A stretch of DNA of 64,000 bases from a virus, in IMG/VR virus record IMGVR_UViG_3300020439_000003, positions 1 to 64,000 of that record. One strand, given 5' to 3'. Positions within the stretch are counted from its first letter, which is position 1. Every line of letters starts with the position of its first letter. This document shows positions 1 to 64,000 of this stretch, piece after piece. The notes under the pieces are model-generated. The model was not told the origin of the DNA and did not search any database. It saw only the letters and a program-made list of their open reading frames with translations. The position numbers and the translations under genes were made by a program.

Positions 1-3000
1 GTGGAAGTAATCGCTTGGTTGAATGTGACAGTACCCGTGACGCTGTGAGCATCCCCAGCAGCATTACCGATAGTTGTGTTGCCATCAACCGTGAGCGTTC
101 CATCAATCTGTGTATTGCCATCAACATTGAGATTACCGTCTACGTCAGCATTATCTGTGATGTTGACAGTACCGCCTGTGGAATCCAGGATTAAGTTACC
201 AGCAAGAGTGCCGATTTCATTTGCAGCATCAGTACCGATTTTCAGGTTACGAATGTTTGCTCTCTCACCAACAGTCAGTGCCTGGTTGAACTGAACAGTA
301 CCAGTGACTGTGTGAGAGTCAGAAGCAGCATTACCAAGAGTGACGTTACCGTCAACTTGGAGAGTTCCTTCTGCATAGGTATTACCAGAAGAAGCGGCAA
401 CAGTAAACTTACCGCTGTTGATATCAAAGTTATTAGTTACATCAAGGGTTCCAGTAATGTCAACATTACCACCGAAGGAACCAGCATCGCCTACAACCAG
501 ATCGTCTCCAACATAGAGATCGATACCAATACCAGCACCACCACCAACGATCAGTGCGCCAGTGCCAGCGTTAGTTGCATTTGTGCTATCAAAGAGTTTG
601 ATGCTACCAGCATCAATACCAGATCTCGTACCGTTGAATGCCTCAGAAGAGTTGGTCGCATTGTGATAGAAAGCATAGCGAGATGCAGTGGCATCCCAAC
701 CAAAGAAACCAAGTCTTGCTTGTGAATCATAGTATCTAAACTCAACACCACGGTCCTTAGCATCAGCACTGGAAGGGGCAGTGTCGCCACCCAGAGTAAT
801 GACAGGATCGTCCAGCGTAGTAACAGTAGAGTTCACCGTTGACGTAGTGCCGTTGACAGTCAGGTTTCCCTCAATGATGGCATTACCGTCTACGTCAAAG
901 TTACCATTAACAGTAACGTTATCAGTGAATGTGGATACACTGTTAACAGTAAGAGTATCGGTGTTTGCATTACCGATAGTTACGTTGTCAGTAAAGCTGG
1001 AAGGGTTGTTAAAGGTGCTAGCACCATGAACAGTCAAAGTACCAGTGCCTTGACCAGTTCTACCAATTACAGTATTACCGTTATCAAAGTCAACGGAGAA
1101 CTGAGTTACAGAAGAACCGTTGTTGATATTAAAGACTTCATTGTCGCTCTCAATAATCAGAGAGTCATAGATAGTTGTCTGACCATCGACAACCAAAGTG
1201 CTATTGAAGTCAACAGCACCGTCAACATTAAGACTACTGTCAAAGTCAACAGACTGATTGACTGTAAGGTTATCTGTGATAGTAGTATCAGAGTTAACAG
1301 TGAGGGTATCACTAGCAGCGTTACCCAGAGTAATGTTTCCATCAACTTGTAATGTTTGTTCGAGATGAACTGGACCACCTACGTCAAGAGTACCACGGAT
1401 GTCCGTAGAACCAGTGGCGGATTGAACAGTAAATTTGTCAGCACTACCGTTAGTGATCTTAAAGATCTTACCAGTGGTATCGAGAGTGATGTCATTGTGG
1501 AAGACAGCATCGTCATCCACATCGAGAGTGCTATTAAGGGTGACAGCACCATCAACATCCAGAGCGTCGTTAAAGTCAACAGCACCATGAACAGTCAGTG
1601 TACCACCCAGACCAGAACGACCAATGACAGTATTACCATTATCAGAGTCAACAGTGAATCTGTTGATGTTGCTACCATCTCTGACTCTGAATTCATGGTT
1701 AGCACCGTAGACCAGCAGGTTGCCGTCAATAGAGGTGTCGTGACCAACGTCAAGGGACCAAGCAATGGTGGTAGCACCTAAGACAGAATCAACAGTAAAC
1801 TTATCTTGACCGTATTGGTTTTGGATCTTGAAGTCATATCCATTAGCACCACCGATAGTACCGTCATCTTTCAGGATGAAGTTCTTATTAACTAGAACGT
1901 CATTATTGAATGTAGTTGTACCATCAACGTTGAGGTTTTCAGAGATGCCAACACCACCAGTGACTACCAGGGTGCCAGTTGTGGCAGATGTGGATCCTGT
2001 GTTTGTTGTGAGCCTGAGGTTACCAGCAATGAGAGGAGCGTCAGTGCCAGCATAAACTTCATTCGTGTTGGTGGCATTGTACAGGAAGCGATACCCGCCA
2101 GTGCCAGACCATATGTTGCTGTTTGCGTAATCTTCATCCCAACCAAAGAAACCAAATCTCTCTTGACTATCATAGTATCTGAACTCGATACCACGATCCT
2201 TATTGTCATCAAGTGTTAGAGTATCCTCACCTCCAAGCGTGATGATGGGATCTTGGATAGTCGTCGTGACACTGTTAACAGTAGTAGTTGTACCATCAAC
2301 TTGCAGGTCACCACGGATCTGTACCAGACCAGTTACGTCGTCATCATCATTAGGATCCAACACCATTGTAGCGTTGGTGGTGGACAGAACGTTGTCTTGG
2401 AAGTGGTAGTCCTCTACGTTCACTCTGCTGTCTACATGAGTAGCAGAGATAGTAATATCATTTTCAGCAGTAATGTTGATGAGCGCATCACCACCGCCAG
2501 CGTTAGTGGCATTGATCAGCAGGGTGCGATCAGCAGCATTGTTTTGAGTGTGCTGGAACGTCAGGTTGCCGTCGCCAGTCTTATCCAGTTTCTGAGTAAC
2601 TGTTCCATCAAGAGTAATATCAGGATCACTGAAATAGGAACGGACGTTGACATCAATCTCACCAGCGCCACTGTCCCCTGTATTGTTAGCGCCAAACAGA
2701 AGATTACCGCTCGTATCGTTAACTTTAACGTAGTTAAGATAATTGAATCCTCTGTATCCAGTGGTTGCAGTAAGTTCTTGATCAAGTTCAAAATTCTCAA
2801 CGGTGTTACCGTCAGCGAAACCAATACGATTGTTTTGCAGTTGCAGGTTATCAACACCACGTTCTGCAATCTTTACATAACCACCTTGGATGCTGTTAGC
2901 AGAATCCCATGCCGTTACATCAAAGTCTTCTTGGGAGAAGGATGCAAGACCCTTCTGGGGAGTCAGAGCAGATCCGAGATATCTCCAAGATCCTGTATCA

Positions 3001-3995
3001 CTGGTGTCTGTGTGTGTAGGTTCACCGCCGCCAGCGTTAATAGGAAGGATAGCCTCATACAGGCGATCATTCGAGTTCTTGACCTTATCATATCGAACGT
3101 ATGCAGTAGCATTATCATAAACAGGTGCCAGAGTACCCTCTCTTGCAGTAGAGATAGGTGCAGTAACGGCATAGGTCAGACGACCATATCTGTCAACAGT
3201 AAACTCAGTAGTGTTAACAGTCTGGTGAATAGAACCAGATTCAGCAACAGAAGTTTCTGGTTGATCCAGAGATACAGAACCAGTAGGGTTGTAAGATCCA
3301 ACCACAACAGGAGTATCAGCAAGACCGATCAGTGGGTTTGCTGATTGTGCATTACCATTAGAGACGACCAACTGACCAGGTTGACCAGTAATGTTTCTGG
3401 TAACAAGAGTACCAGCACCACTACGTGCAATGAGACCAATAGTTGTGAGACCTGCCAGTGCTGTCAGTTCAGGGTCAACGATCTGAGCGTCAGTAATACC
3501 ATACCCTGCCAACGTAGTTGGGTTAGAACCCGTGACCACACGACCACGAGAGTCAATGGTCAACTGTGTATAGACACCAGTAGCAGATAGGTCTTCTGCA
3601 TCATAGTGAGGCAGACCAGGTTGATAGTTCAGTTCTGCCGTGATGTTGATGTTGGCAGAACCATCAAACTGAGCAGAACCTGACATGTCACCCGTTAGGG
3701 TGAAAGATCTAGCGTTAGCAAGTCTAGTTGCCGTTGCGGCGTTACCGATAAGTGAAGCAGTAATGGCACCTGCTTCAAAGTTACCGTCAGCGTCACGCTT
3801 GACAAGAGTATCAGCAGTATTACTTTCTGTTTCTAGTGGTCGCTCATATTTCAATGAGTTCCATGGCGTCACGCCATCGCCGATTTTCAGACGTGAGGTA
3901 TCAAGCTCGATACCAAGTTCGCCTTGGGCAAGGATTGGGTTGACGTTCGCCCACTGCTGTGCGCCGTCACGTCTTAGTTGGATTCTATTTGCCAT
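1..3995 (-). CDS. Tail-fibre-like structural protein, 3' end outside window
   Basis: At least 1331 residues; the frame stays open to the left edge, so the C-terminus is missing. The start is the ATG at 3995, 40 nt downstream of a perfect late promoter. Residues 1-50 carry the ANRIQLRRDGAQQWANVN...LAQGELGIE pattern followed by KIGDG, as in the N-terminal domain of major tropism determinant and many phage fibres; it normally anchors the fibre to the baseplate. The rest is a long run of short VDG-x-TVNG beta repeats. A larger module (DP(I/V)ITLGG ... KDRG(I/V)EFRYYDSQ ... GFFGWD) occurs twice, near residues 565 and 1040. Probable role: adsorption or virion decoration; the receptor cannot be read from the sequence. 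Confidence 0.85.
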   Translation of the reverse strand, partial: MANRIQLRRDGAQQWANVNPILAQGELGIELDTSRLKIGDGVTPWNSLKYERPLETESNTADTLVKRDADGNFEAGAITASLIGNAATATRLANARSFTLTGDMSGSAQFDGSANINITAELNYQPGLPHYDAEDLSATGVYTQLTIDSRGRVVTGSNPTTLAGYGITDAQIVDPELTALAGLTTIGLIARSGAGTLVTRNITGQPGQLVVSNGNAQSANPLIGLADTPVVVGSYNPTGSVSLDQPETSVAESGSIHQTVNTTEFTVDRYGRLTYAVTAPISTAREGTLAPVYDNATAYVRYDKVKNSNDRLYEAILPINAGGGEPTHTDTSDTGSWRYLGSALTPQKGLASFSQEDFDVTAWDSANSIQGGYVKIAERGVDNLQLQNNRIGFADGNTVENFELDQELTATTGYRGFNYLNYVKVNDTSGNLLFGANNTGDSGAGEIDVNVRSYFSDPDITLDGTVTQKLDKTGDGNLTFQHTQNNAADRTLLINATNAGGGDALINITAENDITISATHVDSRVNVEDYHFQDNVLSTTNATMVLDPNDDDDVTGLVQIRGDLQVDGTTTTVNSVTTTIQDPIITLGGEDTLTLDDNKDRGIEFRYYDSQERFGFFGWDEDYANSNIWSGTGGYRFLYNATNTNEVYAGTDAPLIAGNLRLTTNTGSTSATTGTLVVTGGVGISENLNVDGTTTFNNDVLVNKNFILKDDGTIGGANGYDFKIQNQYGQDKFTVDSVLGATTIAWSLDVGHDTSIDGNLLVYGANHEFRVRDGSNINRFTVDSDNGNTVIGRSGLGGTLTVHGAVDFNDALDVDGAVTLNSTLDVDDDAVFHNDITLDTTGKIFKITNGSADKFTVQSATGSTDIRGTLDVGGPVHLEQTLQVDGNITLGNAASDTLTVNSDTTITDNLTVNQSVDFDSSLNVDGAVDFNSTLVVDGQTTIYDSLIIESDNEVFNINNGSSVTQFSVDFDNGNTVIGRTGQGTGTLTVHGASTFNNPSSFTDNVTIGNANTDTLTVNSVSTFTDNVTVNGNFDVDGNAIIEGNLTVNGTTSTVNSTVTTLDDPVITLGGDTAPSSADAKDRGVEFRYYDSQARLGFFGWDATASRYAFYHNATNSSEAFNGTRSGIDAGSIKLFDSTNATNAGTGALIVGGGAGIGIDLYVGDDLVVGDAGSFGGNVDITGTLDVTNNFDINSGKFTVAASSGNTYAEGTLQVDGNVTLGNAASDSHTVTGTVQFNQALTVGERANIRNLKIGTDAANEIGTLAGNLILDSTGGTVNITDNADVDGNLNVDGNTQIDGTLTVDGNTTIGNAAGDAHSVTGTVTFNQAITS

Positions 3996-4034
3996 TGCTT
4001 ATTAAACGCTAGCAGGGTCAGGTGTCTCTTTGTT

Positions 4035-4042
4035 TATTTATA
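4035..4042 (-). promoter_or_regulatory. T4-type late promoter, perfect TATAAATA
   Basis: The minus strand reads GGCTATAAATAAAC here, an exact match to the T4 late promoter octamer recognised by the gp55 sigma factor with gp33 and the sliding clamp. It sits 40 nt upstream of the fibre start at 3995 and just past a terminator, so the fibre gene seems to be its own late transcription unit. Confidence 0.85.
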
Positions 4043-4052
4043 GCCAAAACAA

Positions 4053-4074
4053 AAGAGGACCCGAAGGTCCTCTT
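4053..4074 (-). terminator. Rho-independent terminator
   Basis: On the minus strand: a perfect 9-bp stem AAGAGGACC / GGTCCTCTT closed by a stable TTCG tetraloop, followed by TTGTTTT. It begins 4 nt after the stop codon of the 75-aa gene and ends the transcription unit that includes the DUF4815 protein, just before the next late promoter. Confidence 0.9.
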
Positions 4075-4078
4075 ACGT

Positions 4079-4306
4079 TCATTCTTCGGTTGTTTCTTCT
4101 TCGTTTGCCTCTGCTACGCCCTCTGGTGTGTGGGGATAGAGATAATCGAGAGTCTCGATTGCTCCGAGAAGTTTAAGTGCGGTTGTTTCGTTTTCCTTGA
4201 TCTTGTTTGCGAGTTCCTTGTTCTGGTTCAGCAGATCTTGATAACGAGTCTTGAAACCATTTAGCAGATCCGATGGGGACTGCTGTTCAGTAACATCAGC
4301 GGTCAT
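4079..4306 (-). CDS. Small coiled-coil protein, unknown
   Basis: 75 residues, acidic and mostly helical: a heptad-like stretch (residues about 15-50, LLNGFKTRYQDLLNQNKELA region) and a Glu-rich tail ending EEETTEE. Its ATG overlaps the stop of the preceding gene in an ATGA, so translation is probably coupled. It is the last gene before the terminator at 4053. Small coiled-coil proteins beside giant fibre genes are sometimes fibre chaperones; that role is inference here. Confidence 0.7.
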   Translation of the reverse strand: MTADVTEQQSPSDLLNGFKTRYQDLLNQNKELANKIKENETTALKLLGAIETLDYLYPHTPEGVAEANEEETTEE

Positions 4307-4551
4307 TTGTTCTCCTTGATAAAGTCAATCAGTAATTTTTTAATGTCTGACACATCAGATTTTAGTCCATTTACCTCATCTTGTAAAGAGGCAAACTCCT
4401 TCTTCTTCCGTTGTCTTTCATTATACGACTGCATGTATTTAGCATACTCATCTTGGTCCTTATATACGATAGCATTTGATTGCATATCACGATAGAACCC
4501 TTTGTTTTCGTCCCCTTCAACGGGGACGAATTTCTTTCCACTAAACGTCAT
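4303..4551 (-). CDS. Small coiled-coil protein, unknown
   Basis: 82 residues. The N-terminus (FVPVEGDENKGFYRDMQSNA) looks like a small globular part; residues about 40-82 are a charged heptad stretch (ASLQDEVNGLKSDVSDIKKL) that should form a coiled coil. It has ATGA overlaps at both ends, with the 2479-aa structural gene upstream and the 75-aa gene downstream, so the three are translated in series. No family recognised; a partner or assembly factor of the large protein is a reasonable guess. Confidence 0.7.
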   Translation of the reverse strand: MTFSGKKFVPVEGDENKGFYRDMQSNAIVYKDQDEYAKYMQSYNERQRKKKEFASLQDEVNGLKSDVSDIKKLLIDFIKENK

Positions 4552-7500
4552 GATGCGAAGGCAATAGCACGAAGGTCTTTGATCAATGGCACTTTCGCTT
4601 GGTTCTTAGACTTCATCACGATCTTGATTTGGAATGCTTGGAACTCTTCACCTTCAACGGTGTATTCAAAGTCTTCCCATTCTTCCTCACCGACGTTAGA
4701 AGATCCAACCTCAGGTACAGGAACCTTGATGAAACCACTCTCTTGGATAGGTTTGTCAGAACCAGGTTTTCTAGTACGATAGTATACATCGATATTAGAA
4801 TCACCAAAGCGTTGCATGGAGATCATCAGACGGATAGATCTAGACACGTTTGCAAGTTGTGCAATCTTAGTTAGATAAACGGCGTCGTTCTGATCACCTT
4901 GGTTAAGGAGTGACACGTCAGAGGTGGTATCGATCTCAGATTGGAGACCCAACACTTGCGGTCCACCTGGCCATTGGTTGATACGGTTGGAAGTTGTGAT
5001 GACAGACACACGGTCAAGGTCAATCACAGGAGAAAGGTTTTCTTTCTCAGTAGTCATGCTGATTCTAAGAGTCAGAGACTTGGAACCTTCCAGTTTGTTT
5101 GCTTCGTTGATGTCAGAGGCAATAATACGAGGATTATCGTAGTAGTTCTCTTCGTTCAACTGAATCTCATCGTAGGTGCCATTATTCACGAACGATGCTT
5201 GGTCAACGATCTGACCGCCATCACCGATAGATGTACCAGAAGTGGTATTCAATGTAGGTGAAATGTCAGTTTCTTTGAATTGCAGAATCTGAATCGTAGG
5301 AGTGATGAGTTCAAACGGAATGTTCTGTGAAGCAGAAACGTTTGGACCACCAGTTACAATACCGACACTAGCAACAGACTGTGTGGTGATGGAGTAGGTA
5401 TCCAGAGTAGGATCACCAATGCCAGTGTGGACCTTGTTGATCTCTGTCAGTGGAATACCGTCAAGATTATAACATTGAACCACTGTCTCTGCGTCCCAAC
5501 TGAGAGCAGCACCAGTATTCATAACATCAGAAGTAATACCACGTCCAGAAGGAGCAACGGTGATTTCTTTACCGTTATCAGAGATAGCAGAGTAAGCGAT
5601 GATCTCCTTCTTCTCAATAACGTGCATCACACAACGCCATGCCTCAGTAGCATCATCATCACCACCAGGAGGAGTTGGAGGTCTAAGACCAGTTGCCTTC
5701 TGATCTTCACCAACCAGCATCAGATATCCAGGGTTGGTGGTACTGATGGGTTTGCCGTTGATAACTTTATGGAAGGATCCAGCATTAGCAACAGAAAGTG
5801 TAGTTGCAGTAGACGACAAGTTAGAAGTAAGGGTAGTTGATCCGACTTCGGATTCGACATTCTTAATCTCAACGTTGTTAGATCTGTTATGCATACCGTG
5901 GTTAGGATGCGCGACCACAACCTTCTTATCAACTGTTCTCAACGATGGTTGGGAAACAGGATATGCAGTATACGAGTCGCCAGAGTACGAAGCAGAACTG
6001 ATAGTGCCAGAAACACCACCAGGCTCAGACAGAGTGTCGTTAGCGGTATCGAACTGCTTGTCAACATAGTTTGCGGTAATAGTAGATGTGCCAGAATCAT
6101 AGGCAGTAACCGTAGCGGTTGCGCCTGATGAAGAACCAGTAATCACATCACCTGCTTCAAACGTACCGTTGTTCACAGTGGACATTACCAGAGATACAGT
6201 AGACTGAGAAGATTTCAGACCGTTGGTAATGTTGTTTTGGTTATCAACGATACCTTGTACAAAGGTTCCAGTGATGTCGGTTACGGTTAGTTTTTGTGGG
6301 TTAGATACTGAATCAAATTCCAACACAGTTGCCTGAGCATTAGAAGGAGTTTGAATCAATCGGGCACCAACAGTGAAGTTGTAAGAGGTGCCAGTAACAA
6401 GAGTGATTTCTTGCTTAGGTTGAATTGTACTGATTGGGTTATTGATCAGTGATGCAAGACCATCGTTACCAGGTCCAAGTTGTGCGTTGTTAAACACAGC
6501 ACTACCAGTGACGTTAGTATCGAACTTCGCTCTATAAAGATTGAACTTCAAGTCTTCATACTGGTCAGCGGTCCACGTAGATGCGTTCTGTGATTTGAAG
6601 AGCACACCAGCGTAAGGCTGTTCAGAGATCGTTCTTGTACCAGTGATATCGATGTCACCCATACGTGAGATCCAGACCTTATATTCGTTAGAGTCGGAGA
6701 ACAGCACGAAGCAATGTTCTTCGGACTCAGGGATATACACAGGTGCTGGGAAGACAAATCTCGTTGCAATCGATGCGTTCTCAGAGATTTCAACCTGAGA
6801 AGGAATCAGAGTACAGTCAGAGAAAGGAAGGATGTCCTTAGTAGGATAACCATTTTCCATCGGACGGATCTGCATTGAGATGGGGATCTTCTGGTCCTTA
6901 GTAGCGAAGAAGATATCAACGCCAGTTACAAACGAACCACCAACTGCTTCAAGCAGGAAGGATTGTGCGAGAGGGTCCCACCAACCAACCTGTCTGGTGT
7001 TGGTACGAACAGAACGAACGGTTCTTCTGTCTCTAACAGTATCACGAACGATACGAGCATTACGAACAGCAAGGATGTTTTCTTGAACAGTGTTCAGAGT
7101 ACCTCTTGCGCTGTATTCTGCCTCAGCAGCAGAGTCAACTGCACCTGGCAGTCTGCTATCGGTCTCAGAAGAAGTGAGACGCATCACACGAGTACCAGTT
7201 GCCCAACGTGGGTTGGAGTTTCTTCGGGGGTTAGGAATAAAGAACGTACCTTTAACGATACCCAACAAGTCAGAGATCAGACGACGATCCTTAACAACTG
7301 CACGAGCACCAGAGGTTCTACCAACCAGAACTTCACCAACTGCAACGTTACCATATGCAGCACCCTGAGTTTGGGCTGCCATTCTATTGATATCAATGTT
7401 CAGGATAGGAGTCTGCGATGCATAAGAATCAGGCAGAGTGTCATTGGTAGAAGTATATGGGTTAGTAGTCAGACCATCGTTAGGAGCAACAACTCTCAGA

Positions 7501-10500
7501 CGGCAACCAGAGTTCAAACCAATAACAGTTTCACCAATCACAAAAGGAGTCTCATTGGTTGAAGGATCCTCAGAGGAGTTCTTAACCAGTTCGATCAGTT
7601 TAGGAGTGATGTACTGCATCACGTTATCACCATCGAAGAAGCAATACATTCTGGTCTTCGGCTTGATGCGCTCCACGTCAAAGGCGACGTTACGGGAGCG
7701 GATCCATGGGATAAATGTACTATCGATCACGCTATCGCCCAGTGAACGTCTATCCACTCTGGGCACAACTCTAATACGAGTACCAGATCTTACTTGACGA
7801 CGTGTCGTGACAGTAGTCTGAGAACGCATCACACGTCTCGGTACACCACGACGGAATGAGGTTTCTCTCCAAGTACGACCGTTAGTTCTTCTAGTACCAG
7901 TCCAAGCAGTTCTCCAAGCACGCCACTGAACAGGGGCAAAACCTCTGTTGTTAGTTCTAAATCTACGACGAGTTGCTTGGAAGTTACCTTCAATACTGGT
8001 CACACGAGCAGGAACACGGCGAGTGTCAACCCAGTCGTCAGATGCAGGAAGAAGGTCAATACGACCAATGAAGGTAAACACGTTGAACGGGTTCACGTTT
8101 TCCATACGAGAAGCGTATGGCTGAACGATCACTGCTTCTTCAACGAATGGTAGGGTCAGAATGTTTGCACCGCCCTTACCTCTACGGAGGAGTCTATCTC
8201 CATGGAAGACAACGTTGGACGATCCTGTCTTATTGAATTCCAGTGATACATTCTGAGTAAAGTGAGAAGGACGCAGAACACCCTCAGTAAAGTCCAGCGA
8301 ACACTTGTAGTCATCATCCTCAGTTGCTGATGTGGAGTGGTCGGTGAAATCATCCACCATGAAACCATTCTTCAATCTATCGAAACCATCACCATCATAT
8401 GCTTTGACGTTTCTAGCATCTGTTTCGAGTAGAGACAGAGAGGTGTAGTATTCAAGAGACTGCAAGCGGCGGTCCATGTTACCGATGTCTTCCATCGTGT
8501 AACGACGCTGCTGGTGCAGTGTAATTAGAATGTCTTCTTCAACATCATACACATATGGTTCGTACTGGATCTTCGCCAGCAACATAGCGTTATCGATGTT
8601 GTCTGCCTCTGGGGGATCTTCATTAGGAACACCCATAGACAGTTTAAGTTCACCATCATGCGTCATGAACAGTTTGTCCTGACGTGGCAGATAGTATTCG
8701 TAATCTGCTCTGAATTGTTCTTCTACCTTAGGAAGGTTAAAGATGGTTGAACCACCAGCACCACCAGTGCTAGTAAAGACACGAGAATCGAAGTCAAGTG
8801 ATTTACAGTTGGTGTAGTAAGGTTGCTCAACAGTACCAGAACCAGAAGCAAGTTCACCAACAGCAGGACGGAAGTCGATAGCGTCAGTCAGATCCTTACT
8901 ATTACGTTCGGTACGATACTTAGGAATCTCAGAGAAGTTGATACCAGTGTAAGACTGGTTAGAGAAGTAATCACCTGATGCTTCATGAATAAAGTAGTCG
9001 AATACAACTGCCAACTTACGCTTGGGTTCAGATGTACCTGCCTTACGAATCAATTTAGACACACCATAGAAGAAGGGTGTGATGTTGGGTTCCAGTTCAA
9101 AGTTACCAGTGATGTCCCTAGAACCTTTCTCAACAGAACCATCGCCGTCTTCAATAACAGCAACCAGTTTGTTCAGTTCGTCATCGAAACCATCAATAGT
9201 TTCACCAGTCTGGAATGTTTCAGCACTCAGGTTGACAATGTAAAGTCTATTGTTATTTGAGTTGAATGATACAACACGACCTCTGGCATTAGAAGTTCTA
9301 CCCACAACAACAGAACCGTTGTCGAAGTATACGTTCTCTGTCAGCACCACATAGGGGACTTGTGCGTCTTGCTCATCGGTAGATTCGTATACAGCATGAA
9401 GCTTGTATACATCGTTCAATGCAAATGAGATCTCCTCGTCTTCAATACGAGTACCATACAGGTTACCGAAGGAGAGACCGTAGTTCAAAACATCGTTCTG
9501 GTTTCTAGTACGAATCACCTTCATCGTACGCATCTTCGCCGCAGTCTTAATCTTCTTAGATACCGTGTTCACAGACACAGCAGCAGTAAGAGTTACTCGG
9601 GAGATGTTAGACGTACCACCAGAACCATTGTTGATACCAGTGATTTGAAGAGACTGTCTGTTAGCACCGAAACTTACAGAGATAGTAGGATTCTGTTTTT
9701 CAGACTCATTTTCAATATCAATAACAGTACCAGGACTCCAACCATATCCAGTATGAGTGTTAGAACCAGTCTCAATAGCGAGGATATAGTTCTCACCATC
9801 AAGGGTAGTAAACTGTTCGTTTTCAGGCAGTGTAAATGACACGTCACCAGAAGACAACTGCTTGTTAGCAAATGTTCTGATAGAGATGAACGATTCATCA
9901 CTGATTGCTTTGATTGCCTTCTTGGGCATATCAATCGCCAGCTCACCATCTCTGGTGTTCTTCTGAGTAAAGACAGGACGTAGACGAGTAAACTGAGTAG
10001 CGTTGTATTCTTGGTTGGCGATATTACCACCATTCTTAATCAACGAGTTATCCAGTTTTGCTTCCTGCAAACCGAAGTCAAATACAGGGGTAGTACCAGA
10101 AGACTTTCTATTCAGTGCAGTAAAACCAATGTTAGTCCCATCGATTCTTGTTACACGAAGTGAAGTGGAACCTTTGTTGTCAGTGGCGACGGGTGAGATA
10201 ACATCACCTGGGCGCAAGTCAGCGGCAAACGCAGTATCGAAACCAGTAATATCATTTGCTTTATCAACAGTAATAGTCTTACCAGTAAGAGCAATAGACT
10301 CATTCAGTGCCAAAGAAGCAGTGAAGATGATGGTGCTACCAGTTGGAGTGTCATATCCAACCAACTGACGGATATCGGACTGCTCATAAGAGAATACAGC
10401 AGCACAAGTATCCAAGACGCGACCGTCTCTTTCGATAACTTCACCAACTTGGAACTGACCAGATACCTGGTGCAGCATTGCATAGTCGGCAGCAGCAGAG

Positions 10501-11987
10501 TGAACGTAACCTCTTGCACCAGAAGAACGACCAATCAGAACTTCACCATCAATAATACTCTGTGAAGAAGAGAAGTTGATAGCAGTGAACATCTGGATAT
10601 CAAAGAGGAAGCACTTGTACTTCGCTCCATCAACTTCAAGTTGCAGGACTCTTGCTTTACCAATCAGGTTGCCCTGAGCAGTTTGAGAAGGACCAGCACC
10701 TGACCAGTTGTCTCTAAGGTCAACAGTCTGATAACAATGAGTAACACCCTCACCAGACAGTCTTGGCCAACCCCAGATATCATATACCTCTACTGCCTGA
10801 GACAGGTCAACAGGGATGATCTGGTTTTGACGACCAACAAAGGTACGTGGTTTTGGTGCATCAACATAGGTAGATGCAAGCAGTGAAGTTCTATATCCTT
10901 TTACATATGCTTTACCAGGTCCAACTTCCAAGGCAGCAAAGTTCTCAGATGCTGTTTGCCCAGCAGGACTGGTTTGACCAGGAAGATATACACCATTGTT
11001 GAACTGATCGTTCAGGTGCTCTCTTGCACGAACATCGAAGGTATCGACAACGTAGTCGCCATGTGTTTCAAACGTTCTACGAGCAATCGACTTCTCGATC
11101 TCGTTATATTCCGTACGGTCAACAAAGTTCTCAACAGTCGAGTTCCTGATGCGAAGCAGTTCGATGAAGTTTTTGTCAGTGTCGTCATCGATTGGCTTCT
11201 TAACAAGTTGTGTCTTGATTCTGAATCGGTGACCACCAGGAGCAGAGTAGTTGGACGAACCAATGGCATTGTCCGTAAGTGACGGATCATCCTCAGGTGT
11301 GATAATTGATTCGCTAACTTCAAATCCAACTCTGTAACTTGGGTTATTATCGTACTGTTCAAGAATAATATATGCAGACTGAATATCAACAAAGTGACCA
11401 CGGATAAAGTAGACACCTTCACTAATATAAGCAGTGGATCCAACTTCACTGGCATTTACAGGAAGCAGCTGAGCAAAAGGAGATCCAACTTCGATCAAAC
11501 TGTTACCGAAGGTGATCTCATCTTCAACGATCAACTGTTCGTTGTTCTGGAATTTCTTAGTCGTTACATCAGAAGTAGTGTCCCCAGACTCCACATATTT
11601 GATGTAGAACGTGATGTATCCACGAGAAGAATCAGTAGCAGGAATCGAGTAAAGGACTTTCGCTTTGATGCCCGTCGTCAGACCTTCAATGATTTTGCCA
11701 CTCAGTTGAGTTCTGTATGTCTCAACATCAACTCCCAAGAATGATTGCTGGATTAGAATACAATCCACGTTGAGGTCATAACCCACCTGTCCTGGGATGA
11801 CCATAGCACCTTCCTTGAATAGGTGCTGACCCATTGCTTCGATCTGGTTTTGCAGGATCGATTGCATGGTCGTAAGTTCCCTTGCCTGAATTGGGAATCC
11901 AGGTCGGAAGAGAACTCTATAAAAGTTTTTATCCTTATCGAAATCGTCGAAATAAGGAGCAATGTTTAGATTAGTATTCTGGGGCAT
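4548..11987 (-). CDS. DUF4815-family virion structural protein
   Basis: 2479 residues. The N-terminus (APYFDDFDKDKNFYRVLFRP ... QARELTTMQSILQNQIE) matches the DUF4815 domain of T4-like cyanophage structural proteins. A GR(S/T)(S/N)(G/N)AR(G/A)-V motif recurs at least three times. Residues about 1333-1416 are extremely arginine-rich, followed by a conserved-looking block STFIPWIRSRNVAFDVER. It starts 3 nt after the gp8 stop. In T4 this position holds genes 9-12, none of which I can recognise, so this protein may form the peripheral baseplate or fibre network in their place (inference). It ends in an ATGA overlap with a small coiled-coil gene. Confidence 0.85.
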   Translation of the reverse strand: MPQNTNLNIAPYFDDFDKDKNFYRVLFRPGFPIQARELTTMQSILQNQIEAMGQHLFKEGAMVIPGQVGYDLNVDCILIQQSFLGVDVETYRTQLSGKIIEGLTTGIKAKVLYSIPATDSSRGYITFYIKYVESGDTTSDVTTKKFQNNEQLIVEDEITFGNSLIEVGSPFAQLLPVNASEVGSTAYISEGVYFIRGHFVDIQSAYIILEQYDNNPSYRVGFEVSESIITPEDDPSLTDNAIGSSNYSAPGGHRFRIKTQLVKKPIDDDTDKNFIELLRIRNSTVENFVDRTEYNEIEKSIARRTFETHGDYVVDTFDVRAREHLNDQFNNGVYLPGQTSPAGQTASENFAALEVGPGKAYVKGYRTSLLASTYVDAPKPRTFVGRQNQIIPVDLSQAVEVYDIWGWPRLSGEGVTHCYQTVDLRDNWSGAGPSQTAQGNLIGKARVLQLEVDGAKYKCFLFDIQMFTAINFSSSQSIIDGEVLIGRSSGARGYVHSAAADYAMLHQVSGQFQVGEVIERDGRVLDTCAAVFSYEQSDIRQLVGYDTPTGSTIIFTASLALNESIALTGKTITVDKANDITGFDTAFAADLRPGDVISPVATDNKGSTSLRVTRIDGTNIGFTALNRKSSGTTPVFDFGLQEAKLDNSLIKNGGNIANQEYNATQFTRLRPVFTQKNTRDGELAIDMPKKAIKAISDESFISIRTFANKQLSSGDVSFTLPENEQFTTLDGENYILAIETGSNTHTGYGWSPGTVIDIENESEKQNPTISVSFGANRQSLQITGINNGSGGTSNISRVTLTAAVSVNTVSKKIKTAAKMRTMKVIRTRNQNDVLNYGLSFGNLYGTRIEDEEISFALNDVYKLHAVYESTDEQDAQVPYVVLTENVYFDNGSVVVGRTSNARGRVVSFNSNNNRLYIVNLSAETFQTGETIDGFDDELNKLVAVIEDGDGSVEKGSRDITGNFELEPNITPFFYGVSKLIRKAGTSEPKRKLAVVFDYFIHEASGDYFSNQSYTGINFSEIPKYRTERNSKDLTDAIDFRPAVGELASGSGTVEQPYYTNCKSLDFDSRVFTSTGGAGGSTIFNLPKVEEQFRADYEYYLPRQDKLFMTHDGELKLSMGVPNEDPPEADNIDNAMLLAKIQYEPYVYDVEEDILITLHQQRRYTMEDIGNMDRRLQSLEYYTSLSLLETDARNVKAYDGDGFDRLKNGFMVDDFTDHSTSATEDDDYKCSLDFTEGVLRPSHFTQNVSLEFNKTGSSNVVFHGDRLLRRGKGGANILTLPFVEEAVIVQPYASRMENVNPFNVFTFIGRIDLLPASDDWVDTRRVPARVTSIEGNFQATRRRFRTNNRGFAPVQWRAWRTAWTGTRRTNGRTWRETSFRRGVPRRVMRSQTTVTTRRQVRSGTRIRVVPRVDRRSLGDSVIDSTFIPWIRSRNVAFDVERIKPKTRMYCFFDGDNVMQYITPKLIELVKNSSEDPSTNETPFVIGETVIGLNSGCRLRVVAPNDGLTTNPYTSTNDTLPDSYASQTPILNIDINRMAAQTQGAAYGNVAVGEVLVGRTSGARAVVKDRRLISDLLGIVKGTFFIPNPRRNSNPRWATGTRVMRLTSSETDSRLPGAVDSAAEAEYSARGTLNTVQENILAVRNARIVRDTVRDRRTVRSVRTNTRQVGWWDPLAQSFLLEAVGGSFVTGVDIFFATKDQKIPISMQIRPMENGYPTKDILPFSDCTLIPSQVEISENASIATRFVFPAPVYIPESEEHCFVLFSDSNEYKVWISRMGDIDITGTRTISEQPYAGVLFKSQNASTWTADQYEDLKFNLYRAKFDTNVTGSAVFNNAQLGPGNDGLASLINNPISTIQPKQEITLVTGTSYNFTVGARLIQTPSNAQATVLEFDSVSNPQKLTVTDITGTFVQGIVDNQNNITNGLKSSQSTVSLVMSTVNNGTFEAGDVITGSSSGATATVTAYDSGTSTITANYVDKQFDTANDTLSEPGGVSGTISSASYSGDSYTAYPVSQPSLRTVDKKVVVAHPNHGMHNRSNNVEIKNVESEVGSTTLTSNLSSTATTLSVANAGSFHKVINGKPISTTNPGYLMLVGEDQKATGLRPPTPPGGDDDATEAWRCVMHVIEKKEIIAYSAISDNGKEITVAPSGRGITSDVMNTGAALSWDAETVVQCYNLDGIPLTEINKVHTGIGDPTLDTYSITTQSVASVGIVTGGPNVSASQNIPFELITPTIQILQFKETDISPTLNTTSGTSIGDGGQIVDQASFVNNGTYDEIQLNEENYYDNPRIIASDINEANKLEGSKSLTLRISMTTEKENLSPVIDLDRVSVITTSNRINQWPGGPQVLGLQSEIDTTSDVSLLNQGDQNDAVYLTKIAQLANVSRSIRLMISMQRFGDSNIDVYYRTRKPGSDKPIQESGFIKVPVPEVGSSNVGEEEWEDFEYTVEGEEFQAFQIKIVMKSKNQAKVPLIKDLRAIAFAS

Positions 11988-11990
11988 CTC

Positions 11991-13526
11991 TTAGAACTCG
12001 ATTACGATTTTGATATCTTCAATTTGGTCGCCAGCACGAGAAATCGCGCCTCTGTTATCTATGTAGATGATTTCGCCAGAGTTCGGTTCGATCTCAGGTT
12101 TGGCATAACCGTTAGTGAAGGACATACCCAAGTCATACTCAGTGTTGTTAATAACACGAGTAGAGACACCAGACACAACTGGGAAGTTGATATCAGGGTC
12201 TGCTGATGTACCAGAGGTAGAACCCGTCACTGGGTTACCTCCTTCAAACTCGGTAAGGTTACCAGTGATTTCTGGGAACACACCATCAATTCTGTTCTGA
12301 TAGTATTTAAGAACTTTGGTAGTAGCGTTCCAGGAAATGACACGACCACGGGCAGTTACCTGCTGACCACCAACCGTTCTGGACTGAGTAATAATCTCGT
12401 CAGTTTGGAACTGACCAGTAAAGGTTGGAGAGAAGATAACAGCACGAGTAGCAGACAACGTAATCGCAGACGTTAGTTCTGTCGTACCATACTGGTTAGG
12501 ATTGATAACGAGACCAATACGGCGATAGTCGTTATCAGTAGGGAAGTCACCCGATCCTTCATCGTAGGTAAACTTCGTGTTGATCATCACTCTGTAACCA
12601 CCAAGTTCCTTGGTAGGATCAGAACCATGACCAGTGTCAGGAGGAATAATAACGTCAATAGCAGCACCTGTTCCAGTACCAGCACCAATACCGTTGACCT
12701 CATCGATCACGATCTTACCGAAGGTGTAACCAGAACCACCAGAAGTCACAGTTGCCGAAACAACCTTACCACCGTCAACCACCAGAGAAACACGACCACC
12801 AACGCCGTCGCCCTTGATGGGAACGTTTTCATAGGTGCCGTTGTTGTATCCAGTACCAGACGCTTGAATGACCACAGTGTCGATCTCACCACCGACAGCA
12901 TCACCAGTCACAGCAATATCGCTGAGTACAGGCATGTAATCATTCGAGAAGAATTTCAGAACCTGACCAACAGGGATCGTATAAAGATACTTCCAACGGT
13001 AGCCATCAGCAGTGGTAATAATTGAAGTGGAGGTGCCAGTAGGCTCAACAGTAGAAGGTTTACCGTTAGGATCAGAAGGACTGGTGCCGTTGTAAATGCA
13101 CTTGTATACTTGGTACTGCGAGTTAACAACGTAGAAATCTGCGTCGTAAAGTTTCGTAGCACCCGACGATGCCGTCTTGGTGGAGGAGTAATCATGGCGA
13201 TACATATCATAAACGTAACCCAGACCACCAGTGGTTTGTTCTGGGGGTGTCCAGTCAATACGACGAACAACTTGAATCGTGTCATTTGCAAGAACACGCT
13301 TCAAGGAGATCATGTCGGAAAACGTATCACTAAACTCTTGGAACGAGTCAATAGGAGTCGGCGGTGCGTTTTCGTTGTCCCATTCTTGGGGACGACCAAT
13401 GAAAACGTACAGACGGTCTCTATTAGAACCCGCTACAAGGTCAGACTGCGTAGGGTCGGCACCCTCCAACGACTTAATAAATCGTTTCGCAGTAAAAATC
13501 CTAAATTGGTCGGTGAGAAGTGCCAT
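11991..13526 (-). CDS. 8: Baseplate wedge protein gp8
   Basis: 511 residues against 334 in T4. It keeps T4 gp8 landmarks in order: FIGRPQEW, APPTPIDSFQE, VVRRIDWTPP, YQVYKC, ADGYRWKYLYTIPVG, and the C-terminal GEIIYIDNRGAISRAGDQIE then IVIEF. The extra length is in the middle (about residues 205-300), where Gly-rich GSGY repeats like those of the neighbouring proteins are inserted. gp8 is part of the wedge that surrounds the hub. A late promoter octamer lies 23 nt upstream of the ATG, and the leader contains AGAAGG as ribosome site. Confidence 0.9.
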   Translation of the reverse strand: MALLTDQFRIFTAKRFIKSLEGADPTQSDLVAGSNRDRLYVFIGRPQEWDNENAPPTPIDSFQEFSDTFSDMISLKRVLANDTIQVVRRIDWTPPEQTTGGLGYVYDMYRHDYSSTKTASSGATKLYDADFYVVNSQYQVYKCIYNGTSPSDPNGKPSTVEPTGTSTSIITTADGYRWKYLYTIPVGQVLKFFSNDYMPVLSDIAVTGDAVGGEIDTVVIQASGTGYNNGTYENVPIKGDGVGGRVSLVVDGGKVVSATVTSGGSGYTFGKIVIDEVNGIGAGTGTGAAIDVIIPPDTGHGSDPTKELGGYRVMINTKFTYDEGSGDFPTDNDYRRIGLVINPNQYGTTELTSAITLSATRAVIFSPTFTGQFQTDEIITQSRTVGGQQVTARGRVISWNATTKVLKYYQNRIDGVFPEITGNLTEFEGGNPVTGSTSGTSADPDINFPVVSGVSTRVINNTEYDLGMSFTNGYAKPEIEPNSGEIIYIDNRGAISRAGDQIEDIKIVIEF

Positions 13527-13548
13527 CTTTTAGAAATTACCTTCTTTT

Positions 13549-13556
13549 TATTTATG
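13549..13556 (-). promoter_or_regulatory. Late promoter variant CATAAATA
   Basis: The minus strand reads ACATAAATAAAAAG, one base off the T4 late octamer. It lies between the stop of the 628-aa gene and the gp8 start, leaving a leader of about 16 nt that contains an AGAAGG ribosome site. The same octamer at the same spacing precedes the fibre gene at 16939. Confidence 0.65.
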
Positions 13557-13559
13557 TGT

Positions 13560-15446
13560 TTACTCAGGCTCCTTTCTCACAAGGTTAGTGTACTCTTGCG
13601 AGACAAACGTGCCGTTTGCACCACTTCCGCCACCAGTAATAGTATCGGAGGTAGTAAATTTATAGGTATTGCCGTTGTTGGTTATACCTGTAACCTTCAC
13701 GGTCTTATAACCATACGCATCTGCTTCTGATTGAATCTCAGCAACGGTAGCAGTTACACCAGTCACAGAACCTGTAACAGTTTCTCCTACTGTATAGTTA
13801 CCACCTGCATGGTTTTTGATTTTGATAGTGGATGCTGAGACGTGTTCGACTCCATCGTCAAGTTCACCAGCAGTTTGCACAGAAGCAGTAAGGGGCACAA
13901 GACTTGAATCATACAGTTGATCTCCCACTTGGAATAAGGTTGTGTTTTGTCCACCGACAGTTTCTTCAATACCGTAAAGGGTGGAAGCAATACCACCATC
14001 TAAACTGATTTCATCTTCAAAGTCTGTACCAGTATTTACCAAGTCAGGAATACCATCACCTGCACCATCCAACTCATCATCATCTTCAAACTTGAATCCT
14101 TCTAAGACACTAATCGGATTCTCAAAGGTGATGATAGATGAATTCTCATCTTCTACCAGAGGGTGTGGTCCAACACCAGTACCAGACGACGCTGATGTAC
14201 CAGCAATGAATTGAATCACCGAAGTCTTTTCATTAGATCTACCACCATCAATAAACGCCAGTTCATCAACTTGGAAAATTAAGAATAGTTCTCTGGTTGA
14301 AGGACGCCAGTCATAAACGATGGCAACCTTGTTAGATTTGTCTTCTTGTACTCTTCTAATACGGTCAGCAACAGTAAAGTTGTAACCAGATCCACCACCA
14401 GGTAGATCAGCAAGACCATCCAAAATAACACGTTGGTCATAACGGAAGTTAATACCTCTATCACATCCAGTGAAGGAGATAGGTGTCTTACCTGTATATC
14501 TAACAATCTCTCTGCCGATCTGGAACTTACCAGAACCAGGGAAAGCATTAGTAGTTTCAACATACATCGTAGTATCCGTTGCTGTTGCATCACGGATAAG
14601 AGCACTGATCTCATAGAAGGAGGAGACCAGTGAAGTTCTATTACGTTGTGTGCGAATCAGGTTCGTATCTCTGGTGAAGATAACCTGAGGGGGAGATGTA
14701 TATCCACCACCAGAATTGAGTAGATCGATTGATTCAATTCTACCCAGATTGATAGTTGCTTCTGCCTGAGCACCAGATCCACCACCACCAATAATCTGAA
14801 TCAGAGGAGGAGTCTCAAAGAACTCACCAGGGTTGGTAATATTGATTGCTTCGATCTTACCGAACTGATTAACCTCAGCAACACCTTCGGCATTCTGTCC
14901 ACCACCACCAGAAATAACAATAGTAATATCTTCGGCGGTATAGTTTCTACCATTGTTCTCAACGGCAAGACCAGTTACCTGACCAGTAGTAGGAATAAGT
15001 TCAGCACCAGACCCACCACCACCTTCAAGTCTGGCAGTAGCATTAAAATAACCATCACCAGGTCTAGTCACCTGAATGTAATTTACAGATCCAGCAGGTG
15101 CAAGAATAGTAGTTCCATCAGGACCATATTGATCTTCTTCCCAAAGCACAATGTTTGCATCTGCTTGGGTGATACCAGCATCAGTAGAATCGATAACCAA
15201 ACGCAAGGGATTATATCCTTCACCAGGATCGATTACATCAACAGATAAGATCTCTCCATTGTCTGCAATGTTTGCTCTCAGAACAGCGTCTCTAATCGGG
15301 GTGCCGCAGTTGCCAATAGACAATTTTGGTGGATCGTTGGGATCATACCCACTTCCACCATTTGTTACAATTACGTCCTTTACACCGTATACACTATTGA
15401 ATACGGGACGAATTGCTGCACCTGATCCTGGGACTGTTCTTGGCAT
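13560..15446 (-). CDS. Structural protein with GGSGY beta repeats
   Basis: 628 residues. The first half is repeats of the form V-NGGSGY---PP---I-GGGGSGA-A (about six, residues 25-280), the same repeat found in the giant protein. The second half contains a WRPSTRELFLIFQVDELAFI segment and acidic stretches. Its ATG shares bases with the stop of the fibre gene upstream (TAATG), so the two are coupled. No enzymatic motif. It lies between fibre and gp8 genes, so it is probably a baseplate or fibre component; the exact role is unknown. Confidence 0.75.
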   Translation of the reverse strand: MPRTVPGSGAAIRPVFNSVYGVKDVIVTNGGSGYDPNDPPKLSIGNCGTPIRDAVLRANIADNGEILSVDVIDPGEGYNPLRLVIDSTDAGITQADANIVLWEEDQYGPDGTTILAPAGSVNYIQVTRPGDGYFNATARLEGGGGSGAELIPTTGQVTGLAVENNGRNYTAEDITIVISGGGGQNAEGVAEVNQFGKIEAINITNPGEFFETPPLIQIIGGGGSGAQAEATINLGRIESIDLLNSGGGYTSPPQVIFTRDTNLIRTQRNRTSLVSSFYEISALIRDATATDTTMYVETTNAFPGSGKFQIGREIVRYTGKTPISFTGCDRGINFRYDQRVILDGLADLPGGGSGYNFTVADRIRRVQEDKSNKVAIVYDWRPSTRELFLIFQVDELAFIDGGRSNEKTSVIQFIAGTSASSGTGVGPHPLVEDENSSIITFENPISVLEGFKFEDDDELDGAGDGIPDLVNTGTDFEDEISLDGGIASTLYGIEETVGGQNTTLFQVGDQLYDSSLVPLTASVQTAGELDDGVEHVSASTIKIKNHAGGNYTVGETVTGSVTGVTATVAEIQSEADAYGYKTVKVTGITNNGNTYKFTTSDTITGGGSGANGTFVSQEYTNLVRKEPE

Positions 15447-16939
15447 TAGACTACAACGATATTACCGACCATGAGAGAGTGAATGTTGCACTGATACACA
15501 TATGTTGTACCAGCAGCAAGACTCATTGGAACTGTCCAGAATTGGACACTATTGATAGAACCAGTGGTTCCACTGATCTGAGATCCACCATCAGAAACTC
15601 TGAGTTCTAATGGGTGACTTGTGCCAGTAGTATTATCAAATCTGTATGTGAATCCGCGATACACATAAATCGTAGGATCACTTGCATCTGTGGCAATGCC
15701 AGGACCATTCACAGTGTACGCTGTGCTACCAGAAGCACTGAAAGTAAAGTTCAGAGCAGGAGATGCTACTTCGATGAAGTCTGTGTCTCCTTTAATGATT
15801 GACTGTCCTTCGTTTGCACTAGGTAATGTGAAAGTATTAGTGATTGTAACCGTGTTCCCAGAGATCGAAGTATCGATCCCATTGCCACCAACAATCGAGA
15901 TAGTAGAATCAGCGGCATTAGCAGTATAGACATTGCCCAGGTCTGCTGAAATCTTTTGGAGGACATTCTGAACTACGTTAGGAGCGTCGTTGGTGATAGT
16001 AATAGCACCAGCGTTTAGGTTGGTAGAAATACCAGACCCACCAGTGAATGTCAGTTGATCAGTGACAGTGGTTGCAGTCGTAGTACCATTATCAGCACCG
16101 AAAGTAGTGAAGACATTCTGATCCAGATCACCCAATGTACCAGTCATGTCGATGGTAAGTGTGTCACCAGACATTGAGGTAGAGATGTTCGTACCACCAA
16201 CAATGTTGAGAGTGTCGTTAGCAGCAGAAGCAGTTGTTGTTCCTGTGTCACCTGTGAAGGTTTCAAAGAGGTTTTGAGTGGTTCCACCACCGCCACCACC
16301 AGAACCTTGCAGATCATTACCAGGTTCCCATTTGCTGTTAGCAGCACTCCATTTCAGAACCTGTCCATCAGAGGGACCACCATTAACAGTGGTATCAACG
16401 TCAGCAAGAACAGTAATACTTTGGTTCTCATCTACCAGGGGGACCCAAGCGGCAGAGTGAGCAAAATATGCTTTGCCAGTGCCATGAACGTGAGCAAGCA
16501 TACCGTGATGGTTAGTCGCATCAGGAAGGTCGCCCAGAGTAGCGTAAGGGGCATACCATTTGAGATATCCATCATCACCATCGATGTAAGTGTAAGCAGA
16601 TCCAGACCCACCTGCCCAGAGTTTGATATCCCCAGTTCCAGTTTGATAAATTACGATATTGTCAGTTCCATCAGACACGATCTGATGACCATTAGTATCC
16701 AGGTTACCAGTCAGCGTGTCAAAGTTTCCAGCACGAAAAGCAGCACTAGGTGACGTGCCCCATTTCAGAACCTGACCCTCAGTAATACCAGAACCAATAT
16801 CAAACAAGATATCAGTTTGGTTACCTAGTTTCTCATAGAGTTCATTAAAATTGGAGTTCGCTTTGATGGCACCATCACGGAGGGTATCACCCGTTCCGTC
16901 ATTCGCCGCAGAACCAATGCCAATCGTCTGTTTTGCCAT
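15446..16939 (-). CDS. Tail-fibre-like protein with cupredoxin-like C-terminal domain
   Basis: 497 residues. The N-terminus carries NDGTGDTLRDGAIKANSNFN then ELY (residues 13-36), a leader common to cyanophage fibre proteins. The middle is repeated Thr/Gly-rich beta segments (TFTGDTGTTTASAANDTLNI type). The last 100 residues look like a cupredoxin: a Tyr-rich strand, H442 in SHPLEL, then C484-x2-H487-x2-M490 in YQCNIHSLMVG, the four ligand types of a type-1 copper site. Preceded by a CATAAATA late promoter 23 nt upstream and an AAGAAG ribosome site. Probable adsorption role; copper binding is inference. Confidence 0.8.
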   Translation of the reverse strand: MAKQTIGIGSAANDGTGDTLRDGAIKANSNFNELYEKLGNQTDILFDIGSGITEGQVLKWGTSPSAAFRAGNFDTLTGNLDTNGHQIVSDGTDNIVIYQTGTGDIKLWAGGSGSAYTYIDGDDGYLKWYAPYATLGDLPDATNHHGMLAHVHGTGKAYFAHSAAWVPLVDENQSITVLADVDTTVNGGPSDGQVLKWSAANSKWEPGNDLQGSGGGGGGTTQNLFETFTGDTGTTTASAANDTLNIVGGTNISTSMSGDTLTIDMTGTLGDLDQNVFTTFGADNGTTTATTVTDQLTFTGGSGISTNLNAGAITITNDAPNVVQNVLQKISADLGNVYTANAADSTISIVGGNGIDTSISGNTVTITNTFTLPSANEGQSIIKGDTDFIEVASPALNFTFSASGSTAYTVNGPGIATDASDPTIYVYRGFTYRFDNTTGTSHPLELRVSDGGSQISGTTGSINSVQFWTVPMSLAAGTTYVYQCNIHSLMVGNIVVV

Positions 16940-16961
16940 CTTCTTACAGTTTGTACGTTGT

Positions 16962-16969
16962 TATTTATG
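16962..16969 (-). promoter_or_regulatory. Late promoter variant CATAAATA
   Basis: The minus strand reads CAACATAAATAACAACG. It overlaps the TAA stop of the YHYH gene and lies 23 nt upstream of the fibre ATG at 16939, the same geometry as the gp8 promoter. Confidence 0.65.
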
Positions 16970-18572
16970 TTGCGTCAAAAGACACAGTGGTGGAGTCAAG
17001 AGTAGATTCGGTAGAATCGAACGAATCTGCGCTACCACCAGAGAATCCAGTGACAGTCAAAGTCGCAATTTCAGTTTGTAGTGGGGAGTTAGTTGCAGGG
17101 GTTGCACCAACAGGTCCACTAATTTCGCAACGGAATTTATACCCTGTCATATAAGACAGAGCAGTAAACGCATACGAATTGCTGGTTGCACCAGTCAGAA
17201 CTGCAAAGGAGAAACCACCATCAGTAGATCTGTACCATTGATATCGTTTGGGTCCATCTTCGGGACTGATTGCAGCGGTAACCGTAAAGGTAACCAACTG
17301 TCCACTTCCAATCGTGGCGTTCTGTGGTTGCAGAGCGATCTGAATCGTTGCAGGGATAACAGTTCCGCCGCCACCGCCAGGAGGTGGTGGTGGGGGTGCA
17401 GCACCATTGTTTGCTGGTTGATCAAGAGTCTCACGAGAAGTAAGACCAACCATGTATGGGAACATAGGAACCAGGTTCTGCTCACTATCTAATTCAGTAG
17501 ATAAGAAGTAAGCATATGTGCCATTTGGATATTCAGGAGTAACACAAAAACGTCCATTATGGTAGTCGAGGTTACCTAGACCCTCAGAATACTCCCAGTC
17601 CTGCATCAGAGCGCCTGCTGGGGGGTTCTGCTGGGACGATCCATAGTCTGGTCTACCTGCCGCTTCTTCTGACTTAATACGATAAGAAGTAGTTGCTAAA
17701 CCAATCTCACTATTATTGTTCCAAGGATCACTATAAAAGTAAGGTCCATATACGGGGAATCCATCAAAGGCAATACCAACAAGTTTGGAATGACCATCAG
17801 GATGTCTTAGGTTGTCACCGTTATACTGAGAAGAACCATAGTAGTCATTGTAAGTTGACATGATGGCATTATCTTTCCAGCATTCTAGGAACTCAGTATC
17901 GTGATAATGATACTGCCCAGTTACTTCTGGATGTCCACCACAATTATCTTCACCAAAATCTACTGGTGAATTGGGGAAGTGCGCGTTCCAGTTGAATCCT
18001 GTTGGTGGGTTGCCTCCACTTCCAGCCGATGGATTGAAGAAGACAACACCATTAGCAGCAATACCGATAGCTCCAAGCGGAGTTGCCACTCTACCGTTTC
18101 TCTGGTCATAATAGTTGTAAGTTCCTGAATGTGCTTCTCTCGTGTATTCCACGATGAGTTGCAAGTATGTACTACTAGCACGCCAGAATTCACCAGCAGT
18201 TGCAGTTTGTGCAGTACCTTTGTATATAAAGACTTGCTTCTTTTCGTCTGCTGTACCAGCATCAAACACGAAAAGAATTCTATCGCCAACACGGATAGAA
18301 CCAGTTGTCTCTGTACCTAGAAGACCATTATCCTCTACGCTCAGAGGGATCTCAATAATATATCCATTCTGTGTGAAGGTATTACTGTCGAATGCTCTGG
18401 TAACACCAAACGTTCCGCCTCTAAAATAAAAATCATGGTCAAAGTCCTGCTCAGTAACCGCATTAGGGTTATCAGCATTAGGAAACGTACCATAGGCGAC
18501 GGGATTGGGTAAACCATTCGCCGAAACGTCTATGATACGGGTGCCTGCGTTATAAGTAGCGGTTCCTGCCAT
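16965..18572 (-). CDS. YHYH-domain and Ig-like structural protein
   Basis: 535 residues. Residues about 160-390 form a YHYH-type domain: GQYHYHD at 219-225, then HSKLVGIAFDGFPVYGP around 261-277 and the closing YHNGRFCVTPEYPNGTYAYF motif. A linker of six prolines and five glycines (about 394-405) leads to an Ig-like domain (about 410-510) with QPQNATIGSGQLVTFTV and YQWYRST strands. Both modules also occur in the giant protein immediately upstream. YHYH domains occur in secreted proteins of unclear function. A weak AATAAATA lies 13 nt before the start. Role: virion surface protein, inferred from position. Confidence 0.8.
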   Translation of the reverse strand: MAGTATYNAGTRIIDVSANGLPNPVAYGTFPNADNPNAVTEQDFDHDFYFRGGTFGVTRAFDSNTFTQNGYIIEIPLSVEDNGLLGTETTGSIRVGDRILFVFDAGTADEKKQVFIYKGTAQTATAGEFWRASSTYLQLIVEYTREAHSGTYNYYDQRNGRVATPLGAIGIAANGVVFFNPSAGSGGNPPTGFNWNAHFPNSPVDFGEDNCGGHPEVTGQYHYHDTEFLECWKDNAIMSTYNDYYGSSQYNGDNLRHPDGHSKLVGIAFDGFPVYGPYFYSDPWNNNSEIGLATTSYRIKSEEAAGRPDYGSSQQNPPAGALMQDWEYSEGLGNLDYHNGRFCVTPEYPNGTYAYFLSTELDSEQNLVPMFPYMVGLTSRETLDQPANNGAAPPPPPPGGGGGTVIPATIQIALQPQNATIGSGQLVTFTVTAAISPEDGPKRYQWYRSTDGGFSFAVLTGATSNSYAFTALSYMTGYKFRCEISGPVGATPATNSPLQTEIATLTVTGFSGGSADSFDSTESTLDSTTVSFDAT

Positions 18573-18587
18573 TGACTTTTTAGTTAT

Positions 18588-21500
18588 TTATTGGAAGATC
18601 TGAGTAGGTGTGAATCCACTGATGATAGTGGCACCTGTCTGAACTGTGAGAATCACGGAGTTGGAGTAAGTAGGTTGAGCACCAGCAGCAGTGATTGCTA
18701 CACGGAACTCATCACCATCATCTGCCTGTACGGCAGCGTTAGAAGAGTAAACTGCATTTGTCTGACCTGTGATGTTGACCCAGTTAGTTTCACCATACTG
18801 CTTGCGCTGCCACTGATAGTTCAGTGCAGTGGTTCCGACAGATCCGTCCTCGCTCACGATGAACGAAGCGTCAACGGTGAAGGATGCAGTCTGACCTTGG
18901 TTCACAGTCACGTTAGTGGGTTGTGCGTTGATCAGGATGTAACCAGGTACGATCACGATTGGGTTACCGTCAGCGTCAGTACCTTCACCTGCATAGGTGT
19001 CGAAACCGCCGTTAACATTACCGCCCTCAGGTGCTACGAAGTCATCGGGGACAGTTGTCTCAACTTCAACCACAGGTGCTTCATAACCAATACCAGGGTT
19101 CTTAACCACGATGGAAGAGATTCCCATCAGAGCGCGAACGCGACCGTCGAAACCAGTAGAGGAGATCACGTCCACGTTCGGGCGTGAGGTGTAACCGTTA
19201 CCAGGTGCAGTAATCTGCGCCTTAGTAATTTCACCAGTTTTGATGGTGGCAAGAGCAGCAGCATTGCGACCCTTAACGGTGCCTGTGTACTCGAAGGTAA
19301 TCAAGGAGTTGGAAGACTCAATCAGAGCAACCTCACGAGGATCGCCCTCACCTTCGATTTGCAGGATGTCACCAGCCTCGATCGGAGGTACGACAGTTGC
19401 CGCGATCACGTCAGCGTCAGAACCGATGTAGGAGAAGGCAACGAATGTAGATCCTGCGCGAGGAATCTCAGCGAAGATGATTCTAGAACCAACCAGGTTG
19501 TAACCAACACCAGGTTCCTGAATCACACCATTAAGCGAGACGATGATGTTGTTCTCAGGCAAGATAGTGTTGGACGACACACCTTCCGTCAGAGTCAAGG
19601 AGTAGAAACCACCCTGATACTTCAAGTTGAAGGACGAGCGCAAGGAGTCAAACTCGAAACTGATGTCATCAAGTTGTCTCAGTTTACCCACGTAGTAACC
19701 AATGAATTCGGATCCGATCGTAGGAGGTTCAGTGAACTGAATCTGGTCGGAGAACGCGGTGTAGGCGTAGGTTGCACCAGGAGGTTGCAGCACACCATTG
19801 ACGAACACGAGCAGGTGACCAGCGGGATCTGGGAAGTATGCTTCACCGTTGTTGACGGTGAGTTTGAAGGAAGTTGCAGTGCCATCAAATCCTCGGAAGA
19901 ATCTATCGCAACGACCCAGGAGCGACTTCGCTTGCGTTACACCTGCCTGCCAACCATAGTCGGAGATGATCGACATGTTGCTAGGCCAATCACCCACGGC
20001 ATCTTCCAACCAGATGCGACCAGTGGTGCCGCTGATTGCCTTACCTGCGACCCTACCGTAAGAGGTGTAAGAGGTCTCAGTGACGGAGGAGATGTCTGCA
20101 CGGAAGATTGGGAAGTTGCTAAGGTTCTCAAACTTACCGATAGAACCATTTGCTGCCAGTTGAGGATCGACAGTTGTGGATCCATCTGCTGCCTGTCCGT
20201 ACGGACGCAGGTTCGCGAGCCATACGTTGTGAATGCTGTTGTCAGGATCGTAGTTATACTCAGTGACGATAGCAGTCCAACCAGGTTGTGCGGGGATGGT
20301 GCCTTGGAGCAGGTAAACCAGGTCGCCTTTGTTGAAGTCTCCCAGGAATCCTTGGTCTCTTATGACATTTGTGATCTGACACTGGATTGTCTTAGTCGCA
20401 TGTACGAACTGATTAAGTTCAAGATTCTTGAACCCAGTAGTAGTGATATCAGCGATGTCAAGAATAACGTCAGTGACAGAACCGTAGATAATGTCGCCAT
20501 CAACAAAATCATCTTGCAAGGACTCAATGTCGATCGTGATACGACCACCCGTGTTGCCCACGAGAGCACCAGCAGAGTTTTCATAGAGTGCGATGTCTGC
20601 CTCAGCGCCATTGCCCTTGTTGAAGATCATCTCACCCTGAGCAAATGCACCGCGATCAATGTTGATCAACATGCGCTCAGTCAGAGCACCTTGGACGGTT
20701 GCAGTGACAGCAGAGTCTACACCCACGAGGTCATCGCCAGCGTTAATTATGCCAGTGATATTCTCGATGTAGCAGTTACCTTCGTCAGTGTTATCACCCG
20801 AGAGGACAGAGGTCTGAACAATGAAACCGTAGTTAGAAGGATTGCCATCAACGTTGACTCTCTCGCCATTTGTGAAGCGACCCGAGGCAGATACGAGATT
20901 CGCCTTCTTGTACAGTTTGATGATCTCTGCTTCATTATTTCTAGTTCTGATAACGTCACCACGGCAGTTGGAGCTAGTACCAACAACCACGTCAGCGAGG
21001 TTGAAACCACCACTGATAGGCGTATCAATATCACGAGTACCATATGTAGTGGTCTCACGATTGATGCCAGAACGTACATCAACTTGGAATCTCTGCTGAC
21101 CACCAGTTGAGAGGTCAACATCAAAGTCGCTGTAACGTGCGTCGTGACGAATCTCGCGTGCAATCTCGAAGTATTGAGGAGTTGCGTTCAACACATAGAA
21201 CCAAGACTGACCTTGGAGTCCACGCTCGATGTCAGCCGAAGCGGGCACGTAGGTAAGAACATCACCACGAGAGTAGAAGTTCGGGCGAGTAATCTTGACT
21301 CTGTTCTCTCTTCTCTCGAAACCAACTTCAACGGTAGGAGTGTTAAGGACCAGTTCAGGATCAGTGTTCCAGTCAGTACCCTCATCATAGATGTTTTGCA
21401 GATTCTGAGCGTGAGTCGAGTTGACCCAGATCAGACTATTGTTGGTAGGAGGTGTAGAGCGCGTGAGTGCGAAATTGATTGGATTAGTAGAAGCATCAAT

Positions 21501-24500
21501 TCTAAACTCAGTGGACTCTTGCTCATACTCGAAGCGATACTCAATAGCATCCATCAGAGTATCATCCAGATAACGGAAGTATTCGTTATTTGTACCCCAC
21601 TCAGCAGTGCTGTTCTGATCGTAGAGGATACGCTTGCAAGCCTCAGAGATGCGTAGCAGATAGAAGATCAAGTGCTGTCTTACAACACCCTCGTATGCAA
21701 TGAATTGACCTTCACCATCGAACCAGGTGTTTGCCAGTTTCATAGAACCAGCGTTGCCGCCAGTGTTAAGGTCATAGATGATTGCATCCACCACTACCTG
21801 AGCGAAGGACTCAGGGGCAGCAGTGCCAGGATATTGAGTTGTTACTTCATCAAATGACTTGGCAACGATAGCGTGCTTGTTGAACACCAGGCGACGTGCA
21901 GTTGCACGTTCGGAGAAGGATCCACCACCAAGGGTTTCACTCATCAGATCGAACAGAGTATCAGCAGCAGAGATCACGTTGTAGCAAGTGTACAACTGAT
22001 AGTCAGTATTGCTGTTGTAAGGCGTAGTTCTAGTAACAGTGCTGAGATGAGTCGGCGTAGGTGATCCAGATGCTGCCTTAGCGACAGTATCGATCACGAG
22101 GTCAAACAGAGTCTCGATAGCAGAGGCAGTCTGCTCACAAGTGCTGTTCCAACCACCAGTTGCACCCGTGTCATAAGTAACAGACACGTCACGATGAACC
22201 ATGTCGTTGCTGTACTTGATTGGCCAGATGTTCGGCAGAGACTTGGTGATAGTTCCGTCAGTGATGCTTGCAGGAGTTGCAAGTGTATCATTGACGATAT
22301 CCATCAGAGTTCTCATGGTGGATCTTACGTCATTACATACACCGAAGGTTCCATCGGGAGCACCATCAGCAGTGATGGTGTACTGAGGATCACTGTATGG
22401 GAAGTAATCAAGATCACCATAGAACTTCTGATTATAAGAATGACCACCTTGCTTGGTGATTGTGTCATTCTGCATTACATCAACAGCAAGATCGAACGCC
22501 TTGTTAAGGATCCAAGTGGTCTCAGTTACCTGCGAGGTGACGTGAGCAACGGCAGCAGACTGGACATAAAGTTCAGCAGCATGGAAGACTCTGTTGTTAC
22601 CACCGTATTTCAGGTTGAATACCAATGCACTCAGAATGTCAGTAACGTCATGAACACAATCGATGCTACCAGCAGTAGTAACAGCGTTGTCTTCTGCACG
22701 TACGAACGTATGGGGATATTGCTCACCAGCGGGAGAAGCACCAACGTTAACCGTGATCGTGGTGCCAGTTACACCAGTGATCGCGATAGAATCTTCATAA
22801 TAAGGATCGGTGGTGCGAGGATAGGCGTGCTCAGTAGCATTGCCATCCTTAGTGCAGGTGAACACCAAAGAATGAGGTTGGATATAGATCTGGTTACCAG
22901 CAACCAAGGAGTGAGATCCAATGGTCAGTTCCAACACACCCGAAGCAGGAGTGTAGGTAGCGGCAGTAGGAGTGAAGTTCACACCACCAGTAGTACCACC
23001 GTTGATATTCAGTGAAGGATATTGCTGTTGACCCAGGTAAACTGCTTCCTCAGCAATGAATCGGATGTTTCTATCAATGATGTTAGCAGCATCAATGTAG
23101 CGGTCACGTACAGCATTCTGTTCGTAAGAGCTGGTCTCCACTTCGTCGAAGGATTCACCACCCAGGTCACCACCAGGAGTGCCGTCGCCACCATCAAGTT
23201 CTCTGTAAATATAGAGGTTGTCACGTCCGAATCCATTTCTCATGGTCATGATGCACATTTCCTGTGCAAACTTCATAACCCATTGTGATGCCTCTTCTTC
23301 ACCTTCAACGTGGAGGAGAGTATTATCTTCTGAATTCAGATAGAGTGCAGCAGCATCCCAGGTCTTAGAGTTACCACCCAGACGCATGTCGTGGACGATT
23401 GATTCGATAATATCAACCACATCATCAACACAGTTCTGACGACCGCCAGGAACCTTGAAGTTGATGAACTTAGACATGTCGTTCATGGTATGAACTGCTT
23501 CCCAAGCGATCACATACTTGTTACGCTCGATCATGTCAGCAGCATCCATGAGGCGATCATGGTTAGGACCACTACGAGTCTGATCAGGTGCCTGAGGATC
23601 AATAGTGATCGTGGTGTCACGATACACCTCACGGGTAGTCCAGACTGCAACGTAGTAATCGTCTTGGAATCTACCATCAATACCCAAACCAGCAGCAGTA
23701 GTACCGTTGGTTAGCAGAGTATTGTTGATTGCGTGCTTAACGAGTTTCTTGGTGAACTCAAAGGCGTCCAACATGGCGCTGAGTTCACCTTCAACATGAA
23801 GAATCTGATTGTCTTGGTTGATGTATTGATCCAGGACATATTGGGTAGAAGAGTTACCACCAGTCAGCAGGTCAGTGATGACAGCAGGCAAGATGAACTT
23901 CTTGATGTCTCTGAGGCAATATGGTTCACCATAACCAGGCATCTGCAAGAAGTCAAAACTACGGATTTCTCCGAGAGGTCCTTGAATATCAGCAGCATAC
24001 TTGTCTTGGATATATCCAACAACTTCCTCAGCAATGAAATCGCGGTTTTTCCAGATAGCATCGCCACCATCACGGAATCTATCGCCAGTTGGGCAAAGGA
24101 TGTCAATGATAGTATCAGCAAGAGAACTAATCTCGTTAGTTACCTGGGAAGATGCAGGAGAAGCAAAGTTGTTAGGAATACGAAGGATATCAGTGTACTT
24201 GGCAGGAACAGTGTCGCCATTCTCATCAACCATGGTTCCATAGTTGACCAGATCACTGCTAGTGGTAGTGATTACGTAGTTCATAATCTCTGCCAGTTCG
24301 TTCCATGCGTAGATGGATTGCAGCAGTTCATTACCAACGTAGTTCAGACCACCAGACTTGGTGAGATATCCTCTACCAGAGATCACGCTGTTATAGTTAC
24401 CACCGTAACGAATATCAGCAATGATTGCTTTTAGGATGTACTCTTTGGTGTCACGAATACACTTGTTAGTTCCTTGTTCACTGGTTTCAGTATCGCCAGG

Positions 24501-27500
24501 GATAACGAAGTCAGGATACTTCGCTGCCATCTTACCAACAGCAGTTTCTGAGATCCAATCGAGGTTGAGTTCAAGCATGTCGGCACACTTTCTGTGCTCG
24601 TCACGCGAGAGATCAATATCCTCAATGATGATTTCCTTAGTGGCGTAGTTGACCTTCTTAGCAGTTGCAGCAGAGTTAGTCTGACCAGTGTAAGTGGCAT
24701 ATGCCTCCTCAGTGCTGACAATGATCGACTGCTCCATATCCATACCAAACAGAATATTCTGGTTGTTAGTTGGATAGGTTGTAGTGGGAGTAAAGGTGCC
24801 AGCGTACAGAGACTCGTTGTGAATGATGAAGTTATCAACATAACCTTGGAAGGAGTTAGTGCCATCCCAACCAGCCATCATTCTGAATGGACGCTCAACA
24901 TAGGTGTTAGTGTCAGAGTAGTCACCACCAACCTGTGTACCATTAACAAATACCTTAGTGATACCAGTGGTTCTGGTAACTGCAACGTGAGACCATTGAT
25001 CCTGTGCCATGTTATGAGCACCAGAGATCTGATCAAGTCCGTTGATCCAATACTTAATGGAGTTGTTCTCCAAGTAAAGGACAGGAGATTGAGTCAGAGT
25101 GGCACTCTGAGTTCTAGTATCCCAGAGATACTTGATGCCAGACTGAGGATTGGTAGTAGGACGCAACCACATTTCAATGGTGAAGTCCGTAGTACCAAAC
25201 TTAGTCACATTAGACAGACTATGAGACAGTCCAGTATGAGTCTGGAAGTGTAGTGATTGAGTTCCTGCCTTCTTCTGCAATCCAGTCAGGGTAATCGTAC
25301 CATTAGCAGTCAACTTGGAATTGGTAATGGTCTCTCTGTCAGTGAAGGTGCCAGTAACAGCATTAGTGAACAACCACTTCAAACCAGAGTTAGTTCCCTT
25401 CGCTTCAAAGGATGCGCCAGAGGATAGACCTCTGATGGTGTCACCAGGAATGAAGAATCCATTACCACCACGATCCTTATAGGCAAGCTTGAATACACGG
25501 AGGTTCTCGTTCTCGTTGTATGTACCATCAGTGATAGGACTGAGAGCATTGATAGCATTCAAGTTACCAGCACCAACTGCACCAGCGGCGATTTCAACCA
25601 AGGTATGAATGCCTGCCTGTACGTCAGCACAGTTCTGAATGCTTTCGTTACCACCAGAAGAGTAATTAGGATCGTAATATGCTGCCTCAGTACCACCACC
25701 TTGGAAGATAGCATTGTCAACAGCACTGATGAAGGTGTGGGTATAACCACCACCAGTCGATACAGCGTTTGCGCTAGCAGATACGAAGGTATGAGGATAC
25801 TGCTGACCAGTTGGAGATGCACCAACATTTACAGTAATCGTGGTAGCAGTAACAGCAGAGATTGACAGATACTGACCATTAGCAGGGTCAGATGCACGAG
25901 GATATTGATGGTTAGAACCATTGCTATCCTGAGTACAAGTGAAAGTCAAACTTCCCTGTGCGATAGTGATGTTATCGCCAATGCTCAGCGAGTGAGAACC
26001 GATGGTGAGTTCCAACGAACCCGTTGCGGGGTTGTAGTTTGCGCCAGTAGGAGTGAACTGAACCAGAGGAGATGCACCAACATTAACATCAATGGTAGTA
26101 GCAGTCGTAGCAGTGATGTTTAGAGCAGTGTTGAATGCAGGGTCACCAGTACGAGGATAATCGTGGAAGGTAGCACCACCATCAGAGGTGCAGGTGAATC
26201 TCATCGAGTAAGGTCTGATCGTTACAGAATCAGAAGTTGAGAGACTGTGAGTGCCGATACTGATCGACATAACACCCGTAGAAGGAGTGTAAGTAGCAGC
26301 AGTCGGAGTGAATTGTGCAAGAGTTGTACCAGCAGCACCCAGATAAGGACCTTGATAAGTAGAAGGATCCTTCAACATGTAACCCAGTTCTGGGGTTCTA
26401 GTATTGACCTGTACATAGAGCAGGTTGTTGATAGCACGACGTGCCATCTCGCCCGCCTTTCTAAATGCAGTCAGGGACTCAGCAAGTTCTCCAACCAGAC
26501 CGTTACTAATAGGTGAACCATTAGTGAAATACTTCTTAGCAAATTCGACGATGTTGTAATTACCATCATCAGTAATGTCAGCAGACAAAGCATCGACCAT
26601 CAGACCGATGTCACGACGGCACTTAACTTCGTTAGCGGTGTATTGAGTTGGGATTACCTCGTCGAGGAGGTCAGCAAGGGAACCAGCAAGCAGGATGACA
26701 GAGATGTTATCGCAAAGTGTTTGCAGCGCAGATTGTACGTCAGAGCAGTTATTGGTTCCATAGTTCTGACTGTTAGAACCAGCAGTGCCGTAGTTATTAC
26801 CAGGAGAAGGATCAGCAGTGATACCAGTTCCAGTAGAACCACCAGTGGTTCTCTCGTTGTAGAAGATGTAAGTAACACCATCAACAACCTCAGATCCATT
26901 CAGGTCATTTCTGAGTGCTTGACGCATCAGTTCAGTTGCCTTATCGAATGCAAACTCAGTAGCAGCTGCTTCGTTGTTTACATACAGGAAGTTAAGACCA
27001 TCAGCACTGAAATACTTCTGTGCAAGTTTTCTGGTATATACTGTACCGCCACTGTAAACATCGAATGACAGAGCATCAATGTAGTAACCAATGTCGCGCT
27101 TGCACTTGTCAGCAGAAGGAACTGTCAGAGCAGGATACTCAGCAGTCATCAGAGCGTAAGACTTCGCTTGAATATACTCCTTATTCTTCTGAATCAGACG
27201 ATACGCATCAGCATATCTGGACCAGGCGTCGGTCGCGTTGTCGCCAGGATAGTAGAATCCAGGATGTTCAACAGCAATCTCAGCGTTAGCAAAGTCAACG
27301 ATCTCATCCTTGTTCAGGGAGATCATACGACCAGCATCTTTCCATCTGTTCTTGGAGTCGGTAACAGTGTTGCCATACTCGAAGGTGATAGAACGCAGAT
27401 TGTCACCAGCAGCAAGAGTGCCACCAGTTAGATTCTCGTACTCAATCTCGGTAGATCTAACTTCTTCAAAGTCAAGGAAGTCAGCATTGATTCTTTGATC

Positions 27501-30500
27501 AGCGTCATCAATTAGAGTAGGAGTAATCGTAGTCTTAGAGATATCATCCAGGATGACGTTAGCGTTAGTAAGAGAGATAAGACGCTCAAATACCAGACCG
27601 AAGAAGGTTGAACCTTTGTTAATGATCAACTGATCAACAACATCACCCAATCTAACTTCACCAGAGACAACCTCAGTCATGTTGTCGAGGATTCTACTAC
27701 CAGTGGTAGTATCAACGGTATATCTTTGGATAGTATCACCATCTTGGAAATCTGCCACAGATCCCTTCAAGTAATACAGGATCGGAGGAGATGCCTCTTG
27801 ATCAACTCTTACAACTTCACCACTTGCAGTGCCACCAGGTCCTTGGATCTTGTCACCCTCAGAGAAGGAATTCCAACCTGCTTCACCACCAACAGGACGT
27901 ACCAAGTTGATGTTAACAATAGGATCTCTGTAAGGAGAAGTGCTTGTGATTCTTGCAGCGATGTTGGAACTTGCAGAATAGATGATATCTTGCAGACCAA
28001 TATCATAGATACCAGTCTCAAATTCAGCAGTACCAGAAGTCTTAGAAAGAACCAGTTTATCATCGATATTTCCATCCAAATCTTGGTTGGTTTCTTCAAT
28101 GATTGCTTTGTCGCCATCGAGATTAGTAACAGTCTCACCAAACTCAAAGATGGTCTTATAGTTGACGCTATCAACATTCAGAATGTCACCACCATATTGG
28201 AGACCAAAGAATGTGACTGCTTCACCTCTTTCAAAGTAACCATTTGCCATGTCAGTGACATCAATGGTGTAATCAGTTGGGTTGACAGTGAACACAGTTG
28301 CAGTTGCACCAGTGGTCTGACCAGTGACTCTTACACCACCAAGTGCCTGCTGAGTGAATGTGCCACCAACGTTTTCAAGATATAGTTTTGTAATAGAATC
28401 GTCGATGCTTCCAATCAGGGCGCTGAATCCAGTTCTACCAACGTCAATACGCTCGTTAAGATCAAAAGGTCCACCTTGGATATCTACAACGTCGATGCTA
28501 GTAGCACCAGTTGCAACAACTCTTGCTCTTGCCTCAGATGTGAAACCGTTAACAGTATCACCCAGTTCAGGGAAGATACCACCGATGGTATTCAAGTTGA
28601 GTCGAGTGATCGGCATAATGTCGAACTCAACGTTTCTGTAAACAACCTTAGAGTCGGGTCTAGGAGGTTCAGCAAAGACGATGTTGTTACCAACGATTTG
28701 GAAAGATTCGCCAGGTGCTTGGATTACACCATTCAGGGTGACAACCAACTGGTTATCCTTAACGATAAGGTTCTCACCTTCAACTCGGAGTGGGAACTGC
28801 TTAGTAGAACCATCAAACTGAGCAGAGATATCGTCAATCTTCTTAACGATAGAAGTTAGAATTTCCTCAGAGTTAGTCAGTCTCTTCTTACGGAAGAGAA
28901 CTTCGGAGTTATTGAAGGTTGAGTAGATCGGTTGAGCAGCACCGAAGGAGGTGATCTGGTTAACGTTGGTGTACTCATTGATGTTCACCTGCTTAGTGAA
29001 ACCAGCAACAACCTTACGTCCAGAGATATCCTTACCACCAGTCAGTTCAAGCTGACCAAACATGTTGAAACCAGTTGGGTGGTTGTTTTCAAGGATCTGC
29101 TGCTTCCAACGGTTGATAGGAATCTGAGACTTGATAACGTAAGAGAAGTTCTGATAGAAGAAGGAGTCTTGGATCTTCTGAACAATCTCAGAGGGCTTAC
29201 CAACGTCATCGATGAATCTACCAGGAGTCTTGGTTAGAGCATCAATGTTCAGCACACCCTTAGCAATGTTGATGTTATCGATCAGACCAGATGCACGAGA
29301 GATAACACCCTGCACCTTACCACCAACAACAAAGTCACCACGGGGGTTAGTAACTTTAAGGATCTTAGGTTGAATCTGCCAACCTTCATTCTCGGATACA
29401 ATACCGAAGGCACTAGCAAGTTCATAGGATTCACCTTGGAAGAGTTCTTCACCTTCCAGGAAGCGAGAAGTCTCAACGACTGCTTCTGCTTGACCACCGA
29501 ACACCTCGGTGAGCAACACCTGACGACCATCACCCTGAGTCAAGAAGGTAATAAAGTTACCAGACTCAGCATCAACTTGGGTCAGTGCAAAACGGAGTTG
29601 GTCTGCTTCCAGACCATTTACATTACCAGCAATAGCATAGTAGGTCTGAGTAGAAGACAGACTGGTCAAACCAACGCTGCTTGGCTTGGGCAGTACACCA
29701 ACTTCACTACCAATATCATCAGCACGGAACTGAACCTCAGCACCAGTGGTAATACCATGAGGGAAGTTGAACTGCAAATAGTTCAAGTCAAGGTTCACAA
29801 CATAGGTGAACTCAGATTTCAGAGTGACAACTGGTTGTGAAGAGTAACCAGCACCAGGATTCTTGATCAGAATCTCAGACAGTCTGTTGTTCTTAACAAC
29901 TGCTTCTGCCTCAGCACCAGATCCACCACCACCAGTGATGATGACAGAAGGAGCAGAGGTATATCCAGCACCAGGATTAGTGATCTTGATCTGGGAGAGA
30001 ATAGAGGTGTTAAAGAGTTGCAGGTTGATCGGGAATGCAATCTCAGGACGCAGGGTGTAGTCATGGGAGTAACCATAACCAAACTCGTTGTTTTTCAGCG
30101 TCTTGATCTTACCAATCTGTCTACCAGTGAGGAACACAGCAGCACCGCTACCCTCAGCAGGGATAACCACTTCTAGTTCTGCACCAGAACCAGACAATGT
30201 GGGTCCAAGAATACCTTCAATACCATCAACGTCGATACTTGCAGTGGTGTAACCCTTACCAGGATCGGTCAGAGCAACATCAGTAATGGTGCCAGATCCG
30301 ATCTCGTCATCAACCTCAACGGTGATTTGCACAAGACCACCTTCACCATCACCCAGGATAGGAACCTGAGTATAGACACCAGATGCATATTCAGTACCAC
30401 CGTTGCTGATTCTGACCTTTTCGATCTTACGATCAGATGCAATGTCAGATACAACAGGGAGTTTCTTATAGAATCCACCAGGAGAGATCAGTTTAATCGT

Positions 30501-33500
30501 GTTGATAGGACCGATTGCTTTGACCGAAGTGGTGGAGTAGGAAGAGTTAGGACGATCAAACTCATCTTCACCAATTTCTGCATTGGTGAATTCAGGTTCA
30601 TGTAGAAGTTTGAATCTAAACTCAGTATCAGAGATAACTTCGCTGATAGTAAACTTACCATCAAACGGAGTCTTGATCACATCAATGAAGGAGTTGTTAC
30701 CAACAGGAGAATTGGCACCCAGTCTTGATGGGTCAAAGTAGTAAGTGATATTAGTAACCTCACCACCAATGGTAAACTTAACCACAGGTGTCTCAGTTGC
30801 AGAGGCCAAACCAGGAGTACCTTCACGTTCAATAACGTTGAAGGAGTATTCCAGCTTGTACTGGTTATCCTGAGAGAATGACAGATAATAACCGAAGTTA
30901 GAAGAATCACTCATATCAAAAATATAAGAGTGATTTCTAGTCAGCATTAGAGTCGGGTGCTTGGATGCAATCTTAACGCCAGCAATACCGCTAGTATATC
31001 CAGGATCACCACTTGCAGTATCCCGTAATCTGTAAGTGAAGTCTCTGGAAGAGAATACTTCCTGAACGAAGAATGAACCATTGAACTCACCACTGTTGAA
31101 TCCTTGTACAAACAAGATATTGCCAGCAGAATAGTTATGAGGAGTTACAGCAGTTGCATAGATCAGGTCAGATCTACCTTCGCTAGTTCTGATGATGTCC
31201 TTATCAAGAGTAACAGTCAGTTTGATAGTCTTGACAGTAGTAACACCGTTAATATCTGCAATCTTAGCATTGTCTGCATTAGGACCAGCAGTAATACTGC
31301 CACCCAAAGATACTACGTCTCCGATGATGAAATCAGAGTCAGAATAGGTATCAATAATAGTTACTCTATACTCTTCTGGTCTGAAAGGTCTAAACCTTGC
31401 ATAGTCAGAGAGTGGATCATATGTACTAACGTAGGACCAGGTGACATTTCCATCAGAAGCAGTACCAGTGGTGTGTACAGGGACAGTAGCACCACTAATA
31501 CCACCAGTGGTTGCCTGATACTTGTTTCTTCCGTAGTAGACGAAATCATTGATTTGATAAGATCTATTGGTTTCCCACTGATCTACCAAAGGAGTAGGCC
31601 ATGCATAATCAGCAAGATTTACTTGGATGGTTCCAGCAGCACTAATGTAGTTCCAAGTTACAGCACCATCAGTTACGATACCGATCTCATGAGTTGGTGC
31701 AGTAGCACCAGAAGTAGCAGTGTTAGTAGCGGCGTAGATCTTACCGTCGCTGTATACCTGATCATTGACGTTATATGCCTTACCTGTCACCCACTCTGCC
31801 TGAGGACGAGAAACAGTAAAGTCAATCTCTTCAATCAGGTTCTCTTGACCAGTAGAGTTTCTGAATCTATCAGTATTGTTAAAGTTACCAAAGATCTTAC
31901 CGATCTTATACTCAGTACCATAACCTGGGTTGTTGATAGGACCAACAGGAGTCTCTACAATCGTACCGTATGCTTGGGTAACGCCCTGAGCGTTGAATTG
32001 TTGAATAACAGTACCCTTATCAAACTTAACGTCTTGATTGAAGGTGAACTTCTTAACGTTGTCCATCTTAGAGTATGCTGCATCTCTAATGTAGTATTTT
32101 GCAATTACATTAGGAGAAATGAGCAGTCTCTTACCGAGAGGTGAAGGTACAGTGGAAGTTTTAGAGGTGTAAGTATTAACTGTCTCTCCAAAGGTATATG
32201 TACCAAAGTTCAGAGTAGACGTTACATCAGAATAGTCGAGAATTTGCAGACCCGAAGAACCTTCACTCCACACTGTAATGACAGGGTTATTCAGGTTGTT
32301 GATGTTGATTTGAGTTGCTTCACTAAACACAATACCCTGAGAACCATCAATCTGATAATCACCACGCTTACTATGGAGACGATCAAACTTAACCATATCA
32401 AGACCAGCATTCACAGTTTCAATTCTGTAACGCTCAGTAGGAACAGTCAGAGAAGAACCAGTGTAAACGGCACGAGGTTCTACGATGATGTCATCAACCC
32501 AACCAATGAAGGAGGTGTTGGTAGCACCAGAAGTGGCGTTAGACAGAACTGCAAGGTCATCCATTGCAATATCTTCTGTTCTAGTAGCAGTACAAACCTG
32601 TACACCATCGAAGTATGCAGAATAGACATAAGAACCAAGGGTGGGTTCTTCCTTAACAAGAACGATATGATGCCATGCCTCAGATACCATTGTGGTGAAA
32701 TAGGTAGAACCCACAGATACCACAGTAGTGCCACCACCACCCTGAGGGGTGATATCGAGGGTGACTTTACCGAAGTTAGGATCACCAACAGTACCATTGA
32801 TAGAGTAGATAACCTTATCGCCATTGTCGGCAATACAGGTGATCATTTCCATCTTAGGATTGTTGCTAGCATGGGTGCCAATCATCTTAACCCACATGCC
32901 GACAGTCCAGTCGTCATTGTTATCAAGGTCAGTCCAATCCAGACGACCTGCTGCTTGCAGTTTCAGTGAAGCAGAACCAAACTTGTAGATAGTATCATCT
33001 CTGAGGATGTTAGCACCACCAGTTACAGTGACAGCACTCTTCTTCTGCTTGGTTGCATCGAAGTAAGTATCAGCACTATCGTTGAAACGATATACAGCAG
33101 TAGGAACAGACTTCTGGATGTTGAGTGGGACAATAATGTCACCAGAGTTGTCAACTGAGTGTGTAGTGGTAGTAAATCCAAGACCATAGTCAGTGTCACT
33201 ATTGACAGAATCCCAAGCACCACGGATGATGTTGGTCTTGTACTGCATAGTGCCGTTGTACTTGAAGTTAAGTGCAACTACTTGCTGATTGTTATCTTCG
33301 TACTTGATGTGGGTAAGAACATTGACATTACCGAATTCATCAAGGCTAACACCAGCATGATTGATAGATTCAAACGAAATACTAGGAGCAATAATCTTAG
33401 AGAAGAACCACTCAGGAGTGCTGAGGGTAAGTCTGACTTGTTCCAGTGCAATCTTGAAGAATGCAACACCATAGTGCTTGGTGCCATTCCACATATCACA

Positions 33501-36500
33501 TACAAAGAACAAATCGTTGTAGGAATCCAGAACAAACTGAGGTCTTTGTACCTGACCACCAGAGACTGCCAACTTCTTGACATAACTCATTTCAATGTTG
33601 GCACCGTCGTAAACCATCTCACCGAACATGAGATCGTTATTGTCTAGATCAATACCAGCAAAAACGATTTTATTGTTACCAATGTAATGCAACTGGTGCA
33701 TTTGCTCACCTTCGCTGTCAGAAGCGAACTTACGCTTCTCTACAACGTCACCTTGGTTATTGAGCTGCATAACCCAGATGTCATCAGGATCTGGGGAGTT
33801 GGTGTCCGTCCAACCACAAATATAGAGTCTCTGCTCGTCATCGAGGTAAATATCACCTGCATAGTCGCGACGAGTCGCACCAGAGACACCAGCAATCTCT
33901 TTCTGGAATCTGATGACACCTTCGGGGTTATTTGCGTTATCGAGACCAGATTCGTACTTGACAAGCAGAATATCAGGATTGTATCCAGAAGTGCTCTGAG
34001 ATTCGGTTTCACCGAGCACATAGATCAAATGATTGTCCTCAGAAGTCTCGTCGAGGTAAATCTTCTTGAAACGTGCAGTTTTAATACTAGAAGAGGGAAG
34101 AAGACTTCTATCCCAAATCAGACCACCAAGATCGGAGAATTTAGCAAGGAAAGCAGAAGATTCGCCATTTGATTGAGTCAGTTCACCACAAACGTAAGTA
34201 GTACGGTCAGAAGCAGTCTGAACGTCTATGATTTCAAATGTAGAGGCATTAGTGCCACTCTCAACGTATTGGTTGACCCAATAGTAAGTTTTCTTGAATT
34301 GTTGGGGATGAGAAACTCGGATTTGAGGAACATCCTCAATATCGTAGTCAAAACCAGAATTGATGATATCAACACGATCAACTTTACCAGTAGTGGTATC
34401 CAGGATGATATCAAGCTCAACGTCCTGTCCAGAGTCAGTAATGATCTCATATGTCGGAGGAATTGACTCATTGTAACCAACACCGATCTGATCAACACTA
34501 ATTGACTCAATACCAGTCACAACGGACATGTAGAATCGCTTATTGGTGTTATCAGTGATAACTTTCGACGAAACGATAACTTCGTCTTGTGCAATCAGTT
34601 CATGATCATTAGAAGTGGTGATTTTGCCGTATGGCTCATCATCAATGATTTCCTTACGATATGCAGAGATAGTTTGACCAGTAACAGACTCAATTTGAGC
34701 AGAAGCACCAAATCCATCAGTTCCAGTGTTATCGAAGAACAAAGTATCGTTAACCTGATAAGAAACGCCAGGGTTCTCGATAACGAATCCGTCAATCTGT
34801 GCAGACTCGAATTTAGTAGTATTTTCAACTTCAATATCCACTCTGGACTCAGTAGAGACCGTTGGGAAGTAATCATAGATCTGCAATGCCGCTTCTTCGG
34901 TCATTGCTTGCAGAGTAGCAATTTCAAGGGGACTGATGATGCCGTCACCGTCAATATCTTCAATTTCAAAGATAATTACTTCACCTTCACGCTCAGTAAC
35001 GAGTTCATCGGATCTTTGGTTGGGTTGACGGTCAATATCGATGTCAACGTTGGCATAAGGGTCTCTGAAACGAGAAACATCAAGAGGGATGTTTTCTTGG
35101 GTTGCAGATTGACTCAGGTTCCAAGTATCAACAACAGAGTTGAACTGAGGACCAACAATATAAGGGAATACAGGAAGACCAGCGTCAGATTCGTCAATAG
35201 TTACGAAATAAGCGTAAGTACCAGCAGGATAGTCAGGAGTCTTACAGAAACGACCGTTATAGGGGTCTAGGTCGCCTCTCTGGAAGTCATATTCGTAATC
35301 ATTGATGAAAGTACCAGCAGGATAGGTTGCAAGCAGCGGACCATCCGTTCTAGCAGGAGTTGGGTTGGTATCAATGTTATATACGACCTCATCTTTCAAT
35401 TTGTAAGAAGAACGCATTCTTCTAAGACCACTGTTCTGATCAGTCGGGTCAATGTAACCGTAAGGACCATAAATCGGGTTACCATCAAACGCCCAACCAA
35501 TAATTGGAGAGTGTGCCTCGTTTTGACCAACTTCTCGGAAGTTTTGAGTCTGAGGATCAAGAACTACGTTGTCACCAACCACATAACGGAGTTCTTTCGG
35601 GTCGGAGACGTGTGCGTATTCACCACCATATTGGTTATTGAAACCAGTGAACACATAACCACGAGCAACGTCATATTTGGAGTTAAGTTCATATTCAAGG
35701 TTCTTGTTCCACTTGAATACAGTTGCTTCAAAGGTTGCAAGTTGACCAACTGCTTCCAGACGAACAGTAGTGTTACCTTGGGTATATCCAACACCTTTGT
35801 TAGTGATTTGGATAGAAATAACCTTACCTTTGTCTTCACCAAGGGTTCCGATGATAGCAGTTGCCTGAGCACCAAATCCATCACCGTTAATGTACACAGT
35901 AGGAGCAGTGGTATAGGCTTCACCAGAGTTAATGATAGCGATCGATACAATACGACCGTTAATCACAATAGGTTGTGCCAGAGCACCTTCACCAGAGTTC
36001 AGTTTGATCTCAGGAGTAGAAGTGTATCCAGTTCCAGCAGAAGTCAGTGAAACACCAGAAATAGGACCACGAACTTGTGCAGTAGCAAGAGCACCAGTGC
36101 CGCCACCACCAGTAATAGAGATAGTAGGTTGAGAAGTATAACCAGTACCAGCATTCTCTACCAGAATACGAGTTACACGACCATTAGTCACAACTGCCTG
36201 AGCAGTTGCACCAGAACCACCACCACCAACGATAGAGATCAGAGGTTGAGCAGTATACCCAGAACCCTGATCGGTAACATCGATAGAAAACAGTGAACCG
36301 TTAACAGTAACGCTAGCAGCAGCACCAGTACCACCGCCACCAGAAATTTGAAGTGCAGGCTTGTTACCAGCATCATAATCGATACCATTATTGGTGATAG
36401 CGATTGCAGTCAAAGGACCAAAGGTCACATAGTCCTTAGACTTGTAAGACCAGGCAGCAACACCGTTTACCCAAGAACCAACGGGGTTATTAGGTTGAAT

Positions 36501-39500
36501 AGTAGTTCTAGTAGAAACCGTAGATACAGTTCTAGGGAATCTAAGCAGTTTACGCTGGTTACCAGGAATTAGAGCAGAACCTTGGAAAGGACCGATCTTA
36601 TAGTTGGGTAGACCAGAGGCAGCAACGTAAACGTAGTTATTATTGAAGAAAGTATTCTGAATGTTTGAAGTGAACAGAGATACTACTTCGTTAATAGAGT
36701 TAATAGTAGACTTACCTCTATTCAGGTCAACAGACAAGAGAATGTTACCCTGAGGAGTGATCTGAGTCGGTACAGGGATAGCATAAGTGAAGGTAAAGTC
36801 GTCAAGACGAGAAGTTACTTCGTAAGTGCCATTGTAGATAGCAGGGTTAGCACCATAAATGGTAACTTTATCTTCTACAAGCAATCCGTGCGGGTTATCA
36901 CAAACGACGGTAGCAGTTTGGTTATTCGATCCCCCAGGAGTAATGCTTGTAACCTTGATGAGTTTCTTAACGTTATACAACCAGGATTGAAGGCGTTCAT
37001 CAGTGTCAGTGCCACCCAAAGCAGCCACATTAAGCTTATCGCCTGGTAGATAGTAAGAACCAGTGTCTTCAAGAACGGTAGTACCTGCTTCTGCAATACC
37101 GAGAACACGAAGTTTGACTTCGGTATCAGTTCCTTTGTTAACCCAGACAAAAATGTCCGAGTGAATCGTCGTGCCAGGGTCCCAGTCCTCAACTACACCG
37201 TTTTTAGAACGAGTACACTCAATAAACTGGTTCAGTGATTTTTCTTTGTACTGAACAACTTCACTATCATCAATAATGATCGTACCGTTCTTCTCTGGCC
37301 ACCCAATAGTTGAGTCAACGGTAATTATGTTACCATCGGTGGACAAAGGTTCAACAAGAGTCGTTTTATAAGGAATCTTGAAGCTTCCGCTCAGAGTTTC
37401 CTCTGAAATTGCTAATTCGTAAATAGTATCTGTACCTTCGATGATCGAAATTACGTTTTCGATCAAAACAGAGGCATTTTTGATGTTTTGGTCAACAGGA
37501 TCCTCAATTTGGATCAACTGTGCGTTTGGCAGATTGATAGGATCGCCAGAAATCAGTTCTGCACGCAGAATAGTGTCAACAACCCAAGATGCTGCCGAAG
37601 GAGTGACCAGTTCGTCTCTGGGGTAGTAAACATCAACTTCTTCACCGAACAGAATCTTAAATAGGTACTGTGCAGCAGTTTTCGTACCCTTTGAGATGTA
37701 GAAATCCTTGATCGTCTTAATAACTTGCACAGGATTGACCTGGGCATAGTCAATGTTGATCGTAGGCATGTATTGATCACGGAATTTGTCAAATACACGT
37801 CTAATGATCTGAGCGTCTAGGTTATGAACAACAGATCCAACAGTATGGTTGGTTTGAGCAAGTTGCTCTTCCTTAGCATAGACCTGATTGCCAAAATTAT
37901 CAAATTGGACAACATCAGATACACCACGGGCACAACCACGCAGTGAAGAAGGTTCGTAGTCTTGACCAGCAGACCTAATAAGGCAACCAGTCACCTCACC
38001 GAATCCAACATCACAAGATGCCTGTGCAGCAAGTGGTTCAGCGATGTAAACCTTAGGAGGATTCTCAGTAGAATACCCTTCACCGAAGTTAGTGATGTTA
38101 ATGTCAGTAATTTCACCGTTAAAGATGGTTGCTGCTGCCATTGCACCAGTACCACCAATAGATTCACCCAGAGGACCCTTACGATCGTCTACGATGTATA
38201 CAGAAGGAGCATCGGTATAACCAGAACCACCTGTCAGCAGGTTGATATTGGTAACACTACCGTTTGCGACAGTAACATCAAGAACCTGAGCACCAACGGG
38301 TTGTACAACTCTTGCTCTGGGTGCTGTTTGATAACCACGACCTCTATTAGTGATAGTTACAGATACAACTTGCCCGTCAGGTGACACAGAGCAAGTTGCT
38401 TCGGCATCAATACCATCTTCGGGAGCAGGATCGATGTAGATAGTAGGAGGATTGCTATAACCAAGACCATATTTGGTTACAGTGATAGATCCATCAACCA
38501 GACGACCCTCAGAATCGATTGTAGGGTCACTGCACTCAGCACCACCAGGGTTGATGAAGGTAATTGCAGGAATAAAGTCGTAACCAGAACCAGAGTTGGT
38601 GATCTCAATACCAGAGACTTGTCCTGTCGTATCATCAACAGTAATTTTAGCAGCAGCACGAGAACCATTGATCAGATCGCCAGGTTCAGTGATACGAACA
38701 ACAGGAGGGTTGTATGCAGTATAACCCTGACCACCGTTGATCAGTTTAACGTTCTTAATACCGTTGACCAAAGACCTGGCCGCGGCACCAGTTCCCTTTC
38801 CAGTAGAAGAGAAGATGGATACCTTAGGTGCAAAGTTCAGTCTATAACCACTACCACCCTTCTTGATAGTAATTGCTTCAATTTCACCATTAGCGCCAAC
38901 ACGAGTTACTGCCTCAGCACCCAATCCAACAGAAGGAGACACATACTCGATAGAACGAATATGGAATGTATCTTGTCCAGAGATGTTAACAAAGAATTTG
39001 ATTCTAGTGTTGTTATCAGTCAACACATAATCATCAAACGGGCGTTGCAGCACACCGTTACGGTTGATGATCAGACCAATTTCAGCAATAGGAGCATAAG
39101 GGAGGTTATCATACTGAACCACCATCGAATCTCCACCAATGAGATTTTCGAGAGGGGGATGAACCAGTTCTTTAATGACAGAATCAGCAAAACCGATGTA
39201 GTAAAGAATCTGAGTCAGTTCTACCTGGTCATTACCAGTTCTAGCACGAGGTGCAGTGGTAAAGATAATCTGAGAGCCAGTAATAGTATAGTCAACATCA
39301 GGAATCAACAGATCACCATATACAGTAACTGCAAGGTGTGCTGCTGAGACAGGTGAGACAGGAGTACCAAGGAATTTAAGATCAAAGGTAGTTCTACTAC
39401 CATCGAAGTCAGTCCATGGAGATTCTAGTGCTTGTCTCTTCTTATTAAATTCTTGTAGGGAGATACCTGGGGTCAGGATTACGTCAGGACCACGAACCGT

Positions 39501-39824
39501 CTGAGCATAATAGATAACTTCATTATCAATCATCACAGATCCATCCTGAGGGATGAATCCATCAATTTGTTCTACTTCAATCGTATCAATTTCAGCATCA
39601 ACATCCTTGATCACCGTCGTGCTAGAAGTCAGCAGTTTGGGATCATAGGCATCAAGATCAAGATACCTAAGCAAATTGTTCAGGATGTTATAGGAACGTC
39701 CTGTCTTCTCTTGTGACTTGTAATATTCAAAGAGAAATTGTACGAACTGCTGATCTTCTTCCCGAATAAATTCAGGGAGTTGGTCAGCAACTCTGTCCGA
39801 GATGTTAATTCTGTCTGCAAACAT
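18588..39824 (-). CDS. Giant baseplate protein, putative gp7 equivalent with huge insertions
   Basis: 7078 residues in one open frame of 21.2 kb. Three short segments resemble T4 gp7 in order: residues 15-60 (LPEFIREEDQQFVQFLFEYY), 700-735 (DFYISKGTKTAAQYLFKILF) and 3555-3595 (SYVIKSQIPINRWKQQILE then HPTGF). Between and after them are GSGY/GGGGSGA repeats (about 300-600, 1135-1375, 3280-3335), a YHYH-like domain (1400-1565), a beta-propeller-like stretch (1845-2215), LamG-like domains (2240-2465 and 4845-5015), two chitin-binding-like repeats (2660-2800), seven C-x-D helical repeats (4240-6040) and a C-terminal Ig-like domain. It follows gp6 by 5 nt, the position of gene 7 in T4. The gp7 call rests on remembered T4 sequence and synteny. 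Confidence 0.7.
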   Translation of the reverse strand: MFADRINISDRVADQLPEFIREEDQQFVQFLFEYYKSQEKTGRSYNILNNLLRYLDLDAYDPKLLTSSTTVIKDVDAEIDTIEVEQIDGFIPQDGSVMIDNEVIYYAQTVRGPDVILTPGISLQEFNKKRQALESPWTDFDGSRTTFDLKFLGTPVSPVSAAHLAVTVYGDLLIPDVDYTITGSQIIFTTAPRARTGNDQVELTQILYYIGFADSVIKELVHPPLENLIGGDSMVVQYDNLPYAPIAEIGLIINRNGVLQRPFDDYVLTDNNTRIKFFVNISGQDTFHIRSIEYVSPSVGLGAEAVTRVGANGEIEAITIKKGGSGYRLNFAPKVSIFSSTGKGTGAAARSLVNGIKNVKLINGGQGYTAYNPPVVRITEPGDLINGSRAAAKITVDDTTGQVSGIEITNSGSGYDFIPAITFINPGGAECSDPTIDSEGRLVDGSITVTKYGLGYSNPPTIYIDPAPEDGIDAEATCSVSPDGQVVSVTITNRGRGYQTAPRARVVQPVGAQVLDVTVANGSVTNINLLTGGSGYTDAPSVYIVDDRKGPLGESIGGTGAMAAATIFNGEITDINITNFGEGYSTENPPKVYIAEPLAAQASCDVGFGEVTGCLIRSAGQDYEPSSLRGCARGVSDVVQFDNFGNQVYAKEEQLAQTNHTVGSVVHNLDAQIIRRVFDKFRDQYMPTINIDYAQVNPVQVIKTIKDFYISKGTKTAAQYLFKILFGEEVDVYYPRDELVTPSAASWVVDTILRAELISGDPINLPNAQLIQIEDPVDQNIKNASVLIENVISIIEGTDTIYELAISEETLSGSFKIPYKTTLVEPLSTDGNIITVDSTIGWPEKNGTIIIDDSEVVQYKEKSLNQFIECTRSKNGVVEDWDPGTTIHSDIFVWVNKGTDTEVKLRVLGIAEAGTTVLEDTGSYYLPGDKLNVAALGGTDTDERLQSWLYNVKKLIKVTSITPGGSNNQTATVVCDNPHGLLVEDKVTIYGANPAIYNGTYEVTSRLDDFTFTYAIPVPTQITPQGNILLSVDLNRGKSTINSINEVVSLFTSNIQNTFFNNNYVYVAASGLPNYKIGPFQGSALIPGNQRKLLRFPRTVSTVSTRTTIQPNNPVGSWVNGVAAWSYKSKDYVTFGPLTAIAITNNGIDYDAGNKPALQISGGGGTGAAASVTVNGSLFSIDVTDQGSGYTAQPLISIVGGGGSGATAQAVVTNGRVTRILVENAGTGYTSQPTISITGGGGTGALATAQVRGPISGVSLTSAGTGYTSTPEIKLNSGEGALAQPIVINGRIVSIAIINSGEAYTTAPTVYINGDGFGAQATAIIGTLGEDKGKVISIQITNKGVGYTQGNTTVRLEAVGQLATFEATVFKWNKNLEYELNSKYDVARGYVFTGFNNQYGGEYAHVSDPKELRYVVGDNVVLDPQTQNFREVGQNEAHSPIIGWAFDGNPIYGPYGYIDPTDQNSGLRRMRSSYKLKDEVVYNIDTNPTPARTDGPLLATYPAGTFINDYEYDFQRGDLDPYNGRFCKTPDYPAGTYAYFVTIDESDAGLPVFPYIVGPQFNSVVDTWNLSQSATQENIPLDVSRFRDPYANVDIDIDRQPNQRSDELVTEREGEVIIFEIEDIDGDGIISPLEIATLQAMTEEAALQIYDYFPTVSTESRVDIEVENTTKFESAQIDGFVIENPGVSYQVNDTLFFDNTGTDGFGASAQIESVTGQTISAYRKEIIDDEPYGKITTSNDHELIAQDEVIVSSKVITDNTNKRFYMSVVTGIESISVDQIGVGYNESIPPTYEIITDSGQDVELDIILDTTTGKVDRVDIINSGFDYDIEDVPQIRVSHPQQFKKTYYWVNQYVESGTNASTFEIIDVQTASDRTTYVCGELTQSNGESSAFLAKFSDLGGLIWDRSLLPSSSIKTARFKKIYLDETSEDNHLIYVLGETESQSTSGYNPDILLVKYESGLDNANNPEGVIRFQKEIAGVSGATRRDYAGDIYLDDEQRLYICGWTDTNSPDPDDIWVMQLNNQGDVVEKRKFASDSEGEQMHQLHYIGNNKIVFAGIDLDNNDLMFGEMVYDGANIEMSYVKKLAVSGGQVQRPQFVLDSYNDLFFVCDMWNGTKHYGVAFFKIALEQVRLTLSTPEWFFSKIIAPSISFESINHAGVSLDEFGNVNVLTHIKYEDNNQQVVALNFKYNGTMQYKTNIIRGAWDSVNSDTDYGLGFTTTTHSVDNSGDIIVPLNIQKSVPTAVYRFNDSADTYFDATKQKKSAVTVTGGANILRDDTIYKFGSASLKLQAAGRLDWTDLDNNDDWTVGMWVKMIGTHASNNPKMEMITCIADNGDKVIYSINGTVGDPNFGKVTLDITPQGGGGTTVVSVGSTYFTTMVSEAWHHIVLVKEEPTLGSYVYSAYFDGVQVCTATRTEDIAMDDLAVLSNATSGATNTSFIGWVDDIIVEPRAVYTGSSLTVPTERYRIETVNAGLDMVKFDRLHSKRGDYQIDGSQGIVFSEATQININNLNNPVITVWSEGSSGLQILDYSDVTSTLNFGTYTFGETVNTYTSKTSTVPSPLGKRLLISPNVIAKYYIRDAAYSKMDNVKKFTFNQDVKFDKGTVIQQFNAQGVTQAYGTIVETPVGPINNPGYGTEYKIGKIFGNFNNTDRFRNSTGQENLIEEIDFTVSRPQAEWVTGKAYNVNDQVYSDGKIYAATNTATSGATAPTHEIGIVTDGAVTWNYISAAGTIQVNLADYAWPTPLVDQWETNRSYQINDFVYYGRNKYQATTGGISGATVPVHTTGTASDGNVTWSYVSTYDPLSDYARFRPFRPEEYRVTIIDTYSDSDFIIGDVVSLGGSITAGPNADNAKIADINGVTTVKTIKLTVTLDKDIIRTSEGRSDLIYATAVTPHNYSAGNILFVQGFNSGEFNGSFFVQEVFSSRDFTYRLRDTASGDPGYTSGIAGVKIASKHPTLMLTRNHSYIFDMSDSSNFGYYLSFSQDNQYKLEYSFNVIEREGTPGLASATETPVVKFTIGGEVTNITYYFDPSRLGANSPVGNNSFIDVIKTPFDGKFTISEVISDTEFRFKLLHEPEFTNAEIGEDEFDRPNSSYSTTSVKAIGPINTIKLISPGGFYKKLPVVSDIASDRKIEKVRISNGGTEYASGVYTQVPILGDGEGGLVQITVEVDDEIGSGTITDVALTDPGKGYTTASIDVDGIEGILGPTLSGSGAELEVVIPAEGSGAAVFLTGRQIGKIKTLKNNEFGYGYSHDYTLRPEIAFPINLQLFNTSILSQIKITNPGAGYTSAPSVIITGGGGSGAEAEAVVKNNRLSEILIKNPGAGYSSQPVVTLKSEFTYVVNLDLNYLQFNFPHGITTGAEVQFRADDIGSEVGVLPKPSSVGLTSLSSTQTYYAIAGNVNGLEADQLRFALTQVDAESGNFITFLTQGDGRQVLLTEVFGGQAEAVVETSRFLEGEELFQGESYELASAFGIVSENEGWQIQPKILKVTNPRGDFVVGGKVQGVISRASGLIDNINIAKGVLNIDALTKTPGRFIDDVGKPSEIVQKIQDSFFYQNFSYVIKSQIPINRWKQQILENNHPTGFNMFGQLELTGGKDISGRKVVAGFTKQVNINEYTNVNQITSFGAAQPIYSTFNNSEVLFRKKRLTNSEEILTSIVKKIDDISAQFDGSTKQFPLRVEGENLIVKDNQLVVTLNGVIQAPGESFQIVGNNIVFAEPPRPDSKVVYRNVEFDIMPITRLNLNTIGGIFPELGDTVNGFTSEARARVVATGATSIDVVDIQGGPFDLNERIDVGRTGFSALIGSIDDSITKLYLENVGGTFTQQALGGVRVTGQTTGATATVFTVNPTDYTIDVTDMANGYFERGEAVTFFGLQYGGDILNVDSVNYKTIFEFGETVTNLDGDKAIIEETNQDLDGNIDDKLVLSKTSGTAEFETGIYDIGLQDIIYSASSNIAARITSTSPYRDPIVNINLVRPVGGEAGWNSFSEGDKIQGPGGTASGEVVRVDQEASPPILYYLKGSVADFQDGDTIQRYTVDTTTGSRILDNMTEVVSGEVRLGDVVDQLIINKGSTFFGLVFERLISLTNANVILDDISKTTITPTLIDDADQRINADFLDFEEVRSTEIEYENLTGGTLAAGDNLRSITFEYGNTVTDSKNRWKDAGRMISLNKDEIVDFANAEIAVEHPGFYYPGDNATDAWSRYADAYRLIQKNKEYIQAKSYALMTAEYPALTVPSADKCKRDIGYYIDALSFDVYSGGTVYTRKLAQKYFSADGLNFLYVNNEAAATEFAFDKATELMRQALRNDLNGSEVVDGVTYIFYNERTTGGSTGTGITADPSPGNNYGTAGSNSQNYGTNNCSDVQSALQTLCDNISVILLAGSLADLLDEVIPTQYTANEVKCRRDIGLMVDALSADITDDGNYNIVEFAKKYFTNGSPISNGLVGELAESLTAFRKAGEMARRAINNLLYVQVNTRTPELGYMLKDPSTYQGPYLGAAGTTLAQFTPTAATYTPSTGVMSISIGTHSLSTSDSVTIRPYSMRFTCTSDGGATFHDYPRTGDPAFNTALNITATTATTIDVNVGASPLVQFTPTGANYNPATGSLELTIGSHSLSIGDNITIAQGSLTFTCTQDSNGSNHQYPRASDPANGQYLSISAVTATTITVNVGASPTGQQYPHTFVSASANAVSTGGGYTHTFISAVDNAIFQGGGTEAAYYDPNYSSGGNESIQNCADVQAGIHTLVEIAAGAVGAGNLNAINALSPITDGTYNENENLRVFKLAYKDRGGNGFFIPGDTIRGLSSGASFEAKGTNSGLKWLFTNAVTGTFTDRETITNSKLTANGTITLTGLQKKAGTQSLHFQTHTGLSHSLSNVTKFGTTDFTIEMWLRPTTNPQSGIKYLWDTRTQSATLTQSPVLYLENNSIKYWINGLDQISGAHNMAQDQWSHVAVTRTTGITKVFVNGTQVGGDYSDTNTYVERPFRMMAGWDGTNSFQGYVDNFIIHNESLYAGTFTPTTTYPTNNQNILFGMDMEQSIIVSTEEAYATYTGQTNSAATAKKVNYATKEIIIEDIDLSRDEHRKCADMLELNLDWISETAVGKMAAKYPDFVIPGDTETSEQGTNKCIRDTKEYILKAIIADIRYGGNYNSVISGRGYLTKSGGLNYVGNELLQSIYAWNELAEIMNYVITTTSSDLVNYGTMVDENGDTVPAKYTDILRIPNNFASPASSQVTNEISSLADTIIDILCPTGDRFRDGGDAIWKNRDFIAEEVVGYIQDKYAADIQGPLGEIRSFDFLQMPGYGEPYCLRDIKKFILPAVITDLLTGGNSSTQYVLDQYINQDNQILHVEGELSAMLDAFEFTKKLVKHAINNTLLTNGTTAAGLGIDGRFQDDYYVAVWTTREVYRDTTITIDPQAPDQTRSGPNHDRLMDAADMIERNKYVIAWEAVHTMNDMSKFINFKVPGGRQNCVDDVVDIIESIVHDMRLGGNSKTWDAAALYLNSEDNTLLHVEGEEEASQWVMKFAQEMCIMTMRNGFGRDNLYIYRELDGGDGTPGGDLGGESFDEVETSSYEQNAVRDRYIDAANIIDRNIRFIAEEAVYLGQQQYPSLNINGGTTGGVNFTPTAATYTPASGVLELTIGSHSLVAGNQIYIQPHSLVFTCTKDGNATEHAYPRTTDPYYEDSIAITGVTGTTITVNVGASPAGEQYPHTFVRAEDNAVTTAGSIDCVHDVTDILSALVFNLKYGGNNRVFHAAELYVQSAAVAHVTSQVTETTWILNKAFDLAVDVMQNDTITKQGGHSYNQKFYGDLDYFPYSDPQYTITADGAPDGTFGVCNDVRSTMRTLMDIVNDTLATPASITDGTITKSLPNIWPIKYSNDMVHRDVSVTYDTGATGGWNSTCEQTASAIETLFDLVIDTVAKAASGSPTPTHLSTVTRTTPYNSNTDYQLYTCYNVISAADTLFDLMSETLGGGSFSERATARRLVFNKHAIVAKSFDEVTTQYPGTAAPESFAQVVVDAIIYDLNTGGNAGSMKLANTWFDGEGQFIAYEGVVRQHLIFYLLRISEACKRILYDQNSTAEWGTNNEYFRYLDDTLMDAIEYRFEYEQESTEFRIDASTNPINFALTRSTPPTNNSLIWVNSTHAQNLQNIYDEGTDWNTDPELVLNTPTVEVGFERRENRVKITRPNFYSRGDVLTYVPASADIERGLQGQSWFYVLNATPQYFEIAREIRHDARYSDFDVDLSTGGQQRFQVDVRSGINRETTTYGTRDIDTPISGGFNLADVVVGTSSNCRGDVIRTRNNEAEIIKLYKKANLVSASGRFTNGERVNVDGNPSNYGFIVQTSVLSGDNTDEGNCYIENITGIINAGDDLVGVDSAVTATVQGALTERMLINIDRGAFAQGEMIFNKGNGAEADIALYENSAGALVGNTGGRITIDIESLQDDFVDGDIIYGSVTDVILDIADITTTGFKNLELNQFVHATKTIQCQITNVIRDQGFLGDFNKGDLVYLLQGTIPAQPGWTAIVTEYNYDPDNSIHNVWLANLRPYGQAADGSTTVDPQLAANGSIGKFENLSNFPIFRADISSVTETSYTSYGRVAGKAISGTTGRIWLEDAVGDWPSNMSIISDYGWQAGVTQAKSLLGRCDRFFRGFDGTATSFKLTVNNGEAYFPDPAGHLLVFVNGVLQPPGATYAYTAFSDQIQFTEPPTIGSEFIGYYVGKLRQLDDISFEFDSLRSSFNLKYQGGFYSLTLTEGVSSNTILPENNIIVSLNGVIQEPGVGYNLVGSRIIFAEIPRAGSTFVAFSYIGSDADVIAATVVPPIEAGDILQIEGEGDPREVALIESSNSLITFEYTGTVKGRNAAALATIKTGEITKAQITAPGNGYTSRPNVDVISSTGFDGRVRALMGISSIVVKNPGIGYEAPVVEVETTVPDDFVAPEGGNVNGGFDTYAGEGTDADGNPIVIVPGYILINAQPTNVTVNQGQTASFTVDASFIVSEDGSVGTTALNYQWQRKQYGETNWVNITGQTNAVYSSNAAVQADDGDEFRVAITAAGAQPTYSNSVILTVQTGATIISGFTPTQIFQ
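22730..22985 (-). repeat. Third copy of a module of about 85 residues in the giant gene
   Basis: FTPTAATYTPASGVLELTIG ... VFTCTKDGN ... YPRTTDP ... TTITVNVGASP. It is clearly homologous to the two tandem copies near 25810-26325, but is separated from them by about 2.8 kb of helical repeats. Confidence 0.7.
25810..26325 (-). repeat. Two tandem copies of the FTPT...NVGASP module
   Basis: Two adjacent copies of about 86 residues, beginning QFTPTAATYTPSTG and QFTPTGANYNPATG. Each has IGTHSLS or IGSHSLS, a (R/T)FTC or LTFTC strand, a YPR motif and the ending NVGASP. The tandem arrangement indicates internal duplication within the giant gene. Confidence 0.75.
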
Positions 39825-39829
39825 TTATC

Positions 39830-41965
39830 TTAGAAACAGGAGTCGATGTCGGGATACTCGAAAGCATCAATCGGGTAGTTAATCGTATTTATGTTGCCCC
39901 CACCATAGTTCCAACCAGCAAAGTTGAAGGGGTCAAAGTTAGGAATGTCACTGGGGTTAGTGACAAAATCAATCGGGTAAACTTCGGGGTTGAAGATGGT
40001 TGGGTCAACACCTGGCGGGATGGTAAGACCGTTACCATCGGGGAGAACCACAACGGGAACTCTCGTGTTGCCATCAGGGGTATCAGCAATATTTAGGGGT
40101 CCGACACAGACCTTTCCTGTATCATAATCTACCGTTCCAACAGACTCATTTAAGACAACTTCTTTTTCATTTCTGTTGGTCACCATGATCAATCCACCAC
40201 TACCATTGTCTCTGATGTTGACAGGTACAAGTGTTGAAGTCACAACTTCCTCTGAACTGAAAATAGCGTCTTCCAGAGCGGATTCAAAACCTGCTCGTCC
40301 ACCAGCAGTAGTCAATGAACCTGCTGCTTCACCAGCAGCAATTTGATCTGCTACGTCTTCGGTATAACCAGTTGCATAGAATGAACCTGTTTTAACGGAA
40401 GAGAACTTAGGATTACAATTACCACCACCGTCGCCGCCGTCTCCATCGCCACCAGGACCACCGTAGTCACCTGGGTTAACAATGGGGTTATTAAAGTCAA
40501 GACATTGTGTAAAGATATTTCCAAAGGTGAATTGGTCAAGGTTTTGACCAATAGTCATCTGACTGGTAGTACCAGCAATAGCATTGTCAGAAGAGTCAAT
40601 CATAGAATTGAACTTCGACATTTCCAGACGACCACCAAAGCGATCATCACGATTTTGACTATTAAATTTGTCAATAGATTTAAGAATCTCAGATGCCAAC
40701 TCGTTTGAGGATCTGGTTGTCTTGTTTCCATCGAACGAAGGATAAACCTTCGGGGACAGATAGTAGATTCTTGGGTCAACAACGATCGGTTGGATCGATG
40801 CCATAGAATAGTCAAGTAGTTGGTTCTGAATACGCTTTTTAGTCGTAGTGTTGAGGTTCACACCAGACTTAGAGCGAACAGCAATGTATACCTTGCCATA
40901 TTCAGGGGGTGACAGTTTCTCACCGCCGTAAGCAGTAACTGCTGCTGCCTGAGGATAGATGTCCTTTACGATATGAGCATAGTCATTCTCAGTAACTGCT
41001 CTGTTTTGGGTCGAGAACGCCCTTGGAGCACGATACTTGATAGATAGGGCAGATTCCTTCTCTTCGCCTGACTGAGACCCGTCTATGGTCGCCAGAGACA
41101 TCGATGAAGGCAAGATAGGACGGTTAGTGTTATCAATGGCACGTCCAATGAAATTAAACTTGGTTGCACCGTTAGCAGCAGGTCCGTCAGTGGCAATATA
41201 GGTCAGTACAACAAATTCATTATCAATCAACTTACGACCAAGAACACCATCGCCGAAAATAACCTTATATCTAAGGTCTTCGGTCTCTTCTAAGAAATAA
41301 ACACGAGAAGTAGAGTCAAGTGCAGTAACATTTCTAGAAACAGAGTATTCATCAATCTCAGCAGACTGTTCATTTGGTTTTACTGCAACAGTCAGCAGTT
41401 CAGTATCAACACCGTCAGCAGGAATCACATATTCTTGCTTTTTCGTATCATCAACGGTGTAATTAAAGGTAAGAAGGTTACCTTGATAGATTACCAGTTT
41501 CGTAAAGTTCGCAATACCAGTATTCTGGTCCACCGCTACTTGGGTGTCCTTCATAATGGCATAAGTATATGACTCACCATCTACCTGGGTGACGAATACG
41601 TCGCCTGCTTTGATAGTAACTGAGTCAGGGTAGGCAGAACCACCAGGAAGCAGTTGAGTCTGTGCAGAGACGCGCACACACGCCTTAGACGCCTTGATAG
41701 AACGAGGCGTATAGTTGATCTGTTTGGCAATGCGAACAATGTTGTCTCTAACAGTCGCACTTTCCAGGAATGCTTCGTTCATCGACATGTTTGCCAAGAA
41801 CGCAGCGTAGTGCGTATTGTAAGCAAGGATGTCGATCAGGTAAGAGGCAGTCGATCCCTCAAAATCATAATCCGTAAATTCAGGACGAGTCCTGAGATAG
41901 GATTTGATCGATTCCTTAATCTCAAAAAAGTCAAGAGACGTTAGTTCTGAGGGTGTTGCTGGCAT
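39830..41965 (-). CDS. 6: Baseplate wedge protein gp6
   Basis: 711 residues (T4: 660). The N-terminal region matches T4 gp6: EIKESIKSYLRTRPEFTDYD then FEGS, LIDILAYNTHYAAFLANMSM, FLESATVRDNIVRIA. Later motifs GDGVLGRKL, TENDYAHIVKDIYPQA and GKVYIAVRSKSG also fit the gpJ/gp6 baseplate family. gp6 dimers connect the wedges into the ring around the hub. An insertion of mostly Gly and Asp (GGPGGDGDGGDGGG, near residue 500) is unusual. It begins 1 nt past the gp25 stop, and its 3' end carries a late-promoter octamer for the giant gene. Confidence 0.9.
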   Translation of the reverse strand: MPATPSELTSLDFFEIKESIKSYLRTRPEFTDYDFEGSTASYLIDILAYNTHYAAFLANMSMNEAFLESATVRDNIVRIAKQINYTPRSIKASKACVRVSAQTQLLPGGSAYPDSVTIKAGDVFVTQVDGESYTYAIMKDTQVAVDQNTGIANFTKLVIYQGNLLTFNYTVDDTKKQEYVIPADGVDTELLTVAVKPNEQSAEIDEYSVSRNVTALDSTSRVYFLEETEDLRYKVIFGDGVLGRKLIDNEFVVLTYIATDGPAANGATKFNFIGRAIDNTNRPILPSSMSLATIDGSQSGEEKESALSIKYRAPRAFSTQNRAVTENDYAHIVKDIYPQAAAVTAYGGEKLSPPEYGKVYIAVRSKSGVNLNTTTKKRIQNQLLDYSMASIQPIVVDPRIYYLSPKVYPSFDGNKTTRSSNELASEILKSIDKFNSQNRDDRFGGRLEMSKFNSMIDSSDNAIAGTTSQMTIGQNLDQFTFGNIFTQCLDFNNPIVNPGDYGGPGGDGDGGDGGGNCNPKFSSVKTGSFYATGYTEDVADQIAAGEAAGSLTTAGGRAGFESALEDAIFSSEEVVTSTLVPVNIRDNGSGGLIMVTNRNEKEVVLNESVGTVDYDTGKVCVGPLNIADTPDGNTRVPVVVLPDGNGLTIPPGVDPTIFNPEVYPIDFVTNPSDIPNFDPFNFAGWNYGGGNINTINYPIDAFEYPDIDSCF
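39886..39893 (-). promoter_or_regulatory. Late promoter variant CATAAATA inside the gp6 3' end
   Basis: The minus strand reads AACATAAATACG, 62 nt upstream of the ATG of the giant gene and within the coding end of gene 6. It is the same octamer as at 13549, 16962 and 55843 and points at the longest gene in the window, but being intragenic it could be fortuitous. Confidence 0.45.
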
Positions 41966-41966
41966 C

Positions 41967-42380
41967 TTACGTTCTCTCTAAGAGGAATTCAACAGTTTGA
42001 GTTTGCGGTTGACCAACGATTGCATATTCAATCGCTACGTCAATACTGTATTCATCATCAGAGAGGTTCACGTCAATGTTTTCGACCTCAACACGAGGTT
42101 CTAAACGTTGTATGGTATTACTTATCTCATCTCGCAGGTCTTCTGCGGTGAAAACGTCAAAGGGTTCAAATAATAGTCCTTTGACTCTTGATCCAATGTC
42201 AGGTTGATAGGGGCGTTCACCAAAAACCGTCAGTATCAGGTTTCTGATCGACTGCTTGATAGCATTTTCATTCTTCACCGTCGAGAAGTCTTCGGTATTA
42301 GGGTTTGCTTCAAATGAAACCGCTAGATCCTTAAAACCTCGGGAGAAAAACTTTTCTGATCGAAACCTGTACGACGGCAT
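41967..42380 (-). CDS. 25: Baseplate wedge protein gp25
   Basis: 137 residues, the usual length for gp25/GPW-like proteins. Visible family marks are the helix NENAIKQSIRNLILTVFGER, the PDIGSRVKGLLFEPFD block, and EPR at 94-96 (RLEPRVEVE), the motif of T6SS TssE and gp25. The protein joins gp6 and the sheath end in the baseplate core. It is followed by gp6 with one base between stop and start. Confidence 0.92.
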   Translation of the reverse strand: MPSYRFRSEKFFSRGFKDLAVSFEANPNTEDFSTVKNENAIKQSIRNLILTVFGERPYQPDIGSRVKGLLFEPFDVFTAEDLRDEISNTIQRLEPRVEVENIDVNLSDDEYSIDVAIEYAIVGQPQTQTVEFLLERT

Positions 42381-42389
42381 TGACTTTAT

Positions 42390-42620
42390 TTAGTCGTTAT
42401 CAGGATTATTTAGCAACTCAACGGGAGGGTTGTATTTTAGAAACTCCCAGAATGTCATTTTCATCTCTTTTTGGGTCATGCCGCAATGTTTAGCGGCATT
42501 TGGGAGATTCATTGTGGCATGGAAGAGTGCTTCGTTCGCTTGTTGAACAAGTTCGGGTGTAGTTTTAACGGCCTTGTCCACGATAACGTTTTTTCGCGTG
42601 GTTTGATGATGTCGCGGCAT
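42390..42620 (-). CDS. Small conserved hypothetical protein next to gp25
   Basis: 76 residues, basic N-terminus and helical body: NEALFHATMNLPNAAKHCGM then TQKEMKMTFWEFLKYNPP. I recall similar small proteins (…AAKHCGMTQKEMK…) beside baseplate genes in other cyanophages, but no function. It ends 9 nt before gp25 and is read in the same direction. The helix-turn-helix-like AAKHCGMTQKEM pattern is suggestive but too short to call. Confidence 0.75.
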   Translation of the reverse strand: MPRHHQTTRKNVIVDKAVKTTPELVQQANEALFHATMNLPNAAKHCGMTQKEMKMTFWEFLKYNPPVELLNNPDND

Positions 42621-42729
42621 ATTTGGTGTGCTGTCCTCGCCCTTGGCGTGTCTTTTTGGGTTTTGATTCGATGTGACTGCTGTTCAGTCCAGTTTTTGCT
42701 CGGGTTGCCATGTCTTAATTAAAACGACT

Positions 42730-43263
42730 CTATGATGATAGCACAGTTGGACTGCCATATGCAACCACAGAGGAGCATGGATACGACCAGAAACGGAATC
42801 CAATACCCAATGGGTCCAGAACACGTCCGATAGGCAGTTTAGTTACAAATACAGTCAAACTGGTTGCCATGAGGAATCTAATGTGTCCAATACCTGCCAT
42901 ATCTTCAATAGTGAGAGCACTACAAATGATAGGAGTAAAGATAGGGCACAATGCCTTACCACATGGGCACATGTAGATGACAATATTCGTACATGGCGAG
43001 ATATGGTTAACAAAAACATCACCCAATGTCATCGTAGGTAACCCATTAGTCAGCACAAGTGCTTTGAGGGGGTTCAGGGCGGTGTAGGGGATCAATGGTT
43101 GAGGTGGCCACCAGCATGTCCACTCTTTGATCTTAATTGAATATGGTACAGGTGGAGTACCACATGCCTGAACAGAGTGAACTGTACCAGGAATGCAGAT
43201 ACCATGCCCTGAGCAGGGCAAACCTGTGATTGGTGCTACTGGTAGTAAGAGTCCGTATGCCAT
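42730..43263 (-). CDS. PAAR-like baseplate spike-tip candidate
   Basis: 177 residues, Cys- and Pro-rich, no charged helices. It begins GLLLPVAPITGLPCSGHG and ends AYGSPTVLSS. The LTNGLPTMTLGDVFVNH stretch (about residue 90) and terminal GSPTV resemble the NGxPxxxxGD and GSxTV turns of PAAR-repeat proteins that cap the tail spike. Clustered Cys and His (C98, C100 and C106; HISPCTN) could hold a metal. Its ATG overlaps the stop of the 1391-aa gene (TAATG). It lies upstream of gp25 in the baseplate block, as spike-tip genes often do. PAAR membership is tentative. Confidence 0.5.
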   Translation of the reverse strand: MAYGLLLPVAPITGLPCSGHGICIPGTVHSVQACGTPPVPYSIKIKEWTCWWPPQPLIPYTALNPLKALVLTNGLPTMTLGDVFVNHISPCTNIVIYMCPCGKALCPIFTPIICSALTIEDMAGIGHIRFLMATSLTVFVTKLPIGRVLDPLGIGFRFWSYPCSSVVAYGSPTVLSS

Positions 43264-46200
43264 TATTCAGGGAACATGTTATTAGTGTCGGTCGAGAAGT
43301 TAGAAATTGCATTATCTGCAATTTCTGCATCATAATCAAAGTCAGGGTCATATTCATATGTAAGATCACCAGAGAATTCAACATCACCAAGATCTTTGTA
43401 AGCTTGCTTCTGTTTCTTCAATAGTGCCTTATCACCTGGGTCATGAGAAGACAAGTGTACTCGTCTTTGTTTAACTGGTGGATTGGGATTGATAGCATCA
43501 ACCAGGTCACCAAAGGCACCACCGTCGCATTCTTGGAAGAATGGATTGCCCATTCCTTTGACTGCTTGACCATATGCAATAGATGCACCAGTTGACCAGT
43601 TCTTGATATTCATCGTACCGCTGTAAGGTCCCATTCTCATACCCAACTGAGTAAAGAGTTGTGGATCAACAGCAATACTAACATCATTGCAGTATTCTAA
43701 GCAAGATTGGTTGTTACCTGAACCACCCCAACCACTACCATAGGTGTTTTGGAAACTATATGTGCAAGTAGAGAACCCACAACTATACCCATTGTACAAT
43801 CTATTTACACCCCAATACCCAGATCCTGTTGTTTTGCCTTGTGTTTGGTTATTACCCGACCCAGAGACATAATATGCACTGTATACATCAAGTACACCAT
43901 TGCTGTTGCTGCCATGTCTGAGGTAAGTATCCCAACATTCGTTAGGTGGGACACCGCCAGATAGTCTATCTACCTCAATAACGTAGAAAGTCTGGTCTTG
44001 TGTAAGTTCACTATACGATGTACCTGCTGAATAGTCAGGATCACCTGGTTGTCCGTTGGCACCAACCGTAGTTGCAGGGATTGTCCACTGTACAGTCCTA
44101 GTATTGTAGTTAAGATTGTCTCCCAACCACAGTCCTAACTGCTCTGCTTCACTAAAATTGTTGTGTCCCCAGTCAAAAGTGTTTTCATCCAATCCAACAG
44201 GGACAAAAATGATGTCAGATCCGCCAGATGGGTCCCAATAACAGCGACCTTCAATGTTTTGGCGACTACATTTCCACATTTTACGCTTATCGCCGCCATT
44301 CATGACGGGTCTTGCCTTAGTCAGAGCGGGTCTGGGCAGTTTTTGGAGGAAATTCATGAAATCTGCACCTTGTGATCCCGTAGTTTTGCCTTGAACAGAC
44401 AAATTTACGCCAAAATGTGCGTTATCAGACTTTGATCCGCAGTATTTGTAGATAATCCAACCAAAATCACGACCAGTTTCCGAATCAGTGAACGGACAAG
44501 GGAGATCTTGGAGTCGAGTTACGTTGTAAAACCTCGGTTGAGGGATCATAACGCACGGATCTTGGTTGTTCCAACCAAAAACATGACTCAATGTGGTGGA
44601 AGCTTCGTCAGTTCTCTGAACACCTTCGACCATTTGGGGATATTGCTCCTCCATAACGCTCTTAAAGGCTTGGTTAGCACCAGTAATACCCCTCACAACC
44701 GATGGTGGGAACAACGCTTCCTCTAAAATGTTCGGAATTTTGATTTCAGTACAACCAGGGGGGATGTTCGAGCACAGTTTTGTACTCTCAACGTCGTCTG
44801 TTCCTGAGAATTTGATGTATCCAGTAGGATACGTTGCACTAAAACCCTCCATCATGGTCTCAAATGACCCCATGATACCCTCATCAAGGATTTTTAGGTT
44901 ACTTTCCTTAGCACCAGACTTCCTTCTAACCTCACCTTTGAGACCATCGATCTTTTCTGACCCCTTGTAAGGGGTTTCTTCTGTGGTACTTTCAGCATCA
45001 ACAGTAGTTTTGAGGCGTTTTTGCTGCTCCTTAGTGTTAGGACCACGCATTTTGTAGTCTTCCTTCTCAGTTTGGATGATCCAAACCCTAGGTTGACGGT
45101 TAGGATCCGTGTCATAACCCAATCCACGGTCCTTAATAAGGATCTCATCGATAGCACCATCGGCAGTAAGGGACACAACTTCGACTTTTGCTTGTCTAAA
45201 CTTACTTCTACGCCTATGTTCGGAGGACATTGTTCGCAATTCCTCCTTCTCAATGAAGACAGTTGCGATCTCCGACTCATCTTCATCTACATCAGTACCT
45301 GAAATAGTGATGTCTTTGTTATTATCACTGTATGGAACCTTACTTTTCCGCTCTTTGAAGTCAGCTTTCATGTCTTTGCTGACTGCTTTCTGGTTCCTTT
45401 GGATCTGTTTGAAGTTATAATTGAACTTTGTGCCGTCAGGGTTGTCCAATTTGTTGGTTGGAGAGCGCAAAGTAGTGCCTTCCCACCCATCTAGTTGCTC
45501 TAATTGCTGTCTAGCATGGTCATTTGCGCCTTTTGCAGACAACTGTGCGGGTTCTTCGATGACGATTGAGGGATTTATGTACCCTCTACCACCATTGATG
45601 ATAGAAATACTCTGGATTTCCCCATTCTTATTGACGATACACTCTACTTTTGCCTCATCAATCGACTGTTGGTTGACCAATGCGGTCTTATCGATCTCTA
45701 CTTTGTAGTATGTGATCTTCTTAGGGAACTCATATACACCAAAAAACCCTGCTCGGTCGGGAACTCCGTACCCAGCAAGCACATTTGCACTCTTTCCAAA
45801 GCGTCCAGGGGCAGTAATGACCTGATTTGTGGTAAATTTATCGCCACTTCCGCGCAGTTCCATGTAACCGCAACGTAATTTGTTACCAAAATACGCAACT
45901 TCGTTGATTTCCCACCCGTTGATAGTGTCTCCTGCCTCAAAACTATCACCATCGCGGGTTGTATAGCGGAACAAGATGCGTTTTGTGTCAGTATCTACGT
46001 TCTTAAATGATTCATAGATGCCTCCACCACTTCCATCAGTGAGTTCTAGACGTGTATTTGTCGTTTTCCAACTGTCTTCACGGATTTCATAGAAGTGAGA
46101 ATGATATTCCTGAGTAGGAGTGATCAGATTTTCATCACATACGCAAGTATTTCGCCCCGAACCATCACTCAATGAGACAGATTTGTTCGGACAACAGTTA

Positions 46201-47438
46201 CGATTAGACAGAGAATACTGGATGGAAAAGATCGGACCTTTCCATGGATATGAAGTATCGTAGATGTAATAACAGAACTGAGAATCAAATAGAGTATGGA
46301 ATTCTAGGTACTTTGGCACTGCTGCCTTGACAGCACCGTTCTTACCATAGATCCATTCAAAGTATGCATCAGTATTAGTATTAGGACATTTCTGTGGATC
46401 ACCCCAACCAAAGTCTGGGTGGTGGTGTACAGAAGGAGAACCCCAGTATCTGTAACCCCTACGTTGTACGGGATCGGGGTTTAGTGGTCCTGCATCAGCA
46501 TCATACTGATACTCATAGTTTTTATGAGTGTAGATACCTGATCCATCATAGTTCCAGTTATACCAACCTGCCCTTGTACCATATCCAACAGGTGATCCAT
46601 ATCCCACAGGTCCAATCAAACCTTGGTCACGAACGTTCTTACGGTTACCCTGTCCTAGGTCTTCTTTGAATACCCATCCAACAATACCAACATAACTGTA
46701 ATCCTGATCTCTGGGGTCCTTACAATCAGGCACACCCGAGACGCCAGTCTGCAAGTTTACTTCTTGCGTCGGGTCGGCGGTGTAAAAATGGTCCCTTTTT
46801 GCGTTGCTAGTTCCCCTGTAATACTCATACAGAGGTACAGCTGATTCATCAGCATCCGCGAAATCGTTTGCATGGCTTTGACTTGTGTAAATGTATCCAA
46901 CAATTCCTACCTGAACATATCCACTACCATAACTGCTCTGAGTGGATAGTACAGAGTCATTACGATCGTTCTCATAGTGATGATACAGAGGTTGTGTCTT
47001 ACTACCCTTATCACTACGAGCGATATAGAATGCAGGTCTTCCATTACGAGGTTCATGGTTATATCCCTTAGAGACATTACCACTCTCCCCTGGGAAGTCC
47101 TCAGGAAATCTTAATTCTTCTTTATTGGTGTACTTGTGGTCTCTATTACTGCTATCACCTGATCCGCGATAGTAGCGGTAGATGGGCATTCTCTCGTAGT
47201 CGCACTCACCTACACACTGCTGCTCTTGATCACCAATGTAGTATACCTTATCCTCACCAAAAATTGACGTACCAGGTCCTTCATCATTGAAGGTGATTTG
47301 ATAGTTCGTTCCTGGTCCGCTATGGTGGGCGTATGATTCATATTTACCGTAAGACGGGCGATCCCAATTCTTTTGGTATTCATTCCCCGAATCGATGTTC
47401 GGGAAAGATCGCCCTGTCTCACTGATAAAAATACTCAT
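43263..47438 (-). CDS. Large structural protein with DUF5648-like repeats
   Basis: 1391 residues, first gene of the baseplate block. Residues 85-140, 149-185 and 201-258 are three copies of a Tyr-rich unit (VPLYEYYRG ... RDHFYT ... YVGIVGWVF), resembling the DUF5648 unit seen in secreted, often cell-wall-related proteins. Further on are two GGRGY/RGLGYD segments like those of the giant protein (about 620 and 800), a highly charged middle, and a Tyr/Cys-rich part. No lysozyme or hub motif is visible. It could stand where a gp5-type hub protein lies in T4, but sequence does not show that. Confidence 0.7.
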   Translation of the reverse strand: MSIFISETGRSFPNIDSGNEYQKNWDRPSYGKYESYAHHSGPGTNYQITFNDEGPGTSIFGEDKVYYIGDQEQQCVGECDYERMPIYRYYRGSGDSSNRDHKYTNKEELRFPEDFPGESGNVSKGYNHEPRNGRPAFYIARSDKGSKTQPLYHHYENDRNDSVLSTQSSYGSGYVQVGIVGYIYTSQSHANDFADADESAVPLYEYYRGTSNAKRDHFYTADPTQEVNLQTGVSGVPDCKDPRDQDYSYVGIVGWVFKEDLGQGNRKNVRDQGLIGPVGYGSPVGYGTRAGWYNWNYDGSGIYTHKNYEYQYDADAGPLNPDPVQRRGYRYWGSPSVHHHPDFGWGDPQKCPNTNTDAYFEWIYGKNGAVKAAVPKYLEFHTLFDSQFCYYIYDTSYPWKGPIFSIQYSLSNRNCCPNKSVSLSDGSGRNTCVCDENLITPTQEYHSHFYEIREDSWKTTNTRLELTDGSGGGIYESFKNVDTDTKRILFRYTTRDGDSFEAGDTINGWEINEVAYFGNKLRCGYMELRGSGDKFTTNQVITAPGRFGKSANVLAGYGVPDRAGFFGVYEFPKKITYYKVEIDKTALVNQQSIDEAKVECIVNKNGEIQSISIINGGRGYINPSIVIEEPAQLSAKGANDHARQQLEQLDGWEGTTLRSPTNKLDNPDGTKFNYNFKQIQRNQKAVSKDMKADFKERKSKVPYSDNNKDITISGTDVDEDESEIATVFIEKEELRTMSSEHRRRSKFRQAKVEVVSLTADGAIDEILIKDRGLGYDTDPNRQPRVWIIQTEKEDYKMRGPNTKEQQKRLKTTVDAESTTEETPYKGSEKIDGLKGEVRRKSGAKESNLKILDEGIMGSFETMMEGFSATYPTGYIKFSGTDDVESTKLCSNIPPGCTEIKIPNILEEALFPPSVVRGITGANQAFKSVMEEQYPQMVEGVQRTDEASTTLSHVFGWNNQDPCVMIPQPRFYNVTRLQDLPCPFTDSETGRDFGWIIYKYCGSKSDNAHFGVNLSVQGKTTGSQGADFMNFLQKLPRPALTKARPVMNGGDKRKMWKCSRQNIEGRCYWDPSGGSDIIFVPVGLDENTFDWGHNNFSEAEQLGLWLGDNLNYNTRTVQWTIPATTVGANGQPGDPDYSAGTSYSELTQDQTFYVIEVDRLSGGVPPNECWDTYLRHGSNSNGVLDVYSAYYVSGSGNNQTQGKTTGSGYWGVNRLYNGYSCGFSTCTYSFQNTYGSGWGGSGNNQSCLEYCNDVSIAVDPQLFTQLGMRMGPYSGTMNIKNWSTGASIAYGQAVKGMGNPFFQECDGGAFGDLVDAINPNPPVKQRRVHLSSHDPGDKALLKKQKQAYKDLGDVEFSGDLTYEYDPDFDYDAEIADNAISNFSTDTNNMFPE

Positions 47439-47686
47439 TAGGGTTCTAAGACTTTGATGCGCTCTTCCAACATATTTAGACGCACATACAGGTCATCTAG
47501 TAGTTCCCGCATATTGAGATAGTCTTCATACCCCTCTGGTTTATATTTAATCATCTCTGCGCCAGGAGGAGGGATTTTTGCAAGGACCCCTTCTACCGTA
47601 GCAATACGAGTCGCAAGATTCTCTAATCCCTTAGAGATCATCTTAATATGCTCAACGTACGACTCTTCAAATGTTTTCTCAGACAT
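47438..47686 (-). CDS. Small coiled-coil protein
   Basis: 82 residues with heptad-like segments at both ends (MISKGLENLATRIATVEGVL and MRELLDDLYVRLNMLEERIK) and a central PPPGAEMIKYKPEGYED linker. Its stop shares the base at 47438 with the next ATG, so it is probably coupled to the 1391-aa structural protein and may assist it. No family recognised. Confidence 0.7.
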   Translation of the reverse strand: MSEKTFEESYVEHIKMISKGLENLATRIATVEGVLAKIPPPGAEMIKYKPEGYEDYLNMRELLDDLYVRLNMLEERIKVLEP

Positions 47687-47706
47687 AATAAGGTTGAACG
47701 CGGTTT

Positions 47707-47907
47707 TTACGGTTTTTCTGTACCCTCGGATTTTTTTAGAACGACAGACCCATCAGTCTCTTCGCTCCACTCTAACTCAGTCCCCTCATACCATCCAAGA
47801 TCTTCCATCAATTCAGCAGGCAGAGTAATAGACATATCTCCGAAGTCGTCTACCTCCACAGGTAGCGTAAATCTTTTGCTCATAGCACATATAGTGGCTA
47901 GTGTCAT
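47707..47907 (-). CDS. AbrB/MazE-like swapped-hairpin protein
   Basis: 66 residues. RFTLPVEVDDFGDMSITLP then AELMEDLGWYEGTELEW and GSVVLKK match the SpoVT/AbrB fold (FGDMSITLP, LGW--GTELEW). This fold makes DNA-binding dimers in AbrB regulators and MazE-type antitoxins. No toxin partner lies beside it; the neighbours are an NlpC-type peptidase and a coiled-coil protein. The first ATG (47907) follows the upstream stop by 2 nt; an internal ATG at 47883 (MSKRFTLP) starts closer to the domain and is equally possible. A role as phage transcription regulator is inference. Confidence 0.75.
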   Translation of the reverse strand: MTLATICAMSKRFTLPVEVDDFGDMSITLPAELMEDLGWYEGTELEWSEETDGSVVLKKSEGTEKP

Positions 47908-47909
47908 TT

Positions 47910-48428
47910 TTATATAGGAGCAGGATAATTTACAGCGTGTGGAGAACGTAACACTAACTCTGTCATTCTATGATAGAAAGAGTGTATAGTCAAGTCTACA
48001 ATCTTGCTTGGATCCAACCATGCATGATGTAGCATATATCCATGTCCCAGGTAAATACCGCTATGATTGCATAATCTATCCTGCTTGCTGGAATAACCCC
48101 CTTCTAGGCGCTCTAAGTGCAGTCTCATGACCATCATGTCACCATACTGTAAGTCTGAGAAAGGTGGGGGATCACTATCACATGTACCTGTATAGACATG
48201 AATGACTCCATCCTCTAATCGCTCTGCCTGATCCTCAATAAACGATGGGTCAAACAATGCCCGCCGATGTAACTTCGGATAGTCTCTGAGTGTTAGATTA
48301 AACTTCTTCTGATAAAACTCCATGCAGATGCCATAACAGTCACCTACCTTCATCTTATCTTTATACCATGGACGACCTACCCATTCGCCCCAGACCTCAT
48401 TCATTTCATCTAAGGTAGGTCTAGACAT
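47910..48428 (-). CDS. NlpC/P60-type cysteine peptidase, tail-associated
   Basis: 172 residues. The catalytic Cys is C31 in VGDCYGICMEFYQ and the His is H122 in CNHSGIYLGHGYMLHHAW, the order and spacing of phage NlpC/P60 proteins such as lambda gpK. Such enzymes cut peptidoglycan stem peptides and sit in the tail tip. The ATG overlaps the end of the HNH gene by 8 nt. The acidic stretch TGTCDSDPPPFSDLQYGDMM precedes the His and matches the usual 'GDxV' strand. It is followed by tail genes, which fits a role in cell-wall penetration. Confidence 0.8.
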   Translation of the reverse strand: MSRPTLDEMNEVWGEWVGRPWYKDKMKVGDCYGICMEFYQKKFNLTLRDYPKLHRRALFDPSFIEDQAERLEDGVIHVYTGTCDSDPPPFSDLQYGDMMVMRLHLERLEGGYSSKQDRLCNHSGIYLGHGYMLHHAWLDPSKIVDLTIHSFYHRMTELVLRSPHAVNYPAPI

Positions 48429-48867
48429 TCTTCTTGCCTACAATCGTAGTGCCAACATGTTTCATATGAGGTGTAACAGTTTTATTCCTTTTCCTACCCT
48501 TAGTTCTATCCTTCTCTTCCCTCGTCTTTTCCTTATGACAGTCAACACATAACAACTGACATTTACTTAATTCCTCCATAATACTATCATGCCTCCTTAA
48601 CCACATACTACTGGTTCTTAATGTCTTATCCTCTGGACGCTTATGATCGATTTCCAGATTCTCTGTGGTGCCACACTTCACACACTTACCACCCATCACA
48701 CCAACATAGTACGCTCTATTCTCTCTCATCTTAATCTTATTGCGTTCTCGGTAATAATCCTTATGGCATTGCTTACAGTGACCTAAATGTCCGTCCCTGG
48801 TGCAACTGTAATACTCTGTGAGTGGTTTGGTCTTGTGACACCATTTACATGTTTTCTCTTGGGTCAT
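48421..48867 (-). CDS. HNH homing-type endonuclease
   Basis: 148 residues. An N-terminal zinc ribbon (C7-x2-C10 and C31-x2-C34) precedes a second set: C62-x2-C65, LEIDHKRP (D74-H75) and LCVDCHKEKT (C107-x2-C110-H111), the HNH beta-beta-alpha-metal site. The tail is basic. Such stand-alone HNH enzymes are common selfish genes in T4-like phages and often sit next to the gene they target. Here it overlaps the NlpC peptidase gene by 8 nt without breaking it. Confidence 0.85.
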   Translation of the reverse strand: MTQEKTCKWCHKTKPLTEYYSCTRDGHLGHCKQCHKDYYRERNKIKMRENRAYYVGVMGGKCVKCGTTENLEIDHKRPEDKTLRTSSMWLRRHDSIMEELSKCQLLCVDCHKEKTREEKDRTKGRKRNKTVTPHMKHVGTTIVGKKNV

Positions 48868-48991
48868 GGGGGTCTTTCGTGAATATGATACGTAGAGTCT
48901 CTACGAGACAATCCCAGATATATGCAAGCTCGACCCTGAGGGTGATCTTACTACCTGGGAAATTTTTTGTGGATGGGGTTTGCGAATTCAT
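48845..48991 (-). CDS. Possible 48-aa protein
   Basis: Open frame from ATG 48991, MNSQTPSTKNFPGSK then RVELAYIWDCLVETLRIIFT then KDPHDPRENM. One amphipathic, Trp/Cys-containing helix. It overlaps the HNH start by 23 nt and fills most of the gap between the HNH gene and the tiny-gene cluster. No Shine-Dalgarno sequence is visible, so it could be spurious. Confidence 0.4.
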   Translation of the reverse strand: MNSQTPSTKNFPGSKITLRVELAYIWDCLVETLRIIFTKDPHDPRENM

Positions 48992-49086
48992 GAATAATAT
49001 ATCGACCGCTCTGGGATACTGTTATAGCTTAGAAAGAAGGTACTTTCTTAATAACCGCCCACGGCGGGGTCAACGAAGGGGACAAA

Positions 49087-49281
49087 TTAACTGTCCCCAG
49101 TGACTACTTCATAACAGAATCCTTCTAAGATCATGTACTCACACCACTGTGTATATTGGTGGAGTTGTTGATACAGATCTGTGTCAATTAGGAACTGCGC
49201 TAACTCTATCTGTTCATCGGGTGGGAGTGATCCAGAGTCATAAAGATCGAGGAGAACTTCATACTTAGTCGGGATGTTCAT
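49087..49281 (-). CDS. Small conserved hypothetical protein
   Basis: 64 residues: IPTKYEVLLDLYDSGSLPPD then EQIELAQFLIDTDLYQQLHQ. I recall near-identical N-termini in other cyanophages, but no function. It is the last of four coupled tiny genes; its ATG lies in an ATGA with the stop of the 55-aa gene. A perfect 7-bp hairpin (GGGGACA/TGTCCCC, 49080-49099) spans its stop codon, followed by a CCGCC/GGCGG hairpin and TTATT, which may end the unit. Confidence 0.8.
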   Translation of the reverse strand: MNIPTKYEVLLDLYDSGSLPPDEQIELAQFLIDTDLYQQLHQYTQWCEYMILEGFCYEVVTGDS

Positions 49282-49445
49282 TGTGTTGAATAGTTGAGTG
49301 AATCTTTCAGTGCTTGTTGATAAGAACTAAATGGTCCATACTTAGGACAGTTGTCGTAATCGTATCGCCAAAAGTGTTTACGTCTGTCCTCCCATATTCT
49401 AACACAAACTGGGGGAGATGTGTCAAGTTGTATGGATTTACTCAT
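49278..49445 (-). CDS. 55-aa hypothetical protein in coupled tiny-gene cluster
   Basis: 55 residues, MSKSIQLDTSPPVCVRIWED then RRKHFWRYDYDNCPKYGPFS and a short tail. Aromatic-rich; no family recognised. It has ATGA overlaps at both ends, with the 43-aa gene upstream and the 64-aa gene downstream. That is strong positional evidence it is translated despite its size. Confidence 0.7.
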   Translation of the reverse strand: MSKSIQLDTSPPVCVRIWEDRRKHFWRYDYDNCPKYGPFSSYQQALKDSLNYSTQ

Positions 49446-49573
49446 GTGCAATCGCCGATGGATTCTTCTTCAATAGTCTCGTAATACATGTCCTCATAAG
49501 TTAGACCATCGTCCTCATCATCTGGTTCATCGAGGATGTCGTCAATCCAGTCAAATTGGGCAAATTCATTCAT
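49442..49573 (-). CDS. 43-aa acidic hypothetical protein
   Basis: 43 residues and very acidic: MNEFAQFDWIDDILDEPDDE then DDGLTYEDMYYETIEEESIG. About 18 of 43 residues are Asp or Glu. An acidic protein of this size could mimic DNA or bind a basic surface, as small T4 and T7 inhibitors do, but there is no direct evidence. It overlaps the 58-aa gene by 8 nt and the 55-aa gene by an ATGA. Confidence 0.65.
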   Translation of the reverse strand: MNEFAQFDWIDDILDEPDDEDDGLTYEDMYYETIEEESIGDCT

Positions 49574-49742
49574 AGTCAGTCTGGTCTAATCGTTGGTTCT
49601 TTTGTGTGTACTTAGTGTTGTAGTCTGTGGAAAACTCATCATCATAGTTGGATGATTTCTTGGGGTTAAACTGTCGCTTTTCTCGGATAGATTTGGGGCG
49701 TCTGCTGTTATGCAGATCATTGCGTTTGTATGTCCGACCCAT
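49566..49742 (-). CDS. 58-aa basic hypothetical protein, first of coupled cluster
   Basis: 58 residues; basic N-terminal half (MGRTYKRNDLHNSRRPKSIR then EKRQFNPKKSS) and a polar, acidic second half. I recall similar small proteins in cyanophages, with no known function. It is the first gene after the leftward TTGACA promoter, with the start about 34 nt from the predicted transcription start. It overlaps the next gene by 8 nt. Confidence 0.7.
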   Translation of the reverse strand: MGRTYKRNDLHNSRRPKSIREKRQFNPKKSSNYDDEFSTDYNTKYTQKNQRLDQTDYE

Positions 49743-49782
49743 GGGAATTGCTCAGGTTGTGTTAACTGTGTAGAACTCTGTT

Positions 49783-49811
49783 AATGTAATCGATCTGGGC
49801 GAAACTGTCAA
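49783..49811 (-). promoter_or_regulatory. Sigma-70 promoter for the tiny-gene cluster
   Basis: The minus strand has TTGACA (49811-49806), a 17-bp spacer and TACATT (49788-49783): a perfect -35, optimal spacing and a 4/6 -10 box. Transcription would start near 49776 and read into the 58-, 43-, 55- and 64-aa genes. It is the best host-type promoter in the window and suggests early expression. Confidence 0.8.
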
Positions 49812-49825
49812 GTGTTACTGACAGT
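49804..49825. promoter_or_regulatory. Inverted repeat over the -35 box (operator candidate)
   Basis: ACTGTCA-N8-TGACAGT, perfect 7-bp arms. The left arm contains the leftward -35 box, so a protein bound here would block that promoter. No regulator can be assigned; the AbrB-like protein at 47707 is one candidate in the window. Confidence 0.5.
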
Positions 49826-49847
49826 GAAAAATGTGTCCTCTATGTGT

Positions 49848-49876
49848 TTGACAAGGTGGGCGTGATAGGTTACACT
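49848..49876 (+). promoter_or_regulatory. Rightward sigma-70 promoter, no known gene
   Basis: TTGACA (49848-49853), 17-bp spacer, TACACT (49871-49876). It diverges from the leftward promoter with 36 bases between the two -35 boxes. Nothing plausible is encoded downstream on the plus strand, so its RNA would cover the hairpin region and then run antisense to the oxygenase gene 50062-50691. Confidence 0.6.
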
Positions 49877-49952
49877 CCAAGGTGACAACAAATGTGCTAT
49901 TTATTGAACTAAATGGAACACACATTTATATTTAATTGTATATTTAATTATT

Positions 49953-50056
49953 CCACAGATTTGGGTGTTATCTGTGGAAAACTCATGTGTGAGTTACTGT
50001 GAAGTAACTGGGGAAATACTCGGGAGACGCTGATGCGTAAGGGAAGTGAGTATTTC
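49953..50056. ncRNA. Structured RNA region: 3' UTR or small RNA candidate
   Basis: Hairpins in sequence: CCACAGAT/ATCTGTGG (49953-49977, 8 bp); ACTCA/TGAGT (49981-49994); GTTACT/AGTAAC with a GTGA loop (49993-50008), which overlaps the previous one by two bases; and GAAATACTC/GAGTATTTC (50013-50021 with 50048-50056, 9 bp) enclosing ACGC-TGAT-GCGT. On the minus strand this is the 3' flank of the oxygenase gene; on the plus strand it would be the body of the RNA from the 49848 promoter. No clean U-tract follows on either strand, so simple termination is not the obvious explanation. Which strand, if any, is the functional RNA is unknown. Confidence 0.45.
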
Positions 50057-50061
50057 TTACA

Positions 50062-50691
50062 TCATACGGGAATAACATTGAAAGTCAATGTAATTCTATT
50101 CTCTGATGGGTTAGACTCATAACCATGTGTAAGATTAGATGGATAGATGAGACAATCTCCCTGAGAGTAAGGAACAGTTGCTTCTTGAAGATTGAATGCT
50201 GTCATTTGTTCAAACGGGAGCATCATTACAGGATACATTGCACTAACTACATTTCGTTTGAATTTAAGATAGGAGTGCGATTGATCGTTGTAGGAGATAA
50301 AGAACGTGCCTGAAAAAAGACAGTTTGAATGTTCATGAGGTGCATAGATTGCACCTTGGTGTGCTACTTCTAGGTAGCAATCTGAGATCTCAAAGTTTGA
50401 AGCATAGCACAATCCTGATTCATTGTGTTTTCTTACTGCTTCAAGTAGTGTTGATTTAAGGGCGGGAAGATCTGCGAGAATTTGATTCGTTTCGCCAATC
50501 TGTTGGACATTGTGACATAAAACCTGACGTTCTTTAATGTCTACAAAGTCTTGATTTCTTGCCCATTTCAGAACATCATCAACATGATCTTTCATCTTAT
50601 ACTTTGTAACTGGGGTCATGAAAAGACCGTAAGTTTCAAAGTCGATTGCCTCATTAAGATTAGAGGACAGATTAACAGGTTGCTGAGTCAT
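50062..50691 (-). CDS. 2OG-Fe(II) oxygenase-family protein (HxH type)
   Basis: 209 residues. The double-stranded beta-helix core has H119-E-H121 in APHEHSNCLFSGTFFI, GDCLIYPSNLTHG with distal H189, and R199 in ENRITLTFN, the order of ligands and 2OG-contact Arg in 2OG-FeII_Oxy_5-type phage proteins. Such enzymes hydroxylate proteins, nucleic acids or small molecules; the substrate is not readable. It stands apart from the main oxygenase cluster, between small unknown genes, and its 3' side holds the hairpin region. A TATACT -10 box lies about 35 nt before the ATG. Confidence 0.85.
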   Translation of the reverse strand: MTQQPVNLSSNLNEAIDFETYGLFMTPVTKYKMKDHVDDVLKWARNQDFVDIKERQVLCHNVQQIGETNQILADLPALKSTLLEAVRKHNESGLCYASNFEISDCYLEVAHQGAIYAPHEHSNCLFSGTFFISYNDQSHSYLKFKRNVVSAMYPVMMLPFEQMTAFNLQEATVPYSQGDCLIYPSNLTHGYESNPSENRITLTFNVIPV

Positions 50692-50726
50692 TTTAATTGA
50701 ATGATGTAATCAATGCTGTACTATGT

Positions 50727-50755
50727 AGTATAACATGAAATGGGGGCATTGTAGG
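50727..50755 (-). promoter_or_regulatory. Probable promoter of the 209-aa oxygenase
   Basis: The minus strand has CCTACA, a 17-bp spacer and TATACT (50732-50727). The -10 box is good and the -35 box weak. A small inverted repeat TACTA-TG-TAGTA (50719-50730) overlaps the -10 box and could be an operator or chance. Confidence 0.4.
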
Positions 50756-50828
50756 CGCTTGTAGGTGTCACTGAGAGCGTCAATCGTATTGTGTAGGATA
50801 GAGGGGAAATAGTTCTGACCAGTGATAA

Positions 50829-50984
50829 TTAACCGACGAACGCTGATTGTGTTGAATTCGTGGTGTAGGGGATGTCAAAATCTTCTCCGAACATTTCATA
50901 GTAGAATTGCGAGAAGATTGCGAAGTCGTCAGTTGCATTGTTGTTCCAGACTTTAAGGATTTCGTTGTAAGTTTGCTCAGTCAT
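50829..50984 (-). CDS. 51-aa hypothetical protein
   Basis: 51 residues: MTEQTYNEILKVWNNNATDD then FAIFSQFYYEMFGEDFDIPY and a short polar tail. Acidic, aromatic-rich, probably a short helix-turn-helix bundle. No family recognised. It follows the 107-aa gene by 36 nt on the same strand, so it is likely co-transcribed from the promoter near 51371. A gap of about 137 bases with a promoter follows. Confidence 0.65.
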   Translation of the reverse strand: MTEQTYNEILKVWNNNATDDFAIFSQFYYEMFGEDFDIPYTTNSTQSAFVG

Positions 50985-51020
50985 AACGTTTGAGTAAGAT
51001 GAATTGAAGAATGGAAATAA

Positions 51021-51344
51021 TCATGCGAAAGTGTAACCGTTGACGAAATCATGGGTGACGTTGTTGTCACGAACGAACCACTCAAAGTTCTTTTGAAAAA
51101 CACCATCAGTGACGCCATTGCAGAAGCGGTTGATGATAGCATTGAGGCGAGATTTGGTGGTGTTAGTCTGCCAACCGCCATCAAATACGCGGAGGAAGTC
51201 ATCACCGACTTCTGCAATTTTGTTGCCGTGAAGACGAACAACGGAAATGTTCTCTTCTTCGTTGAAGTGAACTGTGGTGTTGCCTGATGTCCAGTTTTTG
51301 GAATTAGCGATGGCGGTGTTCATTGCCTGCTCGATTTTACGCAT
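51021..51344 (-). CDS. Conserved cyanophage hypothetical protein
   Basis: 107 residues: MRKIEQAMNTAIANSKNWTS then GNTTVHF, VVRLHGNKIAEV, LRVFDGGWQTNTTKSRLNAI and FEWFVRDN. I recall this pattern (RKIEQ, SGNTTV, LHGNKIA, GGWQ-NTTKSRLNA) as a widespread small phage protein without known function. It starts 27 nt after a GTGTATTATT -10 motif, and its leader shares a 12-base sequence with that of the gene at 53807. Confidence 0.85.
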   Translation of the reverse strand: MRKIEQAMNTAIANSKNWTSGNTTVHFNEEENISVVRLHGNKIAEVGDDFLRVFDGGWQTNTTKSRLNAIINRFCNGVTDGVFQKNFEWFVRDNNVTHDFVNGYTFA

Positions 51345-51370
51345 TTTTGTGTGAATTTCTTTGACTCTTT

Positions 51371-51380
51371 AATAATACAC
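51371..51380 (-). promoter_or_regulatory. -10 promoter motif GTGTATTATT
   Basis: The minus strand reads CGTGTATTATTAAAG. A TATTAT -10 box with upstream TG-like bases but no TTGACA; instead a palindrome (51388-51400) covers the -35 position. A similar GTGTATT(A/C) element precedes genes at 52830, 53807 and 55787. Confidence 0.5.
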
Positions 51381-51387
51381 GATTTTG

Positions 51388-51400
51388 GGTGCTTAGCACC
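51388..51400. promoter_or_regulatory. Palindrome GGTGCT-T-AGCACC at a -35 position
   Basis: Perfect 6-bp arms around one base, 8-20 bp upstream of the GTGTATTATT motif and 15 bp after the stop of the preceding gene. It shares the core TGCT-N-AGCA with the palindrome at 52854. It may be an operator or activator site, or a weak hairpin; no U-tract follows. Confidence 0.4.
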
Positions 51401-51414
51401 ATGTTGTGTGCCGC

Positions 51415-51537
51415 TTATTTGATTGGCACAGGTTCGCACTCGTATCTGATGTTATTCGGATAGGTTTTTCGTGCCCAATTAAGTACACGATTGTTCTGTG
51501 CTTTAATGCCCTTAGATGTCTTCGGAGTTGTGGGCAT
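51415..51537 (-). CDS. Small basic hypothetical protein
   Basis: 40 residues from the ATG at 51537: MPTTPKTSKGIKAQNNRVLN then WARKTYPNNIRYECEPVPIK. Basic. The start is uncertain: the frame is open further upstream but would then lie largely inside the 59-aa gene; the chosen ATG leaves a 26-nt overlap. No family recognised. Confidence 0.45.
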   Translation of the reverse strand: MPTTPKTSKGIKAQNNRVLNWARKTYPNNIRYECEPVPIK

Positions 51538-51691
51538 TGTCTTCGTCACTTGCATCATTGTGAACTGGTCGTACATCCGAACCAGATACATTTGCGCGGT
51601 CGTTTTCATTGTAAGAATCGGTGAATGAGTTCCAAAAATCCTCCCAATCTTTCGGGGAGTTAGTGACATCGACGATGTTCTTATTGTCCAT
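51512..51691 (-). CDS. Small acidic hypothetical protein
   Basis: 59 residues from ATG 51691: MDNKNIVDVTNSPKDWEDFW then NSFTDSYNENDRANVSGSDV and an acidic tail. The frame is open upstream, but an earlier start would run deep into the 77-aa gene; this one overlaps its stop by 11 nt. No function recognised. It belongs to a leftward string of small genes from 52150 to 51415. Confidence 0.55.
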   Translation of the reverse strand: MDNKNIVDVTNSPKDWEDFWNSFTDSYNENDRANVSGSDVRPVHNDASDEDNAHNSEDI

Positions 51692-51914
51692 TGAGAAAGT
51701 CATGCAATGCTTCATCGTATTCTGCTTGGGTTTGATACACTCTCCCGTGAATGTTGAGGGGGAAAGTCTTATCAACTCCTGCTGCTGCTACTGTCTCACA
51801 GTCAGCACGATCGTAACCCATTTCAATGAGATTTTCGACGTAAGGATTAGTCACTGGTTTGTAGATAGAAAGGTTTGCTAATTCTTGGTTGAGATTGTTG
51901 AAAATGTCTTGCAT
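51681..51914 (-). CDS. Small hypothetical protein, UBA-like helix pattern
   Basis: 77 residues: MQDIFNNLNQELANLSIYKP, then VENLIEMGYDRADCETVAAA and YQTQAEYDEALHDFLNGQ. The VENLIEMGYDR--CETVAAAG stretch resembles a UBA-like three-helix turn (MGY/F followed by an Ala-rich helix), which is only a pattern remark. Its ATG overlaps the stop of the 78-aa gene upstream (TAATG), so the two are coupled. Confidence 0.65.
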   Translation of the reverse strand: MQDIFNNLNQELANLSIYKPVTNPYVENLIEMGYDRADCETVAAAGVDKTFPLNIHGRVYQTQAEYDEALHDFLNGQ

Positions 51915-52150
51915 TATACGATTTGAAATGTGTTGAGGTCGTTGCGATTGTCACATGCTTCCCATGCATTATAGAAAGAATCCCATGCGACTTCGTTATC
52001 AACAAACGAGGAAATATCCAGTTGCTCACATACCCAATCATATGCCATATCGATGTCTGCATTTGTATCATTCACAAATGCTTCGAGTTGAGTGATAACA
52101 TCGTTCCATGCTTCGATGTCATTGAAAGGGGAGAAGATTGGCGTTGCCAT
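51914..52150 (-). CDS. Small acidic hypothetical protein
   Basis: 78 residues from ATG 52150 (MATPIFSPFNDIEAWNDVIT). The frame is open upstream to 52297 but would then overlap the neighbouring gene by 61 nt, and that part has an unlike, Arg-rich composition. The body is Asp/Trp-rich (AYDWVCEQLDISSFVDNEVA, WDSFYNAWEACDNRND). No family recognised. It is translationally coupled to the 77-aa gene downstream. Confidence 0.65.
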   Translation of the reverse strand: MATPIFSPFNDIEAWNDVITQLEAFVNDTNADIDMAYDWVCEQLDISSFVDNEVAWDSFYNAWEACDNRNDLNTFQIV

Positions 52151-52236
52151 GTCGTTTCGTTTGATTGATCTTAGTATTGCAGATCTCAGCGCCTGCGGTA
52201 GTTCACGGTGATACAAAACCGTGAAATTGGGTCCAG

Positions 52237-52830
52237 TTAGATGACTGGCACCTCGGTGAGGTTGCTCACGCTGATTTCTTGATAATCTGCCTTGCAATTC
52301 TTTCCCTTAACATCATCAATGTCAAAATATAGGTCGATGATCTTAACAACCTTGCCATATTGTACGAAGAGAACATCATCAATCTTCGTGCGACTCTTTG
52401 CACTTACAACATCATCAAAACCTGCGATTTCACCAGTTGTTTTGAATCGTGGTGCAACTCGTGGGAGTACACTAACAAATAAAATCTTCTTGCAGTTCTT
52501 AGCGAGTGGAGAATAATAGAGTCTTGCTGCCTCTCCGATGGTAGTATTTGCGTAATTCTTGATATTCTTGTTGACATTGCTGTTCATTGCCTTTGCAAGA
52601 ATAGCACACACTAATTCACCATTATCATCAAAACCTGCGATGTCAATGTCAAACGTGCCGCCGAATGCATCCTCGGGGAGTTTATACTCAAACTGCCAGT
52701 TTAGTTCAGCGAGATCAGGATTTGCGTTCAGAACCTCATTTAGGAGCACAGTGTGCAGTTCATCAGTACGCTTTGAAGAGCGAACATTTTGGAAGGAAGT
52801 TGTGAGAAAGTTTTCAAGAATCATTGCCAT
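52237..52830 (-). CDS. Hypothetical protein, weak nuclease-like fold signature
   Basis: 197 residues from ATG 52830; a start at 52851 would lie upstream of the expected transcription start from the GTGTATTC motif. The core FEYKLPEDAFGGTFDIDIAG then LVCAILAKA has the E...D...K order of PD-(D/E)xK nucleases, but the acidic residue two before the Lys is missing, so either it is inactive or the likeness is chance. The C-terminal half (KKILFVSVLPRVAP, DDVLFVQYGKVVKIIDLYFD) looks alpha/beta. Probably an early-expressed phage protein. Confidence 0.65.
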   Translation of the reverse strand: MAMILENFLTTSFQNVRSSKRTDELHTVLLNEVLNANPDLAELNWQFEYKLPEDAFGGTFDIDIAGFDDNGELVCAILAKAMNSNVNKNIKNYANTTIGEAARLYYSPLAKNCKKILFVSVLPRVAPRFKTTGEIAGFDDVVSAKSRTKIDDVLFVQYGKVVKIIDLYFDIDDVKGKNCKADYQEISVSNLTEVPVI

Positions 52831-52841
52831 TTGTTTAACTT

Positions 52842-52849
52842 GAATACAC
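52842..52849 (-). promoter_or_regulatory. -10 promoter motif GTGTATTC
   Basis: The minus strand reads TTGTGTATTCAAG, 12 nt before the ATG at 52830. Like the motif at 51371 it has no TTGACA and carries a palindrome at the -35 position (52854-52872). Confidence 0.4.
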
Positions 52850-52853
52850 AATA

Positions 52854-52872
52854 AAATGTGCTAAGCACATTT
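52854..52872. promoter_or_regulatory. 19-bp palindrome AAATGTGCT-A-AGCACATTT
   Basis: Perfect 9-bp arms around one base. On the minus strand it lies 24 nt past the stop at 52896 and is followed by TATTGTG, so it may act as a terminator hairpin (7-bp stem, TTA loop, TTTTATT) for the upstream gene. It is also placed at the -35 of the next promoter, with core TGCT-N-AGCA as at 51388. Both roles are possible. Confidence 0.5.
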
Positions 52873-52895
52873 GCAACCGATCTTGTGACAGTTCA

Positions 52896-53267
52896 TCAAT
52901 CGTCCATGGGGTTGCCTGTTCGCCAGTGTGTTCCCGCGCCTTTGTAATTTATCTCTTTTTTCTGTGAAAGTTTCATGATTTCTTGTGTCACTGGTTCATT
53001 GATATATGCTTCGATGAATTCTTTGCACTCACAAACTGTCTGACCAGTGTAACATTGAACATATGAAAATTGTGGGTTCCGCGCTCTCACAATATAACGC
53101 GCATTGTCATCAATTCCTTCAATAATAAATGCGGCGAGTGGTTCACTCCATCCGCCCAACTCCGTAGGATCAGGGTAAATAACATCATCCTCAGTTACCC
53201 ACACATATTCAATGTATTTGTGGCGGTCGATACGCAATGTGCGCTCAATGATGAGTTGGTCAGTCAT
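52896..53267 (-). CDS. Conserved hypothetical protein
   Basis: 123 residues from ATG 53267 (MTDQLIIERTLRIDRHKYIE); GAAAG lies 5 nt upstream. A TTG at 53306 would add 13 residues directly after the previous stop. Central parts YVWVTEDDVIYPDP, GWSEPLAAFIIEGIDD and a C-x9-C-x-C segment (QCYTGQTVCEC). The strand pattern suggests a small alpha/beta protein. No family recognised. It lies between other small genes on the same strand. Confidence 0.7.
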   Translation of the reverse strand: MTDQLIIERTLRIDRHKYIEYVWVTEDDVIYPDPTELGGWSEPLAAFIIEGIDDNARYIVRARNPQFSYVQCYTGQTVCECKEFIEAYINEPVTQEIMKLSQKKEINYKGAGTHWRTGNPMDD

Positions 53268-53306
53268 TCTTTCAAGTTCGAGAAGTTTGTGTTTAATTCT
53301 ACCCAA

Positions 53307-53516
53307 TTATCTGCCCTCGCTTAATTCATCTTCTAGCAAGTCAGGATAATACTCCTCGACTTCATTGATGAGTTCATTGACACTGTATTTCTCAAAGTTC
53401 TGCTCCAAAGTATCATAAACGAATTGCCACAAGTTCTTGTGATCCATGCCATCAATGATGCGCTCAATGTAAGCGTCTTGCAATTCGTCGCGGTCGATGA
53501 TGTTATCAGTGGTCAT
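53307..53516 (-). CDS. Conserved small acidic phage protein
   Basis: 69 residues from ATG 53516: MTTDNIIDRDELQDAYIERI then IDGMDHKNLWQFVYDTLEQN. I recall the pattern ID--EL-DAYI--IIDGMD...YYPDLLEDE in other cyanophages, with no function known. The start is chosen because a TATTAT -10 box (53550-53555) lies 34 nt upstream and an earlier ATG would come before a normal leader. Confidence 0.75.
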   Translation of the reverse strand: MTTDNIIDRDELQDAYIERIIDGMDHKNLWQFVYDTLEQNFEKYSVNELINEVEEYYPDLLEDELSEGR

Positions 53517-53549
53517 GAGAATAACAGAAGGAAGGAGCATTGAATAAAG

Positions 53550-53555
53550 ATAATA
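53550..53555 (-). promoter_or_regulatory. -10 promoter motif TATTAT
   Basis: The minus strand reads GCTGATATTATCTTTATTC immediately after the stop of the 83-aa gene, upstream of the 69-aa gene. No clear -35 box. Confidence 0.35.
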
Positions 53556-53807
53556 TCAGCAAGCGAGACACATTGCTGAGTTGAAAAGTTGAGGTTCAGT
53601 GTGCATGTCGGTTACTTCGTAACCATAACCCTCCACACGGGAGTATACTTCACGATTGAAATCTTTCTTCAACACATAACGCTTCGATTGAGATTGTCCC
53701 ATGAATGTAACAGTCTTCAAAATGTAGCGGGTGCTGATCTCACCGTCAGCAAACTTGACGGGGTAGAAGTCAACAACCATGTTTCCAGATTTGGCGGTGA
53801 GTTGCAT
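53556..53807 (-). CDS. Hypothetical protein
   Basis: 83 residues from ATG 53807 (MQLTAKSGNMVVDFYPVKFA). The frame is open 19 codons further, but that part would contain the promoter-like motif at 53838, and GAG lies 5 nt before the chosen ATG. The protein is beta-rich (EISTRYILKTVTFMGQSQSK, RYVLKKDFNREVYSR) and ends in a Cys-containing tail (SAMCLAC). No family recognised. Confidence 0.7.
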   Translation of the reverse strand: MQLTAKSGNMVVDFYPVKFADGEISTRYILKTVTFMGQSQSKRYVLKKDFNREVYSRVEGYGYEVTDMHTEPQLFNSAMCLAC

Positions 53808-53837
53808 GAAATTCTCAAAATTTCTTTGACCCTTATA

Positions 53838-53845
53838 GAATACAC
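53838..53845 (-). promoter_or_regulatory. -10 promoter motif GTGTATTC
   Basis: The minus strand reads CGTGTATTCTATAAGGGTCAAAGAAATT. A TTGATC lies 16 bp upstream of TATTCT. The downstream 12 bases GTCAAAGAAATT (53819-53830) are identical to those after the motif at 51371 (51354-51365). Confidence 0.5.
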
Positions 53846-53860
53846 GAGAATCTGCCCAGA

Positions 53861-54448
53861 TCAAGGATCAGTGGACAGTTCTCCTGGTGTCACATTCAAA
53901 TTAAAACTTAGCGTCAATCGGTTAGTGTCATTTTTCTGCAATCTTACGCCATGACGTACAAACGAAGGGAACACAATCAGGTCGCCTTCATTGATATTGG
54001 GTTCATGAACAGGTGACTGCTCAAAAATGTGAGTATATCCGAGGATTGTATGATCCAAGTTCATATTCTCAAAATAGAATCGTCCATCCTTATCTCTATC
54101 GAACTGGATGAAGATCACACCAGAGAAGTTCACGAACTCAGGATAGTTCACATGATGATGAGGTTCTTGCGAATGTCCACTGTTATACAGATTCAACCAT
54201 GAGTTTACGATTTCAATCTCACAATCAGGAGGGAAATACTGATACAAATAAGGTGCTAGGACTTGTCCAAGTTCTTCGGGCGGGACGACATCTTTCTCTT
54301 CAAAATGTGTCGTGTGAACACTACAATTCCACCTACCCTCAGCATCAGTAAGGAGATGCCTAGCAGACTCCAAAAGGGATCCGAATGTCTCCTTGTGATT
54401 GTGAATGTGTGCTTGGTGGTATTTGATTGGGAATAGAATTGTTTGCAT
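53861..54448 (-). CDS. 2OG-Fe(II) oxygenase-family protein (HxH type)
   Basis: 195 residues, complete core: H97-H-H99 in EPHHHVNYPEFVNFSGVIFI, EGDLIVFPSFVRHG with distal H166, and R177 in TNRLTLSFN. The N-terminus (TILFPIKYHQAHIHNH) looks like that of related phage oxygenases, so the early ATG is kept even though it overlaps the lysozyme gene by 89 nt. Substrate unknown. It is the last gene of the coupled block running from 55526. Confidence 0.85.
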   Translation of the reverse strand: MQTILFPIKYHQAHIHNHKETFGSLLESARHLLTDAEGRWNCSVHTTHFEEKDVVPPEELGQVLAPYLYQYFPPDCEIEIVNSWLNLYNSGHSQEPHHHVNYPEFVNFSGVIFIQFDRDKDGRFYFENMNLDHTILGYTHIFEQSPVHEPNINEGDLIVFPSFVRHGVRLQKNDTNRLTLSFNLNVTPGELSTDP

Positions 54449-54941
54449 CAGGTGTAATTTTAATCAGTTTCTTGGTGTAATCATATGCATATTTTGTACG
54501 ATTACCATGTATACCCCATCCTAACCATTGATAGGCATGATGCATATAATGTTCAACAGTTTGTCCACGTCCTTGTAAAACAAGAGCATAACGTGTCCAC
54601 TGTGGTTCATTCACCATGTAACGAAGTTGTGTCCCCAGTGTGCTCGGGTCTCCCCCGTATGCGCGGGCAAAATGGGCAAGTCCGTCATATCTGCCCTGTG
54701 AGGTCCACTGAATGAGACCATATCCACCAACCAAACATGCATCGTAAGGTAGAATTGCACCGCCTTCACATACATTTGGACGGAAGTTTGATTCTTGTTT
54801 GATGTTACCCATGACTGTTGCCAGTGCATTAACATCATGAATCCCCCTCGATTGTAGGAATTCAAGTGTCTGATTCTCTGCTGGTGAGCAGTCTACACAC
54901 TTGATAATCGGAGGGGGAGTTGGTGTTGTTGTCAATAACAT
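54360..54941 (-). CDS. Phage tail lysozyme-family protein
   Basis: 193 residues. Residues 23-150 match the phage tail lysozyme domain: a helix NQTLEFLQSRGIHDVNALAT, then VMGNIKQESNF with the presumed catalytic E50, GYGLIQWTSQGRYDGLAHFA and LGTQLRYMVNE. No signal peptide or membrane anchor. It may serve as endolysin or as a virion enzyme that opens peptidoglycan. The location is among small early-type genes rather than the tail block, which leaves both possible. The polar C-terminal tail (about 30 residues, Ser/Pro/Gln) is encoded in the overlap with the downstream oxygenase gene. Confidence 0.85.
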   Translation of the reverse strand: MLLTTTPTPPPIIKCVDCSPAENQTLEFLQSRGIHDVNALATVMGNIKQESNFRPNVCEGGAILPYDACLVGGYGLIQWTSQGRYDGLAHFARAYGGDPSTLGTQLRYMVNEPQWTRYALVLQGRGQTVEHYMHHAYQWLGWGIHGNRTKYAYDYTKKLIKITPDANNSIPNQIPPSTHSQSQGDIRIPFGVC

Positions 54942-54976
54942 AATTTAGATTCGAGAGATCAACTAATGAAAGAATG

Positions 54977-55180
54977 TCAAGATTGCTCTGTATCCAACTG
55001 GGACAACTGTGGGGATCGCAGCAACTCGTGTTGGTATTCAAGTTCATTCCACAAACTGTCAATGAGACCATCGATATATGTACGATGGTTGAGATGTTGA
55101 GCAACTCTTTTGAGTTCTAATACCTGCTGTTTTGCAGACTCAATATGATAACATTCTCTACTTCTTACGTCAATGCTCAT
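54977..55180 (-). CDS. Small hypothetical protein
   Basis: 67 residues from ATG 55180 (MSIDVRSRECYHIESAKQQV), chosen because this ATG forms an ATGA with the stop of the upstream gene; the longer frame would overlap by 76 nt. Mostly one long charged helix (SAKQQVLELKRVAQHLNHRT, IDGLIDSLWNELEYQHELL). No family recognised. Confidence 0.65.
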   Translation of the reverse strand: MSIDVRSRECYHIESAKQQVLELKRVAQHLNHRTYIDGLIDSLWNELEYQHELLRSPQLSQLDTEQS

Positions 55181-55377
55181 GCGAAACCGCCTCCTTTTGT
55201 CTTTTGATCGATCACATCCACAGTAACACAATACTGTGGATAGTTCCACCATGCCTCCATAACTCGCATGTAATCATCAACAATCTTCACACTACCATCG
55301 GCACAGTGTATTTTGTATCTATGCCGATCGTAAGGTTTCTCACATGTTTGCTTAAAGAAACTTGGCAAACCTGTCAT
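55177..55377 (-). CDS. Conserved cyanophage hypothetical protein
   Basis: 66 residues: YDRHRYKIHCADGSVKIVDD then YMRVMEAWWNYPQYCVTVDV and a KTKGGGFA end. I recall the pattern RYKI--A-G---VVDDYM-V---WW...V-V-D--K--GGGF from several cyanophages; function unknown. ATGA overlaps link it to both neighbours. Confidence 0.8.
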   Translation of the reverse strand: MTGLPSFFKQTCEKPYDRHRYKIHCADGSVKIVDDYMRVMEAWWNYPQYCVTVDVIDQKTKGGGFA

Positions 55378-55526
55378 GATCGTGGATCCATGTTAGTACA
55401 GAGATCAGGATCAATCTTACAAAGACGATCCATCTTTTGATCTTGAATTGATTGAACTTTGTTCATTGCAGTGATGCCAATGTTAGCACCAATCAAAACA
55501 ATGATGAAAGCGAGGGCGATTCTCAT
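55374..55526 (-). CDS. Small single-pass membrane protein
   Basis: 50 residues from ATG 55526: MRIALAFIIVLIGANIGITA is one hydrophobic segment, followed by a polar, Asp-rich tail with two Cys (MDRLCKIDPDLC). A GTG at 55571 opens the frame earlier but would lie upstream of the transcription start predicted from the TATAAT at 55573. Topology is likely a signal anchor with the tail outside or in the periplasm. It is the first gene of a coupled run that includes the lysozyme-family protein, which raises a possible spanin or holin-helper role (inference). Confidence 0.6.
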   Translation of the reverse strand: MRIALAFIIVLIGANIGITAMNKVQSIQDQKMDRLCKIDPDLCTNMDPRS

Positions 55527-55572
55527 GATAATAAAAGAATGAAAGAGGGGAGGTCTCGCGGCAGGAGACACA

Positions 55573-55601
55573 ATTATATAGACCCTCTATGTGATAGTTC
55601 A
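55573..55601 (-). promoter_or_regulatory. Promoter with TATAAT -10 box
   Basis: The minus strand reads GGTCTATATAATTGTG. Perfect TATAAT (55578-55573); the -35 position holds TGAACT, a weak match. It would drive the run 55526 to 53861. A short hairpin (GTCTC/GAGAC, 55553-55569) lies in the predicted leader. Confidence 0.5.
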
Positions 55602-55787
55602 GCGTTGGAACTTGCCGTGCTTAAATGTAGCAAATTCAGGATTGTTGACCCAGCGACCCTGAGTGCAATCCCACACGATGGGCAGCGGTTCGGTCTGAGG
55701 AGTGTTCGGTGATGCCTTAGCGAGGACCTCACGGGACTGGGCAAACAGTTCGTCGAGAGTGTAGCGAGCAGGGCGGACGCCGTACAT
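55599..55787 (-). CDS. Small hypothetical protein
   Basis: 62 residues: MYGVRPARYTLDELFAQSRE then VLAKASPNTPQTEPLPIVWD and CTQGRWVNNPEFATFKHGKF. One helix, then a Pro-rich linker and an aromatic, basic end. GGAG lies 8 nt before the ATG. It has its own upstream region with both a GTGTATTATT motif and a CATAAATA late octamer, so it may be expressed early and late. No family recognised. Confidence 0.7.
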   Translation of the reverse strand: MYGVRPARYTLDELFAQSREVLAKASPNTPQTEPLPIVWDCTQGRWVNNPEFATFKHGKFQR

Positions 55788-55812
55788 GTGTTGTCTCCGT
55801 TGATTACCTAGT

Positions 55813-55822
55813 AATAATACAC
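55813..55822 (-). promoter_or_regulatory. -10 promoter motif GTGTATTATT
   Basis: The minus strand reads GCGTGTATTATTACTAGG, 26 nt upstream of the ATG at 55787. A palindrome GTGGT-C-ACCAC (55832-55842) covers the -35 position, the same arrangement as at 51371 and 52842 but with a different core. Confidence 0.5.
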
Positions 55823-55842
55823 GCTCAGGGCGTGGTCACCAC

Positions 55843-55850
55843 TATTTATG
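55843..55850 (-). promoter_or_regulatory. Late promoter variant CATAAATA
   Basis: The minus strand reads GTCCATAAATAGTGG, 56 nt upstream of the 62-aa gene. It is the only late-type octamer of this form seen in the accessory region. Confidence 0.5.
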
Positions 55851-55854
55851 GACA

Positions 55855-56385
55855 CTAGGAGAACTGGACCCCAAGGTGTGGACAGATCGCACCGAGTGAG
55901 ATACGAATATCTTTTGTAGGTGGATCTCCATCATGTTCTAGTCTTGAATCAAAGTAGATAATTCTACCTTGTTTGAATTCCACTTTCTCACCCGTTGCAA
56001 ATGTCGTAGCACCACTATCCCCATAAGCATGGTAAATAACTGACGTTGCGGCATGATTGTAATCAGTGTGGGTTTGACTAACATGCCCAGGATTTTGTGC
56101 ATTGACCAATAACCTATGGACATGAGACAAAGGTAGATCAGCACATACATCTTTAATGATGCATTCATTGAAGTATGCGAAGAACCAGTACCAAGGAGTC
56201 TCCTCAGTAAATTCATTGTTTCTGATGACAGTATTACCCCAGAATCTTGCCTTTGAATAGTCACCATATGGAGTATTATTATAGAAGAAGGGGAAGTCTG
56301 TTGAGAGATAGTTACCTACGTCTCTCACCATCCAACTGGGGAAATAGTCATCAATGACTGTTACTGTGGTATCTAAATGTGTCAT
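55855..56385 (-). CDS. 2OG-Fe(II) oxygenase, prolyl-4-hydroxylase-like (HxD type)
   Basis: 176 residues. VIDDYFPSWMVRDVGNYL opens like other P4H-type enzymes. Ligands: H106-T-D108 in SQTHTDYNHAATSVIYHA, distal H151 in YFDSRLEHDGDPPTKDIRIS and R161 as likely 2OG contact. Complete motif set, so probably active. Substrate unknown. Its start overlaps the stop of the HxH-type gene in an ATGA, the end of a helicase-oxygenase-oxygenase unit. Confidence 0.88.
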   Translation of the reverse strand: MTHLDTTVTVIDDYFPSWMVRDVGNYLSTDFPFFYNNTPYGDYSKARFWGNTVIRNNEFTEETPWYWFFAYFNECIIKDVCADLPLSHVHRLLVNAQNPGHVSQTHTDYNHAATSVIYHAYGDSGATTFATGEKVEFKQGRIIYFDSRLEHDGDPPTKDIRISLGAICPHLGVQFS

Positions 56386-56993
56386 CGTTTAATCAATGGA
56401 ATCTCAGTGCTCATTATGAAATTAGCAGATACAGTGATACGTTCACTATCCTCACGTTGTGTGTCCACTTGGTGATGCAAATATGATGGGAAGATGAGTA
56501 TATCACCTTCCTTACATTCAGGGAACCATGTATTAACCACTGGATAATGCTTAGAGAAGTATCCGAGGTGCATATTCTGATCTGGATTATAGAAGATGAA
56601 CTTAGCATCTACCTCAGGATCATATTGTAAGAGGTATGCACAACTAAACGTGGTGTTATCTCCTCCACAATGTGTATGCACCTCCTGTGAATCACCCTTC
56701 TTATATACATTGATCCAACTTTCCGTCATTTCTATTCGCACGGTGGGTTTCCCACCCAGTTGCTCATGCATATCATCTAAATTAGGACGTATTGCCTTAG
56801 CAAACACGTCCCACGAGAAGTCTTCATTATTGGTATCACTCTCAAAGGAGGATTGCAGTGTGCAATTCCACTCCCTCGGTTGTGATGTATTAGCGAATGC
56901 TAATTCTGATAGAAGTAATCCTTTGAGATACTGGTGTGCTTCAACTTCACCATGATAGTAGAACTTAGGAAATAAACCTTGAACTTTACCCAT
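56382..56993 (-). CDS. 2OG-Fe(II) oxygenase-family protein (HxH type)
   Basis: 203 residues. H106-T-H108 in EVHTHCGGDNTTFSCAYLLQ, EGDILIFPSYLHHQV with distal H173 or H174, and R185 in SERITVSANF. It belongs with the 2OG-FeII_Oxy_5-like phage proteins at 53861, 58732, 61926 and 62572. Its ATG shares bases with the helicase stop (TAATG) and its stop overlaps the next gene (ATGA), so helicase and two oxygenases are made together. Confidence 0.87.
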   Translation of the reverse strand: MGKVQGLFPKFYYHGEVEAHQYLKGLLLSELAFANTSQPREWNCTLQSSFESDTNNEDFSWDVFAKAIRPNLDDMHEQLGGKPTVRIEMTESWINVYKKGDSQEVHTHCGGDNTTFSCAYLLQYDPEVDAKFIFYNPDQNMHLGYFSKHYPVVNTWFPECKEGDILIFPSYLHHQVDTQREDSERITVSANFIMSTEIPLIKR

Positions 56994-58237
56994 TATGCAA
57001 CAAGAGAGAGGGGAGGAATGCCTTTGACGAAGATAGCATCAACAACATTTTGTAGACGCTTGACAACGTGAGCACCATAAGTCTTGTGGACAGGGACAGT
57101 AACGAAACCAGTTGGTTTGTTGTACAATCCCCACTCACATGCATTGAGTTCACCAGACTTCAAACGTGCAGCATCATCTTTATCTAGGCGAATAACACGA
57201 CCGATAGTCTGTGCCATCTCAACAACATTCAAGTTGCGAAGAAGGATGCAGTGAGTGAGACCAGGGACGTTGATACCTTCGCTGAGGATAGAATAGTGGA
57301 ACACGATGAACTTCTTAGAAGCATCCTTACCCCACTCAGTGAGAGTATTGAAGAATACTTCACGAGATACTTTCACACCGTCGATGATAGCACCAAACTT
57401 AGATGTGACGTGCATGACACTGTAACCACGCTCTGCAAGTTGAAGCAGGAGTGTAGTCTTAGAGATCATGTTACCTAGCACGCGACTGCTAGGGACAGCG
57501 ACGAGAACTTTGCTGGCGTGAGTATCATCGAGATTGTCAATGATGTCACGCACAGTGTCAGCATCAACGTCATGAATGTTGTGCTTTGTGCGAGTGTTGT
57601 CTGTTTCAAAGGGAACGATAGTTGGAGGGAGGATGTGACCCTGCTCAATCAACTCAGGTGCAGGAACGTTACAAATAACAGGACCATACACGTCGCTGTT
57701 GTTCATGGAACGACCATGCTTGCGAGCGATACGAGGAGTAGCAGTGAAGAAGTATGCACGCTCAGAGAGATCAGAACATGCAGCAGTAGCAGCAAAGAAG
57801 TGACGAGTCACACTGTTGTGAGACTCATCAAAGTATGCAGCATTGATCTCAATACCAGCATCAACAACTTTGTTCAAAGAGTGATAGGTAGTGAAGATAA
57901 TGCAAGACTCACCTGCTGCACGCGCAGTGTTAGCGAACAGTGCAATCTTGTCAGACTTGGTGCTGCTGAAATGCTGTGTCTCACCTGAGTGAGCATGACA
58001 TACATGTGTCCATGTAGATGAAATAAACTGCATGAACTCGTCACACAGTTGATTAGCGAGCAGGATACGAGGAGCAACAACAACAATAGTCTGGGGACCG
58101 TTGTTGAGCAGTTGACGAGCGTGCTCGATCATGATGATGGTTTTGCCACCACCAGTAGGCACGATGACCTGACCCTTGTCAGCGGACTGCATAGCAGCGA
58201 GAGCGCGGGACTGGTGAGGGCGTAGGGTGATGGTCAA
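56993..58237 (-). CDS. SF2 DNA/RNA helicase (UvsW/ResIII type)
   Basis: 414 residues. Walker A PTGGGKT (27-33) behind a LRPHQSRAL entry motif, DESH (137-140), TATPR (164-168) and QTIGRVIRLDKDD (342-354): motifs of superfamily 2 helicases related to UvsW or type III restriction helicases. T4 UvsW unwinds branched DNA and R-loops; cyanophages often carry several such proteins. The start must be the TTG at 58237: an in-frame stop lies five codons upstream, and the next Met would cut off the entry motif. A TATAAT -10 box (58261) precedes it. Coupled to two oxygenase genes downstream. Confidence 0.85.
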   Translation of the reverse strand: MTITLRPHQSRALAAMQSADKGQVIVPTGGGKTIIMIEHARQLLNNGPQTIVVVAPRILLANQLCDEFMQFISSTWTHVCHAHSGETQHFSSTKSDKIALFANTARAAGESCIIFTTYHSLNKVVDAGIEINAAYFDESHNSVTRHFFAATAACSDLSERAYFFTATPRIARKHGRSMNNSDVYGPVICNVPAPELIEQGHILPPTIVPFETDNTRTKHNIHDVDADTVRDIIDNLDDTHASKVLVAVPSSRVLGNMISKTTLLLQLAERGYSVMHVTSKFGAIIDGVKVSREVFFNTLTEWGKDASKKFIVFHYSILSEGINVPGLTHCILLRNLNVVEMAQTIGRVIRLDKDDAARLKSGELNACEWGLYNKPTGFVTVPVHKTYGAHVVKRLQNVVDAIFVKGIPPLSLVA

Positions 58238-58260
58238 GGCGTGTCTGTGTCAGTACATAT

Positions 58261-58266
58261 ATTATA
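58261..58266 (-). promoter_or_regulatory. TATAAT -10 box for the helicase unit
   Basis: The minus strand reads GATGTATAATATATG just past the stop of the 44-aa gene and 24 nt before the helicase TTG. The -35 position reads GTGGTG, not TTGACA. Confidence 0.4.
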
Positions 58267-58268
58267 CA

Positions 58269-58403
58269 TCACTCCTCGTCTTCCACCACCTCTTTGTGCC
58301 ACTTCCTACACTGGACCTTGTATTCATAATATGGATCAATCCTTGCTTGTCTCTCCCACTCTTCACATTTCAAAATCTCTTTATAGAGTTTGTCATCATA
58401 CAT
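58269..58403 (-). CDS. 44-aa hypothetical protein
   Basis: 44 residues: MYDDKLYKEILKCEEWERQA then RIDPYYEYKVQCRKWHKEVV and EDEE. Charged, one or two helices with two Cys and two Trp. Its ATG overlaps the stop of the 110-aa gene (TAATG), which supports translation, and it fills the gap before the helicase. No family recognised. Confidence 0.6.
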   Translation of the reverse strand: MYDDKLYKEILKCEEWERQARIDPYYEYKVQCRKWHKEVVEDEE

Positions 58404-58735
58404 TAGCGTGCCTCCATGTCTGGTAACATTTCATTGCCTGGGTGGTCATTAGTCTTACCACGGTATGCTTTCTTATGTTGAAAGTATGCTGGATCTAATT
58501 CTAAATCATCCCAGTCTTCTTCAAATATAACAATACAGCATTTAATCCATGGTGACAATGCATGTGGATCCTCGTTAGGTTTCTTACTTATACACAGTGT
58601 GATGTATTCATCACTAACAAATTCAATAGTTCCCTCAAAACCCTGATACCTAGCAGGACACCCAGGTTGTACTGCTTTGATGATGTTCCTGATCTCGATA
58701 GGAACTGACTCGGAAATAAAGAGGGGAGTGCTCAT
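58403..58735 (-). CDS. Conserved hypothetical protein, SH3-like beta core
   Basis: 110 residues. The central part RYQGFEGTIEFVSDEYITLC reads as two beta strands with an EGTIxFVSDEYITxC pattern that I recall from cyanophage hypothetical proteins. It could form a small barrel such as an SH3-like fold. C-terminal half charged and His-rich (AYFQHKKAYRGKTNDHPGNE). Its ATG overlaps the stop of the upstream oxygenase (ATGA). No function recognised. Confidence 0.75.
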   Translation of the reverse strand: MSTPLFISESVPIEIRNIIKAVQPGCPARYQGFEGTIEFVSDEYITLCISKKPNEDPHALSPWIKCCIVIFEEDWDDLELDPAYFQHKKAYRGKTNDHPGNEMLPDMEAR

Positions 58736-59349
58736 AGTGTTAGAAACGAAGTTGGGTTGCCATAGTTACCTTTGACCATGACATTAAATGCTAGTGAGTA
58801 ACGTCTATTGTGATCCATGTTTGCTTCAACACAATGGACTAACTCACTAGGGAATATGAGTACCATGCCTGTCTGTGGTGTGATTCTCCACGACTTAGCA
58901 TTATATACATTTGTAGCATCACGACGTGGGTCAAGGTGTCGATGGCGTTGATCCATGAACATAATATCACCACAATTAGGATGTGTCCTCAGATACACCA
59001 CACCACTATACAAACTGTTACGATGTGAATGATCGTTAGCACGTTCCATGTGTTGATGCATGTTAATCCATGAACATGTGAAGTCAGTAGTGTGTGATAT
59101 TGCATCAACACCCTGCACACCAAATACATATTCATCAACGTGTTCTTTTAACCACGACTTGAAATCTAGGAACTTGTCTAGTATCTGTTGTTCAACAGTT
59201 TGAGCACCTAGATTATATCCTGATCTATCGTAGTTTCTAAATTCCAACTCATCAACAGCATCCATGATGTTGGGCATCTCCTCATCAACTGTCACATATA
59301 TTGGTGATGAGAACAGAGGGATAATCTCAGTCGGTAGTGAAGTTTGCAT
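58732..59349 (-). CDS. 2OG-Fe(II) oxygenase-family protein (HxH type)
   Basis: 205 residues. H107-S-H109 in NDHSHRNSLYSGVVYLRTHP, GMVLIFPSELVHCVEANMD with distal H172, and R182/R183 in NRRYSLAFNV. The N-terminus (EIIPLFSSPIYVT) has the FSSPIY turn typical of Oxy_5 phage proteins. It overlaps the upstream HxD-type gene by 23 nt and the next small gene by an ATGA. Confidence 0.87.
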   Translation of the reverse strand: MQTSLPTEIIPLFSSPIYVTVDEEMPNIMDAVDELEFRNYDRSGYNLGAQTVEQQILDKFLDFKSWLKEHVDEYVFGVQGVDAISHTTDFTCSWINMHQHMERANDHSHRNSLYSGVVYLRTHPNCGDIMFMDQRHRHLDPRRDATNVYNAKSWRITPQTGMVLIFPSELVHCVEANMDHNRRYSLAFNVMVKGNYGNPTSFLTL

Positions 59350-59824
59350 TGATTAGAATTCTGTTCTTATGATATTTTGGTGAGTGTCCAGTATGCATGT
59401 GTTGACCATTAAATGTCAATAGTCTGTTTGCCTTTGGTTGTACCCGTTGAAAACGACTGTCGGAAGGATCGCCAAGGATAATAGTATCTCCATCTGAATC
59501 ATTAACATAGTAGATACACACACGATGAGGTTCTTTGCAATCAGTGTGAAAGTCATGTCTGTATCCCTCTGGGTTATATAACGTCATATCTGCACGCACA
59601 CGAAGACATGCAGAAGACCTAATAGTCTCCTGCATCTTCGCAACTAACTCACAGAACTGTGGATCACCTTCATCACTCAACCAGTGATTAAATCCATGTG
59701 CTTGTATATCATCACACCCATTGGTGAGAGTTTGTTGGTAGAACCAAGGAAACTCCCACCCAGTGAGTATAGATAACAGTTCTGCATGATAGTCATCATC
59801 AAGGAAGTTATCGATGATGTTCAT
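59327..59824 (-). CDS. 2OG-Fe(II) oxygenase, HxD type, paralogue 1
   Basis: 165 residues from ATG 59824 (MNIIDNFLDDDYHAELLSIL), where the family fold begins; an ATG at 59854 would add 10. Ligands H-T-D in YRHDFHTDCKEPHRVCIYYV (residues 93-95), distal His in FNGQHMHTGHS (144) and Arg in KNRILINANF (155). It shares FPW, YYVNDSDGDTI and the spacing of all ligands with the gene at 60682, so the two are paralogues. Substrate unknown. Confidence 0.87.
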   Translation of the reverse strand: MNIIDNFLDDDYHAELLSILTGWEFPWFYQQTLTNGCDDIQAHGFNHWLSDEGDPQFCELVAKMQETIRSSACLRVRADMTLYNPEGYRHDFHTDCKEPHRVCIYYVNDSDGDTIILGDPSDSRFQRVQPKANRLLTFNGQHMHTGHSPKYHKNRILINANFTTD

Positions 59825-59987
59825 CTCTGAGATGTAAGGAGGTCGCAATTTCATCAATTAGATTCCTTTTATGATCTGGAAGGTGACCAATCTTGTTGTA
59901 ATAGTCTTTTTGAAGTAGGAATAGTGCGTGGCGCAGAAGCACCTTCTGCTCTGGATTTAGTGTTGCAGTTTTAAGAAACATGGTCAT
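59808..59987 (-). CDS. Small helical hypothetical protein
   Basis: 59 residues from ATG 59987: MTMFLKTATLNPEQKVLLRH then ALFLLQKDYYNKIGHLPDHK and RNLIDEIATSL. Amphipathic helices, basic. It overlaps the next oxygenase by 17 nt and lies 22 nt after the preceding cupin gene, inside the oxygenase cluster. No family recognised; it could be an accessory subunit. Confidence 0.6.
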   Translation of the reverse strand: MTMFLKTATLNPEQKVLLRHALFLLQKDYYNKIGHLPDHKRNLIDEIATSLHLRDEHHR

Positions 59988-60008
59988 AGGTGCAGAGACC
60001 ACTACTAT

Positions 60009-60716
60009 TTAACGGTGGACCACTAAATTATAGCGTTTCCTGTCAGAACAGCAACACCTTTTAGGGGTCCAAATTGGAAGAGATAATGAAAGTCTCGGTC
60101 CTTTGGTGTGTCGGGTGTTGTGGTATGCCCTTGCAGGAAAGTATAGCACATCCCCAGGCGTAAGTAAAGTGTCTATTGCTATTGTCAACTCATCCTCACT
60201 TGGTGTGTAGGGAGGATCTTCTCCTTCAATAAGATGTGATGCTCGTTCGTTATATACTTGCCACCTCGTTTCTCCATCCATTTGTATGATGAAGTTGACG
60301 GGTTTGTCCCAGTGTGGTTTGAAACTTGGGTGCGAATTGTCAGCGCCATTAGTAATAAAAATGTGACAGTCAGCACATCCATCAAAGGTCTCTTCAATCT
60401 TTGACAGTAACTCATCAACTTGTGGTTTACCATGACCATATTTACATATGTTAATAGTATAACCCATATTAGCAAGTTCAAAGAGTTCTTGCTTCTTTGG
60501 TACACCCATATAAAACCATGGTTCTTCCACCTGTTCCAGATCCATACGTCTACCATTATCATCAATCACTGTGATAACGTGATTCCATGGAGCATTCAGG
60601 GCATCTTCGGCATCTTGCCATGTAACAAATGGTTCAATAGCATTGCGCCACACTCGTGGACGATCGTCTGCCTGATATACCTCAGGATTGAGAAACTCTG
60701 GGTTTGAAATTAACAT
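60009..60716 (-). CDS. JmjC-like cupin oxygenase, paralogue 1
   Basis: 235 residues from ATG 60716, chosen by alignment with its paralogue at 61229. It has the cupin_4/cupin_8 (JmjC-like) pattern: H-W-D in SFKPHWDKPVNFIIQMDGET, the strand RWQVYNE, then LTPGDVLYFPARAYHNTRHT with the distal His. In known members (YcfD/ROXA type) this fold hydroxylates Arg or His of ribosomal proteins with 2OG and Fe(II). The N-terminal 90 residues (VWRNAIEPFVTWQDAEDAL; PWNHVITVIDDNGRRMDLEQ) match the paralogue and may bind the substrate. Cys-rich end (RCCCSD). Substrate unknown. Confidence 0.82.
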   Translation of the reverse strand: MLISNPEFLNPEVYQADDRPRVWRNAIEPFVTWQDAEDALNAPWNHVITVIDDNGRRMDLEQVEEPWFYMGVPKKQELFELANMGYTINICKYGHGKPQVDELLSKIEETFDGCADCHIFITNGADNSHPSFKPHWDKPVNFIIQMDGETRWQVYNERASHLIEGEDPPYTPSEDELTIAIDTLLTPGDVLYFPARAYHNTRHTKGPRLSLSLPIWTPKRCCCSDRKRYNLVVHR

Positions 60717-61245
60717 TGAGTGCAATCCTATATCCTGTGGTGGGTGATGATGATGCATGTAATACATCACCTTTGAATACAACCATCTTGCCACGCTCAG
60801 GTGACACTCTCAACTGACATTGACGTTGAAATATACTCATCTCATCAGTGAAGAAGATAGTATCACCATCACTATCATTCACATAATATAATGCAGTGAT
60901 GTGTTCTTCTTCAAAGTCTACATGTGGACAGTGATGTTCTAGTTTGTCAGGTAGTAGGCAACCAAGGCGAACGCGATAAACATCAGAAAAATCTTGACCA
61001 GCAGCATCAGCAATAATCCTCAAAGCAGATTCAAATAGATCGTAGTATTGTGAGACAGGTTCATAGTCCATCACCACAACATGTGAGAATGAACTGTTAT
61101 CAAACCTACCTTCATATGGTCGATACCCACCATCAGCAAACGTGGTCTCTTTAACAAGATACCATGGGAACTGTTGTTGTGTTACAAGTCCCTCAATCTG
61201 ATCCTGAATAATATCAGGCAATGGATAATCAGAACTCAATAACAT
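60682..61245 (-). CDS. 2OG-Fe(II) oxygenase, HxD type, paralogue 2
   Basis: 187 residues from ATG 61245 (MLLSSDYPLPDIIQDQIEGL); a start further up would overlap the previous gene by over 100 nt. Ligands H108-V-D110 in HHCPHVDFEEEHITALYYVN, distal H163 in VFKGDVLHASSSPTTGYRIA, R173. It shares FPWY, YYVNDSDGDTI and the closing LNVNF with the gene at 59327. It sits between the two JmjC-like cupin genes and overlaps both (17 and 35 nt). Confidence 0.87.
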   Translation of the reverse strand: MLLSSDYPLPDIIQDQIEGLVTQQQFPWYLVKETTFADGGYRPYEGRFDNSSFSHVVVMDYEPVSQYYDLFESALRIIADAAGQDFSDVYRVRLGCLLPDKLEHHCPHVDFEEEHITALYYVNDSDGDTIFFTDEMSIFQRQCQLRVSPERGKMVVFKGDVLHASSSPTTGYRIALNVNFKPRVSQS

Positions 61246-61933
61246 ATTGCTTACGGTCGCTGGGTACATCACGGGGATACATGCAAGGGATAGACATTGA
61301 TAGACGCTTACCACCAGGGAATGGTTTGTGATACGTTCTAGCAGGGATGTACATAACATCTCCCTCCTGTAATACTGTATCCAGAGCGATAGTTAGTTCC
61401 TGACCTGCCTTGTCTGGTAGATAAGGTTCGTCTGTCATTTCGATCAGACCACTACATCTCTCCTCGTATACATTCCAGTGTGTTTCACCTTCAATCTGAC
61501 AAATAAAGTTAGGTGGTAGATCCCAGTGAGCACCAAATGACTTGCTGCCCTCCTTAGCACTACCAAATATATGTGCGTCACAATTACAATCAAACATCGC
61601 TTCAATGTTCTCCAACAGATTATCTACTGCTGGATTGTAATGACCATACTGTTCAATGATAAATGTATGACCTTCATTGATTGCTTGGAATAGTTCTTCC
61701 TTGTGTGCCACACCTTGTTCATACCATACTTCAAATTTCTCAGGTAGCATCAATCGACGACCCTCAAAGTTGAGGATCTGGGTTCTATAATACCATGGAT
61801 TATTAAAACAGTGTGTGACTGTATCCCAGTTGACATACTGTGAGAGATTATCTAATGCCTTACGCCATACCTTTGGTTTATCACCACACACAAACTCCTT
61901 AGGATTGAGGAATGGTAGTATCAATTTATTCAT
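61229..61933 (-). CDS. JmjC-like cupin oxygenase, paralogue 2
   Basis: 234 residues from ATG 61933 (MNKLILPFLNPKEFVCGDKP); the upstream TTG at 61957 is less likely. H-W-D in FGAHWDLPPNFICQIEGETH (residues 136-138), strand HWNVYEE, and LQEGDVMYIPARTYHKPFPG with the distal His (202). It aligns along its full length with the gene at 60009: both have FLNP near the start, PKVWRKAL/PRVWRNAI, GRR, a KEELF/KQELF helix and the SDRK-Y-V end. Likely a 2OG-dependent hydroxylase; target unknown. Confidence 0.82.
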   Translation of the reverse strand: MNKLILPFLNPKEFVCGDKPKVWRKALDNLSQYVNWDTVTHCFNNPWYYRTQILNFEGRRLMLPEKFEVWYEQGVAHKEELFQAINEGHTFIIEQYGHYNPAVDNLLENIEAMFDCNCDAHIFGSAKEGSKSFGAHWDLPPNFICQIEGETHWNVYEERCSGLIEMTDEPYLPDKAGQELTIALDTVLQEGDVMYIPARTYHKPFPGGKRLSMSIPCMYPRDVPSDRKQYVIEF

Positions 61934-62591
61934 GTAAATCACCCTCAGATTGGTCAATAGAACAACCTGCTACATTGATACTAATAGCAATACGTTCACC
62001 TACTGCTGGTTGTGTGCGATGCTTCAACCATGATGGGAAGATGAAGTAATCAAATGATTTTGAAGGTTGTGTGTTCCACTTCAAATCACTACCACAATGT
62101 GTTCCATCGTCAGAAATATCATAGTCAAATTCTAGTGGTGTCATGCGAAGAATATCTTCCAGAGGATTCTTGAATTGAAGATGACCATGCTCTGGATCTT
62201 TCTGCAAGTGATAAACAATACTCACATGTGATTTACTACGTTGACCACTGATGTGACAATGTTCTCCTGTTGTATCACCATCGTTATGCAAATTTGCCCA
62301 CATACTATCAATGTAGACATGCAAATCTCTCCTATAATTTAGTGTCCACTTCCAATACTCATGAGCAGCAACCATCACTGGATGTAGCATCCAGTCAAAC
62401 TCTTCATGGTCAAATAGTTCTTTACCACCTAACAATCCACCAGTAGACTTACCGTCTTCTAGTGCCCATGAACCACGAGTAGTTTTCGACCAGTATTCAT
62501 CGTAGAGTAATCTCTTAGTTGCTTCTAACTGCTCGGGGGTTGGTTCTATGCTGCCACGACAGATAGGAGTATCAAATAGTCTGCTTAGCAT
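61926..62591 (-). CDS. 2OG-Fe(II) oxygenase-family protein (HxH type)
   Basis: 221 residues. H111-C-H113 in TTGEHCHISGQRSKSHVSIV, DYFIFPSWLKHRTQ with distal H191, R200 in GERIAISINV. The 60-residue insert between the halves of the core (about 128-180, including HLQFKNPLEDILRMTPLEFD) is longer than in its relatives. It overlaps the gene upstream by 20 nt and the cupin gene downstream by 8 nt. Confidence 0.85.
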   Translation of the reverse strand: MLSRLFDTPICRGSIEPTPEQLEATKRLLYDEYWSKTTRGSWALEDGKSTGGLLGGKELFDHEEFDWMLHPVMVAAHEYWKWTLNYRRDLHVYIDSMWANLHNDGDTTGEHCHISGQRSKSHVSIVYHLQKDPEHGHLQFKNPLEDILRMTPLEFDYDISDDGTHCGSDLKWNTQPSKSFDYFIFPSWLKHRTQPAVGERIAISINVAGCSIDQSEGDLHE

Positions 62592-63249
62592 TCTTCCTAA
62601 TAGTATTGTACAAGTTTTCCTTGTTTCTCACTGGTACGAAATTAAATGAGATACTAATTCTATCATCCTCTGTCTGATTGTCTCGCACAGCATGAGGAAC
62701 CCATGCAGGAAATAAGAATAGTCTACCAGCAAGTGGTGGATATTCATATGTAGTATCAGTATGTGGCACTGCTGCGGTAGACATATCCTCAGCAATACCA
62801 AGAGAATGGATTAGATAACCCTCAGTATGATCCTTATAGAATACTAACTTACCACACTCACCCTCTGGTACTTTGACATAAAAGACACCAGACATCACAG
62901 CACCAGGATGTACATGGACCTCGTTATATCCTCCATGTCCATTGATGTTCATCCAGACATTTGCATACTCAATATGTGACATCTCTGCCCCATATGTACC
63001 AAATGCTATCTCTGCATTCTTTTTAATAACATACAGCAGTTTCTTAAACTCATCACCTTCAAGTGATTCGTCATTCAATATCTGCTCACCCAAATAATCG
63101 GGAGACTGATAGTTCAGTTCTCCACGATTACTACGGTATTGACCTTCATTATTGTTCGCAATATCGAGAACAATATCAGTCATTGCATTGACATCAATAT
63201 CTAGATCAGTCCACCACACAGGCGTGGGGAAAATATAATCAAGATTCAT
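62572..63249 (-). CDS. 2OG-Fe(II) oxygenase-family protein (HxH type)
   Basis: 225 residues, the most typical Oxy_5 member here. IFPTPVWW at the N-terminus, H112-V-H114 in YNEVHVHPGAVMSGVFYVKV, GRLFLFPAWVPHAV with distal H186, and R197 in DDRISISFNF. A Lys/Asn-rich tail of about 20 residues follows the core. Its ATG shares a base with the stop of the coiled-coil protein (TAATG). Confidence 0.88.
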   Translation of the reverse strand: MNLDYIFPTPVWWTDLDIDVNAMTDIVLDIANNNEGQYRSNRGELNYQSPDYLGEQILNDESLEGDEFKKLLYVIKKNAEIAFGTYGAEMSHIEYANVWMNINGHGGYNEVHVHPGAVMSGVFYVKVPEGECGKLVFYKDHTEGYLIHSLGIAEDMSTAAVPHTDTTYEYPPLAGRLFLFPAWVPHAVRDNQTEDDRISISFNFVPVRNKENLYNTIRKNAKQTI

Positions 63250-63728
63250 TACTTAGTCTTATTCAGTTCTTCGTCAGTTGCTGCTTGATTGCTCTCCCAG
63301 TTACTAAACTTGGAGTAATCCTTACCTTTCTTACTGTAAGGAGAGTTGGTCTTAACTTTGACCAACTTACGCTTCTCTTGGATCTCACTTTCAATCCAAG
63401 GTTCAGGATCAACACCCATGACAAACTGACGGTAGAGGTTAAGTGTTTCCAGTCCACCTTCCAGTTTCACAATCTCATCACGAAGTGCATTCATTTGAGT
63501 GAAGTCAACACGAGTCTCTTCTCTATCAAATGACATTGCACTCAATGCTTCTTGGAGTTTAGAATACTCATTGTATTTCTCACGATGTTGATACATCAGG
63601 TTACGCCAGAGATCATCAAAAGACTTGACTGCTTCCTTTGCAGATTCAACTTCTTCGATGAGTTCGGGCGGAAGGTCCACTTCAAGTGCTTCTTCTAGCA
63701 CTTCTTGTGATACATTTTCCTCAGACAT
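63249..63728 (-). CDS. Coiled-coil hypothetical protein
   Basis: 159 residues from ATG 63728, with AAGGA 6 nt upstream; a second ATG at 63734 overlaps the previous stop in an ATGA. Acidic N-terminal helix (VLEEALEVDLPPELIEEVES), then long charged helices (AVKSFDDLWRNLMYQHREKY; SKLQEALSAMSFDREETRVD) and a basic, disordered end (KVKTNSPYSKKGKDYSKFSN). No family recognised. It leads directly into the oxygenase cluster by coupled translation. Confidence 0.7.
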   Translation of the reverse strand: MSEENVSQEVLEEALEVDLPPELIEEVESAKEAVKSFDDLWRNLMYQHREKYNEYSKLQEALSAMSFDREETRVDFTQMNALRDEIVKLEGGLETLNLYRQFVMGVDPEPWIESEIQEKRKLVKVKTNSPYSKKGKDYSKFSNWESNQAATDEELNKTK

Positions 63729-63730
63729 AA

Positions 63731-64000
63731 TCATTCCTTGTAAATAGTGTTCTTTTGGAACTGGTAGGACGACGGTAAAGTCATACACCAATCATACATC
63801 TCTTTGTCCCATTCGTCAAACCTCAGTTCTGCTGTTAGTAGTTCTTCGGCATCGACTCGCGGATCGAGACTGTTCTGTAACCTTTTCAGGGTCAACGTGT
63901 GATTATTTAGTGGGTTGAATCCCATGCCTGCTGCAATATACCTCAACCCATCATTGTGTGCTGGATCACCAGCAAACTCATAGAGCACATGCTTCTCGGA
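63731..64000 (-). CDS. Hypothetical protein, 5' end outside window
   Basis: The frame is open to the right edge with no upstream stop, so the GTG at 63988 need not be the start; at least 89 residues are present. Readable part: EKHVLYEFAGDPAHNDGLRY then IAAGMGFNPLNNHTLTLKRL and DEWDKEMYDWCMTLPSSYQF. No family recognised. It is followed by the coiled-coil gene with overlapping stop and start. Confidence 0.6.
   Translation of the reverse strand, partial: SEKHVLYEFAGDPAHNDGLRYIAAGMGFNPLNNHTLTLKRLQNSLDPRVDAEELLTAELRFDEWDKEMYDWCMTLPSSYQFQKNTIYKE

Follow-up and report, generated by a model that had tools for sequence, protein, structure and literature searches.

A probable gp7-type baseplate wedge protein of 7,078 residues with phycobiliprotein-like domains in a T4-like cyanophage

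A single gene of 7,078 codons in a T4-like cyanophage (Kyanoviridae) is very probably that of the gp7-type wedge protein, in which a small core carries a large cargo of added domains, among them seven phycobiliprotein-like globin domains. The gene lies in the first 64 kb (the window, the whole stretch of DNA analysed here) of a 109,554-base IMG/VR virus record that is possibly a fragment. The coordinates of the gene, its parts and its neighbours are given in Table 1.

Table 1. Features of the giant gene and of the surrounding baseplate cluster (positions in the window; residues of the giant protein).
Feature	Residues	Position	Strand	Remarks
gp8		11991..13526	(-)	PF09215 E 3e-16
628-aa protein		13560..15446	(-)	no gp7 core segment
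gp9/gp10-like connector		15446..16939	(-)	PF07880 (T4 gp9/10 N-terminal domain) E 7e-9; phrog_677
535-aa protein, second YHYH domain		16965..18572	(-)	PF14240 E 7e-37
Giant gp7-type baseplate wedge protein (probable)	7,078 aa	18588..39824	(-)	open frame; phrog_701 match over most of length
C-terminal extension	3594-7078	18591..29045	(-)	
Phycobiliprotein-like domain R7		21603..21917	(-)	Cys lost
Phycobiliprotein-like domain R6		22452..23108	(-)	CVHD; split by beta insert
Phycobiliprotein-like domain R5		23220..23564	(-)	CVDD; copy that was folded
Phycobiliprotein-like domain R4		23706..24089	(-)	CLRD
Phycobiliprotein-like domain R3		24252..24605	(-)	CIRD; PF00502 Phycobilisome 29.5 bits, cut-off 22.2
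LamG/concanavalin-like domain	4870-5006	24807..25217	(-)	PF13385 E 2e-15
Phycobiliprotein-like domain R2		26418..26729	(-)	CRRD
Phycobiliprotein-like domain R1		26895..27227	(-)	CKRD
Core segment m3	3535-3593	29046..29222	(-)	T4 gp7 ~845-895
Insertion slot B, 2,787 aa	748-3534	29223..37583	(-)	YHYH domain, CBM5/12-like motifs
CBM5/12-like motif (one of two)	2677-2707	31704..31796	(-)	PF02839 E 1.2e-4, below cut-off
YHYH domain	1397-1544	35193..35636	(-)	PF14240 E 6.5e-29
Core segment m2	660-747	37584..37847	(-)	T4 gp7 ~690-759; PF23786 Baseplate_wedge E 9e-5, below cut-off
Insertion slot A, 598 aa	62-659	37848..39641	(-)	chain of beta domains, GxGYT-type repeats
Core segment m1	8-61	39642..39803	(-)	counterpart T4 gp7 helical domain ~643-689; direct match weak
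gp6		39830..41965	(-)	PF21379
gp25		41967..42380	(-)	PF04965

The giant gene and its locus

The frame begins with ATG and contains no internal stop. With gp25 and gp6 directly upstream, it occupies the position of gene 7, as the initial annotation had proposed; the YHYH protein, the gp9/gp10-like connector and the 628-aa protein follow, so that three genes separate it from gp8. A frameshift or an assembly join, either of which that annotation had named as fatal to its reading, was looked for. The frame was intact, and no sign of a join was found in comparisons with S-WAM1 and with near-identical IMG/VR contigs. Slot A, slot B and the C-terminal extension measure 598, 2,787 and 3,485 residues here versus 597, 2,795 and 3,136 in S-WAM1, and contigs 96-99% identical span the N-terminal portion as well as region 5070-5545 of the giant protein, a single one (IMGVR_UViG_3300020403_000061) spanning both.

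The gene cluster was also claimed to lack gp9 to gp12, which for gp9/10 is not wholly so, a PF07880 domain being present; the giant gp7 may have the fibre role suggested for it. The S-SZBM1 homologue of the 628-aa protein is likewise named 'baseplate wedge initiator' yet carries no gp7 core segment; the 628-aa gene, considered as the real gp7 on account of this shared name, was ruled out by the absence of the core segments. A YHYH domain occurs both within the giant protein and in the adjoining gene, and beta repeats are common to the giant protein, gp8 and other tail proteins; this sharing is domain traffic inside the baseplate cluster.

The gp7 core and its insertion slots

In profile searches, three segments matched, in order, parts of the C-terminal third of T4 gp7. 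HMMs of m1, m2 and m3 were built from non-T4 relatives only and run against five T4-type gp7s together with shuffled and reversed decoys. The m2 model matched T4 residues 725-759 (28 bits, iE 1e-7; best decoy 4.5 bits) and the m3 model T4 residues 865-890 (13-15 bits, iE ~1e-3; best decoy 0.3 bits), both scoring above every decoy and keeping their order in each of the five T4-type gp7s. The m1 model was weak alone, matching 4/5 of the T4-type proteins at 1.6-7.1 bits (best decoy 2.1), in the expected position (T4 652-689). Support for m1 came through the compact relatives, whose alignment matched T4 gp7 644-824 with an hhalign probability of 97.7%. In the reverse direction, a profile of the five T4-type gp7s, searched against the 542 frames of at least 60 codons in the 109.5-kb record, matched the giant protein only (residues 706-732 and 3563-3590). 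No second gp7, which would have spoken against the assignment, was found among these frames. The initial annotation had placed the T4 counterparts within about 250 residues of one another, and this was borne out: m1 to m3 span ~252 residues in T4 (~643-895) and ~3,585 in the giant protein.

Could the giant protein instead be an unrelated fibre gene in the place of gene 7, with the segments present by chance? The weakness of m1 by itself, and the many GenBank records that say merely 'structural protein', would agree with this. However, m2 and m3 beat all decoys and are collinear in the five T4-type proteins, all three segments recur in compact relatives as small as 503 aa, and no other frame of the record matches gp7, which together make a chance origin extremely improbable.

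The picture of a gp7 'blown apart' held in part. Descent from gp7 and a core split by giant insertions were upheld, but the part of T4 gp7 with a counterpart is confined to its C-terminal third. None was found in the giant protein for T4 residues 1-640; the Pfam gp7 models PF21427, PF21428 and PF21456 match T4 and neither the giant protein nor the relatives scanned, and the Pfam search gave no match to T4 gp7 domains V and VI in the giant protein. The compact relatives pf16 and Ps15 (503-523 aa) likewise lack the N-terminal part, which was not taken as defining, and therefore a compact gp7 core that grew fits better than a T4 gp7 blown apart. Structure prediction, proposed as a check, did not recover the gp7 fold: in an AlphaFold model of residues 1-760 the core helices were of low confidence, and Foldseek retrieved no gp7 and nothing of note. 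The giant protein resembles T4 gp7 in its locus after gp6 and in the order of core segments m2 and m3, probably together with m1 (T4 643-895), and differs in lacking the T4 N-terminal 640 residues and in carrying ~6,900 residues of additional domains.

Proteins at the same locus form a size series. At its short end are those of Stenotrophomonas phage Ps15 (503 aa), pf16 (523), Melnitz-2 (896), phiM12 (1,007) and HTVC008M (1,016), with another of 528 aa; those of cyanophages include S-CRM01 (1,454), S-PM2 (3,048), P-HM1 (4,446) and Syn9 (6,076), and giant homologues occur in S-SZBM1 (6,619), S-WAM1 (6,737) and P-RSM6 (8,573, longer than the present 7,078). Further members measure 4,225, 4,307, 6,817 and 7,351 aa. 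Growth ranges from 0 to ~600 residues in slot A, from 231 to ~2,800 in slot B and from 17 to ~4,900 at the C-terminus, and the core is spread through phages of many hosts. The gp7 of pelagiphage HTVC008M (11506-14556) carries the annotation 'head closure Hc2', a likely naming error, perhaps because its beta repeats are shared with the 'head closure Hc2' PHROG.

GenBank already calls the S-WAM1, S-SZBM1 and P-HM1 homologues 'baseplate wedge initiator' or gp7, and S-SZBM1_208 (6,619 aa) was detected in virions by LC-MS (71 peptides, 13.5% coverage; PMC9146016 Table 1), so that the giant gp7 as such is already known by annotation; we found no prior description of the slot architecture. These 'baseplate wedge initiator' proteins (S-WAM1 AOV61558, S-SZBM1_208 and P-HM1 gp7; phrog_701) are direct homologues with the same architecture, AOV61558 being 82% identical to the giant protein over the first 800 residues, and the present protein is a member of their family that differs in length and cargo alone.

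By analogy with T4, the three-segment helical core would sit beside gp6 and gp25 at the gp7 place of the inner baseplate and have the corresponding role in assembly. The remainder is domain cargo, added in both internal slots and in the C-terminal extension, which may loop outward as a peripheral baseplate or a fibre-like apron for adhesion. The modules of this cargo are beta-repeat, YHYH, LamG and CBM-like domains, together with the seven phycobiliprotein-like globin domains of the C-terminal extension. The AlphaFold model of slot A had no significant PDB match.

Phycobiliprotein-like repeats in the C-terminal extension

The seven phycobiliprotein-like domains, of ~110 residues each and one of them split, lie within residues 4207-6070. 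A phage-only profile made from 23 phage copies, with phycobiliproteins excluded, found phycocyanin alpha as its best PDB match (E 4e-8), and all 60 matches listed were phycobiliproteins or close relatives. Singly, 10/23 of the phage copies matched PF00502. When one stretch of the window was searched against all of PDB, 13 of the 14 matches at E <10 were phycobiliproteins; the reversed R3 sequence, used as a control, gave no phycobiliprotein match in PDB. At the level of sequence profiles, the repeats are phycobiliprotein-like.

Similarly, a template-free AlphaFold model of the repeat (56 copies from this window and IMG/VR contigs; pLDDT 86, pTM 0.81) retrieved phycobiliproteins as 49 of its best 50 PDB folds, with TM reaching 0.72 when normalised to the query length and a best Foldseek E of 0.08, the E-values singly being not significant. 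By this prediction the repeats have the globin-type phycobiliprotein fold. Against viral models, the good matches were cyanophage and uncultured-phage tail or structural proteins, none of the named ones being called a phycobiliprotein.

The Cys and Asp of the bilin-attachment site are largely kept. Among 113 non-redundant copies, a conserved Asn is present in 100%, Asp in 94% and Cys in 89%; Cys and Asp occur together in 100/113, and the full CxRD motif, with its Arg kept, in 31/113. In the window the corresponding counts are 6/7 and 4/7, and cysteine is ~3x denser within the repeats than elsewhere in the giant protein. In the phage-only profile, the Cys and Asp align with the bilin-attachment Cys of phycocyanin and its Asp, which we take to be Cys-84 and Asp-87. 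The repeats therefore share with phycobiliproteins (PF00502; phycocyanin alpha, phycoerythrin beta) a predicted globin fold, the bilin-site Cys and Asp and the conserved Asn (Asn-47 region of phycocyanin). They differ in being tandem ~110-aa domains inside a tail protein and in the variable motif Arg. Since the domain (~110-125 aa) is shorter than a full-length phycobiliprotein (160-177 aa), we call it phycobiliprotein-like and do not file it as a phycobiliprotein.

The 5070-5545 region was matched in 343 phage records, of which 342 are named cyanophages, Prochlorococcus phages included; the remaining record is that of an uncultured 'Marine' virus. Where gp7 is smaller (S-PM2, S-WAM2, S-CAM7, ACG-2014f), repeats occur in large ORFs other than gp7, several of which are annotated as tail proteins. 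One such ORF, S-PM2p218 (S-PM2 158000-182000), contains 16 annotated tRNA genes on the same strand while its frame is open. A scan of genome contigs, whose reach is close relatives, found no bacterial relative of R3.

The most likely ancestors of the repeats are cyanobacterial phycobiliproteins or bilin-binding globins. If short helical segments had merely converged, this would explain a sequence similarity of only ~60 residues and Foldseek E-values that are weak singly, but phycobiliproteins fill the listed matches of independent tests, whether or not these use sequence alignment, and the reversed control gave none; moreover, the fold match extends over the entire domain and the spread is confined to cyanophages, so that we consider convergence without common descent improbable. 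We found no paper linking phage tails to phycobiliprotein domains in a search largely confined to literature outside subscription journals, and these domains of giant gp7 are apparently undescribed so far.

Structural module or bilin-binding domain

Outside the window, the record encodes a CpeT-like bilin lyase of 163 aa (81388-81822 of the record), whose nearest PDB match is 5hi8 (E 0.0012), that is, cyanophage CpeT (PhiCpeT, a T-type bilin lyase), of whose family it is a member. The link of CpeT to the repeats is drawn here solely from co-occurrence. In 25 cyanophage genomes, repeats and CpeT were found together in 20 and both were absent from 5 (S-CRM01, P-TIM68, S-CAM9, P-SSM2 and ME01). 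The CpeT proteins of ACG-2014d and ACG-2014f were missed by the Pfam model and recognised only by a purpose-made phage CpeT profile, with which the five repeat-less genomes were also negative. The naive Fisher p, ignoring kinship, is 2e-5. The joint label needs only ~3 changes on the gp6 tree, however, so that independent support is thin, and because several positives were picked through the repeats themselves, the genomes were not sampled at random. Bilin reductases (PF05996; 6/24 genomes) do not track the repeats. In two phages a tail ORF with repeats follows shortly downstream of cpeT (1.4 kb away in S-PM2; in S-WAM2 its first repeat match is ~3.2 kb away).

The repeats are rather probably purely structural, a globin-like helical spacer once taken from a phycobiliprotein and now without chromophore, and they could serve merely as helical building blocks. 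The bilin motif has a variable Arg and has lost its Cys in some copies, the repeats sit amid ordinary adhesion modules (LamG, CBM, YHYH), and they occur in Prochlorococcus phages though the hosts lack phycobilisomes. Against this purely structural role stand the Cys and Asp, which are among the most conserved columns, the density of cysteine in the repeats, and the presence of CpeT, which tracks the repeats where bilin reductases do not.

Because the repeats keep the bilin-site Cys and Asp, bilin binding is a serious possibility, and we propose tentatively, from these residues, that the repeats may bind a bilin, perhaps with the help of the phage CpeT. A stronger form, in which they would be true virion biliprotein domains loaded during infection with host or phage bilin via the phage CpeT, is possible though rather unlikely. 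The conserved site and the distribution of CpeT (20/20 repeat genomes vs 0/5 repeat-less ones) favour it, as does cpeT upstream of the tail ORFs of S-PM2 and S-WAM2; the small number of label changes and the non-random panel weaken it. The classical target of T-type lyases is Cys-153/155 of the beta-subunit and not the CxRD cysteine, and we know of no CpeT-class enzyme that serves the latter. CxRD globins, on the other hand, are able to bind bilins without a lyase (PMC10151467).

The baseplate core protein has grown at fixed slots from ~500 residues to more than 8,500, and intermediate forms survive today. If bilins were attached, with phage CpeT help, to the repeats in giant gp7 and other tail proteins, virions of T4-like cyanophages would be pigmented. 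We regard pigmented virions as a speculative prospect; they would give the phage cpeT its own substrate, and could supply a light sensor for light-dependent adsorption. That such bilin domains are the sensor behind light-dependent cyanophage adsorption is doubtful. P-HM2, which has six repeat matches, fails to adsorb in darkness (PMC7112961); this is a lead only, host physiology being an adequate alternative. The repeats in tail proteins offer a cheap, concrete test of the CpeT target and of why some cyanophages need light to adsorb.
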